Shown piece after piece: positions 1 through 64,000 of a stretch of 64,000 nucleotides of DNA (positions within the stretch are counted from its first letter, which is position 1; every line of letters starts with the position of its first letter). The position numbers were made by a program, and so were the translations under genes. The DNA comes from Carettochelys insculpta. Taxonomy: Eukaryota > Chordata > Testudines > Carettochelyidae. Below the pieces are notes generated by a model that was not told where the DNA came from, ran no database searches, and saw only the letters and a program-made list of their open reading frames with translations. The DNA lies in NCBI RefSeq assembly GCF_033958435.1, contig NC_134158.1, positions 6,591,837 through 6,655,836 on the forward strand. Reading direction: 5' to 3'.

Positions 1-58
1 GGAACTGGACTCAATGATCCTTTGAGGTCCCTTCCAGTTCTAATGTTCTATGGGTCTA
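1..58 (+). mobile_element. CR1 3' tip at the window edge
   Basis: GAGGTCCCTTCCAGTTCTAATGTTCTATG is a CR1 3' end; the rest lies outside the window. Confidence 0.75.
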
Positions 59-85
59 TCTTCTCCAAGGACATTTAATCCATTG

Positions 86-206
86 CAGCTAAGGGACAAC
101 AGCTGGGGTACTCCTGGAGCCAGCTAGAAAGCTTTGTCCCTGGACAGAGCGAAGTGGAGGAGGCTTGTAGATGACCTGTGCTCCACTCAGAGAAGAAGGG
201 TGAAGT
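86..206 (+). repeat. Interspersed repeat shared with 3199-3313
   Basis: GGACAACAGCTGGGGTACTCC, CCAGCTAG, AAGTGGAGGAGG and TAGATGACCTGTG recur in order at 3199-3313. Family unknown. Confidence 0.5.
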
Positions 207-228
207 GGTAGTTGTATCTAAACATACT

Positions 229-430
229 GTAGAATCATAGAATCCTAGGGATGGAAAGGACCTCAGGAGGTCAGGATCAACCCCAACCAAGTCATCCCAG
301 ACAGGACTTTGCCAAGCTGGGATTTAAAAACCTCTAGGGATGGAGATCCCACCACCTCCCTAGGTAATGCATTCCAGTGCTTCACCCCACTCCCATGCCT
401 GTCTCAGCCCAGCGTCTTGCGTGGGAGCCT
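229..430 (-). mobile_element. CR1 3' end, antisense
   Basis: AGAATCATAGAATCCTAGGG tail followed by the GGAGATCCCACCACCTCCC block. Confidence 0.8.
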
Positions 431-440
431 GGCTTTCAAT

Positions 441-1584
441 GCTACACCTTCCGCACCTTGTTCAGATTTCTCCTGTCTGTGTCCACGCTGAGCGCAGGCG
501 CGACTTGTGATCTTTGGTGCTGTTGAACATAACACGGTGGCTCTGAGGTGGTAGGCGTGTGCTGGCAAGTGTGACAGGTACCTGCACACTCAGTTGCGGG
601 TTTTTGGCCGTTTCTGGTGGTGTGAACCCTGATGGAAACTCTGATGTAAGAATGGCAGGGGGCGGGAGCTACACCAAACATCCTCCCCCACTGGTGTGAA
701 ACATAACCCCAGAGGCACTGTGATTGCGAAGTCTCTGGTCTACAGCCCAGGCTCTGGGCCAGCTGGCTTGGAGCTCAGCCAGTAGATGCATTTGGGCTTT
801 AGCCCCTCAGGTTCACCTGCTCTGTTGGCCTCCCAAGGAGGGGCATCTCCAGCATGAGCTGCTGATCCGTCTCAGTGCCTTTGGGGCGGGTGCTTCTGAA
901 CTGGCGTGCCTGAGAACGGTCCCAGCATGCCCTGAGATTTTGTCCATTTCCCCTCGCCATTGATCTTTGCAGAGGGGCTTGACAACCTCAGGCCAGCTGG
1001 AGCTCCAGGAGCAAGGCTGCCTGAGTCCCAGCTGGTGCGGGATTTGTCAGTTTCCCCTGTCGGCTCTTTGCAGCCCGCCAGAGCCCATTCCTGCCAGGAA
1101 GCAGCTGAAATGCTGATTGATAGCTTGAATGGGCTGGCAGAGAGCCCACGCCCACTTCCTGCTGTGGCCAGAGCAGGGGAGGGAGGGCCAGAGCCTGCTG
1201 GAGCTGGGCCACTGTTTAAACGCTCACACCGCCTCCTTCCATGAGTAAAAAGTGGGTGTGCCATGGAATTGTCTGTCTCATTAAAGTGTGTGGTGTTACG
1301 TACACACACACCTTCAAGCAATGGGCTCAGCTGGCTACCTCCTTGCACCACAGCGGTGCATACGGCCCAGTGCTTGCCCGAGGATTAACACACGCCCATG
1401 TGCCTTCTAGTGGGGAGCGCGCAACGGCAGCTAAATCAAACACCTTTTCCCTTGCTAGTGAAGGGGAAGAGAGTCATTTCGCTCCAGCTTCTGTGGATGG
1501 GAGCGCGTCTAATTGGCCCTTCTCTTCCTTCTGCACAACCTCCTTCCATCCCCCCCACCCATTAGATAACCTAGCTTGTTTCAC
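441..1584. other. No gene recognised
   Basis: GC-rich sequence with long open frames on both strands (for example 872-1351 minus) but no recognisable domain. I see no clear repeat family. Confidence 0.4.
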
Positions 1585-1745
1585 AGCCTCAAAGCCTGTC
1601 CCCCATGATTCTTTTTCCATCTATGGGCAGAATAAATTTTATTCTGCGCACCAAAGCATGTGCAGATGTGCACCACTGATAGAGCCTCACACTGCTGGCT
1701 GTGAGCACTCTGCTAATCAGCTGGGCAGCACCTGAATCAATCCTG
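1585..1745 (+). repeat. Short repeat family with GAATAAATTTTAT core
   Basis: TTTTTCCATCTATGGGCAG, GAATAAATTTTATTCTGCGCACCAAAGCATG and CTGCTAATCAGCTGGGCAGCACCTGAAT. At least seven more copies are recognisable in the window, in both orientations. Origin unknown. Confidence 0.6.
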
Positions 1746-2685
1746 AGTGGCCGCCCAAGCGCTCAGCTCATAGGGTTTGCGCTGGTCTCACTAAAATCTG
1801 GATCTTGGCTTGTCCTTCCAGATCCAGTCATCAGATTCCACTCTGGTTTTTGACTCACTCCATGGGAGCCAACAGGACAGTTCCCCAGCAGGGGTGTGAG
1901 ACATCCCCCAGCAGGTGTAGAAAAGCTGCTCATGGCATTTCACTGCCGTTGCTTGTGAGTGTGAATGGCATCACTCAGCTGCCCAGGCTCCTGTCATGTT
2001 TATACACTAGAAGATTTACTTGGAATTGCTCGGGTCCTTCAGGCAATTCATTTGTGCCTCTTGGAAAATAAAATGAAAAATGTCTGTGCTTTATTTAAAT
2101 CGCTCCTCTGGGGAGAAGGGTTCAGGATGCAGCAGCCCCAGGGAGAGAGAGACCCACCCCAGCCCCTTCTCACTGCAGCAGCTTGGAGCCAGGTGAGATG
2201 TGCCTCTCCATTGGGTCCCAGGCAGGGGAAGAGTGGCTGTTCCCCAACTGGGGCAAATCCGTGTTCCTCTGCCCCCTGCACTCCCCAGCCAGAGTGAAGG
2301 ATGCAGCAAACAAGGCACTTTCCCCTCGCTCCCTGACAAAGGAAACAGCCAGCAGTGTTCTTGTACGATTTGGATGGGGGGTGCGTGAAACTTCAGCCCC
2401 CCCGCCCCACCAAAGGGCACCTGTGGGGTGGGAATCTCGGGACTAGGGCAGTCCCAGAGGGGGAGCATACCCCCAGCCAGCCCCTTTCACCTGCCTGGTG
2501 ATTCGACCTCTTTTCTCTATGGTTTTCTGAGCAACAGTCCCATTCCAGGCACATCCCATTTTCCTGGCACAACCAAATGTCGACCTTGCTACAAGATCGG
2601 TGCCCAGGAAGCTGTGTGCCATATATCCTGGTCCCAGCTCACCCCATTTAAGAGGTCTTGAGCAGACACACACAGGGACAGACGA
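1746..2685. other. No gene recognised
   Basis: Mixed sequence up to the foldback SINE. I searched the minus strand for lectin membrane and CTLD exons belonging to the ITIM exon and found none. Confidence 0.4.
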
Positions 2686-2699
2686 ACTCTCTCAAATAC

Positions 2700-2843
2700 T
2701 ATCAAAACAAAAAAGCAGTCCAGCAGCACTTTAAAGACTAACAAAATAATTTATTAGGTGATGAGCTTTCGTGGGACAGACCCACTTCTTTACTGCTTTT
2801 TTTGTTTTGATAGTATATAGACTACCACGGCTTTCTCTCTGTT
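2700..2843. mobile_element. Foldback SINE unit with 14-bp target duplication
   Basis: A forward SINE piece (AAAGCAGTCCAGCAGCACTTT to CCCACTTCTT) runs into a reverse head piece (ACTGCTTTTTTTGTTTTGAT to CTCTCTGTT). ACTCTCTCAAATAC stands on both sides (2686-2699, 2844-2857). Confidence 0.8.
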
Positions 2844-3198
2844 ACTCTCTCAAATACCCAATAGATTCATGCAGCTGCAAAGAGAAAGCAAATCGGCTGT
2901 GTTGTGCTGAAAGCTTGGAAAGATCAGGGCAAGCTTCCCAGGGCACTGTTTCTCAAACTCTGTTCCGCTGAACACTGCTGTTCCGTGATCGTCCCATGGG
3001 TGTGCCGGGAGGGTCTCACGCTTTTTTAATATCATACACTGACGGTCTATATTATCTGTTCTTAAAACCAGATAGAATGTTACTTCTTCCTTGCTACAAT
3101 ACCCAGATAAACAACTTCGTTATGGTTTCGGCTGTATATGTTGCAGCTTGCTCTCCCATGGAACCCACATGGAAAATGCGACAGAAGAAGACCTACTG

Positions 3199-3313
3199 AG
3201 GCTGAAGGACAACAACTGGGTGCTCCTGGGGTCAGCTAGGAGTTTTGTCTTGAGACAGAGCCAAGTGGAGGGGACTGGTAGATGACCTATGCACCACGCG
3301 CAGTACAAGGGTT
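3199..3313 (+). repeat. Interspersed repeat, second copy
   Basis: GGACAACAACTGGGTGCTCC to TAGATGACCTATGCACC. It lies in what would be the first intron of the ITIM-exon gene. Confidence 0.5.
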
Positions 3314-3601
3314 TAAATTAAGTAAGTCAAGTCACTGTTTGGATTTTTGGTTTGTTTTGTGTTTTCAATTTGACAATATTTTTGGGAAGAAAATTTCTAT
3401 CGGTGTTTTATGTAAAAAACATATTCTTGGGTGTTCCGCGGTCTCAGGGAGTTTAAGGAAGCCCAGCCTAGGGTGCTGAGTCCCACCTGGCGGTCTGAAA
3501 ATTGCTCTGTGGGCTCCGTTGGCTCAACTTTAATACACGCCCATGCAGAGTGGAATCCTGAACTTAGCGGGAATCGGGGAAAGAAAATCGAACGCACTTA
3601 C

Positions 3602-3686
3602 CGTGGCGCTTCAGGGGAGGGGGCTGGCCGGTGGGGGACGAGTCTTCGAGGATGTTTAGATCAGCGTAGACAACTTCCTCGGTCAT
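3602..3686 (-). CDS. First coding exon of an ITIM-bearing NK-type lectin receptor (rest not seen)
   Basis: On the minus strand an ATG opens 28 codons plus one base, ending at a consensus donor (ACG/GTAAGT). The peptide begins MTEEVVYADLNILEDSSP and ends in a Pro-rich stretch. VVYADL fits the ITIM consensus V/I-x-Y-x-x-L and lies in the first ten residues, where inhibitory NKR-P1/KLR and CLEC12-type receptors carry it; phosphorylated ITIMs recruit SHP phosphatases. The exon is 85 nt with phase-1 exit, the same length and phase as the first coding exon of the CLEC2-like gene in this window. A purine sits at -3. An in-frame ATG 21 codons upstream (3749) is a less likely start. No membrane or CTLD exon was found on this strand down to position 1, so the gene runs out of the window or is broken. 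It points away from the CLEC2-like gene. Confidence 0.62.
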
Positions 3687-3689
3687 GGT

Positions 3690-4754
3690 CCGTGCGGCCA
3701 AGTGCACCCAGCGAAGGGACTCTGGGGAAGGCCAGCCACTGTAATCCAAGCAGTGCCTTGAAAATCAGGCAGTACCATCTGTCAGGGGCTGGCGAATTTC
3801 CTTCTTATCTCTGAGCTGGAGATTTCCTTCACGACCAGGTCTCACCTCCTTACCTCAGGGCGATTGAAGCCAGAAGCAGGGGTGGTTCCCAGACAGAAAG
3901 CTCTCCTGTCCCGCTACTCGAGGGATGCTGCCTTCACAATGGGCCTGGCCTTCTAGCAGAGCCGTTAAGCTGCCATTTCCTGCTGGGGTCGGCCACCTTG
4001 AATCCAGGCCCTCTGCCTTTCCCAATAGTTTTGGGGTGGCCTGGCCCTCGTTTTGAGGCTCTCAAATGGGTCCTGTGTCTCCTCAGCTGTGCTTGACAGA
4101 CACTAGCAGTGAATCTTCCTTCAACAGGGGCACTGCCCTGCTGCAGGGGGTTGAACAGGCGCGTCCGTCGTTGCTGTGGAGAACCAGCCGTTAAGTCACC
4201 AGGTTCCCACAAGCGGGGGGGGCTGAGTTTTGAGGGGAGCCCTCTCACCTTGCTCCGTCCCCAACTGCTCTGCAGCCCTAGCGGCTCACCTCAGCCTTGT
4301 GATGACCAATTCAGTGGTCACCCGGCTACAGCAGAGTTAAAAATCAAAGGTCACTTTCCATGACACCAAACCCACCCACTGCTCTGCAGCAGCTAGGACA
4401 ACGCATGGTTTGGAAGCAACAGCCGGACCCCTCCTGTGGGCAGAAGGATTGTTATTGAATCTGTTTCCCCAAACCCCTGGTACTTGATCCTCCCCAGATA
4501 AGAGGTGAGCCTCCCAGCTTACCAAGTGAGGGTAGCCTACAGCCCAGGCGAGAGGAAGGATGAGGGTAACACCAGCAGGTTCCCACAGTTACTCTGTGTG
4601 TGCATGCGAAGGGCTCTGCTGACGCAGCTGACACCCGAGTGAGGTGTCAGGAGGGCTTAGAGGGAGGCACTAGAGGTGAGATGATGACAGGGCCCTAGAT
4701 ATACGGGACCACATGGGAGGAGGCATATCTGGGACCCTCCCTGCTAACTCAGTG
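3690..4754. other. 5' flank of the ITIM exon; nothing else recognised
   Basis: On the minus strand this would hold the promoter or 5' exons of the ITIM gene. No clear TATA box or CpG island is visible. Confidence 0.35.
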
Positions 4755-4905
4755 GTCCCTCTAACTTCTTCCAGCCGAGTGCGGAATAAATTTTGTGCTG
4801 AGGCTCGTGTGGATATGGGTGGGTGCTCTGTCAATTAGCATGGTGGCGTTTGAACCCCTCCTAGGCTGCCGCCCATGTGCTCATCAGCCAGAGAAAAAAT
4901 GCTAG
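4755..4905 (+). repeat. GAATAAATTTT-family repeat, diverged
   Basis: CCTCTAACTTCTTCCAGCCG, GGAATAAATTTTGTGCTG, TCAATTAGCATGGTGGCGTTTGAA. Confidence 0.5.
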
Positions 4906-5454
4906 CGAGGAGGCAGGGCTTATGACCAGTCTATGTGCGGGGCTGGGTTAGCACGGTAAGGAGCATCTCAGCCTGTTCTGGATCCCACACACCAGCTAGG
5001 TCCCTAGCGCTAACAGCAGTGTTTTCAGAACACACTCAGGACAGGGCTTCAAGGCCTGTTTCTACACAGGCAGTGGCCAGCAGCAGCCACAGGCTGACTG
5101 GAAATCACCTCCCCATGTAGGCTGCAGCAGCACCGAGCGACACCAGCTAAACCACCTTGGACCTGCTAGTTTTTTAGGTTCCTTTTTCCTCTCTGTGGGC
5201 TGTGCTCATTGTTCCTTTGCTTGCAGGAGGTGACAAAAGCAACCTGCTCTCAGCTCTGTCTTGTATAGGCAGCCCTCCTCCTTGCTATTTGTCCCCCCTC
5301 CTCAGCATGGTGGCTCCCTGTGTTCACACTGGACTGCTGCCCCTGGGAGCAAAGCCAGCGTTTCCTGTAAGCGCCGGGCTTGTGCAGCTGCCCAGGAGAG
5401 AGTCCTAGGCCACCCAGGTGATTTATCAGGGTGCCCACAGCTAGGATGTTCACC

Positions 5455-5545
5455 CCCACACTTGTTGTGCACACCTGTACCTGCCTTGGTGCACATAACA
5501 AAATTTATTCTGCACAAGGGTAGAAAAGATAAGCGGGGATGTGCG
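5455..5545 (-). repeat. GAATAAATTTT-family repeat, antisense
   Basis: CTTGGTGCACATAACAAAATTTATTCTGC. Confidence 0.55.
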
Positions 5546-5819
5546 TGAAAACTGGAGTTGGAAAGAGGTTTCCTTGTCCCCCTGTGGACACATCAGCTTG
5601 GTGAAAAAAACAAAACAAAACAAAAAATATCAGTCCCTGAAACATAGAAGAGTTTCATATGTCCCTGGTCACATCCCCGTCTGATCTGACTTGCTTTTTC
5701 CTCTTTTGATACATACTATTGATAATGGGCCATTTCCACTTTACTGAATAGACCTTGTCAGCTCTGGCCCTCCCTTTTACTGGGACCCCACTCTTTAAAT
5801 ACCCCTCTGAAACCACCCC

Positions 5820-5960
5820 CAACTCATGCATCTGATGAAGTGGATCTTTGCCCACAAAAGCTTATGCTCCAAAATATCTGTTAGTCTATAAGGTGCCACA
5901 GGACTTCTTGTTGTTCCCAAAGCTACAGACTAACATGGCCACCTCTCTGATATATGTGCC
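5820..5960 (-). mobile_element. Single SINE, antisense
   Basis: CATCTGATGAAGTGG, TTAGTCTATAAGGTGCCACAG and AGACTAACATGGCCACCTCTC in reverse order. Confidence 0.8.
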
Positions 5961-6357
5961 TGGAGTGTATCATGGGACCTGTAGTTTTCGTAATAGCTTG
6001 CAAACCCAGAAGGGACTACGGTGTGGTCAGGTACGTCCAGGGGCGCCCAGTGCAGGGAATCTTGGGGGACAGCCAGCCATGTGCTACTGCCTATAGCCTA
6101 TAACGATATATGTATAGGTTGAACCTCTCTAATCCAGAACTCTCTCAGCCGGCAAACTCCGTAATCCAGCATGATTGTAGTGAGCCGGACGACCACTTCT
6201 CATGGGTGTGGCCAAGTTCCACGCAGTTCCATAAAGTTTGTTTCCTGCCACCAGTCCTGGCTCTCAGTGCTCTGGGCTGTTCTTTAGTGGTAATGGGCCC
6301 CCTAAATGTCTTCTAAGAACCCTGGAAGCAGTGGGAGGGTTGGTAGGGCTGCTAGAC

Positions 6358-7419
6358 CACAGGTGAGCAAGGTTTTTAGGTTGTGGCCCCTTTCCGGCCT
6401 TTGACCACAGGAAGGGATTGCTGCAGGGAGGGGGTCACTGATCACACTGCACCCCCTATTTTGCGCACCACTGGGTGCAAGCACAGTGCAGACACTAGGA
6501 GAAAGGATGCTCACCCTACAGATGGAGGCAAAGCCCCACCACCTTCCCCAGCAGTGCCAGGTAGTTCTTTATCTTGTTTTTCGAGAGCTGGACCCATGCT
6601 CCAGCTTGTGGGGAAAGAAACACAAAAAATGAACTCCCAGCTGTTTACAGAACCCGCCCACCCCTCTTTTCCAGCCCTCCCAGGCAGCTCTTTAAAGGAA
6701 CAAAAGAACATAACAAAAGATCAACATAATTGCCCTTAAAAAATCAAAAAAAGCCTGGACTCACTGGGGAAACTGAAACACGGGGCTGTCCCAGTAAAAG
6801 CACAGCTACATTAGGATCATCAAGCATTAGAACTGGAAGAGATCTCAAGAGGTCATCAGGTCCAGTTCTCTGCCCTCTTGGCAGGACCAAATACCATCTA
6901 GACCATCCCCAGTAGGAGTCTATCTAACCTGCTCTTAAATATCTCCAGCGACGGAGATTCCACAACCTCCCCAGGTAACTTATTCCAGTGTTTGACCACC
7001 CTGAGAAGCAATGGCTTCATTGTCCTTCAAGGGTTGGGTACCATCCTTTGATCTCTAGGGACTGATTCCATGGTTTCTCAGTCCATACGCAGCTCTGGCA
7101 GCGCCGAAGATAACTCTTGTATCATTGATGCCTGCAAGATGCTGGAGCACTCGTGCTTTCTCAGTCCATTAACTCCACTCAGATAGCTCTGCAAAACCTA
7201 ACTCCTGGGAGACGTAGGTAATGTGGCTGGGAGACCGGGGCTGGAAATGATTCTAGTGCTTGCAGAAGAGGGTGAACACCTGGCGGAGGGCTGGCGCCCC
7301 AGGTCAGATGAGCCTGGAGAAGCAGTGAGGAATGAGCAGGGACCTACAGGGGGAGGTGGAGCTGATGGCTGTACCCTCCCTTTTGAAGTGTCATCCCCCC
7401 CACCATTTGCACACCCCTG
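6358..7419. mobile_element. hAT-type element nested in a pogo-like MITE
   Basis: The ends CACAGGTGAGCAA and (reverse complement) CAGGGGTGTGCAA match at 10 of 13 bases. A perfect 8-bp duplication TGCTAGAC (6350-6357, 7420-7427) flanks the unit. No transposase is seen. It holds an antisense CR1 3' fragment. Confidence 0.75.
6811..7020 (-). mobile_element. CR1 3' fragment inside the hAT-type element
   Basis: AGAACTGGAAGAGATCTCAAG, CCAGTTCTCTGCCCTCTTGGC and GGAGATTCCACAACCTCCCC in antisense order. Confidence 0.8.
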
Positions 7420-7535
7420 TGCTAGACAATATTTACCTCCCATGGTCCAGGAAATTCTCTCACCCGGCACTGGTCAGGTCCTGAGGGTGCCGGGTGAGAG
7501 AGGTTCAACCTGTAATAGATTTTTTTCTCCAGGTA

Positions 7536-7687
7536 AAAACAAAAAAGCAGTCCAGTAGCACTTGAAAGACTAACAAAATAGCACGGCAATCTCTCTGTTA
7601 CTAACTACTTTGTTAGTCTTTCAAGTGCTACTGCACTGCTTTTTTGTTTTGATAGTACATAGACCAGCACGCTCCCTCTCTGTTACA
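7536..7687. mobile_element. Foldback SINE unit with 12-bp target duplication
   Basis: AGCAGTCCAGTAGCACTTGAA and its reverse complement flank a short centre. TTTCTCCAGGTA occurs at 7524-7535 and 7688-7699. Confidence 0.8.
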
Positions 7688-8160
7688 TTTCTCCAGGTAG
7701 TTACTCAAGACTGGCACTGTCACCTTTTAACCTTCTCTTCATTAAGCTTAATACACTGAACTGCTAAAATGGATCACTGTAATGGCATGCCCCAACTGCA
7801 ACTATACAGATGAAACCGGACAACCCCTCTGCTCTCTTGTGAATTTACACAGGAAAATGATTAAAAAAAAAACCAAACCCATCACCTGCAGATGAACATT
7901 TTTCACAGAGTGATCTCTCCATAGCTAAACAGGTTTAAATGCCACATCCGTGGGGAGTGGGAGCTGGCTTTCAGTGGCTACTCGTTTACCCAACAACACT
8001 CGCATGGGGTTGCGGAGATTTGGAAAATGCGTCCGTGCTCTCTGTCGGAGACGTTGTGTTCTGGGGTGGATTGGAAGCATTAATGCATTTGGTCCTCGTT
8101 CAGCTGGCTGGCTGCTCTGGTATGTTGCAAACCTCTCGAGCAAGAGCGCAACCGTAATAA

Positions 8161-8308
8161 GCATCAGAGGGGTGGCTGTGTTAGTCTGGATCCTCGAGAA
8201 CAACAAGAAGTCCTGTGGCACCTTATGGACTAACAGGTATTTTTGGAGCATAAGCTTGGCCCACGAAAGCTGATGCTCCAAAATATCTGTTAGTCTATAA
8301 GGTGCCAC
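8161..8308. mobile_element. Foldback SINE unit with near-perfect 10-bp target duplication
   Basis: AGAGGGGTGGCTGTGTTAGTC head, CTGTGGCACCTTATGGACTAA, then the reverse arm ending in TAGTCTATAAGGTGCCACA. ACC(G/A)TAATAA at 8151-8160 and 8309-8318. Confidence 0.75.
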
Positions 8309-8344
8309 ACCATAATAAATGTAAGTGAATGTGACTTTTTATGA

Positions 8345-8580
8345 GCAATCCTTGCTAGAGCCCCGCTTTAGGAAGTTGAAGGCTGCTATCAAATCGCCCC
8401 TCAGTCTTCTCTTCTGCAAACCCAGTCCCTCAGCCTCTCCTCACAGGTCATGTGCTCCGGCCCCTTAGTCATTTTCATTGCCCTCCAGTGGACCTGTCCA
8501 ATGCACCCACATCCTTTCCATACTGGGGGGGCAGAACTAGATGCATTACTCCAGAGGTGGCCTCATATTAAGTCCTTCTC
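8345..8580 (-). mobile_element. CR1 fragment, antisense
   Basis: CTCAGTCTTCTCTTCTGCAAACC, GCCCTCCAGTGGACCTGTCC and TACTCCAGAGGTGGCCTCA blocks match CR1 in reverse. Confidence 0.75.
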
Positions 8581-8584
8581 ACAA

Positions 8585-8750
8585 CTAGTGTTACCTCTAA
8601 TTTTTTCCCTCCATGGGCAGAATAAATTTTTTATGTGCACCAAGGCCTGTGCAGATGCGCACCACCAATAGAGACGCATGTTTCCCACTGAGGGGGGCTG
8701 TGGGGGCTCTGCTAATCAGCTGGGTGGCATTTGAATCTCTCCTGGGTGAA
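8585..8750 (+). repeat. GAATAAATTTT-family repeat
   Basis: CCATGGGCAGAATAAATTTTTTATG, CACCAAGGCCTGTGCAGATGCG and GCTAATCAGCTGGGTGGCATTTGAA. Confidence 0.6.
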
Positions 8751-8759
8751 TGCTGACAC

Positions 8760-9725
8760 AGACCACAGTTCATCACACAAGACATAGGGGGGTCTCCAAA
8801 TGAACTTAATAAGCAGGAGGCACCCAACACACAAAAGGAAGGATTTCGTGACACAATGCACAACCAACCTGGGGAACTCCCTGCCACAGGATGTTGGGAA
8901 GGCCAAGACTTTGCACAGCCCCAGAATAGAGCCCCCTGCTAGCAGCAAGCCCTGATTTCTCTGCTCCTACAGGGATAGCTTTACTTTTCTGAAGCCTTAG
9001 AATCAAGGCACAGGGCTGCAGGCTGAAGCAGGAAATCCCCTTTGATCGACACGCTCAGTGGGCCGTGGGCAGCGTTAGCCCTCGTGGGGCAGCCTGCTGA
9101 GGGTGTCGGCCTTTGAAGACGGGTACGAAGCAGGAAGCAGTGGGTGTGCGGCTGCCGATACTGCTGCCTGGCAAACTGACTCGCTGTTTCCTTGTGCACA
9201 CGCACCCATCGGGCTGTATCTACTGTCAGCTCTTGTCTTAGACTCCTACAATCAGAAGAGAGCACCAGGGCGCTAGGCCAGTGGCCCTCAGCTTTCCCAG
9301 GTGCCTTTCAGGAGCCTGATTTGTCTTGCACACACTCAGCAGGACTGACAGCCACTGCAGGCCCAGGGCAAAGTATTGGAAGGCCCCTGAAGGAAGGGGT
9401 GGAGGATTGGGCAGAAGGAATGGGGCTGAGGGCGTGGCCAGAGCACAGCACCGGCCTCTTCCTTTAGCCTTCACAGCAGCTCAGAGCAGCAGTTTCGGAA
9501 GGGCCTCGGCGTTTTTGCGGTGTTTCAAAGGGGTCTGTGGCTCCCGCTACATCTGCTGGGGCAGGACCGACAGCTGGGAGCTACAGGCCCTTTTGAAATG
9601 CCACTCCCCTGTGCAATGGCCCATAGCCCCTCCATCGGGGGGCCTCTGTGCCCCCAAAGCCCAGTCTCACTTCAGAAGTGCTGGCTCACTAAATCAGGCA
9701 AAAAATATAAAAAAGCTTCACAGCC
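8760..9725. other. No gene recognised
   Basis: Apparently unique sequence without recognisable coding exons. 10261-10900 and 11230-12090 are similar. Confidence 0.4.
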
Positions 9726-9730
9726 ACCGG

Positions 9731-10060
9731 TACAGGTTGAACCTCCCTCAGCCAGCACCTGTAGGACCTGACTGGTGCCAGATGAGAGAATTTGCTGGAC
9801 CGCTGGAGGGCAATATTCTTGAGCAGCATTATCAACACTTCCCCTGCTCCCTGGGCTCTTAGAAGACATTTCGGGGTAAATTAAGCTAAAGAACAGCCCA
9901 GCACACAGAGAGCCAGGACTGGTGGCCGGAAACAAACTTTAGGGGACCGTGGGAAACTTGCTCAAACCCAAGATAAGTGGTCATGCGGCTAACTAAAATC
10001 ATGTCGGATTACAGATGTTGCCAGATGAGACAGTTCCAGATCAGAGAGGTTCAACCTGTA
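9731..10060 (+). mobile_element. Pogo/Tigger-like MITE
   Basis: TACAGGTTGAACCTC at one end and GAGGTTCAACCTGTA at the other, perfect inverted repeats within TA dinucleotides. No coding capacity. Confidence 0.85.
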
Positions 10061-10171
10061 CTGAAAAATTGCCACCTTTTTCACTTATTTTACCACAGTT
10101 TTTCACAGGTGCCCTGCAATACCCTCGTGGACCCCCAGGGGTCCACAGGCCTCAGGTTGGGAACCACTGAG

Positions 10172-10250
10172 CTAGATGGTGCTTGGTCCTGCTGTGAGTA
10201 CATGGGATTGGACTTGACCTCTTGAGGGTCCTTCCCTGGTTTTATAGAGC
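10172..10250 (+). mobile_element. CR1 3' tip
   Basis: GGTGCTTGGTCCTGCTGTGAG, GGACTTGACCTCTTGAGGG and the TTTTATAGAG tail. Confidence 0.6.
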
Positions 10251-10902
10251 TGAGAGGTCTGGTTTAAGGAGGATGCTCTCTCGGTTTCTGTTTGCCCATC
10301 ATCTGAGCTCCTCCCTGTGTGGTTTCACTCAGACTCATTTCAAGTGCTCTGGTGAGCCTTGTGAGCTCCAGCCCAACCCTAGACCAAACTGGCCATGTGT
10401 GTTGTAACAGAAAATAAAACCCCGGTGAGCTTTGGGTGAAGCTGGAGGAGGAGCCGCACAGATGAATTTCTGATGGATGCAGGAGAACCCCAAACACCTG
10501 TCTCATGGTGAGACCACAGGGCAGAGGTCCAGGAACTGTGGGGTGAAGTCCACCACGGAGGTGCAAGGGAACAGTCTAGGGGTTGCAGCTGGGACTAGGC
10601 CAGGCCCCACGGGGGCAGGGAAAGGAGCGCTACCCAGCCCAGCCCTGCTTTCAGGTCTTCAATAGCCCTGCCCCATGCCATAGCCTGGCCCCGCCCCCCC
10701 AGTCTTCACCCTGACCATGGCTCTATTCCCAGCCCCAGACCAGACCCCATCTGTGGACCTCGTGATCCATCCACATTTCCTCACACCCACCCACCCCCAC
10801 TGTGGCCCTACTTGAGGGGTGCAAAGACAGGCATAAAAGGATGTGATTCTGAGAAATCTGGGGGATCCCTGCCCTAAGGACTAAGTTAAACCCATTGCAT
10901 GG

Positions 10903-11217
10903 AACAGGTTGAACCTCCCTCATCCAGCACCCTCAGGATCTGAGCGGTTCCAGGGGACAGAATTTGCCAGAATTTGTCTAGCACATTACCAACACTTCCA
11001 CTGCTCACTGGGCTCTTAGAAGATATTTAGGGGTCAATAACAGCTAAAGAACAGCCCAGAACACTGAGAGCCAGGACTGGTGGCTGGAAACAGAATTTAT
11101 GGGACTGCGGCAAACTTGGCTGCACCCATGAGAAGTGGTCATCTGGCTAATGAAATCATGCCGGATTACGGAATCTGATGGGTGAGAGAGTTCCAGATTA
11201 GAGAGGTTCGACCTGTA
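10903..11217 (+). mobile_element. Pogo/Tigger-like MITE, second copy
   Basis: ACAGGTTGAACCTCC...GAGGTTCGACCTGTA, collinear with the copy at 9731. Confidence 0.83.
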
Positions 11218-12094
11218 TTTATAGCTGCAATGCAGTACTGTTCTGCTTTTTTGTTTCACTAAGGAGCGGGTGGGGAAATAGCTCTTCTGAGGGTACGTCT
11301 TACATTACAACTGGACACGCAAATCCCATTCAAGCACACACGCCTGAGCTAGTGCCAGTGCAGCTAGCTTGCTGAAACGAGAGGTATCGTTTGTTGCCCT
11401 AACTGGGCCCACAAAGGTAGCCCGATTTATCCTGAGCTGTAAAAAGTTCATACAAATGTCACAGTAACATTTCACACCACAGGACAGGTGAAGGAACCAC
11501 AAAGGCTGAATTAATCCCAGCTGAAAGGCCTCCTGACGCAATTCAAGGAGTGAGTTCTGATCACGCCTAATAAATAGGGCTCCAAGTGGGTCGCAGGGTT
11601 GTGGCAGTCATGGAGTCCGTGATTTCTTGTGATTTCTGAAGCAGCCAGTGTAGCTGATCCCAGTGCTACCCTGTACCCCCAAGATTCAATCCAACCAGAG
11701 CCCAGAGGTCTGCACAGCCAAGGGTGACTGGTGAAGGGGATTAGGGGTGGCTCACAGGTCATGTGACCTCCTCCCAGCCTGGGGAAGGGCCAGGACAGGT
11801 CCCTCCCCCCCAAGCCATTCCCTGCCTCTTCCTTGCCCCAGCAGATGGAAACCAGCGGACTCTGGCAACCCTGTGCATGGGCAACAACCAATGAAATGCC
11901 TTGTGGGACACATGCAGGACCCCGATTGGCTGCAGGTTGCCCACCACTGATTTAGATGGGGTCCTGCCCTGAGGCAAGATGGTTTGAATCCCTTCCCCAC
12001 CTCCTGTTCATTTCCTCTCTTGCAATGTCCCCGTCTGCATCTAATACTCCAGGGAATGTCTTCACAACCCAGAAGATTGACCTGGTCAGGCTCT

Positions 12095-13610
12095 TTCAGG
12101 GCTGATCCCCACTCTGACACTCTGAGTGCAGAAAGGGGGGCCCACAAGTGACCTTAAAAATGGCCTTGCCTTTATAGTGAGTTAGTTAAAGCCCATTACT
12201 TTTGCTGGCGTGTAGGGCAGCAGTGAAGGTCCTCGACTTCTCCCCGTCTTTGGCCACCTTCTCCAGCGTGTCCCAGTTGTGGTTCATTCTCTTTGTGTCG
12301 GCCTCAGCAGTACGTTGCCATGTTGTCTTGGGCCTCCCACATTTCCGTTGCCCTTCTGGCATCCAGTGAAGTGCTGTCTTTACAATGGCATCTGCCTCCC
12401 TTCTTATCACGTGCTCTAACCATCTCCAGCGCCTTCTCACGATGACAATGGTCGTGTCTTCCTGGTGGCATCGCAGGAGCAGGTCATGGTTGGAGATGGT
12501 CTTCGGCCAAACGATGCGAAGCATCTTGTGAAGGCGAGTGGTGTGAAAGAGCGAGAGCTTGGCAAGGTCGCACTCTGTTCTCCGCCAGCACACTGAGCCG
12601 GATAGTAGTGGTGATACGACATAGTTCTGGCACAGCTTAAGCTTGGCGTGGATACTACTGTGTAGATCCCCATGCATTGTTCATACTTCTAAGGACGTTG
12701 TTGGCCTTGCTCAGCCTGCTCTGGGTGTCGTTCTTGGTGCTTCCATCATGGCAGATGATGCTGCCTCAGTACATAAAGCTGTCTGTGCTGGGTAAGTCTG
12801 CATCTTGCATCTTGCTTGGTGCTGGTGAATCTAGGTTGAGAGTCATAATCTCTGCGGGTTTTTTTTGGCTAACTCTTAGTCCAACCTGGCGTCCAAAGGC
12901 GCATAGGCATTGTGTTGTCTTTATAGGCTCTGCTTAAAAAAGCTCTTTAAGCTCCCTGACCCTAGAGGTAGGGGTAATCACCAACACCGCCAAGTAGAAC
13001 CTCACCCCCTTAAACCCAGGAAGACACAATTGGATGTCTCCCTGTGGGGTAACCCCCAAGCTTCCTCCTTTCCTTAGGAGAGAGCTTGGAAGCAAAGAAC
13101 TGTAATCTGATAGCTCACCCTTTTGGGCTAGACATACAAATATGCAGACACCCCTGTAGGACAGAGGAGTTAAATTATTGTCTTAAAAAAAGTAATTTAT
13201 TAGCAAAACAAAAGATAAAAATACACCAGGAATGTACTCCAGTCTACTTGGTTGCTGAGTATAATAAAAGAAACTCAAAACATCAAAGTTGGAGCAGAGA
13301 GATTCAGCTTAGAAGTTAACAGTGCACAGGGGGGAAACACAACAGCCAACCAAGCAAGTCGCACACCAAACAATAATCTGATCGTGTCTAACTAAACTTT
13401 TCCCTTCGACTTACGGATCTATGCACTGACTATGACATGGCCAGAATATTGGCCGGATTCATTCAGGCTGCTTAAGACGGAGCCTAGTGGTCTCTCCTTG
13501 CTCCAGCTCCGCGGACAAAGACTCCTCAGTCTGCAATTGTTTCCATAAAAATAGGATTCCTCTCTCCCCATTGGCTCACCCAGCTGCCCCCCCACCCAGC
13601 AGAGAACCCG
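12095..13610 (-). mobile_element. LTR-family copy 1 (antisense), split by a LINE
   Basis: Shares CCCCACTCTGACACTCTGAGTGCAGAAA-type start, GGATGTCTCCCTGTGGGG, GGAGAGAGCTTGGAA and the 'AGTAATTTATTA' (AATAAA on the minus strand) block with two other copies in the window. A LINE fragment interrupts it at 12178-12918. Reads as an LTR on the minus strand. Confidence 0.6.
12178..12918 (-). mobile_element. Non-LTR retrotransposon fragment (reverse-transcriptase C-terminus) inserted in an LTR
   Basis: The minus strand encodes a peptide with LLSGSVCWRRTECDLAKLS, LHKMLRIVWPKTISNHDLL, RRRWRWLEHVIRRE and RKCGRPKTTWQRT. This is a tail of LINE reverse transcriptase seen in many animal genomes; the clade is not assigned. 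An 8-bp direct repeat CTTTATAG (12170-12177 and 12919-12926) flanks it and matches the uninterrupted LTR sequence, so it is a clean insertion. Confidence 0.75.
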
Positions 13611-13897
13611 CTACAGGTCGGATAACAGTGACCAAAATGCCTCCTAAGCTACATCTAAGACCCTGATGAGATGCAGGTTGCCCATCGACGTAGATGGGGG
13701 TCCAGCCCCGAAGTAAGATAGTTTGAATCCTTTCCCAACCTCCTGTTCATTTCCTCTCTTGTAGCATCCTGGACGAATCTGATGTCCCAGAGTATGTCTA
13801 ATCAGGATATGTCTAATATGTCCCCATCTAATGTCCCAAGATAGGTCTTTAATACCCAGAAGATCAACCCAGTTGGGGCTGATCTGTTGGGGTTTGG

Positions 13898-14125
13898 TTT
13901 TGTGTGTCTAGTGCGGACGAGCTAAATCGAACTATCTGGGGTCAGCCATTGACCCCGTACACCTCGATATCACAAGGAGCCCAGAAGGTTGACGGGAGAG
14001 TTTCGGAGTGGGGACAGCCAGATAAGTCGATCCTAGAGACATCGATTCCAGCTACGCAATTGCTGTAGCTAGAATTGCGTAGCTACAATCAAAGTTAAGG
14101 TCAAGTGTAGACCTGGCCCCATGCC
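13898..14125. mobile_element. MITE with CTAGTGTAGACCTGGCC-type end
   Basis: GTCTAGTGCGGACGAGCTAAATCG start and AAGTGTAGACCTGGCC end. Matches 59972-60266 in its CAATTGCTGTAGCT and CCAGATAAGTC blocks. Confidence 0.6.
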
Positions 14126-14984
14126 TTTGAAAAAAAACCCTGCCCAATGCTCGGCTTGAGAGAACGGGCCCAAGGGTGGTCATTCGATCTGATTTCCGAT
14201 TCCTCTGAGCTATCACAATAGCATCAAAGCCCCCAGTCTGCACACTTGCTTCTGGGGAAGGAGAGCAGGAGAGGGGCTTGCTCTAATAGCGGCTAGCAGC
14301 CGACTTACCTGCTATTCAGAATGGTCGTCCGAATAGCCTGAGGGGCAAGTGGGGTCAGTCTGTAGCTTCACCAATACAGCAAACCCTCAATTTTACGGGC
14401 CCCAATGCAGCGGCCTTCAGGAGCAACAGACAACCCCATTATTCCCAAACTCCACTGGGGTCCATAAAATCCTCCCCCGCCCCCGCCAAAAAAAACTAAG
14501 GGACTTACCACTGCTGCGGCCGTTCCAGCATGGTGGCGGCTCCTCCAGGCACGTGCGGTGGGCGGGGCGGGGTCCCTCCAGTCGTGGGTGGCAAGGCAAG
14601 GTGCTGGGGGTCCCAGCCACAGTCTGGCAGCTGCAGCCACATGGCAGGCTCAGGTAGTTCTGGCTGCACCAGCAGCGGTCTGGTGAGTCCCCATCTTTAT
14701 TGGGGGGGTGGGAGGAGGGGCTGGGAGATCCTAGCAGGGGTGGGCAGGTAGTAAATGTCAGTAAAACCTCTTCCCACAGAACTGGCATCAGGAGATACAC
14801 AAATGCATTGTACAATTTGCAAGCTTTTGCCAACAGTTCTTGGCAGCCTAGACTCAGCCTGAGCGCTATGTGAATTTCTAAAAGCAGCAAGAGTCACGCT
14901 GCCTCAGGAAGAACCATCTGTCATGAAAGGGTGAGGTGGTTTTACACTGGACCTGAAAGACTGACATTTTTTCTTGACCTGCAC
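14126..14984. other. No gene recognised
   Basis: Contains a GC-rich patch (14520-14680) with GGTGAGTCC near 14690, but no supported exon. Confidence 0.35.
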
Positions 14985-14996
14985 CAGCTGCTTAAG

Positions 14997-15236
14997 TAAC
15001 AGAGAGAAAGCCGTGCTAGTCTATATACTATCAAAACAAAAAAGCAGTCCAGTAGCGCTTTAAAGACAAACAAAATAATTTATTAGGTGATGAGCTTTCG
15101 TGGGCCAGACCCACTTCTTCAGACCGTAGCCAGACCAGAACAGACTGAAGAAGTGGGTCTGTCCCACGAAAGCTCATCACCTAATAAATTATTTTGTTTG
15201 TCTTTAAAGTGCTACTTGCCTGCTTTTTTGTTTTAA
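14997..15236. mobile_element. Foldback SINE unit, long arms, 12-bp target duplication
   Basis: Arms of about 105 bp meet at CCCACTTCTTCAG-loop-CTGAAGAAGTGGG. CAGCTGCTTAAG lies at 14985-14996 and 15237-15248. The left arm keeps the GTAACAGAGAGAAAGCC head; the right arm stops at GCTTTTTTGTTTT. Confidence 0.88.
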
Positions 15237-15329
15237 CAGCTGCTTAAGAAGGGTCAAGACCCTCCACCACCTAGTGGACAGTAATGGAATAATCAACCCA
15301 CTAGAGAAGTGGATCATGGCCTGAAGTCA

Positions 15330-15840
15330 GGGCTAATTCCCCACTCTGACACTCTGAGTGCAGAAAGTGGGGTCCTGCAAAATCTTTAAAAAAACACCTT
15401 GCCTGTAAAAGGCCCTACTTAGAAAGTTCCCTAAGGTCAGAGGTTCCCTGACCCTGGGGGTAACTGCCACCACCAGCTGTGTGGAAAAAACCCCTAACCC
15501 AGGAAGATACACTTGGGATGTCTCCCTGTCGGGTACCCCAAGCTCTTAACTCTCTCTCAAGAGAGAGCTTAGCCATGAAGAACTGTAATCTAGTAGCTGA
15601 CCTTTTAGTCTAAGGCCTGAACATACTCAGACCCTTCTCCAGCACAAAGGGAATAGTTGGCTTTAAAAAAGTAATTTATTCACAAAACAAGAGAAAATAA
15701 ATTGTACCAGTTGCAGCACAGAGAGTTACTTCTCTGGGATCCATCTTAAAAGTTACAGGGGGAAAAAAATCAAATTATTAACCAAAGCAACTGAAAAAAA
15801 GGAATATGCAACATATACTAGAACACAGTCCCTCACTCTC
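15330..15840 (-). mobile_element. LTR-family copy 2 (antisense), truncated
   Basis: Same blocks as the other two copies (ACTCTGACACTCTGAGTGCA, GGGATGTCTCCCTGT, AGTAATTTATT). The match is lost just before the TTCGAA-rich MITE. Confidence 0.6.
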
Positions 15841-15848
15841 ACAGGCCT

Positions 15849-16568
15849 TAGCTGCGTCTACACGTGCACGCTACTTCGAAGTAGCGGCAGTAACTTCGAA
15901 ATAGCGCCCGTCACGTCTACACGCGTCGGGCGCTATTTCGAAGTTAACTTCGACGTTAGGCGGCGAGACGTCGAAGTCGCTAACCCCATGAGCGGATAGG
16001 AATAGCGCCCTACTTCGACGTTCAACGTCGAAGTAGGGACAGTGTAGACGATCCGCGTCCCGCAACATCGAAATAGCGGGGTCCTCCATGGCGGCCATCA
16101 GCTGGGGAGTTGAGAGATACTCTCTCTCCAGCCCTTGCGGGGCTCTGTGGTCACCGTGTGCAGCAGCCCTTAGCCCAGGGCTTCTGGCTGCTGCTGCTGC
16201 AGCTGGGGGTCCGTGCTGCATATACAGGGTCTGCAACTAGTTGTTGGCTCTGTGTATCTTGCACTGTTTAATGAAAGTGTGTCTGGGAGGGGCCCTTTAA
16301 GGGAGCGACTTGCTGTTGAGTCCGCCCCGTGACCCTGTCTGCAGCTGTGCCTGGCTCCCTTATTTCGATGTGTGCTACTTTGGCGTGTAGACGTTCCCTC
16401 GCTGCGCCTATTTCGATGTTGGGCTGAGCAACGTCGAAGTTGAACATCGACGTTGCCAGCCCTGGAGGACGTGTAGACGTTATTCATTGAAATAGGCTAT
16501 TTCGATGTTGCTACTTCGAAATTAGCTATTTCGATGTAGCGTGCACGTGTAGACGTAGCCCTTGTGTG
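15849..16568. mobile_element. TTCGAA-rich MITE with long terminal inverted repeats
   Basis: GCGTCTACACGTGCACGCTAC at the left is inverted at the right end (GTAGCGTGCACGTGTAGACG). CGAAATAGC/CTACTTCGA motifs recur many times. An 8-bp repeat ACAGGCCT lies at 15841-15848 and 16569-16576 and may be the target duplication. A second copy begins at about 63414. Confidence 0.75.
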
Positions 16569-16589
16569 ACAGGCCTGTTCTTTCCTACA

Positions 16590-16960
16590 GCCATCCACCC
16601 AACCTCAAGAAAATTCTCGCCAGCAGCCATCCACCACACCGCCAAAAAATAATCATGGAACCTATCCCTCCAACAAAACCTGTTGCCAGCTCTGTCCATG
16701 AATCTATACTAGAGATACCATCACTGGACCTAACCACATCAGCCAAGCATCAGGGGCTCATATTCCTGCACATCCACTAATGTGAGAGATGCCATCACTT
16801 ACCAGCAATGCCCCTCTGGCATGGACATTGGACAAGCTGGACTGTCTCTGCACCAAAGGATGAATGGATACAAATCAGACATTAGGAATCTGAACACATA
16901 TAAACTTGTCAGTGAGCATTTCAACTTGGCAGAACACTCGTCTGCTGGAAAAAAGTCTGG
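16590..16960 (+). pseudogene. Possible GIY-YIG endonuclease remnant (Penelope-like element)
   Basis: HPPNLKKILASSH, then after a stop QCPSGMDIGQAGLSLHQRMN and GYKSDIRNLNTYKLVSEHFN. CPSGxYIGQTG-(L)-RxNxHKSDI is the pattern of GIY-YIG domains at the end of Penelope-like retroelements; here the Y of YIG reads D. No reverse transcriptase is attached. The assignment is tentative. Confidence 0.42.
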
Positions 16961-17095
16961 ACACTGTGTATGAAGCAAGCAGGAGGGTTTATCACACGCA
17001 GCGCTGGTGGAGTGCCACTTCACCCATCAGGGCTCAGTGAAGCACTGCCAGACAATAGATTACAATTGATTATATAGATTATTGATGGGCGGGGG
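16955..17095. repeat. Interspersed repeat shared with 23396-23545
   Basis: GGACACTGTGTATGAAGCAAG, CAGACAATAGATTACAATTG and ATTGATGGGCGGGGG closely match the second copy at 23396. Both stop near the poly-G run. Family unknown, LTR-like in character. Confidence 0.6.
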
Positions 17096-17099
17096 GGAA

Positions 17100-17437
17100 A
17101 CTACTTTGAACAACAACCTTCTGCCTCTCCCAGATGAAGGAGAGTACCTTTGTTGGCAGATTCTTCCGGCAAAAAAGGTGTGGGGATGCTCCAGGGAACC
17201 TTCTGCCAACAGACAGGGCTTTCCACGACACTCGGCAGCCCTGCTTGTTGTGCTTCCAGTTCTGTTTTGCCGAGGGAGCGGCCAGGCAGTCTGGCCACTG
17301 TGCCTACAGAGCAAATCGCTCTTTCGATCCGCTTTTGTGTCTGGCTGCGCTCTGTCCGACAGACGTTTTGTCAGAAAATCTCTTCTGCTGGAAACATCTG
17401 TCAACAGATGCCTCTAGTATAGCCGTAGCGGTAGGGT
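17100..17437. mobile_element. MITE remnant with GTAGCC-type end
   Basis: TTTGTTGGCAGATTCTTCCGG and CATCTGTCAACAGATGCC recall the unit at 52624. Ends CTAGTATAGCCGTAGC. Confidence 0.4.
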
Positions 17438-17696
17438 TACATTAGACTTTTTCAGTTTGGGTCCCTTTATATGTATTATTGAACTAACAGTTTCTAAGGA
17501 CGTGACATGAAACCACAGTCCAACAATCAAAGGTAAGTTTGAAGCCTAGAATCTCCCTTGAGTTCCCAGTGCTATAAACTTGCATTAGGGATACTGGGGC
17601 CTGTTTGCTTCATTCTGGCATCAGCTGTGGTCATTCTGACTTTCCTGGGTAAGTGTGCGGATCCCATCTCTTCTGAAAACAGGCAGGTTGTGAAAA

Positions 17697-17825
17697 GTTC
17701 CAGAGGTGTTGCTGTGTTAGTCTGTAGCTGATAAAACAACAACCAGTCTTGTGGCCCCTTAGAGACTAATAGATTTATTAGGGTGTCAGCTTTTGTGAGT
17801 AAAAACCCCCACTTCATCACATGAA
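17697..17825 (+). mobile_element. Single SINE, sense
   Basis: CAGAGGTGTTGCTGTGTTAGTCTG head to CCCACTTCATCACATGAA end. A partial second copy lies at 18036-18085. Confidence 0.78.
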
Positions 17826-17877
17826 AATTCCACTTTATCTGCAGAAATTCAGGTCCTAATCAATCTGTTGCTCTCTA

Positions 17878-18034
17878 AGGCTATGGCTACACAGCAGAGC
17901 TATTCCGGGGATACCTCGGTGTCCTGAAATAACTACTCCGTATCTGTGAGACGTGCCTGTTACTTTGAAATATTTTTCAAAATAACAGGTACTACTTTGG
18001 CATCCTGAGTTTAGGCTATCATGTAGACTTAGCC
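17878..18034. mobile_element. Short MITE
   Basis: AAGGCTATGGCTACACAGC start and ATGTAGACTTAGCCTTAG end are inverted. Confidence 0.55.
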
Positions 18035-18228
18035 TTAGAAACTAACAGATTTATTTTGTGGGTAAAAACCACTTCATCAGATGATAACTCCATTTTAAAC
18101 ACAAAAGTTTAGGCCCTAATCAATCTGTTTAGTTTCTAAGATGCTAAAAGACTCCTCATTGTTCTGATGCTAGGGGCTTTGTCTTATATATTCATCTAAG
18201 ATAAATGCTAGCAGGCTATTATATGTCT

Positions 18229-18506
18229 GTGTCTACACTACAAAAATAACTTTGAAGTTGCTTACTTCGAAGTACAACTTCAAAGTAAACAACTTCGAAG
18301 CTGAGGGTCTACACACACCCTACTTCAAAGTAGGGCACCACTCCATTCCTGGGAATGGAGTAAGGACTTCGAAGTTGGGCTCCCTACTTGGAAGTTAACT
18401 TCGAAGTAAGGGACAATGTGTGTAGACTCTTTGCTGGCTACTTTGATGTAGTGCCTGACTCCGAAGTTAACTTGGAAGTTAGTTCCTAGTGTAGACCCAC
18501 CCTATT
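18229..18506. mobile_element. TTCGAA-rich MITE, shorter family
   Basis: GTGTCTACACTACAAAAATA start and CCTAGTGTAGACCCACC end, with many ACTTCGAAGT palindromes between. Confidence 0.65.
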
Positions 18507-18929
18507 TATATTTCTGTATGTTACACATTTAATGTTTAGCATTGTATTTAATACTATATGCAAATGTTTTGTCAAAATGCCTTTTTACTTTATCACAGTG
18601 TAACTTTTTGACATTGAAAACACCTGGTTCAATGTTTTTGAACAGAAGCTTTGCTGAGAATTCCACTTTTGAGGGAGATGTCAAAATTTACACTTTCCAT
18701 TCCATTTTCTGGCTAGCTCTCTGGTGATGTGACCCCCGTACTCCTAGAATGGCACTTTTGCTCCACTGGTCGGTAGACGATTGGAAGTTTCATCCTGCTA
18801 GGGCCAAGTGTTACAAGAACAAGGTCAACAACTGAGGCTGTAGTACGTGGTAGCCCCTGCTGTTTGCAGGTGTCTCTGCCACATAATGGGGCTTACTTGC
18901 TCCTTTTGTTTAGATACATAGATAGATAG

Positions 18930-19133
18930 AATAGTAACAGAGAGGAAGCCGTGCTAGTCTATACACTATCAAAACAAAAAGCAGTCAAGTAGCACTTTAA
19001 AGACTAGCAAAATAGTTTATTAGGTGAGCTTTCGTGGGACAGACCCACTTCTTCAGAGTGGGTCTGTCCCACGAAAGCTCACCTAATAAACTATTTTGCT
19101 AGTCTTTAAAGTGCTATTTGACTGGTTTTTGTT
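18930..19133. mobile_element. Foldback SINE unit in a GATA microsatellite
   Basis: CAGAGAGGAAGCCGTGCTAG head, AAGTAGCACTTTAAAGACTAG, CACTTCTTCAG, then the reverse arm. GATA repeats on both sides hide any target duplication. Confidence 0.8.
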
Positions 19134-19155
19134 TTGATAGATAGATAGATAGATC

Positions 19156-19490
19156 GAGTAAACTCTTTCATATCCGGCATTCTATCTTCAGAACTCTCAA
19201 ATCACCAACATTTTAACCATAAGTAATTTTATTGATGTGTTCTGTGAGTACAGTAGAGTGAAAGTGAATACCAATAAATACAGCAAATTCAGTATAAGTT
19301 TACAGTGTGCAGTACGACTGTGGCTGGTAAATAAAGCACTCTGCAGACATTGTTGTTTGTTTCTTATATCTAATCTTGTATTTTCTTTAGTGCTATGCAC
19401 TGCTAGGTGTACCTCTCTATTCTCCAGGCTATTTGAATATCCGGTAACCCTCCAGGCCCAGGGCTGCCGGCTATGAAAGAGTTTACTGTA
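19156..19490. mobile_element. Tigger-like MITE (AGTAAACTCTTTCAT ends)
   Basis: AGTAAACTCTTTCAT and ATGAAAGAGTTTACTG terminal inverted repeats. ATCCGGCATTCTATC and GCATTCTATC blocks recur in the copy at 54463. GATA microsatellites flank it on both sides. Confidence 0.8.
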
Positions 19491-19545
19491 GATAGATGGA
19501 TAGATAGATAGGGTGGATGGGGATGGATAGATAGATAAATCTGGA
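19488..19545 (+). repeat. GATA/GGAT microsatellite
   Basis: Runs of GATA with GGAT interruptions. Related tracts lie at 18912-18932 and 19134-19153. Confidence 0.85.
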
Positions 19546-20668
19546 TTCCTGGTCACAAACTATACCTCATGACCCTGCTTCCCCGTTACAGAAGCCCCAG
19601 GACTGGTCAGCAAGAAGCAGCTCTCTGGAGCTTCTGTGTCTCTCGTCTTCACACCCTGTCCCTTGCTCCTAACTTGGTCCTGGGAACCTCCCACAGACCG
19701 ATTTGCTCCCTAGGACTGGGTGGTCTAGATGGGGGCCCTGGCCATTCACCTTCCCTGGGGCAGCTGCTGTGGGGCCCCGGGAAAGGTCTCCCTGCCCAGG
19801 CAGCGCTAAGGGCTCTGTCCCATAAAGATCATCTGGCGGCAACAAGTCCCACCCCAGGGAGCTCATACACCAGTGACCTGTAACATGCCCTGTAGCAGCA
19901 AACGTGACCCCCTCTCCCCCAGCTGCTGCTGGGAAGTCTTCCAGGCCGGCCCTCCGCAGACGGATGCTGACGCAGCCTCACCAGCCCCACATGGCAGCAG
20001 CGTCCCTCGGAGACAATGCAACGGGAGCCTGGAGGAGCTGGTGTCTTGCCTGCAGCAGAGCCTGTGTCCCTCGGGTCGGGTCTGAGGCGTGTTCCCTACC
20101 CCAGAGGGGGGCCAGTTTGGAGGCAGCACTGGGTACAATGGCACCGGTCTCTCCTGCCCACCACCTGTAGGGCCCGGCCCTCCTCCCCAGAGCTGAACTG
20201 CCTAGGGCTGGTGCTGAAGCAAGGCCAGCCGTGGGAAGGCTGGAAGGAGACGGTGTCTGCTGGGGTCAGCTGGCCGTGTGACCAGGGCCAGTCTCAGGCG
20301 GGGGAACTCTCCAGTCTGGCCACTTTGGAGCAGTATTATCAGCCAGGCCAGAAGAGGAGCAGGGCCCACTTGCCTTACAGGGCCCAGCCAAGCTCCACAC
20401 ACCGCTCCCCACCTGCCCTGAGTTGCCAAGACACATGTCTGGGTGGTGGGAGAGGTCTGGGTGTGTTTGGGTGCTGGGCAGAGGGGGGTCTGTGTGGGGC
20501 ACTGTATAGTTGTGGGGGCGGGGCTGAGAGGAAGGACACCGGGGGGAGATCTCTATGATGGGGCACCAAGGAGAGTGAGCTGTCTGTCGGGGGCTGGGCA
20601 GTTGTGGGTGAGTGTGTGGTGGTGGGAGGGCAGACATTGCGTGCCTGAATTCTTTGGTGGAACTGGGG
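19546..20668. other. GC-rich region without a supported gene
   Basis: A plus-strand frame at 19873-20085 (with LEELVSCLQQSLCPSG) looks slightly like a lectin stalk, but it lacks a usable donor and a CTLD follow-on. Confidence 0.3.
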
Positions 20669-20751
20669 GGCCACGTCTACACCAGCCAGTCTTTTTGAAA
20701 AAGCCGGGCTGGGCTTTTTTCGAAAGAACCTGCGGAGCAACTACACACAAA

Positions 20752-21008
20752 GGCTACGTCTACACTAGCACAATCTTTGAAATGGCCATGCAAATAGGAA
20801 TACAGGGATTTTGAAGTTGGTGGGGTCCTTTCGAAAAGGAGCCCCGTCTGGATGAGCTGCGCAGCAGCAAAAAGCGGCAATTTCGAAGAGCCGTGACCAG
20901 CAGCATGCTAATGAGGCGCTGAATATGCATTTCAGTGCCTCATTAGTAATCTTCAAAATAGCCATTTGCATGGTCATTTCGAAGATTTGGGCTGGTGCAG
21001 ACACGGCC
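20752..21008. mobile_element. TTCGAA-family MITE nested in a larger MITE
   Basis: GGCTACGTCTACACTAGC...GGCTGGTGCAGACACGGCC. Same family as 32090-32480 (CATTTCGAAG, CTCATTAGTAA, CATGCTAATG blocks). Confidence 0.7.
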
Positions 21009-21358
21009 AAAATGCACTCTTTCGAAATTAAATCGGAAGAACTCAGCACTTTTTCTGGCAGCCCCCTTCCTCGCCCAGATAGAGAACAGTGTCTTTCTCT
21101 GAAAGATTCTTTGGGCAAAAAACATGTGTGGATGCCCCAGGAGCCCTCCTTTTGAAAGAGCACTCCTCGTGGCACTGGATTTTTTGACCTGTGGCCTGTT
21201 CTTTCGAAAGAGCAGGGGCTGGGTGGACGCTCTCTACCAAAAGAGCCGATCGGTTTTTTCGATCCACTTTGTGTGTGGATGCAATCTTTCGAACGAAGTC
21301 CTTTTGGAAGAGATTTTCCGGACGAGCTTCTTTCGAAGGATCTCACTGTACTGTGGAC

Positions 21359-21558
21359 AGCAACGAAGGGTCCTGTGGCACCTTATAGACGAACAGAAAA
21401 GTTTTGAGCGTGAGCTTTCGTGAGATGAAATGATCAGATGAAGTGAGTCTGTGCTCACGAAAGCTCATGCTCAAAACTTTTCTGTTCGTCTATAAGGTGC
21501 CACAGGACCCCTCGTTGCTGTTACAGATCCAGACTAACATGGCTACCCCTCCGATACT
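21359..21558. mobile_element. Foldback SINE unit with 12-bp target duplication
   Basis: GGGTCCTGTGGCACCTTATAG and its inverted copy, then the head in reverse (AGACTAACATGGCTACCCCTC). TGTACTGTGGAC at 21347-21358 and 21559-21570. Confidence 0.87.
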
Positions 21559-22019
21559 TGTACTGTGGACGTAGCCCGGAAGTGCTGGTAACAGACAGAC
21601 AAATACTTTTGAACAATGCTTGCTGACGCACTAGCACCAATGGCAGATATCTCGTATCGCTCAGTGAGGATTGTGGGGCACAGTGACCTCCAGAGGTCAC
21701 TTAAGGTAATTCTCAGGGCCAGATGAGGGAATAAGTGAATTTTGCTTCCAGGGCTGAACCAAAAAAAGGCAAGGGGAGAAGTTACCATTCAAACTATAAC
21801 TGGATTTTAGAACAAATTCAGTTAACTGGAAAAAAAATAACACTTTCATTTGGTTTGGTCACCTAAAAAGGTAATTTTGGTATTCTCACCTTATCAGCTA
21901 CTAGGAATGGGCCACATCTGCCCTGAATGAATTCACCTTCTTAGCTCTGGTCCTCTGCTGGTAATGCAACAGTCCCATATTCGTCTGTATATTTAAATCC
22001 CTGCCAACCTGAAACTTCC

Positions 22020-22125
22020 ACTCCGTGCACCTGATTAAGTGAGCTGCTGCCCCCAAAAACTTATGCCCAAATAAATGTTTTAGTCTTTAAGGCCCTATGG
22101 GACTCCTCATTATTTTAACCAACAG
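22020..22125 (-). mobile_element. Single SINE fragment, antisense
   Basis: CACCTGATTAAGTGAGCTGC, TTTTAGTCTTTAAGGCCC and GGGACTCCTCATT. Confidence 0.6.
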
Positions 22126-22517
22126 CCATTACTTTTTACTTTATTTGAAGGTGTTTTTCATCCTTTTCGCATTCATTCATTATTGCAACAGTGAAATTGC
22201 AAATTGCAAAAAAAAAGTTCAAAATGAGAGGTAGAAACAAGATAGTTTGAAATGAACCATTTTATCTTTTTTCAGCAAAATAAAAGTTGGGCCCCAAACT
22301 ATTTGTTGAATTCAACTCAAAATTGTAAATCATTTGAATACCAAAAAAGTGCATTAGTTAGCAAATTTAGTTGTTATTGATTTATTTTGCCCAGCTCTAG
22401 TGAACAGGACAGTTGTCTTAAGAGTGCTACTATAACGATAGATATTATTTCATCAGTGCACACAAAAGGCATAGTTGTGTTACCTACTACACAGGCAATA
22501 ACATACTCCAGTTGTCT

Positions 22518-22700
22518 ATAACAGTGTTTCTTAAACTTCTTGAGACCATGGAACACCACACAGTGATATTTTATGCAGGACACCGATGAAAATTTTCTTA
22601 CAAAAAGAATCGTTGTCAGAACAAACCTGAGCCGTAGAGTCTTGTAGGGGAAATCTCTCCTGTCAGAACTGTTCTGCTGTGTTCTCTGTTGAAATCATGA
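22518..22700. mobile_element. hAT-type repeat fragment (CAGTGTTTCTTAA end)
   Basis: CAGTGTTTCTTAAACTTCTTG and GGAACACCACACAGTGA. A shorter related piece lies at 2945-3035. Confidence 0.45.
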
Positions 22701-22750
22701 AACAGTTTGGCATTGAGGTCAACATGTTTGTGTGTGCCATTAAGCGTCAG

Positions 22751-23000
22751 ACAAAACAAAAATCAGTCAAGTAGCACTTTAAAGACAAGCAAAGTAGTTT
22801 ATTAGGTGAGCTTTCGTGGGACAGACCCACTTCTTCAGACCATAGGTTAACAGACGGGCTATGGTCTGAAGAAATGGGTCTGTCCCACGAAAGCTCACCT
22901 AATACACCATTTTGCTGGTCTTTAAAGTGCTACTTGACTGCTTTTTGTTTTGACAGTGTATAGACTAGCATGGCTTCCTCTCTGTTACTATTCAACATGC
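22751..23000. mobile_element. Foldback SINE unit with 9-bp target duplication
   Basis: CAAGTAGCACTTTAAAGAC, CCCACTTCTTCAGACCATAG, loop, CTATGGTCTGAAGAAATGGG, then the reverse arm. AAGCGTCAG at 22742-22750 and 23001-23009. Confidence 0.87.
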
Positions 23001-23082
23001 AAGCGTCAGAGAGTTTCACTGCAACACAAACAGGAGAGCTGAGCTACAAAAGAAAAGATGCTCAAATGCTTCACAATGGTTT

Positions 23083-23345
23083 TGTAGATTCCAAGGCCAG
23101 AAGAGACCACTGTGGTCATTGTGTCTGACCTCCTGGACAACACTGGCCAGAGGCTTGCCATCAAATTAGTTCCTACAGAAGAGCTTTCAGGAAAACATGC
23201 AATACTGATTTTTAAAATGCCAGTGATGGAGAATTGACCATGGCTCTTGTAAATTGCACCAGTGGTTAATTACTCTTGGTGGTAAAAATGTACACCTTAT
23301 TTCCATCTGGAATTTGTCCAAATGTGACTTCCTATCCTATTGTGT
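23083..23345 (-). mobile_element. CR1-type 3' end, antisense
   Basis: The TAGATTCCAAGGCCAGAAG start and TGATGGAGAATTGACCATGG block are typical of a reptile CR1 subfamily in reverse orientation. Confidence 0.75.
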
Positions 23346-23395
23346 TCTATGTCTCTGTTAGCCCACAGAGCCCATTATAGTAAACACTTTTGTTG

Positions 23396-23545
23396 GAACA
23401 AAGTGTGGACACCGTGTATAAAGCAAGCAGGAAGGTTTATGACACACAGCACTGGTGGGGTGTCACTTCACGAATTAGGCTCAGTGATCACCATCAGACA
23501 ATAGGTTACAATTGATTATACAGATTGCTGATGGGCAGGGGGAAA
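23396..23545. repeat. Interspersed repeat, second copy
   Basis: GGACACCGTGTATAAAGCAAG to GCTGATGGGCAGGGGGAAACTAC. Confidence 0.6.
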
Positions 23546-24339
23546 CTACGGTATGGGTGTTATCCAAGCCTGTATGGGTTCTAGCAGCAAGGCAACATGA
23601 GCACAATAAGCCAATAATCTAATAAAGTTCCACAGCGTCCCTGCCCATAGCTTACAGAACACCTAATCTCAAGTACAGGCGGTTTCCTTAACAAGTTCCT
23701 TAAACAAAGCAAACATTGAATGACATCTATGTGTCTCACTGGATTAATGATGCACCTACAGGAGTAATGATGATGCCTTTACACCGGCACATCCAGGGGT
23801 GCTTATTTAGAAGATTAAAGCAGAACAGACAGTAACAGCCTAAAGCAATAACACATTTGTTCTGAGTACCACCCTGGGACAGCAAATGGGGTGGTGCTAT
23901 ATCCTGCTTCTCACATACACGGCCTCTTCTTGGAATGTGGTTGCTGGGGCAACTCTCCTTTCCTCCAAACTCCAAGGCCCTGTCCGCGTTGGGACGACCC
24001 TCCCTGGGTCTTGTGAGTGAGATGGCGGTGGGGGGCAAGTGGGAATAACCTTCCACTCACGCTAACTGGGTTTCTGAACTCTAGGATTATAGGCCTACTC
24101 CAGACTTTAGGATTCGAATAGGGGGTCTTTAGCGGAATACCACAACCTGCCTCAGAAATTCCCATCCTACAACTTTCATAGCCGGCAGCCCTGCCACCGG
24201 GAGGTTCTTTGAGTCTGTCATTGTAAAGCAGGATTTCTGTTCCTTAAATCGTTCTTGTGGCTCTTCTCTGAACCTTCCCCAGTTTATATACGCCCCAGCC
24301 GACCTGTGCAGGCAGCCAGCTGCACAGTAGTGGTGGAAA
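23546..24339. other. Probable LTR-type repeat, unassigned
   Basis: GGGTGGTGCTATATCC and TGTGAGTGAGATGGCGG resemble repetitive LTR material in antisense, but I cannot place its ends. Confidence 0.3.
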
Positions 24340-25115
24340 TTATCCAAGCCCCCCATTATCCAACATTCCACTTCATCAGCTTCAGTCGGTGTTGGCTAAA
24401 ATTGAGTGCTGGATGACCAGAGGTCGGATAGCCGGGGTTTCCCTGAGGCAGTGTGGGATGAAATGGAATATTGGGTAATTTCCCCCAGTACCGCACAGCT
24501 GGCTGCCCGCTCAGGCTGCCTGGGGCTCCCCCACATCCAGCTGGAGCTCTGCGCCCTTGGCTGGTGGTAGGGATGGCCCAGGGGCAACCAGCAGCCTGCC
24601 TGCCCACCAGCCAGACGCCCCAGGATACAGCCCCAGGGGCCGGTGGCAGCTTCATCTCCAGTCACCAGTGGCTTCGTGCTCCAGCTGCTGGTGGCTTCAT
24701 GCTCCAGCTGCTGGCAGCTCCACACCCCAGCCTCCAGGGCTCTGGCAACAGCTTCCCCAGGATCAGCAGCGGTTTCCCCAGGTTGGTGGCAGCTCCACAC
24801 CCCAGCCTCCGGAGTTCTGTCCCCAGAGCTGGCAACAGCTTCCCCAGGGTCAGCAGCAGTTTCCCCAGGTTGGTGGCAGCTTCGCACTCCAGCTGCTGGG
24901 GCTCTGACCTCAGGGCTGGCGCTGACTTCGCTGGGGCTGGCGGGGACGTCACACACCAGGGACTGGCGCTCTGCCCCCAGGGCCAGCAGTGTCGCTCCCT
25001 CCCACCTTCCCCACCCTGACCACCCACCTTGCCCCTGGTTATCTGACATTTTCGGGTACCTGACCATCAGTCGGTCCCAATTATGTCGGGTAACTGGGGT
25101 TTTCCAGCACATCTA
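24340..25115. repeat. TATCCAAC-ended DNA-transposon-like unit with GC-rich core repeats
   Basis: Ends resemble pogo/Tigger edges (CCATTATCCAACATTCC; GTCGGGTAACTGGGG). Inside, CAGCTCCACACCCCAGCCTCC, GGCAACAGCTTCCCCAGG and TTTCCCCAGGTTGGTGG repeat about 2.5 times (24715-24900, unit about 75-87 bp). Open frames across it are repeat artefacts. Confidence 0.45.
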
Positions 25116-25267
25116 AATCTATTTTCTGAGTAGATTTATAAATGAATAGAAATGTAATTTTATAAATTATGAGTGATAAATTATGAATATTTATCAGAAA
25201 ATTCAAAGTGAAATTTTATCCCCCCCCCCTTGCTCTGGCTTATTTACACCTGGCCCTGCAGATTTCC

Positions 25268-25375
25268 AAGAGCAGCATCTGATGCAGTGAGTCTGCGCTC
25301 ACCAAAGCTCATGCTCAGAACTTTTCTGCTCGTCTAGAAGGGGCCACAGGACCCTCCGTTGCTGCTGACAGACAC
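25268..25375 (-). mobile_element. Single SINE fragment, antisense, next to the duplicated promoter
   Basis: ATCTGATGCAGTGAGTCTGC, AAAGCTCATGCTCAGAAC and GGGGCCACAGGACCCTCC. Confidence 0.7.
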
Positions 25376-25447
25376 TGAATCACGAGTGGGACATTCCCCT
25401 CCCCGTGTTCCATCGGTGGGGGTTTCCAGCAGCGAGCGAGAGCTGGC

Positions 25448-26010
25448 GGCGGAGGCGGAGCATCGGCGGGGACACGCCCCCGAGCAGCAGCCGCGTCACA
25501 GGAAAATGGGTAACTACTTTCTTCCGCCGGCGAAGCATGCGGCAGAACACTGCGCCGTGCCAGGACGCTCCATGGCGGAGAAGGGGGGGATACAGAGCTC
25601 AGGGGCGGGACCGAGCCCCGAAGGCACAGAGCCAGCGCGGCGCGGGCAGGGTGAGCACTTTTCGCCGTGCTTGGACATTGTTTTTCCATATTTTCTATAT
25701 AAAGAACATATATAAATTCCTGTACATTTTAGTGCGGCCGCTCCGACCCCCCTATGCGCCCGAGAGGTTGGTACTGTCCGTGCGCCGCTGATTGGCTGAG
25801 GTATAAAAGCCTCCGCGCTGGGTGCATCCGCACAGCGAGTTGGGTCGTCGAAAGTGGGGCCCTCCGCCCCCTTGTTTTGCAGAAGCGCCTCGATCTGGGT
25901 GCAGGGCTGAACAAAGCTGGGAGCGCTCGACGACGACTACTCCCCACCCCCACCCCCGGGCCCTGTACCCGGAGCAGGAGCAGCGGCGAAGGGAGGGTGA
26001 GGGGGTTAAT
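25448..26010 (+). repeat. Promoter/first-exon tandem duplication, copy 1
   Basis: Matches the segment about 577-581 bp downstream throughout. Paired landmarks are GGCGGAGC, GGAAAATGGGT, CCAGGACGCTCCAT, GGACCGAGCCCCGAAG, TATAAAG-type AT patch, AGTGCGGCC, GAGAGGTTGGTAC, ATTGGCTGAGG, AGAAGCGCCT and CGGAGCAG.AGCAG. It ends near a GGGTGAGGGGGTTAAT donor-like site. This copy keeps a clear TATA box. Confidence 0.75.
25791..25808 (+). promoter_or_regulatory. Inverted CCAAT box next to TATA box
   Basis: ATTGGCTGAG is immediately followed by GTATAAAAG. This is a core-promoter-like pair in copy 1 of the duplicated region, with GC-rich sequence downstream that could be a first exon. Confidence 0.55.
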
Positions 26011-26026
26011 TCCCTGGCGCCGCACC

Positions 26027-26612
26027 GGAGGCGGAGCACCCGCGGGACACATCTCCAAGCACCATCCGCACCGCCGGAAAATGGGTGACGGCTTAACCCC
26101 GCCCCCCGCGCAAAGCGAGTGGCTCGAAAACTCCGCCGTGCCCAGGACGCTCCATTGCGGAGGAGGGAGGAGACGCAGAGCGCAGGGGCAGGACCGAGCC
26201 CCGAAGCCACGTGGCCAGCGCGGCGCGACCCGGGTGAGCAGGTTCCGCCGCGCTCGGACATTTTCCCGTATTTTCCATATAAAGCACATGTGTAAATTCC
26301 CGTACGTGTTAGTGCGGCCCGATCCAACCCCCCCATGCGCCCCAGAGGTTGGTACGGTCCGTCTGCCGCGGATTGGCTGAGGCGTTAAGTGCCCCGGCAT
26401 GTGCGTGTCTGCAGCAGTTTGAGGAGTCTCCGGAAGGCCGCTCCGCTCCCCTCGCACTGCGCAAGCGCCTGCGGGCTGCGCGGAGCGAAGCTGGCAGCGT
26501 TCAGCGGCTGCGACGAGGAACCGGGAACACCACCACTGGTCCCTGCTCCCGGAGCAGCAGCAGCGCCGCTTCGTGCGGTCCGGGGACTAATGGAGCCCGC
26601 GGGGCCGCTCGG
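26027..26612 (+). repeat. Promoter/first-exon tandem duplication, copy 2
   Basis: Second copy of the duplicated unit, ending at the GGTGAGAG donor after the ATG at 26590. It keeps the inverted CCAAT box (ATTGGCTGAGG near 26372), but the TATAAAA of copy 1 reads CGTTAAG here. A short third match (GTGAGGGGGTTAATCCCCTGG...GCCGCAC) lies near 26773-26808, which suggests more than one duplication step. Confidence 0.75.
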
Positions 26613-27141
26613 GTGAGAGTCCGGGCGAGACGCGCCCCGGGGGGATGGGGGTGGCGGTGGCTGACGCTACGGGCTGGGCGCTGCCCGCGGCCGAACGGGG
26701 ACACCCCGGTGCGCGCTGCAGGAGCCGCCTGCCCCTCGCTCCCTGAAGGCCCCCAGAGAGGCGGCGGTCGGGAGTGTGAGGGGGTTAATCCCCTGGCCCC
26801 GCACGTGGCTGGGGAGGCTGCAGGGCAGCGGCCGGGCCGAGCCGGGCCAGACCCCTCCCCACCTTCCCGTGTGCCCGGCAGAGGCAGGCGCTGCCCAGCG
26901 GGCCCGCAGCGCGTCTCGGGGTGGTGCACATCCCCACAGGCCTCTGTGCACAGAGCAACACTTATTCCCCACGTGAAAAGATGGGCCTTGACCGCTCTGC
27001 TTGGCTCTCAGCTTTCGGCTCAGCCACTGAGGCCGGAGCAGGGAGGGAGCCAGGTCAGGACCTGCCCGGCTGGGCTCTGCTGCTGCATGGAAGCTGTCAC
27101 AGGGTGAGGAGCCCAGCCTGACCTAGCACCTGCAGCCCCCT

Positions 27142-30100
27142 ATGGCTGAGACAATCGAGTCAGCTGTGCAGAACCCAGTGCCACCGCCACAGCCTGAAAA
27201 GGCCAGTGAACCCCTGGAGATTGAAGGTACTGGAGCCTGGTTCCTGAGAACAAGCCGAGGGGAGACCCTGAGACTGACCAGGGTGGTGGATTGGGTGGGG
27301 GGAGGTGCAGGGGTCATGGCTCCATCTTCTGCCAATGACCCTGCTTCACCCCGGAACCTCCTCCTTCTCCTGCCTGGGGAGAGCCGGAGCCCCCTGTCCC
27401 CGGGGAGGCCGGGCAATTGTGGAGAGCCAGGGGTCTTGGGAGATGGAGGGGGGATTAAGAGCAACTCCTGGCCTGTGTCCCAGCCACAGCCAGTTTATTA
27501 TAACAGCTGCATAGGGAGCCATGGACCCCATCTTCTACCCTGGGTGAAAGAGCTTGGGCCTGGGGCTGCCCTCTGCACCCCAGAGAAGGGGGGGGTGCTC
27601 TCCACCTCATTCTTGCCCCCTACTTTTAAGAAACTTCCACCCATCCTGGGTCAGGCCAGGCACTCAGTGGAAGGAGCAGCTGCCCCAATCCCCTGGTCTG
27701 TGGGCAGTAGGGCTGGGATTCTTCCCAGTGGCTCTCAGCGTCCTGACCCCTGACTGCAGGGGATGTTGGGGCTGGTGTGTCAGACTCCTTAGGACAGCAC
27801 AGGCCCAGCCCTGCCTGATTTTCCCTGCCGCCCACCTGCCCTTCACTGTTTTGCGGGTGTGAGAGCCCCATGTGTGGGGATGGGTGCTTGACCTGGGAGG
27901 GGTGAGTGGGGATAAGGGGCTGACACTCAGCAGTGGCAAGGCAGGGGTGGGGGGCACCTTGAGCTCCTGTCCCCAGAACACAGGTCCTTCCTTTTGTGCC
28001 CCTGAGCTTGCTGGCCTGGTGCCGGCCTGGTGCCAGCCTGGCTGGGAGTGCCCAGGTGGGGGCACTGGGCTGAGGGAAGGGAGGGGATGTTCGGCCTGAG
28101 CCTCCGGGTGTCTCTCCAGAGAGTCTGACAGGAGGAGCAAGAGACACAAGGAGGCCTGTCCGAGGGCGGCTGCGGCCCCAGTGTGATCAGTGAATTGCAG
28201 CCTGGCAGTTCTGGCTGACGGGTCCCTCTTTCAGGTCCTGGTACTAACGGCAGGAGATGCCGAGCACAAATGGTCGTGGTCGCCCAGGTACTTCTAGTGT
28301 CAGCTTTGGTCGCTGCCATCATTGCTGTGGCTGGTGAGTTCCCATCCTCCGCCCTCGTCCCTCCCTTTTTCCTCTCCCATCTCTGCACATCCCACCCCCG
28401 GAAGCTGCTGCAGTTGGTCTCCTCTGGTCTGATGTCTGCCCCTGGGACAGAGGATCCTGGGGGGATGTTCCTCCTGGAGCTGGCTCTATCCAAGCCCCTG
28501 CCCTGGGCTCTGGCTGTGAGCTGGGACCGTCTGACATGCGCCCCCCAGCTTATCTGTGAGCACTGCAGACCCCAGTCACCTTGGCCATGTGCTGAGGCAG
28601 TCACTTAGTGGGGTGCCTGAGGGGATGGGGGCAGAGCACCTTGGCTGTGCTGTGACCAGCCTGGCCTCCCCCCATCTTTGGGCTCTGGCTGGGGCTGGGC
28701 AGCAGATGCTGTTTTCTCTGCTACTGAAATGAGCCGGAGACCATATGCTCTGTTTTTCATTGTGTGGAATGAATTTTGTACACCAATATGGAGGTGATGT
28801 GCACCACAGCAGAAACCAAAAACCTACTTGTAATACAGCAGGGGTGTCCAGCCAGTTAGAGAAAAGGAACCAAAATAGCTGCGCATGACGTCCAGCGAGC
28901 CGTGTATTGTATAAATAGAAATCTGTTTATCGAGATCTTACACTGTAGGTATACTTGTCTCTCCAGCTCTCTGAAAGATGGACAATACCTGGCTCAATGC
29001 TTCCCCCTCCTGCTGTGCCAGGCAACCCCAGCCCCTCTGCTCTAATCCAAGGCTTCCCCAGAGGCAGGCACCCCTAGCTCTCCCTCCAACCCAATGCGTC
29101 GTCGTCTTACCTGGCTGATCTGGGACAGGCATCTCTGCCAGCCTTAGTCTGTGCGCCCTGGACAGTCCTGGGTGGCGTCCCTATGCAGCTGGGTGAAGGG
29201 GTCAGTTGACCCTGTTTGGCTGCTGCTGTCAATGTCACATGCTCCAGCTGGAGTGCAGGGCAGGAGGCAGCCACCTTTTGACTGGGTCCTGGAGCCGTGT
29301 GCTTTGCCCAGAACTTTGTCTCATGGCTTCATTTTGTAATGGGCGGTGCGGGGGGGTGTTGGTGGTGAGTGACTTAGTGTTTCAATTGGGCATCTGCACC
29401 TGTCTTACACCCACCCTCCTGCAGAGCGGAAGGCCTGGCTGATTTCTTTTTTCCAGTAGTGTTCTTGGCCCTGGGGTGTAAAACACTTGACCATTCTTGG
29501 ACCCATCTGACTGGTCACTTTACCTATTGGTCTCTGTACCAGTCAAGTGCTCAACTCTAGGGGCAGCTCTGACCCCTCACCCCACCCTGTTACTGTCTCA
29601 TCCTCAGTGCTGGCTGCTAAGCCTCGATCAGCTGCTCTGGGCCTGGTTGCTGAGCACTGCTGCCTGGATGGCGGCGTCAGGTACCAAGGGAAATGCTACT
29701 ATTTCTCTGAGGATGAAGGGAACTGGACCGACAGCCAGAGCCACTGCTCTGCCCTGGGAGCCTCCTTGGCTGGGATCGACACCCCGCAGGAAATGGTGAG
29801 TCTCCTATTGCAATGGCCTGGGCTCTGCCTTGCTGGGGGGGAAGAGCAGCTCTGAGCCCTTGTGCTGGGAGCCCAGAGTGAATGGACGCCCAGGTGCAGA
29901 ATGCCTGGCCTGGCTGGGCCCAGGACCTCCCTGTGTGACCACAGGGATTGTCCCCTGTCGGCTACCCCTGCTCCACATAGGAAGGTGGCCCCTGTCTAGG
30001 GCTGGGCGGCTCAGGCATCTCCTGGCTCTGGAATGGGGCTGAGCACAGCCCTGCTCCTGCCTTGGGGATGGGCAAGGAGCGGCCAGCTGAGGATGGGGCC

Positions 30101-31075
30101 TGGGATCTCTTCCCAGTGCAGCTGGACTCTGCCCCTCCACAATGTTGCTGTGAGGAGCAGCAGCTGCTCTGGGGGCCAGATGTCTGCACAGGGCTTAGAA
30201 CCAGCAGCTGCCCCGGCCAGGAGGAGGTGAGTGCGGGTGATGGGGAGCAGAAACGTGGGGCTGCTGTGTGCAGTGGGTCATACTTGCTGCCTGGAGGACC
30301 TTGTGCCTCACAAGAGGGAGATTGCACCCACCTCCTCACAATAAACTGAGTGCCCTTCAGTGTGTGCCAGCCAGGGTCAGGAGATGAAGCGCTGGGGCTG
30401 ACCCTTGCTGTCCTTTGGCTTTTCAAGGCCTTCCTGCTGCGCTATACGGGTAGCTATGATCACTGGGTTGGCCTCCGGCAGGAGCAGAATCAACCCTGGA
30501 AATGGACGAATGGCACCAAATTCAACCACTGGTGAGTCTCTTACCCTGCGCTGGGGGTCCTGGGGTCTGTGCTGGGTGAGCTCAGGGAGAGCCACTGCTG
30601 GGTGCCAGTGACAAACCCAGCGTTGCCCAGGGTCATTCCCTTCCTGTGTCAGCCAGATGGTGCCAGACTGTCCCTGGGTGTCTGGGCTCCTGCCCTGCAG
30701 TGCGGGCTGGGTCTGTGGCGTTTCAGTGGATGGGGGTGAAGCCCCCCAGTCTCTTTTGGGGTGGAACCAAACTGTCTTTCCCCGGCACAGAGAAACACTG
30801 GGTTTGCTGCACTCTGCTCCCGTGGGGCTGAGAGCAGCTGCTCCGCGCTCCGGCCTGTGACCTGGGAACGGCTCCCCTGGCTGGGACCTACCCGTCCTCT
30901 GCCTGACTCAGCTACTTGGCTGCTGTGCTGCAGGTTTGAGATCCGAGGAGGAGGTGACTGTGCCTACCTGAATGAGGAGAAAGGGGTCAGCAGCTTGCAG
31001 TGCTACTTGGAACGCCAGTGGGTCTGTAGGAAAGCTATTGAGACAGGCTCTGCGCTGGGAGGGGGCTCGCAGTGA
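27142..31075 (+). CDS. CLEC2-like type II membrane C-type lectin receptor, five coding exons, apparently intact
   Basis: Coding exons read as 27142-27226, 28235-28333, 29608-29795, 30428-30531 and 30934-31075, all with AG/GT borders and compatible phases (85, 99, 188, 104 and 142 nt; 205 residues). Exon 1 gives a Pro/Glu-rich cytoplasmic tail (MAETIESAVQ...). Exon 2 gives a membrane segment (MVVVAQVLLVSALVAAII). Exon 3 has a short stalk, then the CTLD start (HCCLDGG, GKCYYFSEDEGNW, QSHCSALGASLAGI). Exon 4 has the WVGL core and WKWTNGTKF. Exon 5 has GDCAYLN, SSLQCYLERQWVCRK and a Gly/Ser tail. This order, length and phase pattern fit the NK-receptor CTLD family. FEIRGGGDCAYLN followed by GVSS most resembles CLEC2 members, which are ligands of NKR-P1 receptors. 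No QPD/EPN calcium-binding motif is visible, so sugar binding is doubtful. The ATG at 27142 follows a TGCAG acceptor, so a 5' non-coding exon lies upstream. No AATAAA is seen in about 700 bp after the stop. Family confidence is high; the exact orthologue is unknown. Confidence 0.88.
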
Positions 31076-31790
31076 GTCTCCTGGAAGTGACGCTAACACA
31101 GGTCAGATGGCCTTGAACTACCTGCACCTGCACTGATCAGCCAGGCCCTGGGACGCTCCAGCAACACTGGATGCTCTTTGTACCTTTTTAAACTCGGGGT
31201 CCCATTCTCCAGCTCTTCTCTGCCCTGGGAGGCCCTGATGGGAGGAGGAGGTGTCTGAGCTACATGGTTTGGAAATGCTGGGGAAACAGCACAAGGGATG
31301 TCTATTTGTTCAGGCTACAAAACAGTCTCTCTCAAAAGCAGCCCCCAGCTGACTGGAGGCTCTCAAGTAGTGCAGCAACGTGCCCCAAGAATCGGATGTT
31401 GTCTTGAAGTGGCCTTCAACATGCCATGAATCCTAAGGCACATCATGCCCTTTGCTATAGCCGGCTCTGTGGCAGGCAGCACTGATCTGTGCAGGGGTCC
31501 ATCTACCTCTCTCTGACGTCTCCATGTTTAAACTTCACTTCCATATGTTTATGTGAAGTCTTCTGTATATCTCTGCATTGTCACTTGACCTAGCAGCAGC
31601 TTTTTATAACCTGCTATGAAGTCTCTTTGCACTGAGCTGAATGTCTTTCTGCCAGATTCTCTTCCCCACTTCTTTATTTGATCCATTGCCCTGTTGAGTG
31701 AATGAGGTGAGTGGATAAGGCAGGAGAGGCAGCAACAGGTGCCTTGGCTAGGGAGGGGACAGATGCAAGAGCCGTAAGACCTGTGAACAA
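31076..31790 (+). other. 3' flank of the CLEC2-like gene
   Basis: Probably 3' UTR and downstream sequence. No AATAAA is present; AT-rich variants occur near 31600. Confidence 0.35.
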
Positions 31791-31791
31791 G

Positions 31792-31912
31792 TATCAGGTG
31801 GCCGTGTTAGTCTGTAGCTTCGAGGACAAGTTTCAGGGCACCTTATAGGCTAACAGATATTTTGGAGCATCGGGGTTCGTGAGCAGAGACCCACGTCGTC
31901 AGATGCATGAGT
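31792..31912 (+). mobile_element. Single SINE, sense, downstream of the CLEC2-like gene
   Basis: TATCAGGTGGCCGTGTTAGTC head, GGGCACCTTATAGGCTAACAG, and CGTCAGATGCATGAG end. Confidence 0.78.
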
Positions 31913-32089
31913 GGGGCTGGGGGGTTGTTCAAAGAAGTACTTGAAGAGTAGTAGGCAGTCTGTCCTGTCCAGTGTCTCGAGCTTGCACAGGCTCATTGCT
32001 TGTGGACTCACATGTGGCTGAGGAGTCCACGCTTGGAACGGCCTGGGCATCCACAGTGGGGGGCAAGGGAATTTGTCCTGACTCTGTTG

Positions 32090-32480
32090 GGCTACATCTA
32101 CACTAGCCCCAAACTTCGAAATGGCCATTTTGAAGCTTACGAATGAAGCACTGAAATACGTATTCAGTGCTTCATTAGCATGCAGGCAGCTGTGGCACTT
32201 TGAAATTGACACGGCTCATCCAGATGGGGCTCCTTTTAGAAAGGACCCTGCCTCCTTTGAAGTCCTCTTATTCCCATGAGCAGATGGGAATAAGGGGACT
32301 TCGAAGTAGCTGGGGTCCTTTGGAAAAGCAGCCCTGTGGGGGCAAGCTGCATCAATTTCGAAGTGCTGCGGCCGCCCTCATGCTAATGGAGTGCTGAATA
32401 TGTATTTCAGCGCTTCATTAGTAAATGTTGAAATGGCCATTTGCGTGGCCATTTCGAAGTTTGGGGCTAGTGTAGACAGT
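32090..32480. mobile_element. TTCGAA-family MITE
   Basis: GGCTACATCTACACTAGCCCC start and GGGGCTAGTGTAGACAG end in inverted relation. The internal half is nearly palindromic. Confidence 0.75.
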
Positions 32481-32848
32481 CTTGGTGAGGCTTTTGCTTT
32501 CTTCTCATGAGCATCAGTGAGGCACACGCGTCACTGCTCTTCAGAGTTGTCGTACAAGAGTACACCAGCCTGTTTGGTTTTTTGGGCGCTGATCTGGTTT
32601 TAAACCAGCATGAGCAACGTTGGCCTTCACGCAGTCTTTACATCTCTTGTAAATCCTCCCTTGATTCCTTTTGCCCTGGGAGAGCTCACTGTTGAGGAGC
32701 TGATTGGGGCGGGGTATAGGCAGACAAGTCTTCCCCCTTACGAGCTAGCTTGCTGCCCCTCCTGAGGTGCCTCAAGCACACAGGTCACAGAACAGCTGCT
32801 GACAGCACAGTCTTTGATGCCTCACTGAGGCCCAGATGTGCGAGCTCA

Positions 32849-33615
32849 TGGTAACCCTGAGAAACAAAGTACAGATAAAAGATTGACAGTTTGCCTGTTA
32901 GCAAGGGGGCCTCAGGAAATTACCCCAGCTGGCATTGACAGAGCGATGCACCCACACAGCCATCCCAGAAGAGAAATCTCTGCCCTTGCAAAAGAATGTC
33001 CTGTACTCCCAAAATTGCTCATCTCCTGTCTTACAAGTGTAAATTAAGTAAGAATTGCCCTTGTAAAAACTGGCATTGCAAAGACAGACCAGTACGATCT
33101 GACACCATAGATAAGAGAGAATACATGACCCAAGGGGTATAAATATGGACCCAGCAGCACTGAGTGCATTCCCACCAACTACTTGCTGGTCAGGTCAGGT
33201 GATTGCCTCCTGAGGTCTGCAACTGGGGATACCCAACCTCATATTCATCATTCTGTGGAATTGAGTGACCGATCCTGGCTTGGCTATGCAGGTATCGAGA
33301 CGAAAGGAGGGTAAAATGTACCCACATCAAGGTCTCCTCTTGGTGTACACAGTTAAAGAATTAGAGCTCTATCGATTGTTGTATTAAGATGTTGTTGTGT
33401 TCGATTGTAACATATCTTTGTATTGGATTGTAAGTAACTGTTAAAACCTGCACTCTGCTCTCAAAAGAAGTAGACAATAGCCTTTTGTAACAGCACGCTT
33501 ACCACTGTAGTTTAATAAACTTGTAACCAGTTAAGATCTAAGCCTGACTGCTGTCACTCTTTGTCACTGCAACACAGCCAGCACAATCAAAAAAACTTTA
33601 GCCGTTGGGTTACCA
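32849..33615 (+). mobile_element. Solo LTR, endogenous-retrovirus type
   Basis: Starts TGGTAACCC and ends GGGTTACCA (inverted ends). Contains a TATA box (GGTATAAATATGG near 33139) and a polyadenylation signal (TTTAATAAAC near 33512), arranged as in an LTR. No clear target duplication was found and no coding part is attached. Confidence 0.6.
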
Positions 33616-33679
33616 CAGCCTGGCCCTAGGTGAGAGTGCTAAAAGCCTAGCATGGAGTTGTGCTGCTTCCATGGGGCAG

Positions 33680-33955
33680 ACTCCTGGGATGCCCGTCAGC
33701 CAATCCTGGCTGCAGGCTGTGACAGGACACTGTGTCCTAGCAGTTGAAGTCTCGGGTGTGGAAAGGCTCTTAGTGCTACAATTCGGGCACCTGTCAGTCA
33801 GCCCTGGCAGCCTGCTGTGATGGAGCCTGCTCCTCTAGCAGTAAGACTTGGGTGTTTTAGGACCCTGGGGCATCCGTCAGCCTGGCCCAGGCTGCCTGCT
33901 GCGAAGGAGCCCTGCGCTCTAGCAGGTAGACTCAGATGGTAAAAAGGGCATAGTT
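33680..33955 (+). repeat. Diverged tandem repeat, about 85-105-bp unit, three copies
   Basis: GGGxCAxCxGTCAGxC, CAGxCTGxTGxGAxGGA and CTCTAGCAG-AGACT recur three times. It lies directly after the solo LTR. Confidence 0.55.
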
Positions 33956-33959
33956 GGTA

Positions 33960-34494
33960 CCTCACCGCACATTACCCAGCCACCGGATAACGCCGCCTAA
34001 GCGTCGGGGTGCTCATGCACAGAGGCTGCCGAAAGCTTAATGAGAATCAAGCTCTGGGAAGTCTGATTTGATTTGGTTCCCAGGGTGGTGTTCTCTTGAG
34101 TTTGGTAACCAACTTCTTTTCAGTGTATCCAGATTGGTATCTGAGTGGTGCTTTTAGTAGAGTGGCTCTTTAGCCCCCTTCTGCCCTCACAGTGACCCAG
34201 AGCAGCACCCTCCCCTTTCCTGCTTGCTCCCAAGTTCCTTCCAAAGGAATTTCACAGCAGCTGCAACGGCTCAGCGCACGTAGGGTTGTGCCACCAGCTC
34301 AGACAAGGCCACAAGAACACAATGCTCCAATCAAGGGAACTGTTTCTGGCTGCCCTGGTAGGAGGCTGCCCTGTGGGATGTAGGCAGGGGGAGAATCCAC
34401 TGGCTCCATTCACTGTGTGCGATCCAGTGAATCCCTGGTGCCTAGAACCCCAAAGCACAGGATCAGGCCCTCTCCAAGTAGGCTAAGAGCAAGC
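33960..34494. other. No gene recognised
   Basis: Between the solo LTR/tandem repeat and the first gypsy LTR. I looked for a CTLD first exon for the broken lectin and found none. 38531-38968, between the two gypsy elements, is likewise blank. Confidence 0.4.
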
Positions 34495-34499
34495 CAGGC

Positions 34500-34907
34500 T
34501 GTGATGGAGTGGGGGATACCTGTGTGTGTGTGTGTGTGTGAGTGGCTCACAGAGGGTGTGAGGCTCCTGCTGAGGGTAACCCTGTCGACCAGGTAACACC
34601 TTTGGACTGCAGACAGAGGAGGAGGTGGAGCCTGAGGGGTTTGGATTGGAACTGGGAGTTGGGAAGCAGTTAGTCTGGGCTGAGGGAGAGAGAGACAAAG
34701 GAGGGGGCAAGGCCCCGGCTCTGGGGGCCCCTCGGGGCCTCCTCTCCGCAACATGAATTGGACTGGCTATCTCTGCCTGCTGTACTGACTCCTCTGTACG
34801 ATGCTGTGTCCTGTCGGCTTATAAACCCGCTGTTCTCCTGCTAAGTGAGAGACTCTCCTGCCTGCGGACAGGGTGCAGAGCTTGGGGGACCCCAGAACCC
34901 CATCACA
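34500..34907 (+). repeat. 5' LTR of the non-autonomous gypsy element
   Basis: TG...CA LTR of 408 bp containing a (TG)n run at about 34521-34540. The sequence CGGCTTATAAACC may stand for the polyadenylation region, which reads CTAATAAACC in the 3' LTR. Confidence 0.88.
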
Positions 34908-35032
34908 CTGGTGTCAGAAGTGGGATGTTCTGCACCCCGAGGATGGAGCATCCAGCAGTAAGTGACCAGGGCCCTGGAAGAAGTGGGGCCTGTGAGACCC
35001 AGGTGTGCTGCAGGGCAGTGAGGTGCAGTTCC

Positions 35033-35390
35033 CCAAGGCGGAGGGGCCTGCGGCCGAACCCAAGCAACTGCGGTCGTGACCCTCGAGAGGGGGTGTCACA
35101 CCCGAGGAGGGGTTACTCCTGGGAATCTGTTGGAGTCGGTCCCAGAAGGTGGAGGGGCCGAGAGCCCAACCCCCAGGAACAAGTGACCCCTGAGGAGGCT
35201 GACGCCGAATGAGTTCTTCCCAAGACCGTGTGCTCATGGTCCCTGAGAGCGGGTGTCACACTGAAGAAGGGGTTCTGCTGGGAGTCTGTTGGAGTTGGCC
35301 CCAGAGGGCAGAGGGGACTACGGCCTAACCCTGGGCAGCTTGTGACCTGTAAGAAGCCTGGCACACTGAAGGGATTCTTCCAGGAATCGT
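35033..35390 (+). repeat. Leader tandem repeat, about 160-bp unit, in the non-autonomous gypsy element
   Basis: GGGTGTCACAC, GGGGTT, CTGGGAxTCTGTTGGAGT and CCCAGAxGG recur in the same order near 35090-35160 and 35250-35320. Partial flanking copies (GGCGGAGGGGCCTGCGGCC) are also present. Confidence 0.65.
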
Positions 35391-35786
35391 GGGGAGCAGA
35401 GGGCATCAGCCTGAGAGCCTGCAACCACGCTGAGCAACTCCGCTGTGAAGTGGCAGCACCTGGAAACCGAATCGAGATTAAAGGAGCTGGACAAGGCAGC
35501 ATGGATGTGCAGTGGCAGAGCTGAGGGCTGGGGAGAATCCTGCAGAGGTGAGCCCGAATCGGGGCAGGGAACCCTGGACTGCATAGAGCTCTGAACCGAG
35601 TGGCCTGCCAGAGCTCAAGGAGGGAAGGAGCGATTCCAACCCATCATCTACTAGTGGCCAAGACAGACCTGCGAAGAGTTTTCCAGGCCTGGGCCGAGGA
35701 AGGTGCCTGTGTGTCTGTGCAGGAAAGCAGCTTGTCCACTGGGAATGGCAAGTTGTCTGTGAGAGAAGCTGCTTCACCTTCTGTGT

Positions 35787-36851
35787 GTGTGTGTGTGGAG
35801 ACCAGCCGGGGGGCTGGGAGAAAGGAGAGAGTGTCTCCCATTGTCTGTGTTGAACAGCAGCAGCAGCCTGGGGAGAGAGCAGAGCCTGCGTTTAGAAAAG
35901 GTGCCAATGAGGAAACTAGCCCATTGTCTGAGGAAGATTCCCCAGCCTGGGGTGGCTGGAGAAGGATCCACCAGGAAAGAGCATTCCAGGTGTGTCTCTA
36001 AATCCAGCCATGGGGGCTGGAGCAGAGGGAATGGCTCTGGGATGGGCAGTGGTGTCCCTGCTAAGGACACTGGTCCTTGGTGCAAGAAAAGTGCTTCTGC
36101 TTCTGGGGAAGTGAATCTTTTGCCTGAGCCTGTGGGGGCTCGAGATGGAGCCAAGATCCCAGAGCTGGATCTGAGGGCAGCTGAAGCCCAGATGGGAAGT
36201 GGGCCTGCCTCTGTGTCTCTCAGGGGGGATGATGCTTTAACTCGGTCTGATCCAGTTAGTATCATCAGGGAATCCCAGAGACCAGATGATTCTGGTAGTT
36301 GTTCTTTGCCTGATGCTGAGGTGTTACTGGGAGGGGGTGAGAGGGCTCTGTCCTACCAGAGTCATCCTCTCGCCAGGACACAAGAACAGACGGATAATAG
36401 AGTTCCGCTGACTGATGAAGATAAAGGAGCTGGTAGCAGAAGGGAGGAAAGGGACCCTGACCTTCTGTCCGGTGGTACTGGCTGGCTGCCTGGAGGGGGA
36501 TTACATGGGAATCTGCCTGATGGGCCACAAGTGATCCTGGGTGTAGGTGAAACCCAGGAGCTGGTTGTGGCTCAAGGGAGCAGTGCCCCTGTGGAGCCAG
36601 GCAGGGGTGAGTTGTTGTTTGGGGGAGCTCTTGAGGAAGAGAATTTCCCTGAAATGTTTCCTGACCCGTCTGTGGGGACTGCAGAAAATGGGAGTGAGGT
36701 GGAGGAGAGTGAACAGGAAAGGTGCTTGTCTGTAAGCGCCAGAGCAGCCCTTTGCCTGGGGAGAAGTTTGTTTCAGCTCCTGATGGCCAGGACCTGTCTA
36801 AGTGTGAAACCACTGGCTGTGCTCTGCAAGGGTCCAAAGCAGGCAGGGTAA
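35787..36851 (+). pseudogene. Uncharacterised ORF of the non-autonomous gypsy element
   Basis: Open for 354 codons, low-complexity, rich in Gly, Ser, Glu and Pro, with no recognised domain. Stretches such as IPELDLRAAEAQ and SIIRESQRPDDSG look like real, formerly constrained coding sequence. Near 36750 sense appears to pass to another frame (VSAPDGQDLSKCE... to a stop at 36902-36904), which suggests a frameshift. It occupies the place of gag or a gag/pol spacer. I do not recognise its function. Confidence 0.5.
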
Positions 36852-37951
36852 AAGTTTCTCAGGAATTGGAAGTTGATGCAAGTAAAGTGAAAACTATCAG
36901 GTAGTGTGAGCAGCCCTGTGAGAACCAAGTAAAAGAGCTGCACAGTCAGTCTCTGTAGGATGCAGGAGAGGGCCAGCAATTCCCCATCTCCAGATGGTGG
37001 AAACACTTATATTCTTATACTGGACTCCACTTCTGATTCCATGGGGAGGCAGTAGTTGGAGGGGGAAGGACAAAGGAGCTGTGGTCCTGGTGGACCAGTA
37101 AGGGATAAACAGGGATTCCTCCATGTGGATTCTGCATCTGGGACTCACAAAACAACTCTCAGAAAGCAGTTTGGTTTGCAAATTTCCAGACTGGCTGGAA
37201 GGGGCCCGTCTCCCTGAGATCATCAATGGCCCAGCTCTTGTTAGAAGGGAGGGCACAGCCAGAGAGATCAAATTTCCACCCCAGGGGGCAGGAGAGAAGA
37301 CTAGAACTTGATGGTGCTAAGAAAGGCCTCAGCCATTTATCCCCAAAATACCAGATTCTCAAGGATGTTGCACGAAGGTTGTGGTCTACCAAAGAGCAAC
37401 GTAAATGTGCAGTTGCAATGGGTTTGTTCTGTTACTCACACTGACTGCTGTAACCAAGGGGTGCTGTTACCAAAAGCTGTAGAATTGTACCATGTACTGA
37501 AGGTTTGGAAAGAGCCATGTGACATGATGACATTGATGTAGAAGCATGAGTTGTAGGTTGAAGGAGTCTGTAACTCTGAAATGTCACCATTGTTCCCTGT
37601 AACTAGTCTTGCAATCTCTCACATGAGGAGGAACATTCCAAACCTATTGTGTGGCATGGAAGGGGAAACTGAGGCACACAACCATTCTGGTGGTCTGGCT
37701 AAATGCCAAGGGGGGAAAGCATTTGTACCTTCCTTTACTGGACTGTAACTGAATTCCAAACATTGGCTGGAGCAGCTGTATGGACTGGTGGGCAGACAGG
37801 GCAGGGCCTAGACCAGAAAAGAACTATTTGATCTGTTGGTGCTGCAGCATCTGTATGGGCTCTGCCTGCCCGACTTGAGAACGTGGCTGATGGACCAGAG
37901 ACAGAAGCAGGGAGACCGACCAACCTGAGGGAACTAAAGGGACTTGCCCGG

Positions 37952-38110
37952 CTGCATCACATGAAAAGGGCCAATACCAAGCTCCTGAGTTGGAGCCTCC
38001 CCCAGCAGGATTATGACATGGAGGTGGTGCACATCAAGGGGAGCACTGAGGGTGCAGCCGATGCCCAATCACGAGGGGAGGGCCCTGAACTTCCCCAGGT
38101 CACTGGCTGA
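37952..38110 (+). pseudogene. RNase H C-terminal remnant
   Basis: Reads LHHMKRANTKLLSWSL to GPELPQVTG and a stop, closely matching the last 50 residues of RNase H in the neighbouring full element. The AD-LSR motif has decayed to ADAQSR. Only this piece of pol is left. Confidence 0.85.
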
Positions 38111-38145
38111 GTGACCCCGCTCAGTTCGGTCTGGAAGGGGCGGGT

Positions 38146-38525
38146 GTGTGTGTGTGTGTGTGTGTGTGTCAGAGGGTGTGGGGCTCCTGCTGAGGGTAAC
38201 CCTGACAACCAGGTAACACCTTTGGACTGCAGACAAAGGAGGAGGTGGAGCCTGAGGGGTTTGAATTGGAACTGGGAGTTGGGAAGCAGTTAGTCTGGGC
38301 TGGGAGAGAGAGACAAAGGAGGGGGCAAGGCCCCGGCTCTGGGGGCCCCTCGGGGCCTCCTCTCCCCAACATGAATTGGACTGGCTGTCTCTGCCTGCTG
38401 CACTGACTCCTCTGCACGATGCTGTGTCCTGTCGGCTAATAAACCCACTGTTCTCCTGCTAAGTGAGAGACTCTCCTGCCTGCGGACAGGGTGCAGAGCT
38501 TGGGGGACCCCAGAACCCCATCACA
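38146..38525 (+). repeat. 3' LTR of the non-autonomous gypsy element, 5' edge deleted
   Basis: Collinear with the 5' LTR from the (TG)n run onward. The first 20-30 bases and the polypurine junction are missing or replaced by the expanded TG run. Carries CTAATAAACC. Confidence 0.83.
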
Positions 38526-38968
38526 CAGGCCCACAGCCTGGGTTGGGCTGTGGCTCTTGCAGCCAAGCAGTAACTGGCTCTTGGTTCAACCAACCACAGG
38601 CCAGCCTGACTCATGGCCCCTAAGTGGAGCTGCACTGAAGATCTATTCAGGCAGGCTCCCAGAGGAGAGAGAGCCCTGCTCCCCTCTGCATTTACTATCC
38701 CTGGGGGGCGGCTTGTGGCCGCATTAAAGCACCTGACTGCGACAGCTCCTTCCCTCACCAGCCTGCTCCAAGGCACCCTTAGGAGGCTCTGTGTCCCTAC
38801 AGGGGCAATCGTAGCTCTTCAGCTATGCTAGTGGAGCAGAAACTGTTCCAACACACCCCTGCTCACCAACACTGGTGCCCCTTTACACAGACACAGCAGG
38901 TGACCATATGTTCCGGTGTTACCAGGCCAGTCCCTTTTTTCACCTGCCTGGAGAGCATCCTACCCCGA

Positions 38969-39384
38969 TGTAATGGAGTGGGGGGAGCGCATGTGTGAGT
39001 CAGGCTGGATGTCTGAGGCAAGCAGCAGCTCCCAGTGGCTAAGGATGACCCTGGGGCTACAACTGGCAGGTAACACCTCTGCCTGAACAAAGAGCAGGGA
39101 GGAGCTGAGAGGGGTTTGAATCGGGGGCGGCAGTTAGAGGCTAGGAAAAGGGAGAGCTGGAAGGCAGCCAGCCTGAGGAGGGGGAAGCTACACCCCAGAG
39201 GGGCACCCCTCGGGGTCTTCTCCCCAGGACAGGTTGGAAGGACTGTCTCTGGCTGCTATGCTGTTGCTTCTGTGAGAAACTGGACATCTGTTGCCTAATA
39301 AACTTGCTGTTGTACCTGCTGAGTGAGAGTCTCTCCTGCCAGCGGGCGGGGTGCAGTGCAGGGGGACCCCTGAACCCCATCACA
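38969..39384 (+). repeat. 5' LTR of the Gmr1-type gypsy element
   Basis: Starts TGTAATGGAGTGGGG, ends ACCCCATCACA, and contains a polyadenylation signal (CCTAATAAAC). Matches the downstream LTR along its whole length. Confidence 0.92.
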
Positions 39385-39404
39385 CTGGTGTCAGCAGTGG
39401 GATG
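39385..39404 (+). other. Primer-binding site of the gypsy element
   Basis: CTGGTGTCAGCAGTGGGATG lies directly after the LTR. The same site, with one difference, follows the LTR of the neighbouring shorter element. The priming tRNA is not assigned. Confidence 0.7.
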
Positions 39405-39543
39405 CACTGCACCCACGGATGAGCTCCCAGCAGTGGCTGACTGAGCACCAGAGAAGGAAGGAGTCTCACAAGAGCCAGAGGGGGAACAGAGCCATTCCTG
39501 CAGCTGCTGCTGGTGAGTGGATACCCCGGGAGATAGCGGGGAG

Positions 39544-41463
39544 ATGGATTATACCCGACTCCTGAAGGCAGAGCTAGCGGGGCTGTGCAGAGAGAGGGGC
39601 CTGACCGTGGGGAAGGCGACCAAGGCCCAGCTGATTGCACAGCTGGAAGAGAATGACCGATCCGGGGGGGCAGAGCCTGTCCCGGCAGAAAGTGGCCGGT
39701 CAGCCTCAGGAAGCATTTCGGATTCTCCGACAGGAGCAGGGGCTCGACACCGTCAGACAGACGCGGTGCCCGCCAGGTCGCGCTCAGCTAGCGGTGGTCC
39801 ATCGCGGGCAGAGTCCCCCGCCGCAGAGCTGCGACGGCTGGAACTCGAGGGGAAATTAAAGGAACTGGAGCGCCAGGAACGGGAAAGTGAGCGTGAGCGC
39901 CAGGAATGGGAAAGAGAGCATGAGCGTGAGCGCCAGGAACGGGAAAGAGAGCGTGAGCACGAGCGCCAGGAATGAGAGAGAGAGCGTGAGCACGAGTGCC
40001 AGCTACAAGAGAGACAGCGGGAGGAAAGAGAGCGAGAGCGTGAGGAGAGAGAGCGAGAGCGGGAGCATGAGCGAACCATGGCAGAGGCGAGACGCCAAGA
40101 GGCCCCAGCTGCGGTAAGCGGGGAGAGGGCCAGACGGCTCGGGGTGGCCAGTCACTTGGAGACGCGTGTGCTGGCCCAGTGTCAGGACCCAGGGGACATG
40201 GACGAGTTCCTTACCGCCTTTGAGCGAGCCTGTGAGTTGCATGAGGTTCCCCCAGATGAGTGGCTCCGGCACCTCACCCCCTTGCTGGGCCAGAAGGCCG
40301 CAGTGGTGCTCAGCCAGCTGGTGGGGCTGCAGCCTGGGGACTATGAACGGTTCAAACAGGCCCTGCTGCATAAGTTCGGGCTGACTCCGGAGATGTACAA
40401 GAAGAAGTTCCAGGAGGCGCAGAAGAGGCCAGAGGAAACCCATGTAGATACAACCGCCCGCCTGAAGCAATACTACCAGAAGTGGGCGTTCGGAATGGGA
40501 GTCCAGTCCGTGGAGGACCTGATCGAGCTGGCGGTCGTGGAGCGATTCTACGAGATGTGCGCACCTGACCTGAGGGTGTGGCTCGTGGACCGGAAGCCAG
40601 GGGACTCACACGATGCAGGGAAACTGGCAGATGACTTCACAAACAGCCGAGCCAGGTTTGAAAGTGAGCCCCACAAAGAGAGGGAGTCTCGGAGAGAGAG
40701 GGAGTCCCAGAGGGAGAGGGAGTCCTGGAGAAACCGAGAATCTCAGAGAGACCAGTCCCTAACTGTACGACAGAGGGGACCACCTCTTGGGCAAGCCCAG
40801 GAAAGAGGGGCCAGCCACCCACCCCCCAGAGAGCCAAACAGAGCCCGGACAGAGCAGCCGGCCCGAGGGACACAACAAGACCCAGGCTGTTATCGCTGTG
40901 GGCGAAAGGGGCATAGAGCAGCCCAGTGCCCCAGGCTCCCAGACAGGTTGAGCAGGCCGGGGGGTCATGGAGTCAACTGGGTGGGGTCCCAGAAGTCAGA
41001 GGGGCTGGCGGCCAAGGCGGGTGGTGCTGACAATGGGCACTCGGATTGGGCTGAGTCCGCCCCACAGACCAGCTCCTCACGGGGACCAAATGGTCAGAGG
41101 CCAGTTTACAGAGTGGGGGCGGCACTGCCTCTGTGGAGCAAGTGTCTCAAACACCTCGAGGTAGACGGGAAAAAGGTCACGGGGTTCTGGGACACAGGCG
41201 CTGACGTGACGCTGGCCCGACCCGGGGTGGTGGCACCGGGCTGCATGATACCCGATTCCCACCTGACGATAACAGGAATTGATGGGACCCCTTTCAAGGT
41301 GCCCATGGCGAGGGTGCACCTGAAATGGGGGAAGAAGGAAGGCCCCAAGGAAGTGGGCGTGCACAGCCATTTGCCGGCGGATGTACTGATGGGGGCTGAC
41401 CTGGAGAACTGGCAAGGTGAACGCCCTCGTGCCCTGGTCCTGACCCGTAGCCAAAGAAAATGA
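39544..41463 (+). pseudogene. gag-protease region of the gypsy element, interrupted by one stop
   Basis: From the ATG the protein starts with a helix-rich SAP-like stretch (YTRLLKAELAGLCRERG, then KATKAQLIAQLEE). Next come Ser/Arg-rich sequence and a long Glu/Arg coiled-coil repeat (ERERQE units), with an in-frame TGA at 39973-39975 inside the repeat. The capsid part (about 40190-40660) includes an SCAN-like segment (RLKQYYQKW, DLIELAVVERFYEMCAPDLRVWL). A CCHC zinc knuckle (CYRCGRKGHRAAQC, 40888-40929) and an aspartic protease active site (FWDTGAD, 41191-41199) follow. The frame ends at TGA 41461-41463, although the same frame stays open from 41464 to 41754. Gag packages element RNA; the protease cuts the polyprotein. 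Confidence 0.88.
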
Positions 41464-43053
41464 GGGGTGCGCTCCCCAGATTCAGGGGTACAGGCCCAGC
41501 CAAAGTCACAGGGGCCAACCCTGAGAGAAAGGGGGCCCCCAAAAACCAGATCTCGCAGGCCAGGGGTGCTGGAGCCAGGCAGGGATGGGGAAGTAGCATC
41601 CGCTCCTGCCCGAGCGGAAGAATTCCAGGCAGAGCAGCAGACAGACCCCTCCTTGCAGAAGCTGAGGGAACTGGCCAGTCTCAGCCCAGCTCCACAGCTG
41701 GGGGAGGGCTGCAGGGAGAGATTCCTGTGGGAAAAGGGATTCCTGTACCGGGAATAGGCTCCCAGACGCAAAGCGGAGCCATGGAAGGTTCAGAGACAAC
41801 TGGTGGTTCCCCAAAAGTACCGGCGCAGGCTGCTGTACCTAGCCCATGATGTCCCGCTCGCAGGACATCAGGGGATCCACCGCACCAGGAGAAGGTTGTT
41901 ACAGAACTTTTTCTGGCCAGGGATCTTTGCAGCTGTCCATCTGTATTGCCTGTCCTGCGATCCCTGCCAGAGGGTGGGGAAGGCCCGGGACAAGGGGAAA
42001 GCTGCCCTGAGGCCACTGCCCATCATAGAGGAGCCTTTCCAGAAAGTGGCTATAGACATAGTGGGCCCCTTCAGCAAGGCAACGCGTTCGAGGAAGAAAT
42101 ATATTTTGGTAGTGGTAGATTTTGCCACACGATACCCAGAAGCTGTGGCCTTGACTTCTATCGATGCTGACACCGTGGCGGATGCACTGCTGTCCATTTT
42201 CAGCAGAGTGGGGTTCCCCAAGGAGGTCCTCACAGATCAGGGGTCCAACTTCATGTCGGCCCTACTGCAAAGCTTGTGGGACAAGTGTGGGGTCCGGCAC
42301 ACCTGGGCCACAGCCTACCACCCGCAGACCAATGGGCTGGTGGAGAGGTTCAGTGGGACTCTGAAGCAGATGCTGAGAACCTTCATGAATCAATACCCCC
42401 ATGACTGGGACAAGTACTTACCCCACCTGCTGTTTGCATACACGGAGGTGCCCCAGGAATCCACAGGGTTCTCCCCGTTTGAGCTGCTGTACGGAAGGAG
42501 GGTACGGGGACCCTTGGGCTTGCTCAGAGAAGAATGGGAGGGGATGGACTCTCCTGAAGGGGAGTCAGTGGTACAGTATGTACTGACCTTCCGGGAAAAA
42601 CTCACCGAGCTCATGGGCCTGGCCAGGGAGAACCTCTCCATGGCCCGAAGGAAGCAAAAGGTCTGGTATGACCGTAAGGCCAGGGCCCAAGCCTATGACA
42701 CCAGGGATCAAGTGATGGTCCTTGTACCTGTGCGGCGGAACAAGCTGCAAGCAGCCTGGGATGGGCCCTTCAAGGTTGTCAAACAGCTAAATGACGTGAA
42801 TTATGCGGTGGAACTGTTGAACCGGGCCCACAGCCACCAGGTCTATCATGTGAACATGATGAAACCTTACTGGGACAGACAGAACTTGGTGCTAGCCGTG
42901 TGCAGACACTGGGAGGGGCAGGGGGATGATCCCTTGGTGGATTTACTGACAAGGACTGGAGCCGGCTTCTTGCTGGAGTCTATTCCCCTCTCAGACCAGC
43001 TGACCCCTGCCCAGCAGACGGAGATCAGGGAGGTGCTGCATTCGCATCAATAG
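41464..43053 (+). pseudogene. Linker and integrase of the gypsy element
   Basis: After the gag-protease stop the frame continues through a Pro/Arg-rich linker, is cut by TAG at 41755-41757, and then encodes integrase. The HHCC zinc finger is visible (HDVPLAGHQGIHRTRRR...CLSCDPCQ). The catalytic triad is D (VAIDIVGPF, codon 42055), D (LTDQGSNF, codon 42235) and E (NGLVERF, codon 42343). A GPY/F-type C-terminal module (WDGPFKVV) follows. The TAG at 43051-43053 ends the block in the same frame as the downstream reverse transcriptase. Integrase inserts the cDNA. Its position before reverse transcriptase is the unusual feature. Confidence 0.9.
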
Positions 43054-44406
43054 CTGTCCTCGGACAGACCCGGACGCACTGACCTGGCTGTCCACTGAAT
43101 AGAGACAGGCACCCACGCCCCTATCAAGTGTGTGCCATTCAGAGCCACAGGGAGGACGGCTCAGGACATAGAGCGGGAGGTTGAAGACATGCTGGCTCTG
43201 GGGGTGATCCAACCCTCCTCCAGCCCCTGGGCCTCTCCCGTGGTGTTAGTCCCTAAAAAAGATGGGTCTGTTCAGTTTTGTGTGGACTATCGCAAGCTTA
43301 ACGCCATCACGGTCTCGGACGCCTACCCCATGCCCAGGCCTGATGACCTTTTAGACAAGCTGGGGGGAGCCCGTTACCTCACCACCATAGACCTCACCAA
43401 GGGGTACTGGCAAGTGCCATTAGACGATGATGCCCGGCTCAAGTCTGCTTTCATCACCCCTGTGGGGCTCTACGAGTTCCTGGTCCTGCCCTTTGGCCTC
43501 AAGGGGGCACCCGCTACCTTCCAGCGTCTGGTGGACCAGCTACTGAAAGGGATGGAGAGCTTTGCCCTGGCTTACGTGGACGACATTTGCATCTTCAGCC
43601 AGACGTGGGAGGACCATGTGTCCCAGGTCAAGCAGGTGCTGGACCGACTCCAGAAGGCCGGGCTGACTATCAAGGCAGGGAAGTGCAAGGTGGGAATGGC
43701 TGAGGTGACCTACCTGGGCCACAAGGTGGGCAGCGGCTGCTTAAAGCCAGAGCCAGCTAAAGTGGAGGCTGTCAGAGATTGGCCCACACCCCAGACTAAG
43801 AAGCAGGTCCAGGTCTTCATTGGGATGGCGGGGTACTACCGGAGGTTTGTGCCCCACTTTAGCTCCATCGCAGGCCCCCTCATGGAGCTATGTAAAAAGG
43901 GAAAGCCTGACAAGGTGGTCTGGACCGAGCAGTGCCAAGAGGCCCTCTGCACGCTGAAGGAGGCTCTGGTCAGGGCCCCAGTGCTGGCAAATCCAGACTT
44001 CAACAAGCCCTTCCTGGTGTTCACCGATGCCTCAGACGTGGGGCTAGGGGCGGTGCTAATGCAAGTGAATGACAAAGGGGAGAAACACCCCATTGTGTAC
44101 CTGAGTAAGAAGCTGCTGCCCCGGGAGCAGAACTACGCGGCCATAGAGGAGGAATGTCTGGCCATGGTGTGGGCACTGGGGAAGCTGCAGCCGTACCTGT
44201 TTGGACGGCGTTTCACTGTGTACACCGATCACTCACCCCTGACCTGGCTGCATCACATGAAAGGGGCCAACGCCAAGCTCCTGCGGTGGAGTCTGCTCCT
44301 GCAGGACTACGACATGGAGGTGGCCCACGTCAAGGGGAACAACAACACCACGGCCGATGCCCTGTCACGCAGGGAGGGCCCCGAACTTCCCCAGGTCACT
44401 GGCTAA
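43054..44406 (+). pseudogene. Reverse transcriptase and RNase H of the gypsy element
   Basis: The frame is shared with integrase, but a TGA at 43096-43098 breaks the short lead-in; the block is open from there to TAA 44404-44406. Reverse transcriptase motifs include LVPKKDGSVQFCVDYRKLN, LTTIDLTKGYWQV, PFGLKGAPATFQRLVD and the catalytic YVDD (43573-43584), then the YLGHKV thumb motif. RNase H follows with FTDASDVGLGAVLMQ, AIEEECLAMVWAL, TDHSPLTWL and TADALSRREGP at the C-terminus. All conserved catalytic blocks I looked for are present. These are gypsy-type domains. The polypurine tract and 3' LTR begin within 40 bp of the stop. Confidence 0.92.
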
Positions 44407-44428
44407 GTGACCCCGCTCAGTGCGGTCT

Positions 44429-44443
44429 GGAAGGGGGGAGAGA
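44429..44443 (+). other. Polypurine tract of the gypsy element
   Basis: GGAAGGGGGGAGAGA immediately precedes the 3' LTR start (TGTGATGG). This is the expected plus-strand primer. Confidence 0.8.
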
Positions 44444-44860
44444 TGTGATGGAGTGGGGGGAGTGCCTGTGTGAGTCAGGCTGGATGTCTGAGGCAAGCAG
44501 CAGCTCCCAGTGGCTAAGGATGACCCTGGGGCTACAACTGGCAGGTAACACCTCTGCCTGAACAAAGAGCAGGGAGGAGCTGAGCTGGGTTTTGAATCGG
44601 GGGTGTCAGTTAGAGGCTAGGAAAAGGGAGAGCTGGAAGGCAGCCAGCCTGAGGAGGGGGAAGCTACACCCCAGAGGGGCACCCCTCGGGGTCTTCTCCC
44701 CAGGACAGGTTGGAAGGACTGTCTCTGGCTGCTGTGCTGTCGCTTCTGTGAGAAACTGGGCACCTGTTGCCTAATAAACCTTCTGTTGTACTTGCTGAGT
44801 GAGAGTCACTCCTGCCAGCGGACGGAGTGCAGTGCAGGGGGACCCCTGAACCCCATCACA
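44444..44860 (+). repeat. 3' LTR of the Gmr1-type gypsy element
   Basis: TGTGATGGAGTGGGG...CCCCATCACA, collinear with the 5' LTR, with CCTAATAAACC as the polyadenylation signal. It is followed directly by a CR1 3' tail fragment. Confidence 0.92.
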
Positions 44861-44893
44861 GTCTCTTCCAGCTCTATTGTTCTATGGTTCTCC
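44861..44893 (+). mobile_element. CR1 3' tip abutting the gypsy 3' LTR
   Basis: GTCTCTTCCAGCTCTATTG followed by TTCTATGGTTCTC is a CR1 tail. The matching CR1 body is not found at the other gypsy edge. Confidence 0.6.
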
Positions 44894-45270
44894 ACCATGA
44901 AAGAACAGCAAGGAGGGTGGCGGAGTGGTATATTAATTGCTCTGCATGGAATTCCCAACAGCAGCAAAGAGAGTTAGGAGCATAACCTAACGAGGTGATT
45001 CACGACTCTGGCTGTTATGTGTGCTCCTAATTCTCTTAGGCACTTCACATTCCTACCTTGTGTCATCTAGGCCTGAGCCCTGCTTACTGTACTCCACCGA
45101 TGGTAGAAATGCTGGGACATTGTATCAACAACCTCCACGAGCGTAGCTGAGGCCTAAATGCTCAAACGCCCATTTCGAGAACAGTCTGTCACATTTTCCA
45201 GGTGAAGGAACAAATCTTTGAAGGTTTGCAGGTTGTCCTCACCCTGAGCCCTTCGCCTTCACCCCCACAG

Positions 45271-47186
45271 GAGTTCGTACAGAACTTCCCGCGGGGTAAA
45301 ACCCGTGTCTGGCTGGGACTCAGGTTTACAGCTGCAGAGAAAAACTGGACCTGGGTGGACAGCTCAGTGTGAGATCAAACGCTGTGAGTATCGCCTGCTG
45401 TGGTTGCTATTTTATAAAAATACAAAAGCACAGGTAACAACGCTCGCTGGCTTCACTCCGCAGGGGACAAGGGCGGTCAGCTGAAGAGCCGAAACAGGAA
45501 TGGATGGAGTGCAAAGAGCCAGATAATTTTACAGATCTATGTAGCTAGAGATAGCCACGTATTAGATATTTCCTATGGCTATATAGATATATAAATATAC
45601 GATACGCAGCTCAATGCTCTCTGCCAGAGCCAGGCCCCGCCCCAGCGCACCCTGGCTCTAAATCAATGCTGGTAACTCACTGGAGCCGCCACCGCCACTG
45701 CCACCATGTACATCTCCTACCAAGCACTGGGGCACATGCACGGAGCAGGCCCGGTACTCCCAATGTGCGGCTCTAAGGAGCCACATTCATAGGCTCAGAA
45801 AGTCAGTTATGCCTCCAGAGCTGTGGGTTGGCCACCCCGCCACAGACCCGTGTGTCTAAGCAGCCCAAACTCTAAGAGTGTGTGAGTTACAGCCCCAGCT
45901 CTGTGCACTTGGAATCTAGCAACTACACCTGGGTTCGTTTTTTTTTTTCTTTTGGTGAGGGGTAAATTCCCTGAACATAGTGTATTTAGGGTGATGAAAC
46001 TATTTGTGAAGTCAATGCAAATAGGCAAATAATTTGCGCTGTCAATTTTTCTCCTCCCCAAAGTTGCAGGGGTCTGCTTGACTGTTTGAAACGCAATCGT
46101 GTGACTTTTCAGTTTCAAAATTAAACCTTCTCTCAAAATGTAGCAAGGTGAATTTAAAAAAAAAAAACATGAAAAACTTCCCAAAACAAAAAATAATACA
46201 TTGTAGAGACGTTTTTGACTCATGGTGATATTTTTCCTCTTCAGTTTCTCATCCCAACAAAAAGAACTTGTGGGAGGGGGAATCAGTTTTGATTGGAATC
46301 AAACCCATTTTTCTTTTAGGTTCTGCTCCCAGACTGTTTAACTGTTGTAGCACTTGCATAAGCCTCTATTCTGTTTTAGGGCCGGTTCTGTTCAGTATCT
46401 TCATTAACGATTTAGATATTGACATAGCTTGTTTAGTTTGGAAAAGAGAAGATTGAGGGGAGACATGATAGCCGTTTTCAGGTATCTAAAAGGGTGTCAT
46501 AAGGCAGAGGGAGGGAACTTGTTCTTCTTTGCCTCTGAGGATAGAACAAGAGGCAATGGACTTAAATTGCAGCAGGGGAGGTTCAGGTTGGACATTAGGA
46601 AAAAGTTCCTAACTGTCAGGGTGATCAAACACTGGAACGAATTGCCAAGGGAGGTGGTAGAATCTCCATCACTGGAGATATTTAAGAAGAGGTTAGATAG
46701 GTGGCTTTCAGGGATGGTCTAGAAAGTACTTGGTCCTGCCATGAGGGCAGGGGCTGGACTCGATGGCCTCTCGATGTCCCTTCCAGTCCTACTCTTCTAT
46801 GATTCTATATGATTCTGTGATTCATGGTGTAGTCACTAGATGGGACAAAGTGCTACACTGTGGATTTCACACGGCCCATGAAAGAATTCAGTACAAGCTG
46901 CCCACTGGGTTAGTCTGGAGAACCACCTACCCGAGGTTGCTTTCATTAAGCCAACTGCATCATAACAAACTGGTCCCTGATGCAATCAACTCTGCTGATT
47001 TTGGCAGAGTTTCAAGGCTCTGAATTTGGCTCATTTGGCTTCCTTTCTCCCCCATTTTACAGGTTCCCGGTAACGGGCCCTGCTGATGTGAACTGCTGTG
47101 GGGTGATGAAAGGGAATCAGATCAAGTCTGAAATCTGCAGTGCAGAATTCAAATGGATTTGCCAGAAGGAAGCTGTGACGCTGTAG
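45271..47186 (+). pseudogene. Truncated NK-receptor-type C-type lectin: last two CTLD exons only
   Basis: Two exons remain. Exon 45271-45383 follows CCCCACAG and reads EFVQNFPRGKTRVWLGLRFT, then AAEKNWTWVDSS: the WxGL core and WTW strand of a CTLD. Exon 47063-47186 follows TTTTACAG and reads through ADVNCCGVMKGNQIKSEIC to FKWICQKEAVTL and a TAG stop. Donor, acceptor and phase (2) match. The first exon has an in-frame TGA (45372-45374) eight bases before its donor. No CTLD first exon, membrane exon or cytoplasmic exon was recognised upstream, where the gypsy elements lie. A CR1 3' end sits in the intron. It is a different subtype from the CLEC2-like gene (NCCG...WICQKE tail), closer to KLR-type receptors. 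It is probably a pseudogene, though the TGA could be a sequencing error. Confidence 0.78.
46381..46815 (+). mobile_element. CR1 3' end in the intron of the broken lectin
   Basis: Encodes [29 protein letters not shown] and ends GATTCTATATGATTCTGTGATTC, the CR1 tail microsatellite. Confidence 0.9.
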
Positions 47187-47349
47187 TGGCGAGACCGACC
47201 CTCTTTCCTCGAACAGACCAGTGCGCTGACTTGAGCGCCAGTTTTGAGCCACGCTTCCAGGAGTGGATGTGCCCACAGAGACATGCACATGCACCCTCCA
47301 AGCAATTATTTGTACAGGCAACTTGGGTAGATGCATGTGCAAATCAGGC

Positions 47350-48159
47350 TGTCAGGGAAGAGCCCCACTCTGACACTCTGAGTGCAAAACGTGGGGCCCC
47401 CAAGAGTCCTTAAAAATACTTCTCCTCTATAGGCTTCTGCTTAAAAGCTCCCCAGGGTCACACATGCCCTGACCCTGGGAGGTCGCTGCCACCAGCCACC
47501 TTCCCATAAAACCCAAGCAGATGCACTTGGGATGTCTCCCTGTGGGGCAGCTCCAAGTTCTTAACCCTCCCTTAGGAGAGAGCTGGAAACAAAGAGGATG
47601 AAGCCGCAATTTGACCACCGCTCTTTCAGTTGTAGGCCTGCATAGACACAGGCCCTTCTCCAGGACACGCAAATCACATCATTGCCTTAAAACGGTGATT
47701 TATTAACAGGACAAAAGATTTACGTGATAAAGCACACTTGGTCTCTTGGTGTTAGAGAACAAGAAAAGGTAGGTTAAAGCACAGAGAACTACTTCCCTGG
47801 CAGTCAGTTTAAAAGTCACATTGCACAGGTGGTACAGCAGCCAGGCTGAGAAGTTTTGCACCAAACCCAAAATAACACATAACCCGGTTGCGTCTGACTA
47901 AACATTTTCTTCTACTTACATGTCTGTATGCCCAGGTCATGTTGTGGCCTGAATATTTACTGAATTCCTTAAGTTGTCTTGGGATTAAACATCTCTGAGT
48001 CTCTCTGCTCAGGCCACACAACAGAAAGACCCCTCAGCAGGTAACGCCTTCAGTTCAGAATTTCCCCTCTGGGTTTGCAATGGCTCACCTGGCTGTTTGC
48101 CAACAGAGAAGTGGCCTACCCACCCACCCCGCCCCCCACTCTGTGTTTAACCCTTTACA
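47350..48159 (-). mobile_element. LTR-family copy 3 (antisense), best preserved
   Basis: On the minus strand it starts TGTAAAGGGTTAAACAC and ends CCCTGACA, a TG...CA LTR of about 810 bp, with an AATAAA in sense orientation near 47700. It lies just after the stop of the broken lectin. Confidence 0.62.
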
Positions 48160-48659
48160 TGCATTTATTCATGACACAGGGCCACCTCATGGACATAAAT
48201 CCTGCATTGCTGACTCTGGCCCAGCAAGAACATACCTCTTCCTCCCCCTGCATGACCTTCCACCATCACTGATCCTGCGTCTTCCCCCTTCACCTGTGAG
48301 GCCTCATCTGCTTTATACCTTGCACACCTCAGACTTCAATTTCCTTGTGCTTCCACTTAGTCTTCCTCTCTGCTCTGTTTTTATCGCTCCCTCATCTCCT
48401 TCTGCCCGTGAACACAGACTCCTCCTTCCCCACCCAAGGAAGTAACCTTCCTTCCAGCCCTCTGTGACGTTACTAGACTTTTCAAATAAATATGCAACCA
48501 TTTCTGTAACCACTGCATTGTCTGCTCCCAGGCTTGTGCTAAGTGGGCCCTCTGCTCATCAGCTGTGTAGAATGTGACTCTCTCCTGAGCAGCTGCAGAA
48601 GTGCACAACGGACGGGGGACGCTGGTTGTCAGTGGTGTTCCCAGTCAGCTGAGCACTCG

Positions 48660-49345
48660 GGCAGCCGCCCTTTCCGAGCAGCCTACATGTGGCCATTGAA
48701 ACCTCTCTCCTACCCTTCCCGGTGTCACATTTACCAAGGCCACCGGCTCCTCCCCAGCACTACACATAAGTCTATCTAGATGCCCCAAGAGATCCGCAAC
48801 CTTCGCACCAGGCAGGCAAGTGACTGTATGGTTCTCCTGGTCATCACAAACCCAACTATCTATGTTTCCAGTGATCGAATCTCCCATTACTAACACCCAC
48901 CTCTTCCTACTGCCTGGAGTTCCCTTCCCCGGAGAGGGATCCTCAAGGCGAGAGGGTACCTCACCATCAGCTGGAAGGAGGGTCCCAACTACGGGATGGC
49001 TTCCCTCTGCTCCTGTTGAATGTTCTCCCTCCCTGAGTCTCCCACCATCCTCAACCATGCAGGGGCTGTCAGAATAGCAGTGGGACAGTTCTACAGCCTC
49101 ATCTACATACCTCTCTGCCTCCCTCACCTCCGCCAGTTCAGTCACCCTGGCCTCCAAAGCTCCCCTGTGGTCTCTGAGGGCCAGGAGCTCCTTGCACTGA
49201 ATGCACATGTAAGCCACGTGTCCATAGGGCAGCTTATCATACATGCTGCATTGGGTGCAATGAACAGGCCAACCCCCACTCTGCTGCTGGTCTTCTGCCT
49301 GCATTTCCTCCTGGAGACCATTAAACTTTTGACAAGTTTTTTTTT
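48660..49345 (-). mobile_element. CR1 ORF1 remnant with zinc-finger and esterase parts
   Basis: A minus-strand ORF holds paired CxxC motifs (CTQCSMYDKLP, CIQCKEL), then a coiled-coil stretch, then an SGNH-esterase start (RWVLVMGDSITGNIDSWVC, CLPGAKVADLLGHL). It breaks off after VALVNV. This layout is that of CR1 ORF1. The first residues of the open frame come from an adjoining repeat. Confidence 0.7.
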
Positions 49346-49367
49346 GAATCCAGCAGTGTTGGTATTC

Positions 49368-49445
49368 TACTGGTGGTGCACCTCCCCACATGCATTGGTG
49401 CACATAATAAAACTTATTCTGTTCCTGTGTGGAAAACACTGATCA
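49368..49445 (-). repeat. GAATAAATTTT-family repeat, antisense
   Basis: GCATTGGTGCACATAATAAAACTTATTC, adjoining the CR1 ORF1 remnant. Two further antisense pieces lie at 50060-50140 and 50462-50530. Confidence 0.55.
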
Positions 49446-52400
49446 GGAGGGGTGACTTGGACAGAGAGAGTGAGCAGATCTGTTGAGCAAAAAAAAAGAA
49501 AAAGGCCATTTTTAGAGTCATCTCCCGGAGAGGAATCTCCTCTCGTGTCTCAACCGGCTGCAGAAGCTGTCGGTAGTAAAATAACCCCATCAGCTGCACC
49601 CTGCCCGTTGTTCTTTCTGGCAAAGGCAGAAGCCGCCTTCCTGAAAATCATGCACAGAGCTCACAGAGCACAGGAAGGCCAGGGCCCTGATCGCAGCTCA
49701 TATCGCCACCTACGCCTGTTGGCAGCTCTGCTGCTGAATTACCACCTGGAGCCGTGATCAGAGAGAGCCCAGTCCCCAACTCTGCCCCAATTGTAACCTT
49801 GCCTCTCAGCCCTGCCTCTGTCCCCAGCTCAGCTGCAGCTCCATTCCCACCCCCCAGACTCAGACACACTCCCAGCCACAGTCCCCATTACCCTGTCTTC
49901 ATAGCTCACCCCCTGGAGCCACAGACCCACTCCTGGCCCTAGTTCCAGGGGGGGGAGGATATGAAAGGAAGGTGTGACCCAGCATTTGCTGTCAGCTGGG
50001 AGCTTGGGCAGCCACCCATGAGAGATCCAGGTGCCGCCCAGAGACGGCAGTGTGTGTTTCTCTTGGTGGTGCGCATTCGCACATTGCGCATTTCACATAG
50101 CAAAACTTATTCTACACGTGGATGGGAAAAAAGAGAGAGAATCCTGGTATGAGCTTCCAAATATGGGCGGTCAGGCTGGGACGTTTCAGAGAAGGGGGCC
50201 TGATCCCAGCCCCTAGCGGAGAGGTTTGGAATGCCCTTGCTTTCTAATTGACTCGGTTGGCTAATTTTTAGCCTTTACAATGCTCCACTCCACTGAGACA
50301 GGCCACCAGGATCAACCCGATTTCGTGGTGGGGAGGAAACTGAGGCAAATCAAGCAGAAAAACACAGGGCTGCCCGGGTTCCCTGTGAGCTTGTGTGGCC
50401 TCTCTGGAGTGATTCAAATGCCGCCCAGCTGCTTAGGAGATTGCCCACAGCTGGGGTTTTTTTTGCACTGATGGTGCACATGCATCGGTGCACATAAAAT
50501 TATTCCACAAGTGGATGGAAAAGCTTAGAAGGAACATGGACGCTTGCACTTATTTTGTCCTCTTCTGTTTGGCAAACATTTCTCTCCACCCTCACCCACG
50601 TCATGGGATTTGAAGGAAAAAGCTCCTGCATGTGACGGTAACCCCTCAGCCCCCATAGCAACTTCTGGTGGCTGGTGCCAGGGGGTGCTGTGCTGCAGGT
50701 GGAGGGGTGGGGACTCAATAGAGGGCACGCTTCCCTGGCAGAGGTGAGTCCAGTGCCTTGCCGTGGCAGGGAGCAGAGTGGGGCCCTAATAGGAGGGCCT
50801 CTCCCCTTGCAGTACCCCAACATGGTGATAGGGGGCACTGTGCTGCAAGGACCAGCATGGGCGAGCCACTAGGTGGCACTCTGTCTTTGCAGGTGGCGCC
50901 AATTCCACTGCCCCAGGAGGGCACCAGGAGGTGCTGTGCTGCAGGGAGTGGGGTGGGACTGTAGGAGGGGCTTTCTGCCCTGCCCATGAGGGCCCACTAA
51001 GGGGCACAAAGGCTGTACTGCTTGGCTGTGGCAACTCACTAAACCACACTAAGGCAGAAGAGAAATGTCTGATGCGCTAGCTCATGACCACATGACCTCA
51101 ATCCCTGAGCCCCCAGCACTTGGAGGCAAATCCACCCATCACTCCCATGCAATGCCTGGGTTGCAGCTCAGGGATACTGTTGTGTGAAGAGCACTGCACA
51201 CAGCTATCCGCATGGGCTGAAACAGAAGGGAGGCCTGCAGAAGTCAGTGGAAACTGAAGGTCGTCCACACCATGTCTTCCCTGTGAGGGGGTTGGGCACG
51301 CTCCAGCGGCCTTGGGGTCCTGCCACACCCTGCCCCAGATAAAGGCAAAAGAGAGCTCCTCCAGGCTGGCTAGAGCGGCTGCAGCAGAAGCAGCCAATCA
51401 GGGGCCAGGAAGGACATATAAAAGGAGTGGCAGACTGGAAGAGGAGTAAGTTCCTCTGTGGAGCTTGAGGTGTGCACACTGGCTGAGAGAACAGCAGTAC
51501 TGTGGATAGCGTATTGTCAAGCGAACTATGTTGGCCCTTTGAGACAGAACCCTGAGGTACGGGCAGAGACACTGGCTCTGGGAAGGAACCTCTGGGGGCA
51601 GGGCTCTCGTCCAGGGAGAGAACAGGATGTGGGACACTACAGAAGGCAGCAGGAGAAGCCCTGTTAGATGTGTATCCCGGAAGAGGCTTTTTTCCTTTGG
51701 CACCCCCTTAACCAGAGAGTGCAGGCCCATGTGTAACCCCCCTAAAGGCAGACTTGAATCTGGGACTTCTGAAGCTGAGTGCATCTCAAGGGGCGGCAGG
51801 ATCGGGGGGAGAAATGGGGTGGGGCGTGGGAAAGCCAGAGGCACCAGGGAGCAGTGGGAAGAAGGTGAGAGCGGGGAGGAGGAGGGGACCGCGGGCCCCT
51901 CCATAAACACAAGAACTTGATATAAAAATGTTACTTAAAATAAAAAATGAGCACAAATAGTTTTCCTTGGTCCCTTGCGGTTGCCTGGTGCAGCCCCAGC
52001 TGGCCAGCTTCTGGAGCCCTGTGCCAGATGTGACACCTGCCTGAAACCTGGACTGCCAGAGCCACCTGCCCGAGCCCCACATTGCCAGGGCCAGCCACCC
52101 ACTCACCCACCAGCTCCAGCTGCAGGCCAGCCACCTGAGCCGCCCACCCAAGTTCCATGCTGCCTGGGACAGCCGCCTGCCCGCCAGCCCAAGCCACCTG
52201 AGCCCTGCAATGCCGGGGCCAGACGCCCAAGCCCCATGAATCCTGCAAGCTGTTTGCCCGCCCAAGCCCTGCAAGCCCCATGAGCTGCTTTTCCAAGCCA
52301 CTCCCTTCCCACAAAGGCAAGCACCACCAGCCCTCCCCAACTCTTACCCCATCACCGTCCCTGAACTAGGCACCCCCAGCCCCACATCTAACCCCAACCT

Positions 52401-52623
52401 CCTCCCCGCCAACCTACACTCGCTCACCTTTGCATGTGCTTCTTTGCTGGCTGCCTGCTTTTTATAGCCACTGCATTGGGTCACCCACGTAAAGTGGCAG
52501 GGGCTGAGAGCCAGAAGCAAAGGCCAGCTCTTTCTTAGGATGTGGGGAACAATCGGGGGGTGGGGCTGGGTCACCTTGCACTCCCCCTGGAATTTCTTCA
52601 CACTCCCCAGTTTGGGAAACCAT
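49446..52623. other. No gene recognised; low-complexity Pro-codon-rich parts
   Basis: Contains repeat pieces noted elsewhere, CTG/CAG-rich tracts at 50640-50990 and CCX-rich sequence at 51970-52400 that opens long spurious frames. No splice-bounded exon supported. Confidence 0.4.
51391..51424 (+). promoter_or_regulatory. CCAAT-TATA pair of unknown origin
   Basis: CAGCCAATCAGGGG is followed 15 bp on by CATATAAAAGG, a promoter-like spacing. No gene is recognised downstream, so it may be part of an unassigned LTR. Confidence 0.35.
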
Positions 52624-53298
52624 GGTCTACGCTATAGGGTTTCGTCGGCAAAACCCCAGGAGCATCCGCACATTAAATGTGTTCTGTCAACAGTTACCTG
52701 ATGGAAAATAGGACTTTTGGAGACGGCTGTCTGCCTCTGCCCCATGAGCCACAACACATTTTGCAACAAATTCTGTGGACCAAAAAGCAATGTGGCTGCT
52801 CCATGGGGAGCTCTGTCAACCGACAGGGCTTCCGGGTCCCCGGGCAGACCGGTTTGCCGACCTTCCGTTCAGTTGTTCTATCAAGAGAGTGGCCTGGCAG
52901 TCTTGTGACAATAACTTCCGTCGATCGATCAGTACAGTGTAGATGTAGCCCAGAGGTATTTCAAAATAAGCTATATGGAAGCAGCTGTTTTGAAACATTT
53001 TGAAACAATACATCCATACACAAAATGCATTGCAAAGTAGCCCTGAGCTATTTCGAAATAGCACGTCCAGCCACATTGTGCTATTTCGAAACAGTGTCAT
53101 TGGGTGCCATTATGGTTTATTTTGAAACAGCGCTATTCCATGTCTTAATGGTGCCTATTTCAAAATAGGCCTTATTCCTCCTGCAACGAGGGTTACCAAT
53201 TTTGGAATACCGCACCTGCTCTTTTGACTTTATTTCAAAATAGCATGTGTGTAGCGTAGATGACTGTTACCTTGCAATAACTCTGTAGTGTAGACGCA
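52624..53298. mobile_element. Two adjoining MITE remnants
   Basis: GGTCTACGCTATAGGGTTT to GTGTAGATGTAGCCC (52624-52950), then a TTTCAAAATAG-rich unit ending GTAGTGTAGACGCAGCC. Confidence 0.5.
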
Positions 53299-53302
53299 GC
53301 CT

Positions 53303-53502
53303 CAGAGTCTAACAAAGGTATTCAGGCATGAGCTTTCATGGGTAAAATCCCCTTCCTCAGAGGGAAATGGAGCGCAAAAACAGAATCCAGGCTTACCCAC
53401 AAAAACTCACAATCTAATATATTTGTTAGCCTCTACGGTGTCACAGGACTGCTTGTTGATTGTGAAGCTACAGACTAACACAGCTCCCCTCTGAAACTTT
53501 TC
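53303..53502. mobile_element. Foldback SINE unit, diverged
   Basis: GTCTAACAAAGGTATTCAGG forward piece and a full reverse arm ending AGACTAACACAGCTCCCCTC. Target duplication not clear. Confidence 0.65.
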
Positions 53503-53844
53503 AACAAATTGTTGCTTTTAGTTGGGATTCCTGAGATCTGGATTCAATTCCTAGCTGTGGGAGAGATGCCCTGTGTGACCTTGGGCGAGTCCTTCCATCC
53601 CTCTGGGCCTCAGTTTCCCAATCCGTAGCATGAGGATAATAATCCTCCCCTGCCAAACAAGAGCATGAGGAGGGTGTCAGATGCAGTGGTGCTGAGTGAC
53701 TCCTTACCCAACAGAAAAAAAAAATCCATTGGTGGATTTTCACAACACTCCCAGTAGCCCAATGCAGACGGCTCTGGCTACAGAGCTTTTTCAGATTTCT
53801 TTCCCTGGTCTAATTCAAACTGGTGCTGAGAGGATACCAGGCAG

Positions 53845-53985
53845 CGTTGCCCCTGATTTTTTTCCATCCATTTTGTTTTGTGCACCAAGGTGCCTTCTGA
53901 TAGACACACCCGCTGCCAGCTGTGGGCTCTCTGCTGATCACCTGGGAAGCACCTGAATCCCATGTGCCCAGCTGACGGGGAACAC
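53845..53985 (+). repeat. GAATAAATTTT-family repeat
   Basis: TTTTTTTCCATCCATTTTG, TGTGCACCAAGGTGCC and CTGCTGATCACCTGGGAAGCACCTGAAT. Confidence 0.55.
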
Positions 53986-54462
53986 TAGCTGGGGTAGACG
54001 TGTCATGAGTTCAGACTACCTGAGCCACAATCAGAGCCATGTCTGCGTGAATCAGCTATCCAAATCCCTATGTCTGCGTGTCAAATGCTAATGGAATCCA
54101 TCAACGTCAAGAAAACCAGTGCTGGGGGGTTCGTTTGATCCACGGGAACCCCCTAAAACAAATGCCCCCAAATTTGGATCCCTAGCTGCAGCCCCAAGCA
54201 GCACACCACATTTCAAAGCCAAAAAAGCAGTCGTGTAGCAAGTTAAGGACTAACAAAATAATTTATTAAGAGATGAGCTTTCGTGGGACAGACCCACTTC
54301 TTCATTTCAAAGCCGTTCAAGGACCCATGTGGATTTGAGAGCCTTTACACAAGTCAGCCTTTAAACAGACAGAAATTCTAGACCTTTGCTGTGGCAAAAC
54401 TCAAGCTCCATTGTAATTTCCACTGTCACAAGAAACGGCATAATCCATTAAACACTTCTACA

Positions 54463-54986
54463 TACAGTAAACTCTGTCTTAACTGGCATTCTATCATCCG
54501 GAACTCTCAAACAACCCACATTCTATCATCTGGAACTCTCAAACGACTGGCATTTTGACCATAAGTAATTTTTTCTTAGGTTTTCCATAAGTACAGTAGA
54601 GTGAAAGTAAATACAAATAAATACAGCAAATAAATTTGCAGTGAACAATACCACTGTTTTTGGTACATAAAACACTCTGCATACATTGTTGTTTGTTTAT
54701 TAATATCTAATCTTTGTTTTCTTGAGCGGTCAGCATTGCTAGGTGTACCTCTCTAATACCCAGAATATTTTAATATCTGGCAGCATCCAGATCCTGGGGC
54801 TGCCAGATTGAAAGAGTCACTGAGAGGTAGCCATGTTAGTCTGTATCTTCACAAAACAAAAAAGCACTCCTGTAGCACCTTAAAAACTAACAATATTATT
54901 TATTAGGTGGTGAGCTTTCATGGGACAGACCCACTTCTTCCAATCTGGAGAATAACTGATAACTGCTGGTATGAAACAGTTTACTA
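54463..54986. mobile_element. Tigger-like MITE, second copy, interrupted by a SINE
   Basis: Starts TACAGTAAACTCTGTC and ends near GAAACAGTTTACTAG; the body matches the 19156 copy. A SINE occupies about 54817-54945. Confidence 0.7.
54817..54945 (+). mobile_element. Single SINE inside a Tigger-like MITE
   Basis: GAGAGGTAGCCATGTTAGTC head to CCCACTTCTTCC. A further headless copy lies at 54227-54304. Confidence 0.78.
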
Positions 54987-55318
54987 GATCGGGCTTTCTA
55001 CTGCATGTAGCACTGTTGACTTCCAGCCCTGCCCTTGCAATGATGGCTAAATTGTCTGGGCCTCAGCAAAAGATGCAGGAGAGAGGCTGTCAGGGTCATG
55101 TGGTGGCCTCAGAGATGTGGGGCGGGGGTGGAGGTGTTGGGTGTTGTTTGAGTGTTCAGAGGCCCTGCTTCCTGTGGTTTCTGATGAGGAGGGGGTCAGA
55201 ACTGTTACTGAAGGTGAGAGTCCTGAGCTGCAGAGCCTGTGGGTCAGTTGGTAGTTACCTCTGTCCCTGCCGCTGAGGACCTGCCAAGGAGAACTCAGAG
55301 CCGGAACGAGCCTGGCCA

Positions 55319-55400
55319 ATGGAGAATGAAGAGGGGTACATGGCGTTGGACTTTCGTCAAAATAGGACACCAAGTCGGCTATGCCAAACCAGTATCCAAA
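55319..55400 (+). CDS. First coding exon of a hemITAM-like lectin receptor (rest not seen)
   Basis: ATG followed by 27 codons plus one base, ending at a consensus donor (CCAAA/GTAAGT). The peptide begins MENEEGYMALDFRQNRTPS. Acidic residues before G-Y-x-x-L form a hemITAM-like motif of the kind used by CLEC1B, CLEC7A, CLEC9A and, in related form, KLRF1, which signals through SYK. The motif position (residues 4-10), the phase-1 exit and the length (82 nt against 85 nt in the two other first exons here) fit the NK/dectin lectin family. It is too short to stand out as an ORF. I found no convincing membrane or CTLD exon between 55400 and 64000, so the gene may continue beyond the window or be a relic. 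The context of neighbouring lectins raises confidence; the small size limits it. Confidence 0.58.
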
Positions 55401-55444
55401 GTAAGTAACTTATTGTCTTCCTGGAATTGCCGTTACACACTATC

Positions 55445-55754
55445 CAGCAGTTCCCAAGCTGGAGTCTGCAGTACCTGGGTGGGCTTTGCAGAGGGTCCAT
55501 GAAAAAAAAAAAGAGAAATAAAAATTATCTCAGAAAATAAGTTTTAAATAAATTGCAAAGTTACAATCTATGATTATTTTTCAGTTAAATCTCTTCCAAC
55601 CATATTATCAATGGCTTTCCAAAAATCTATGTGGTGGTTTCGTTTTTTATTGAATGCCATGTACAGAGTGGCTAGAAATGGCTTTGATGGGGGTCTGCAA
55701 ACAGTTTGTGGGGTTATCGGGGGTCCACAGTAGGGAAAAGGTTGGGAACCACTG
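55445..55754. mobile_element. hAT-type MITE (CAGxGGTTCCCAA ends)
   Basis: CAGCAGTTCCCAA and TTGGGAACCACTG inverted ends with an AT-rich body, just downstream of the hemITAM-like exon. Confidence 0.6.
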
Positions 55755-55759
55755 AACTA

Positions 55760-56206
55760 GGCGTTTATATGCAACAAGAACAACTAAAGATCTAGACAAC
55801 AGGAGGTCTGAGGAAAGACTGAAAGAATCGGGTTTGTTTAGTTAAGAAAGGAGAAGACTGAGAGGAAAATACTAGTGGTTTTCAAACATCTGAAAGCAGG
55901 TTACAAGGAGGCAGGAGAAAAATTGATCTCCTTCGCCTCTGAGGACAGGACAAGGAGCAATGGGCTTAAAATTCAGCAAAGGAGGTTTAGGTTGGACATT
56001 AGGAAGAAGTTCCTAACTGTCAGAGTGGTTACACACTGGAATTGCCCAGGGAGGTTGTGGAATCCCCTTCACTGGAGATACTCAAGAGCAGGTTAGATAG
56101 ACATCTATCAGAGCTGGTCTGGATAATGTGTGGTCCTGCCCTGAGGGCAGTGCCCTGGACCCAATGACCTCTCGAGGTCCCTTCCAGTCCTAGGGTTCTA
56201 TGATCT
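55760..56206 (+). mobile_element. CR1 3' end
   Basis: SEDRTRSNGLKIQQ and [15 protein letters not shown] in one frame, then the CR1 3' UTR and CTATGATCT tail. Confidence 0.88.
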
Positions 56207-57611
56207 GCTGCTAGAAATTAGCCAGTCATCCAGTACCTGATAGAGAATTCTTCTCCTGTGGTATTCAGGAGTTCACTTGAGAGGCAGTTTAACAGTTTTG
56301 CAGCCGCTGGGCGGTACCGCTAGCTTGAGACATTTGCCTGGTGTAACTGTTGCCCTGTTCCCTTTCCCATGCCGCCCTAATCCATCCTGGATCCCTGGTA
56401 CACGGCTTCTTCACAATCTGCCTATATGCCGTCAGAGTCACCCCCAGTCTCAACTCTCAACTCCTTGATTCCAGAAGCTCTGATGAGCTCTTGTTCTCCC
56501 CATGCGACCTGCTTCCCTGCTGGCAGTTTGATTAAGTCATCAGAATGGAGGCCGGTTATCTGCATATGGGAACAACCTGGCAGAAAAAACAGCACCGGGC
56601 AGTGGGCTGGCTGCAGCAGGAAGACTGGGGGAGAAGATGGGGACATTACGGTGTCCTACTGGATTCATGGCAAGGGAGAATTGTGGTCTATTTACTCTGT
56701 TTTTCTCTGGTGTGCTTGGAGTCCATGCATCTCTCTGACACCCAAAATGTTTACAAGAAGGGAACTTACGGCACACAGACTAACTGGCTTGTCCAAGAGC
56801 ACACAGTAAATCTGTGGCAAAGGTGGGAATCAATGCTGGATTAACTGGGGCCCAGTTGCTCCAAGGCTCTGGGTTCTAGGGGGGCCCTGAGCTTGGTGTT
56901 GCTGGCAGGGGAAAGGCTGGCTGGGGACACAGCAGTGCTTCGGAGAGGATGACCTTTGTGTGCCAGGGCCCCAGACTACCTGAATGGGGCTTTGCTGGAA
57001 ATAGATCCAGAAGAATGTCCTTTCTCTCCAGTGCCGGATCACTTGAATGTGGAAGGAGTGAGGCCTTGTTCTCAGGTGTGCATCAAACCACATTTTTTTA
57101 GACACCAGTAGTGGCTTGTTTTTTGAACGTGCTGTCGTGCCATCTCAAAGAAGAGGAGGCCCCTTATTCCGGAGTAAACTGACAACGTATATGACTTCTG
57201 TCAATCTCTGGGTGGCAGCCCCTGCAGAGATCCCTTTTCCACATGCCTCCACTTTTCTGTGGGTGGAATCCTGCAGTCCAACGTTTTTCCAGCTGCCTTT
57301 GTCAATTACACCAGCTCGTCGGCCGGTTGCATTGCAAGGGAAGTCCGATGGGGATTGGAACCTGCCCAAGTTCTCTTTTGAGAGCCTCTGTGTTGCAGGG
57401 ACACAGAAGCAGAATGCTTTATTTTACCCTCAAGGTACACAGCGCTTGGAGAAGTGAATTTAAAATAACAGACTTATCCACAGCTTATCTTTTCCACAAG
57501 GCTCTGGCTACACTACAGGGTTTTTCAGAAATAACTTATTTCAACCTTCTGACATGGAAATAAGTGAAATCTGAGAAGAGTGTTCACACTGCCAGAGCAT
57601 TTCAAAATTGA
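56207..57611. other. No gene recognised
   Basis: Searched for membrane and CTLD exons following the hemITAM-like exon. A mildly hydrophobic frame near 56690 (RIVVYLLCFSLVCLES) is not bounded by convincing splice sites. Confidence 0.35.
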
Positions 57612-59690
57612 GCATTAAGAACATAAGAATGGCCACACCAAGTCAGACCAAAGGTCCATCCAGCCCAGTATCCTGTCTGTCATCAGTGGCCAGTTCCAGG
57701 GGCCCCAGAGGGATTGGACTGAACAGGCAATGAACAAGTGATCTCTCTCCTGCCATCCACTTCTAACTTCTGATAAGCAGAGGAGAGGGACACCATTCCT
57801 TGCCCATTCTGGCTCATAGCCATTAGTGGCCCTAACCTCCATGAATTTATCTAGCTCTTTTTTAAACCCTGTTACAGTCCTGGCCTTCACAGCCTCCTCT
57901 GGCGAGGAGTTCCACAGGTTGACAGTGCGCCATGTGAAGAACTTCCTTTTATTTGTTTTAAACCTGCTGCCCATTAATTTCATTTGGTGCCCTCTAGTTC
58001 TGATGTTATGGGAACAAGTAAATAATTTTTCCTTGTTCACTTTCTCCATACTGCTCTCAGAATTTTATATATCTCTGTCCTATCCCCCCTTAGTCTCCTC
58101 TTTTCTAAGATGAAAACTCCTAGTCTCTTTAATCTTTGTTCATGTGGGACCTGTTCCAAACCCTTCATCATTTTAGTTGCCCTTTTCTGAACTTTTTCTA
58201 ATGCCAATATATGTTTTTTGAGATGAAGTGATCATATCTGTATGCAGTATTCATGGTTTTATACCAGGCCAATAAGATATTTTCTGCCTTATTCTCAATC
58301 CCTTTTTAATGGTTCCTAACACGCTGTTTGCTCTTTTGACTGCCACTGCACACTGTGTGGATCTTTTCAGAGAACTGTCCATGATGACTCCAAGATCTCT
58401 TTCCTGATTAGCTGTAGCTAAATTAGCCCCCATCATACTGTATATATAGTTGAGGGATTTTTTTTTCCAATGCGCATTACTTTATATTTATCCATATTAA
58501 ATTTCATTTGCCGGTTTGTTGCCCAGTCACTCAGTTTTGTAAGATCTTTTTGAAATTCTTCACAGTCTGCTTTGGTCTTAACTATCTTGAGCAGTTTAGT
58601 GTCATCTGCAAACTTTGCCACCTCACAGTTTACCCCTTTGTCCAGATAATTTATGAATAAGTTGAATAGGATTGGTCCTAGGACCAACCCTTGGGAAACG
58701 CCACTAGTTATCCCTCTCCATTCTGAAAATTTACCATGTATTCCTGCCCTCTGTTTACTGCCTTTTAATCAGTTCTCAATCCATGAAAAGATCTTCCCTC
58801 TTATCCCATGACAACTTAATTTACATAAGAGCCTTTGGCGAGGGAGCTTGTCAAAGGTTTTCTGAAAATCCAAGTACACTACATCTACTGGATTCCCCTT
58901 ATCCACATGTTTGTTGACCCCTTCAAAGAACTCTAATAGTTTAATCATAGAATCATGGACTGCTAGGACTGGAAGGGACCTTGAGAGGTCATCGAGTCCA
59001 GCCCCCTGCCCTCCTGGCAGGACCAAGTACTGTCGAGACCATCCCTGATAGACATTTATCTAACCTGTTCTTAAATAGCTCCAGTGTGGGAGATTCCACA
59101 ACCTCCCTGGGCAATTTATTCCAGTGTTTAACCACTCTGACAGTTAGGGAGTTTTTCCTAATGTCCATCCTAAACCTCCCTTGCTGCAGTTTAAGCCCCT
59201 TGCTTCTTGTTCTATCTTCAGAGGCCAAGAAGAACAAATTTTCTCCCTCCTCCTTATGACACCCTTTTAGTTAGAAACCTTTATAGAAACCATGTTGACT
59301 TTCACCCAACAAATTATGTTCTTCTATGTGTCTGACAATTTTATTCTTTACTATGGCTTCAACTAATTTACCAGGTACCAATGTTAGACTTACTGGTCTG
59401 TAACTGCCAGGATCGCCTCTAGAGCCCTTTTTAAATATTGCTGTTGCCTTATCTATCTTCCAGCCATTGGGTACAGAAGCTGATTTAAAGGATAGCTTAC
59501 AAACCACAGTTAATAGTTCTGCAATTTGACACCTGCGTTCTTTCAGAACTCTTGGGTGAATGCCATCTGGTCCCAGTGGCTTGTTACTGTTAAGTTTATC
59601 AATCAGTTCCAAAACCTCCTTTAATGACACCTCACTCTTGAACAATTCCTCAGATTTGTCACCTAGAAATGTGTTCACATGAGAGAGACC
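57612..59690 (-). mobile_element. CR1 LINE, 3' half with reverse-transcriptase remnants
   Basis: Minus-strand coding pieces run in order: LNSNKPLGPDGIHPRVLKE and GSRGDPGSYRPVSL; then VDVVYLDFQKTFDKLP; then VLGPILFNLFINYLD and KFADDTKLL (catalytic FADD); then a C-terminal tail and a 3' UTR with the CAGTATCCTGTCTG block. Frames are broken. A second CR1 end is inserted at about 58943-59262. Confidence 0.9.
58943..59262 (-). mobile_element. CR1 3' end nested in the older CR1
   Basis: Carries AATCATAGAATCAT at its minus-strand 3' tip, and TLELFKNRLDKCLSGM and FRMDIRKNSLTVRVV in the minus frame. Sequence on either side is contiguous reverse transcriptase of the host CR1. Confidence 0.85.
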
Positions 59691-59971
59691 AATTTTGAAA
59701 TAGGAGCAATGACAAGATACCTTCCTGGAGACCAGTTAAGTGGTAATTAGTCTGTTTAGCACACACTGAGTCAATTTCAAAATCTGTCAGAGAAAGTTGT
59801 TCATTTTGATGGACTTACTATTTCACGTTAAATGCCCTGTTAGTCCAAAATAACAAGCTTTGCAGCGTGAACTCAAGGGGCTTTTTTTCCGCCAGAAAAA
59901 GAGACTTTTTCTGGGGGGAAAAAAGAAGCAGCGTAGACAAGCCCTGAGCCACTGTGATAGAAATGACTTAG

Positions 59972-60266
59972 GGTACGTCCTTCGCTACACAGCAGACTGA
60001 CCAGGTCAGGGTTGATCTCAGCTTCGATTTCACATGCCTAGTAGGGATGTGTGAAACTGAATTCTCTGGAGTCAGAAGTCAACCCCTACCCCCTCAATCT
60101 CATGAGGAGTAAGAGAAGTTGACAGGTGATTTTTCTCCCATGGGCCTCCCTCAGTGAGGATGGCCAGATAAGTCAAACCCAAATATGTTGATTCCAGCCA
60201 CACAATTGCTGTAGCTGCAATTGTGCCTCTATGATTGACTTTAAGGTCTAGTGTAGACCTGGCCTA
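59972..60266. mobile_element. MITE, same family as 13898
   Basis: GGGTACGTCCTTCGCTACAC start and TCTAGTGTAGACCTGGCC end, with shared internal blocks. Confidence 0.6.
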
Positions 60267-61129
60267 AGACACAATATAATAAACAAGAGTAATGAAGTGG
60301 GTGATGGGAAAGAAAGTATAGGAGGAACAACAATATGAAATCAAGAGACGGCATGTATAGGTTAATTAAAGTGTTGCAATGTATTTAGTACATTAATACA
60401 ACATGATTTGGTAGATACAGAGACCCTCCCTCTCAGGGTTGCCCTCTTATTTGAAAAGTCGAAGAGGGTAACCCTCTCTTCTCAGCACTGGCCAGAGAGT
60501 CCTGCTGCCCGAATTAAGATTCAGAAGGATTCTAAGCCTGGCTGTTGTGTTTGGGAAGATGTGCTTTAGCTGATCTTGTTTTACAGTGGGGAGCCGACAG
60601 CTTCCACGGTCACCAGGGCAAGGTGTGGAAGGGGGAACAGTCCACACCCTGGAAGGGGCAAGGCCTTGGGTATAAGGAGCAGAGCCTTGAATGAAAGGCT
60701 GGGGCTGGATCTAAGCACCACCGAGGCCACTGTGCCCTCCAACACAGCCCTCAGAGACACCTGGCATGGCATGAGGTGCTCTGGCCATGATTTAAAGGGT
60801 CTGGGGCTCCAGCTGCTTCCCCAACAGTAGTAGCAGGCCCTGGGGCAATTGTCCGACCCCTCTTCCCCATCCATCAGCAGACCTGGTTTTATCCTTCCTG
60901 CCTGGTTTGTTTAACAACCTCTTTTGATCTAGCTCTGCATTCACTCATGGCAATATCACCCAGGTGTGTTGAAGGATGTATGACATTCATAAAAACAATC
61001 CATATATTCCAAGTTCTCTGCAGCCTCCTTGGTTACGTGCAAAGAGATAAAAGCACGTGTGTTCGCTCTCCTTCCAGCAGTCTTATGGCTGAAGCACAGA
61101 ACTTGCAGTCAGGAGAAGCAGGTCCTAGT
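60267..61129. other. No gene recognised
   Basis: Includes a GC-rich patch at 60580-60880 resembling repetitive material. No lectin exon seen. Confidence 0.35.
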
Positions 61130-61215
61130 CATCAGAACAGCCATGCTAAGTCAGACCAAAGGTCCATCTAGCCCAGCGCCCTGACTTCCAAGAGTGGCCA
61201 ATGCCAAGTTGCTTC
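61130..61215 (-). mobile_element. CR1 3' UTR fragment, antisense
   Basis: GTCAGACCAAAGGTCCATCTAGCCCAG block, as in the longer CR1 at 57640. Confidence 0.7.
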
Positions 61216-61390
61216 CCTGTTTGTGTGTCTGTAAAATAAAGGTCTGGCCCCCACTTCCACCAGGTCTTTGAGGAGCAATTTATTTTTGTAAAGCTCTTTC
61301 AGATCCACAGATGGGATAAAAATGCTGAGATCAGTATTTAGGGTTTTGAAAAACTGAAGCATTCAGGGCTGTCATTAATCTACAAATAGT

Positions 61391-61521
61391 CACAGAGAAG
61401 TAGCCATGTTAGTCTGTATCTTAACAAAACAAACCCGCAGTCCTGTAGCACTTGAAAGACTAACAAAATGATTTACTGGGTGATGACCTTTCGTGGGACA
61501 GACTCACTTCATCAGATCTGG
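61391..61521 (+). mobile_element. Single SINE, sense
   Basis: CAGAGAAGTAGCCATGTTAG head to CACTTCATCAGATCTG. AAATAGT repeats at both edges (61384-61390, 61522-61528). Confidence 0.78.
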
Positions 61522-61824
61522 AAATAGTGCTGTACTGGAAATTCTACCAAGGGGCATGTGTCTGTAACCTTAACACTGTGTATCTCTCCTCATGGTGCAC
61601 CTTCTAACCTGGCTTGTGTCTTATAACAAATTATTAAAAGGGTTAGCAGAACATGTCTTTAGATTACCCATTTTAGGGCATAGGCCAGCACAGTGGAGGA
61701 GATAATGCTTCCGGAGTCTGCTTTAATAAACCACACAGGAAGTTTAGACACAGTAATGGCTCAAGTAGAAGGGCAATATGCCAAGGATTTCAGCAGGTTG
61801 TATGCCTCAGAACTTTAATATGCA

Positions 61825-63172
61825 TTAAGTAAGAAACAGTCAGCATGGGTATGTAAAGAATGTCAAACCAACCAAGAGCTTTCTTTGATAAGATAACGAG
61901 CCTAGGGGATAAGGGGCAAGTGGCAGATGTGATATATCTAGATTTCAGCAAGGCATTTGGTATAGTCTCCCATAAAGAACAAGCAGTCCTGTAGCACCTA
62001 AAAAACTAACAATTTTGTGTATTAGATTGTCTTTAAAGTGCTACAGGACAGCTTGTTTTCTTTGTTTTTTTGGAGGTTTTTTTTTTTTTCAAGCTACTGA
62101 CTAGCACAGCTACCCCTCTGAGGTGTAAACATGAATAAACTAGAGAAGTACATCCTCAATGGAGCTACTATAAGGCAGGTACATAACTGGTTGGATAGCT
62201 ATTCCCAGAGATTAGTTATCAATGGCACACTCATACTGGAAGGACCTAATGAGTGGGAATTTGCAGGAATCAGTTAGGGGACTGGTTCTGTTCAATAGCT
62301 TCATCAACAATTCAAATAATGGCATAGAGAGGACATGTATAAAGTTTGGGGATGATACCCAGCTGAGAGGGGTTGCCAGTGCTTTGTAAGGTAGGATTCT
62401 AATTCAACACAAACGGGAGGTAAATAGGACGAATCTCAATAAGGAAAAATGCAAAGAACTCCACTTAGTGAGGAACAATCAAAATGAGAAATGACGACCT
62501 GAGAAGAATTAAATGAGGAAGATAATCTAGTGCTCAGAGTAGACCACAAACTAAAGGTGAGTCAACAGTAGGACACTGGGTAAAAAAAAGCAAAAGTCAT
62601 TCTGGATGTATTAGCAGGAGCGTCATAAGCAAGACATGAGACGTGATCTTCTGCTCTGCTCTGTGCTGATTAGGCCTCAACTGTGTCCCGTTCTGAGCTC
62701 CGCATTTCAAGAGGGATATGGAGAAATTGGAGAAGATACAGAGAAGAGCAATAAAATGATTAAAGGTCTAGAGAACATGAGCTCTGAGGAAAGATCAAAG
62801 AAATTGTGTTTGTTTATTTGGAAAAGAGAAGAGAGAGAGGAGAAGAGATGAGCTTTCAAGTACCTAAACGTTGTTTCAAGGAGGGTGGGAAAATTATTCT
62901 CCTTAACCTCTGATGGTAGGACAAGAAGCTATGGGCTTAAACTGCAGCGAGTGAGGTTTAGGTTGGACATTAAGAAAAACTTCCTAACTGTCAGGGTCAT
63001 TAGGCACTGGAATAAATTGCCCAGGGAGGTTGTGGAATCTCCATCGCTGCTGACTTTTAAGAACAGGTCAGACAAAAACCAGTCAGGGATGGTCTAAGTG
63101 GTGCTTGATCCCAACATGAGTGCAGGGACTGGACTTAATCACCTCTCAATGTTCCTTCCCGTTCTAGGCTGT
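61825..63172 (+). mobile_element. CR1 LINE, 3' half, decayed
   Basis: VADVIYLDFSKAFG-type reverse transcriptase motif near 61930, the GLVLFNSFINN region near 62280, then the [22 protein letters not shown]-terminal block and a 3' end. A foldback SINE interrupts it at about 61976-62135. Confidence 0.85.
61976..62135. mobile_element. Foldback SINE unit inside CR1
   Basis: AAGCAGTCCTGTAGCACCTAA forward, then AAAGTGCTACAGGACAGCTTG reversed and CTAGCACAGCTACCCCTC. Confidence 0.7.
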
Positions 63173-63182
63173 GTCTACACAT

Positions 63183-63275
63183 GAATCATAGAATCATAGA
63201 ATCCTGGAGCTGGAGGAGACCTAAAAAAGCCATCGAGTCCAGCCCCCTGCCCTAAGCAGGACCAAACCCATCTGC
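63183..63275 (-). mobile_element. CR1 3' end, antisense
   Basis: AATCATAGAATCATAGAATCC tail, then CATCGAGTCCAGCCCCCTGCC. Confidence 0.8.
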
Positions 63276-63413
63276 TACTTCTTCCAGAAGCAGCGCGGTA
63301 ATAGCTATCCAGAAGATGCTAATGAGGTGCGGATGCAAATTTTCCGTGCCTCATTAGCATATTGGCATGTGGTTCAGAGTCCGGAAGAAGCTCTTCCAGA
63401 CTCCAAAGTATAG

Positions 63414-64000
63414 CCGCGTCTACACGTGCACGCTACTTCAAAGTAGCGGCACTAACTTCGAAATAGCGCCCGTCACGGCTACACGTGTTGGGCGCTATTT
63501 CGATGTTAACATTGATGTTAGGTGGCGAGACGTTGAAGCCGCTAACCCCATGATGGCGTGGGAATAGCGCCCTACTTCGAAGTTGAATGTCGAAGTAGGG
63601 CACGTGTAGACGATCCATGTCCCGCAACATCAAAATAGCGGGGTCCGCCATGGTGGCCATCAGCTGAGGGGTTGAGAGACGCTCTCTCTCCAGCCCCTGT
63701 GGGGCTCTATGGTCACCGTGTGCAGCAGCCCTTAGCCCAGGGCTTCTGGCTGCTGCTGCTGCAGCTGGGGATCCATGCTGCATGCACAGGGTCTGCAACC
63801 AGTTGTCGGCTCTGTGGATCTTGTGTTGTTTAGTGCAACTGTGTCTGGGAGGGGCCCTTTAAGGGAGCGGCTTGCTGTTGAGTCTGCCCTGTGACCCTGT
63901 CTGCAGCTGTGCCTGGCACCCTTATTTCGATGTGTGCTACTTTGGCGTGTAGACATTCCCTTGCAGCGCCTATTTCGATGTGGTGCTGTGCAATGTCGAT
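63414..64000. mobile_element. TTCGAA-rich MITE, second copy, cut by the window end
   Basis: Collinear with the copy at 15849, starting GCGTCTACACGTGCACGCTAC. The right end is outside the window. Confidence 0.78.

Follow-up and report, generated by a model that had tools for sequence, protein, structure and literature searches.

Carettochelys insculpta carries, within 64,000 nucleotides analysed here (the window), a cluster with four members: the start of gene P0121, which bears an ITIM, an entire gene of CLEC2 type, the hemITAM exon that begins a further receptor gene, and a receptor copy that is dead. On balance we favour the reading that the window is part of a turtle cluster of NKRP1-type (KLRB1/KLRF) receptors and CLEC2-family ligands, in which the dead copy was formerly an activating-type partner of P0121. 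The exons, protein identities, trees and stop codon presented below form the basis of this reading, and the dead copy hints that receptors alike in other respects exchange their on and off signals in turtles.

Lectin-like gene pieces in the window

All four C-type-lectin-like pieces named in a preliminary description (an ITIM exon, a CLEC2-like gene, a broken lectin and a hemITAM-like exon) were recovered with exon profile HMMs and protein matches (Table 1). Its claim of a C-type-lectin cluster with ITIM and CLEC2-type members is likewise supported. The lengths of 82-85 nt and the phase-1 exit it gave for the first exons are correct, and the common descent it proposed for the pieces is supported. 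A search of the window for exons that run from an ATG to a donor and contain Y..[LIVM] returned 18 candidates, so that this motif alone is weak evidence. Identification of first exons by motif search alone was dropped, 18 candidates being too many, and exon profile HMMs were used instead; the case for the pieces rests on exon profiles and protein matches.

Table 1. Features located in the window.
Feature	Position	Strand	Remarks
P0121 coding exon 1 (ITIM VVYADL, Tyr7)	3602..3686	-	85 nt, phase-1 exit; KLRF1-like annotation
Broken copy exon 2 (transmembrane, hemITAM type)	17550..17648	+	HMM 44.7 bits, next 6.6; acceptor and donor read
Broken copy exon 3 (stalk)	19937..20079	+	HMM 37.8 bits, next 5.5
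CLEC2B-like exon 1 (cytoplasmic, no tyrosine)	27142..27226	+	Splice solution, P0001
CLEC2B-like exon 2 (hydrophobic, presumed transmembrane)	28235..28333	+	Splice solution
CLEC2B-like exon 3 (stalk, first CTLD part)	29608..29795	+	Splice solution
CLEC2B-like exon 4 (CTLD)	30428..30531	+	Splice solution
CLEC2B-like exon 5 (CTLD end, stop)	30934..31075	+	Splice solution
Second, closer direct-repeat pair, perhaps another LTR element	34521..38526	+	34521-34908 / 38145-38526, 95.4% identical
LTR retrotransposon within broken receptor span	38967..44860	+	Direct terminal repeats 38967-39384 / 44442-44860, 95.7% identical
Broken copy exon 5 (middle CTLD)	45271..45383	+	HMM 59.3 bits; splice context read
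Broken copy exon 6 (last CTLD, stop)	47063..47186	+	HMM 80.9 bits
hemITAM exon 1 (EGYMAL, Tyr7), further receptor gene	55319..55400	+	82 nt, phase 1; HMM 17.5 bits, next 6.1
First exon of annotated KLRF1-like model P0156 (MNKLEKYILNGATIRQ)	62131..62178	+	100% over 16 aa; unnoticed in the preliminary description

The ITIM exon-1 profile has a single match in the window, at 47.9 bits (runner-up 6.2), and this exon is 100% identical over 28 aa to residues 1-28 of P0121, annotated as KLRF1 of C. insculpta. No ITIM-type exon 2 was found in the window with the exon HMM (best 6.0 bits); the remaining P0121 exons, absent from the window, should therefore lie to its left. Compared with solved structures, the P0121 CTLD comes closest to KLRF1 (1.7e-36) and KLRF2 (2.1e-33), then to KLRB1 (4e-28), among the best 60 of 175 matches, which points to an NKRP1-type receptor (KLRB1/KLRF). 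Within the same best 60, matches to Ly49, NKG2, CD209 and Dectin, considered as possible kin, were weaker. Residues 5-10 of the tail, VVYADL, fit the ITIM consensus I/V/LxYxxI/V/L given in passages of PMC11484026, and P0121 is thus predicted to be an inhibitory receptor. Its tail contains no hemITAM and in this respect is not that of a human-type KLRF (NKp80/NKp65); the passages of PMC11484026 tabulate human KLRF with a hemITAM and also describe a carnivore KLRF3 without one. The name KLRF1 on P0121 is the annotator's choice.

The five exons of the CLEC2-like gene gave one splice solution within the ranges tried, and the translation equals P0001, annotated as CLEC2B-like in C. insculpta, at 205 of 205 residues. 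Both the complete plus-strand CLEC2-like gene and the turtle origin asserted beforehand are thereby borne out. P0001 matches Lectin_C (E 2.8e-14), and against solved structures its CTLD is closest to CLEC2D (2.2e-40), ahead of CD69 (3.4e-35), which suggests membership of the CLEC2 ligand family; its relatives were compared among the best 120 of 344. Reading of the sequence found no tyrosine N-terminal to the hydrophobic segment, and a short tail without a tyrosine signalling motif is a defining feature of the CLEC2 ligand family.

The hemITAM-like member described earlier is present as an exon, the only one of its kind in the window, followed inside the window by neither a hemITAM-type exon 2 nor a receptor CTLD exon to the right of 55400 (exon HMMs); its partner exons may lie beyond 64000. 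Its start, MENEEGYMAL with Tyr7, fits the hemITAM consensus D/EGYxxL with tyrosine at position 7 as worded in passages of PMC3819593 and PMC10845735, but fails the strict DEDGYxxL form in those of PMC11484026. The exon is 50% identical to the N-termini of P0131, P0136 and P0220, and its donor reads AAA/GTAAGT. Repeats adjoin the P0156 exon, the translation around which resembles, by eye, reverse transcriptase; because of these surroundings, the exon is probably mis-called.

Mosaic composition of the broken receptor copy

Exons 2, 3, 5 and 6 of a KLR-type gene were found in order on the plus strand with the exon HMMs, in a span of about 30 kb (17.5-47.2 kb) around the CLEC2 gene. The same HMMs gave at most 6.2 bits for a KLR-type exon 1 on the plus strand upstream within the window, and found no receptor-type exon 4 in the window. 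With these two exons missing and an in-frame TGA in exon 5 (45370-45372), the copy is a pseudogene. The 3' end of exon 3 was set by analogy, at a weak donor, GTCTGA. The "two-exon broken lectin" of the preliminary description holds for the two CTLD exons, but it had missed exons 2 and 3, the reach around the CLEC2 gene and the mixed composition. Because the span encloses another gene and LTR elements, exons 2-3 and exons 5-6 could be remnants of two genes.

The exons of the copy differ in their closest relatives among the best 120 of 132 matches. Exon 2 shares 24 of 33 residues with P0130 and P0129 of Mauremys mutica and 9 of 33 with P0121, which ranks 66th. P0121 is nearest for exon 3 (39/48; runner-up 28/48) and exon 5 (30/38; runner-up 28/38), while exon 6 is neutral and does not favour it (32/40, rank 16; best 34/40). 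In the ectodomain tree the copy joins P0121 with support 100/98. In the tree of exons 1-2 it falls inside the hemITAM set, a set whose own fork is supported at 100/100; the copy fills 33 of the 61 columns there, and a program warning flags a meeting of long branches at that place. The best tree forcing the ectodomains of P0129, P0130, P0131 and the copy into one clade was rejected (p-AU 0.000266), the group having been chosen by exon 1-2 type after the ectodomain identities were known. The copy is a mosaic, a possibly new observation, with a hemITAM-type membrane exon and a stalk and middle lectin exon nearest the ITIM-type P0121; since exon 1 is missing, its hemITAM is deduced from the membrane exon alone.

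Our proposed explanation is that P0121 once had an activating-type partner in the dead copy, whose stalk and lectin exons are sister to those of P0121 and whose membrane exon comes from the hemITAM family. Exons 1-2 (tail and membrane) and the last four exons (ligand-binding part) would each behave as one recombining block, the event around intron 2 being a gene conversion or an unequal exchange, and such recombination would give rise to ITIM/hemITAM pairs that present one ligand face but signal in opposite ways. In Carettochelys the partner would later have lost exons 1 and 4 as well as the open frame of its middle lectin exon; of the pair, only the inhibitory gene is annotated as a whole. 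We infer recombination as the cause, as well as the sharing of a ligand, its identity as CLEC2 and the outcome in signalling. The general form of this proposal, namely that turtle NKRP1-type receptors consist of two recombining blocks, that inhibitory and activating receptors stay fitted to one ligand through repeated exchange at intron 2, and that the dead copy is a fossil of one such pair, is put forward tentatively, at somewhat short of even chances.

A less probable account, to which we give about a one-in-four weight, has the mosaic arise as a side effect of gene decay: through a deletion or an insertion, the membrane exon of a hemITAM gene on its way to extinction would have come to lie next to the stalk of a separate ITIM-type duplicate, with exons 5-6 from that or another copy, and no working swapped receptor would ever have existed in Carettochelys. 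The missing exons 1 and 4, the stop in a CTLD exon, and an interval from exon 3 to exon 5 that contains the CLEC2 gene as well as LTR elements fit this course of events; the phases of exons 2 and 3, however, are still compatible, and the same composition is annotated unbroken in M. mutica (P0129, P0130) and Terrapene (P0131).

Receptor types in other turtles

Receptor relatives, mostly predicted gene models, were compared among the best 120 of 132 matches. A first motif rule typed these 120 proteins as 25 hemITAM, 50 ITIM and 45 untyped; a second, used for the type-change trees, gave 28 hemITAM and 50 ITIM, and 76 nearly full-length proteins were used together with the broken copy. The ectodomain tree requires 10 ITIM/hemITAM type changes (9, 7 and 6 after collapsing weak forks), compared with a mean of 23.2 and a minimum of 18 in 300 shuffles of the labels. 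The exon 1-2 tree requires one change and exon 2 alone two, these trees being weak at 33 to 61 columns. The nearest neighbour by ectodomain is of the same type for 72 of the 76 proteins, so swaps are occasional. Terrapene P0125 and P0131 share 93% of the ectodomain and only 10 of 32 residues of exon 2; for Emydura P0151 and P0208 the ectodomain identity is 90%, with 6 of 28 residues shared in exon 1 and 15 of 33 in exon 2.

Annotation can mis-join tandem neighbours in predicted turtle models, and the type changes would be largely illusory if hemITAM exons 1-2 had been spliced in silico onto the ectodomain of a tandem neighbour. Most relatives are predicted models, P0156 seems to start with an exon in repeat sequence, and P0056 joins a TRIM-like RING to a CLEC2 lectin. 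We nevertheless regard this artefact as improbable: the exon 1-2 blocks differ among at least three hemITAM proteins of M. mutica, two of whose ectodomains are 97% alike and the third 60% like them, and the contrast is found again in several genera and is visible in the DNA itself in the Carettochelys window. It is more improbable still that a single gene with two alternative promoters feeds ITIM and hemITAM leader exons into the same ectodomain exons. Such an arrangement could account for the 95% ectodomain identity between an ITIM model of M. reevesii and a hemITAM model of M. mutica, within one genus, but in the window the ITIM exon lies on the strand opposite to the broken hemITAM-type copy, and in Terrapene the two types are found on separate contigs, with 7% of ectodomain residues differing between them.

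Genomic setting

The LTR retrotransposon encodes SCAN-like gag, CCHC, weak RVP, integrase and RT/RNaseH domains, its ORFs having been searched apart. Both settings suggested in the preliminary description, an NK gene complex and an MHC-linked lectin region, stay candidates for the cluster. A Pfam marker scan covered 227 of 258 stop-to-stop ORFs of at least 75 aa (224 plus 3), outside the CLEC2 and main retroelement stretches; shorter exons would escape it. Its hits were RVT_1 in two ORFs and single weak matches to BRCA2_TR2 (0.009) and Fer4 (0.027). The 227 ORFs gave no Pfam match to NKC markers such as A2M, GABARAPL1, TMEM52B and KLRG1, 64 kb being too short to exclude them nearby, and the ORFs scanned within the window contained no MHC class I/II, TAP, TRIM or BTN genes. 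The main MHC region of sea turtles is placed on chromosome 14 in passages of PMC12891914. P0138 and P0139 share one Caretta contig (49,751,964 bases) whose length has no counterpart in the Caretta chromosome table in the portion of PMC10338980 consulted, perhaps of a different assembly. Two CLEC2 models from other turtles are leads only toward MHC linkage: P0056 of Pelodiscus is fused to a TRIM-like RING, and P0104 of Platysternon is named antigen peptide transporter 1-like.

Comparison with known receptor systems

Vertebrate immune systems repeatedly feature pairs of an inhibitory and an activating receptor whose ligand faces match, and a response to pathogens that mimic inhibitory ligands is a frequent explanation for them. 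In humans, distinct genes encode the ITIM and the hemITAM receptors, and their ectodomains differ, whereas in turtles P0121-type ectodomains carry either module. Most known activating lectin receptors depend for signalling on an adaptor and a charged residue in the membrane, according to passages of PMC11484026. If true, a swap of the whole ITIM/hemITAM tail-and-membrane block in CLEC2-linked lectin receptors would be a clean system for studying how pairs stay matched, and would let the question of NKC/MHC origin be viewed from sauropsids other than birds. Among the titles and abstract openings listed in the literature searches, none dealt with exchange of ITIM/hemITAM modules in turtle lectins.

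Mixed ITIM/hemITAM receptor-CLEC2 clusters are already known from the duck, in whose MHC NKRP1-like and CLEC2-like genes have expanded side by side, some receptors with ITIM/ITSM and others with a D/EGYxxL hemITAM (passages of PMC10845735). The duck and turtle clusters are alike in their adjoining receptor and CLEC2 genes and in the mixture of types, but only that of the duck has been placed in the MHC, and the passages on it do not mention ectodomains common to ITIM and hemITAM receptors. The human pairs NKRP1A-LLT1, NKp80-AICL and NKp65-KACL also have closely linked receptor and CLEC2 ligand genes, with the hemITAM tyrosine at position 7 (passages of PMC3819593); linkage and Tyr7 are common to the turtle cluster, for which the best structures are KLRF1 (receptor) and CLEC2D (ligand type). 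Among sauropsids, the chicken too has a CLEC2 gene linked to an NKR-P1-type receptor, B-lec and B-NK (passages of PMC5002281); these stand head to head, whereas in the turtle, pieces of a receptor copy flank the CLEC2 gene, which is on the plus strand.

Carnivore KLRG is a precedent for ITIM/hemITAM variation within one lectin-receptor lineage, being hemITAM-like in cats and some seals and ITIM-bearing in mouse, human and northern fur seal (passages of PMC11484026). Its variation, unlike that of the turtle receptors, lies between species in one gene, and those passages do not speak of tail-plus-membrane block exchange or of matched pairs in one genome. The proposed turtle pair may be likened to CD300A/CD300C, a pair with ligands in common and opposing signals for which gene conversion is a recurring term (12 counts) in PMC12447643, although these belong to the immunoglobulin superfamily and the turtle receptors are lectins.

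Genes and exons of the lectin cluster

The spliced CLEC2-like gene encodes a product that, in a protein search, was identical over 205 residues to P0001, a CLEC2B-like protein of Carettochelys insculpta annotated on a contig of 24,953,102 bases. A contig of this length also carries, among the matches listed, P0002 (a second CLEC2B-like protein, 82% identical to P0001) and the receptor models P0121, P0156, P0182 and P0197, and likewise P0012 and P0037, two isoforms of one CLEC2A-like model. The preliminary description was therefore right in naming a turtle and a lectin cluster. Its complete CLEC2-like gene was also recovered, and the closest solved structures to the product were CLEC2D, followed by CD69. 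The tandem duplication upstream of this gene is possibly a duplicated promoter.

Profile HMMs for each exon were built from 120 receptor proteins (the best 120 of 132 matches, from turtles, one crocodile and three lizard models, each exon being represented by 24 to 120 rows) and applied to the six frames of the window, where each yielded at most one receptor match. Neither an ITIM-type exon 2 nor a receptor exon 4 was found by this search in the window, the sole exon 4 match (26.5 bits) being the CLEC2 gene itself, and the other scores listed outside the receptor exons and the CLEC2 gene were below 7 bits.

Features of the window, with exon limits set from splice contexts and HMM matches from the six-frame window search
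Feature	Position	Strand	HMM match (bits)	Remark
ITIM exon 1 of P0121	3602-3686	minus	3603-3686 (47.9)	encodes residues 1-28 of P0121
Repeat at two places	15849-16437; 63411-63999			590 bases, 90% identical
Broken copy, hemITAM-type exon 2		plus	17549-17641 (44.7)	
Broken copy, exon 3		plus	19936-20073 (37.8)	
Tandem duplication	25450-25801; 26026-26382			79%, GC-rich, 0.8-1.7 kb upstream of CLEC2 gene
CLEC2 gene, complete	27142-31075			splice solution translating to P0001
Second long direct-repeat pair	34521-38526			95.4% identical
LTR element	38967-44860			direct repeats of about 419 bases, 95.7% identical
Integrase ORF of LTR element	41758-43053			
RT/RNaseH ORF of LTR element	43099-44406			
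Broken copy, exon 5		plus	45271-45384 (59.3)	
Broken copy, exon 6		plus	47064-47180 (80.9)	
HemITAM exon 1	55319-55400		55319-55369 (17.5)	MENEEGYMAL, tyrosine at position 7
Annotated first exon of P0156	62131-62178			

The minus-strand ITIM first exon described earlier proved to be the start of P0121, an annotated KLRF1 of 248 aa; none of the remaining P0121 exons was matched in the window by the exon HMMs in six frames, and they should lie to its left. The hemITAM-like first exon likewise held up as an exon, and its tyrosine occupies the position that PMC3819593 gives for hemITAM lectin receptors, Dectin-1 excepted. For the KLRF1-like model P0156, the annotated first exon lies within sequence judged by eye to be reverse-transcriptase-like, and P0156 is without a clear membrane segment; its gene may really start with the hemITAM exon, at 55319. 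What had been taken for a two-exon broken lectin does have two CTLD exons at 45-47 kb, with KLRF1 and KLRB1 as best structural relatives, but two further exons, 2 and 3, were found.

In the LTR element, the integrase ORF stands ahead of the RT/RNaseH ORF, whereas the usual Ty3/gypsy order is the opposite, and similarity to the SCAN domain (7.9e-10) was seen in the gag-like ORF; these features suggest Gmr1-like elements. The second repeat pair, about 77% similar to the ends of this element, suggests a shorter LTR element just upstream.

A mosaic receptor copy

The membrane exon of the broken copy, a decayed KLRF1-like gene, matches the hemITAM-type proteins P0129 and P0130 of Mauremys mutica at 24/33 positions and P0121 at 9/33 (rank 66). 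Its stalk, in contrast, is closest to P0121 (39/48; next 28/48), as is exon 5 (30/38; next 28/38), whereas exon 6 is closer to Chelydra and Emydura proteins (34/40) than to P0121 (32/40) and is therefore neutral. The ectodomain tree places the broken copy as sister to P0121 (support 100/98), and the exon 1-2 tree places it inside the hemITAM set (fork 100/100), there on 33 columns of exon 2 only and with a warning of long branches from the tree program. Judged from its sequence, the broken copy is a mosaic of a hemITAM-type membrane exon and a P0121-like stalk and exon 5. P0121 and the broken copy point away from each other: exon 1 of P0121 lies at 3.6 kb on the minus strand, whereas the broken copy starts at 17.5 kb and runs along the plus strand.

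The same contrast in other turtles

P0129, P0130 and the Terrapene protein P0131 have hemITAM first exons, and their ectodomains are 90-95% identical to that of the ITIM-type P0124 (M. reevesii) and 91-93% identical to that of P0125 (Terrapene), whose first exon is missing and whose type was set from the membrane exon only. Over exons 1 to 6, P0124 and P0129 agree at 7/28, 11/33, 51/53, 53/56, 36/38 and 38/40 positions. A single clade of the four mosaic ectodomains (P0129, P0130, P0131 and the broken copy), a group chosen after the identities were seen, was rejected (p-AU 0.000266).

Motifs assigned a type to 78 of the 120 proteins (50 ITIM, 28 hemITAM), 76 of which (49 and 27) were full enough for use. 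With the broken copy included (77 rows), the ectodomain tree showed 10 changes of type and the exon 1-2 tree a single one; collapsing ectodomain forks under 80/80, 95/80 or 95/95 left 9, 7 and 6 changes, respectively, and 300 shufflings of the labels on the uncollapsed tree averaged 23.2 changes and never fell below 18. Because type is defined by exon 1, a fairer check uses exon 2 by itself; type then changed 2 times, and in 76/76 cases the protein nearest by exon 2 was of the same type. The nearest neighbour by ectodomain was also of the same type in 72/76, which counts against a strong swap reading; swaps are therefore occasional and mostly common to related species.

Linkage of the locus

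Among the 227 of 258 ORFs of at least 75 aa scanned with Pfam, a scan that exons in shorter ORFs would escape, there was no NKC or MHC marker: of 224 ORFs, two matched RVT_1 and one matched BRCA2_TR2 weakly, and three more gave one weak Fer4 match. According to Rogers and Kaufman (PMC5002281), whose main text does not contain the word 'turtle', receptor-CLEC2 genes occupy NKC, MHC, TRIM-linked or Z-linked sites, differing among birds, and in Anolis they share one chromosome with such genes. P0056 of Pelodiscus sinensis joins a RING closest to TRIM proteins to a CLEC2 lectin in one model, which points to a gene-model fusion or else to a TRIM gene next to it, and a Platysternon CLEC2 model bears the name antigen peptide transporter 1-like; both are leads toward MHC linkage, not synteny.

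Proposed block exchange and known systems

In these genes, exons 1-2 encode the tail and membrane segment, and exons 3-6 the part that binds ligand. Since identity breaks at the exon 2/3 border, as placed from the window's exons, exchange in intron 2 between adjoining copies would yield a receptor that keeps its outside but signals the opposite way. In family terms, ITIM recruits SHP1 (PMC11484026) and hemITAM recruits Syk in CLEC-2 and Dectin-1, Syk use being called unsettled for NKp80 and NKp65 (PMC3819593). As far as sequences indicate, block exchange of the tail-membrane module is the most likely source of such swapped receptors, and the hemITAM-type partner of P0121 would have decayed in C. 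insculpta.

No report of tail-membrane block exchange between same-ectodomain receptors was found among the openly licensed literature listed. The mixed turtle cluster itself is of a known sort, since precedents are described in duck and carnivores. In carnivore KLRG, ITIM and hemITAM-like tails vary among species (PMC11484026). The published duck MHC cluster (PMC10845735), with four NKRP1-like receptors bearing ITIM or ITSM and seven bearing a consensus hemITAM, resembles the turtle window in setting both receptor types beside CLEC2 genes.
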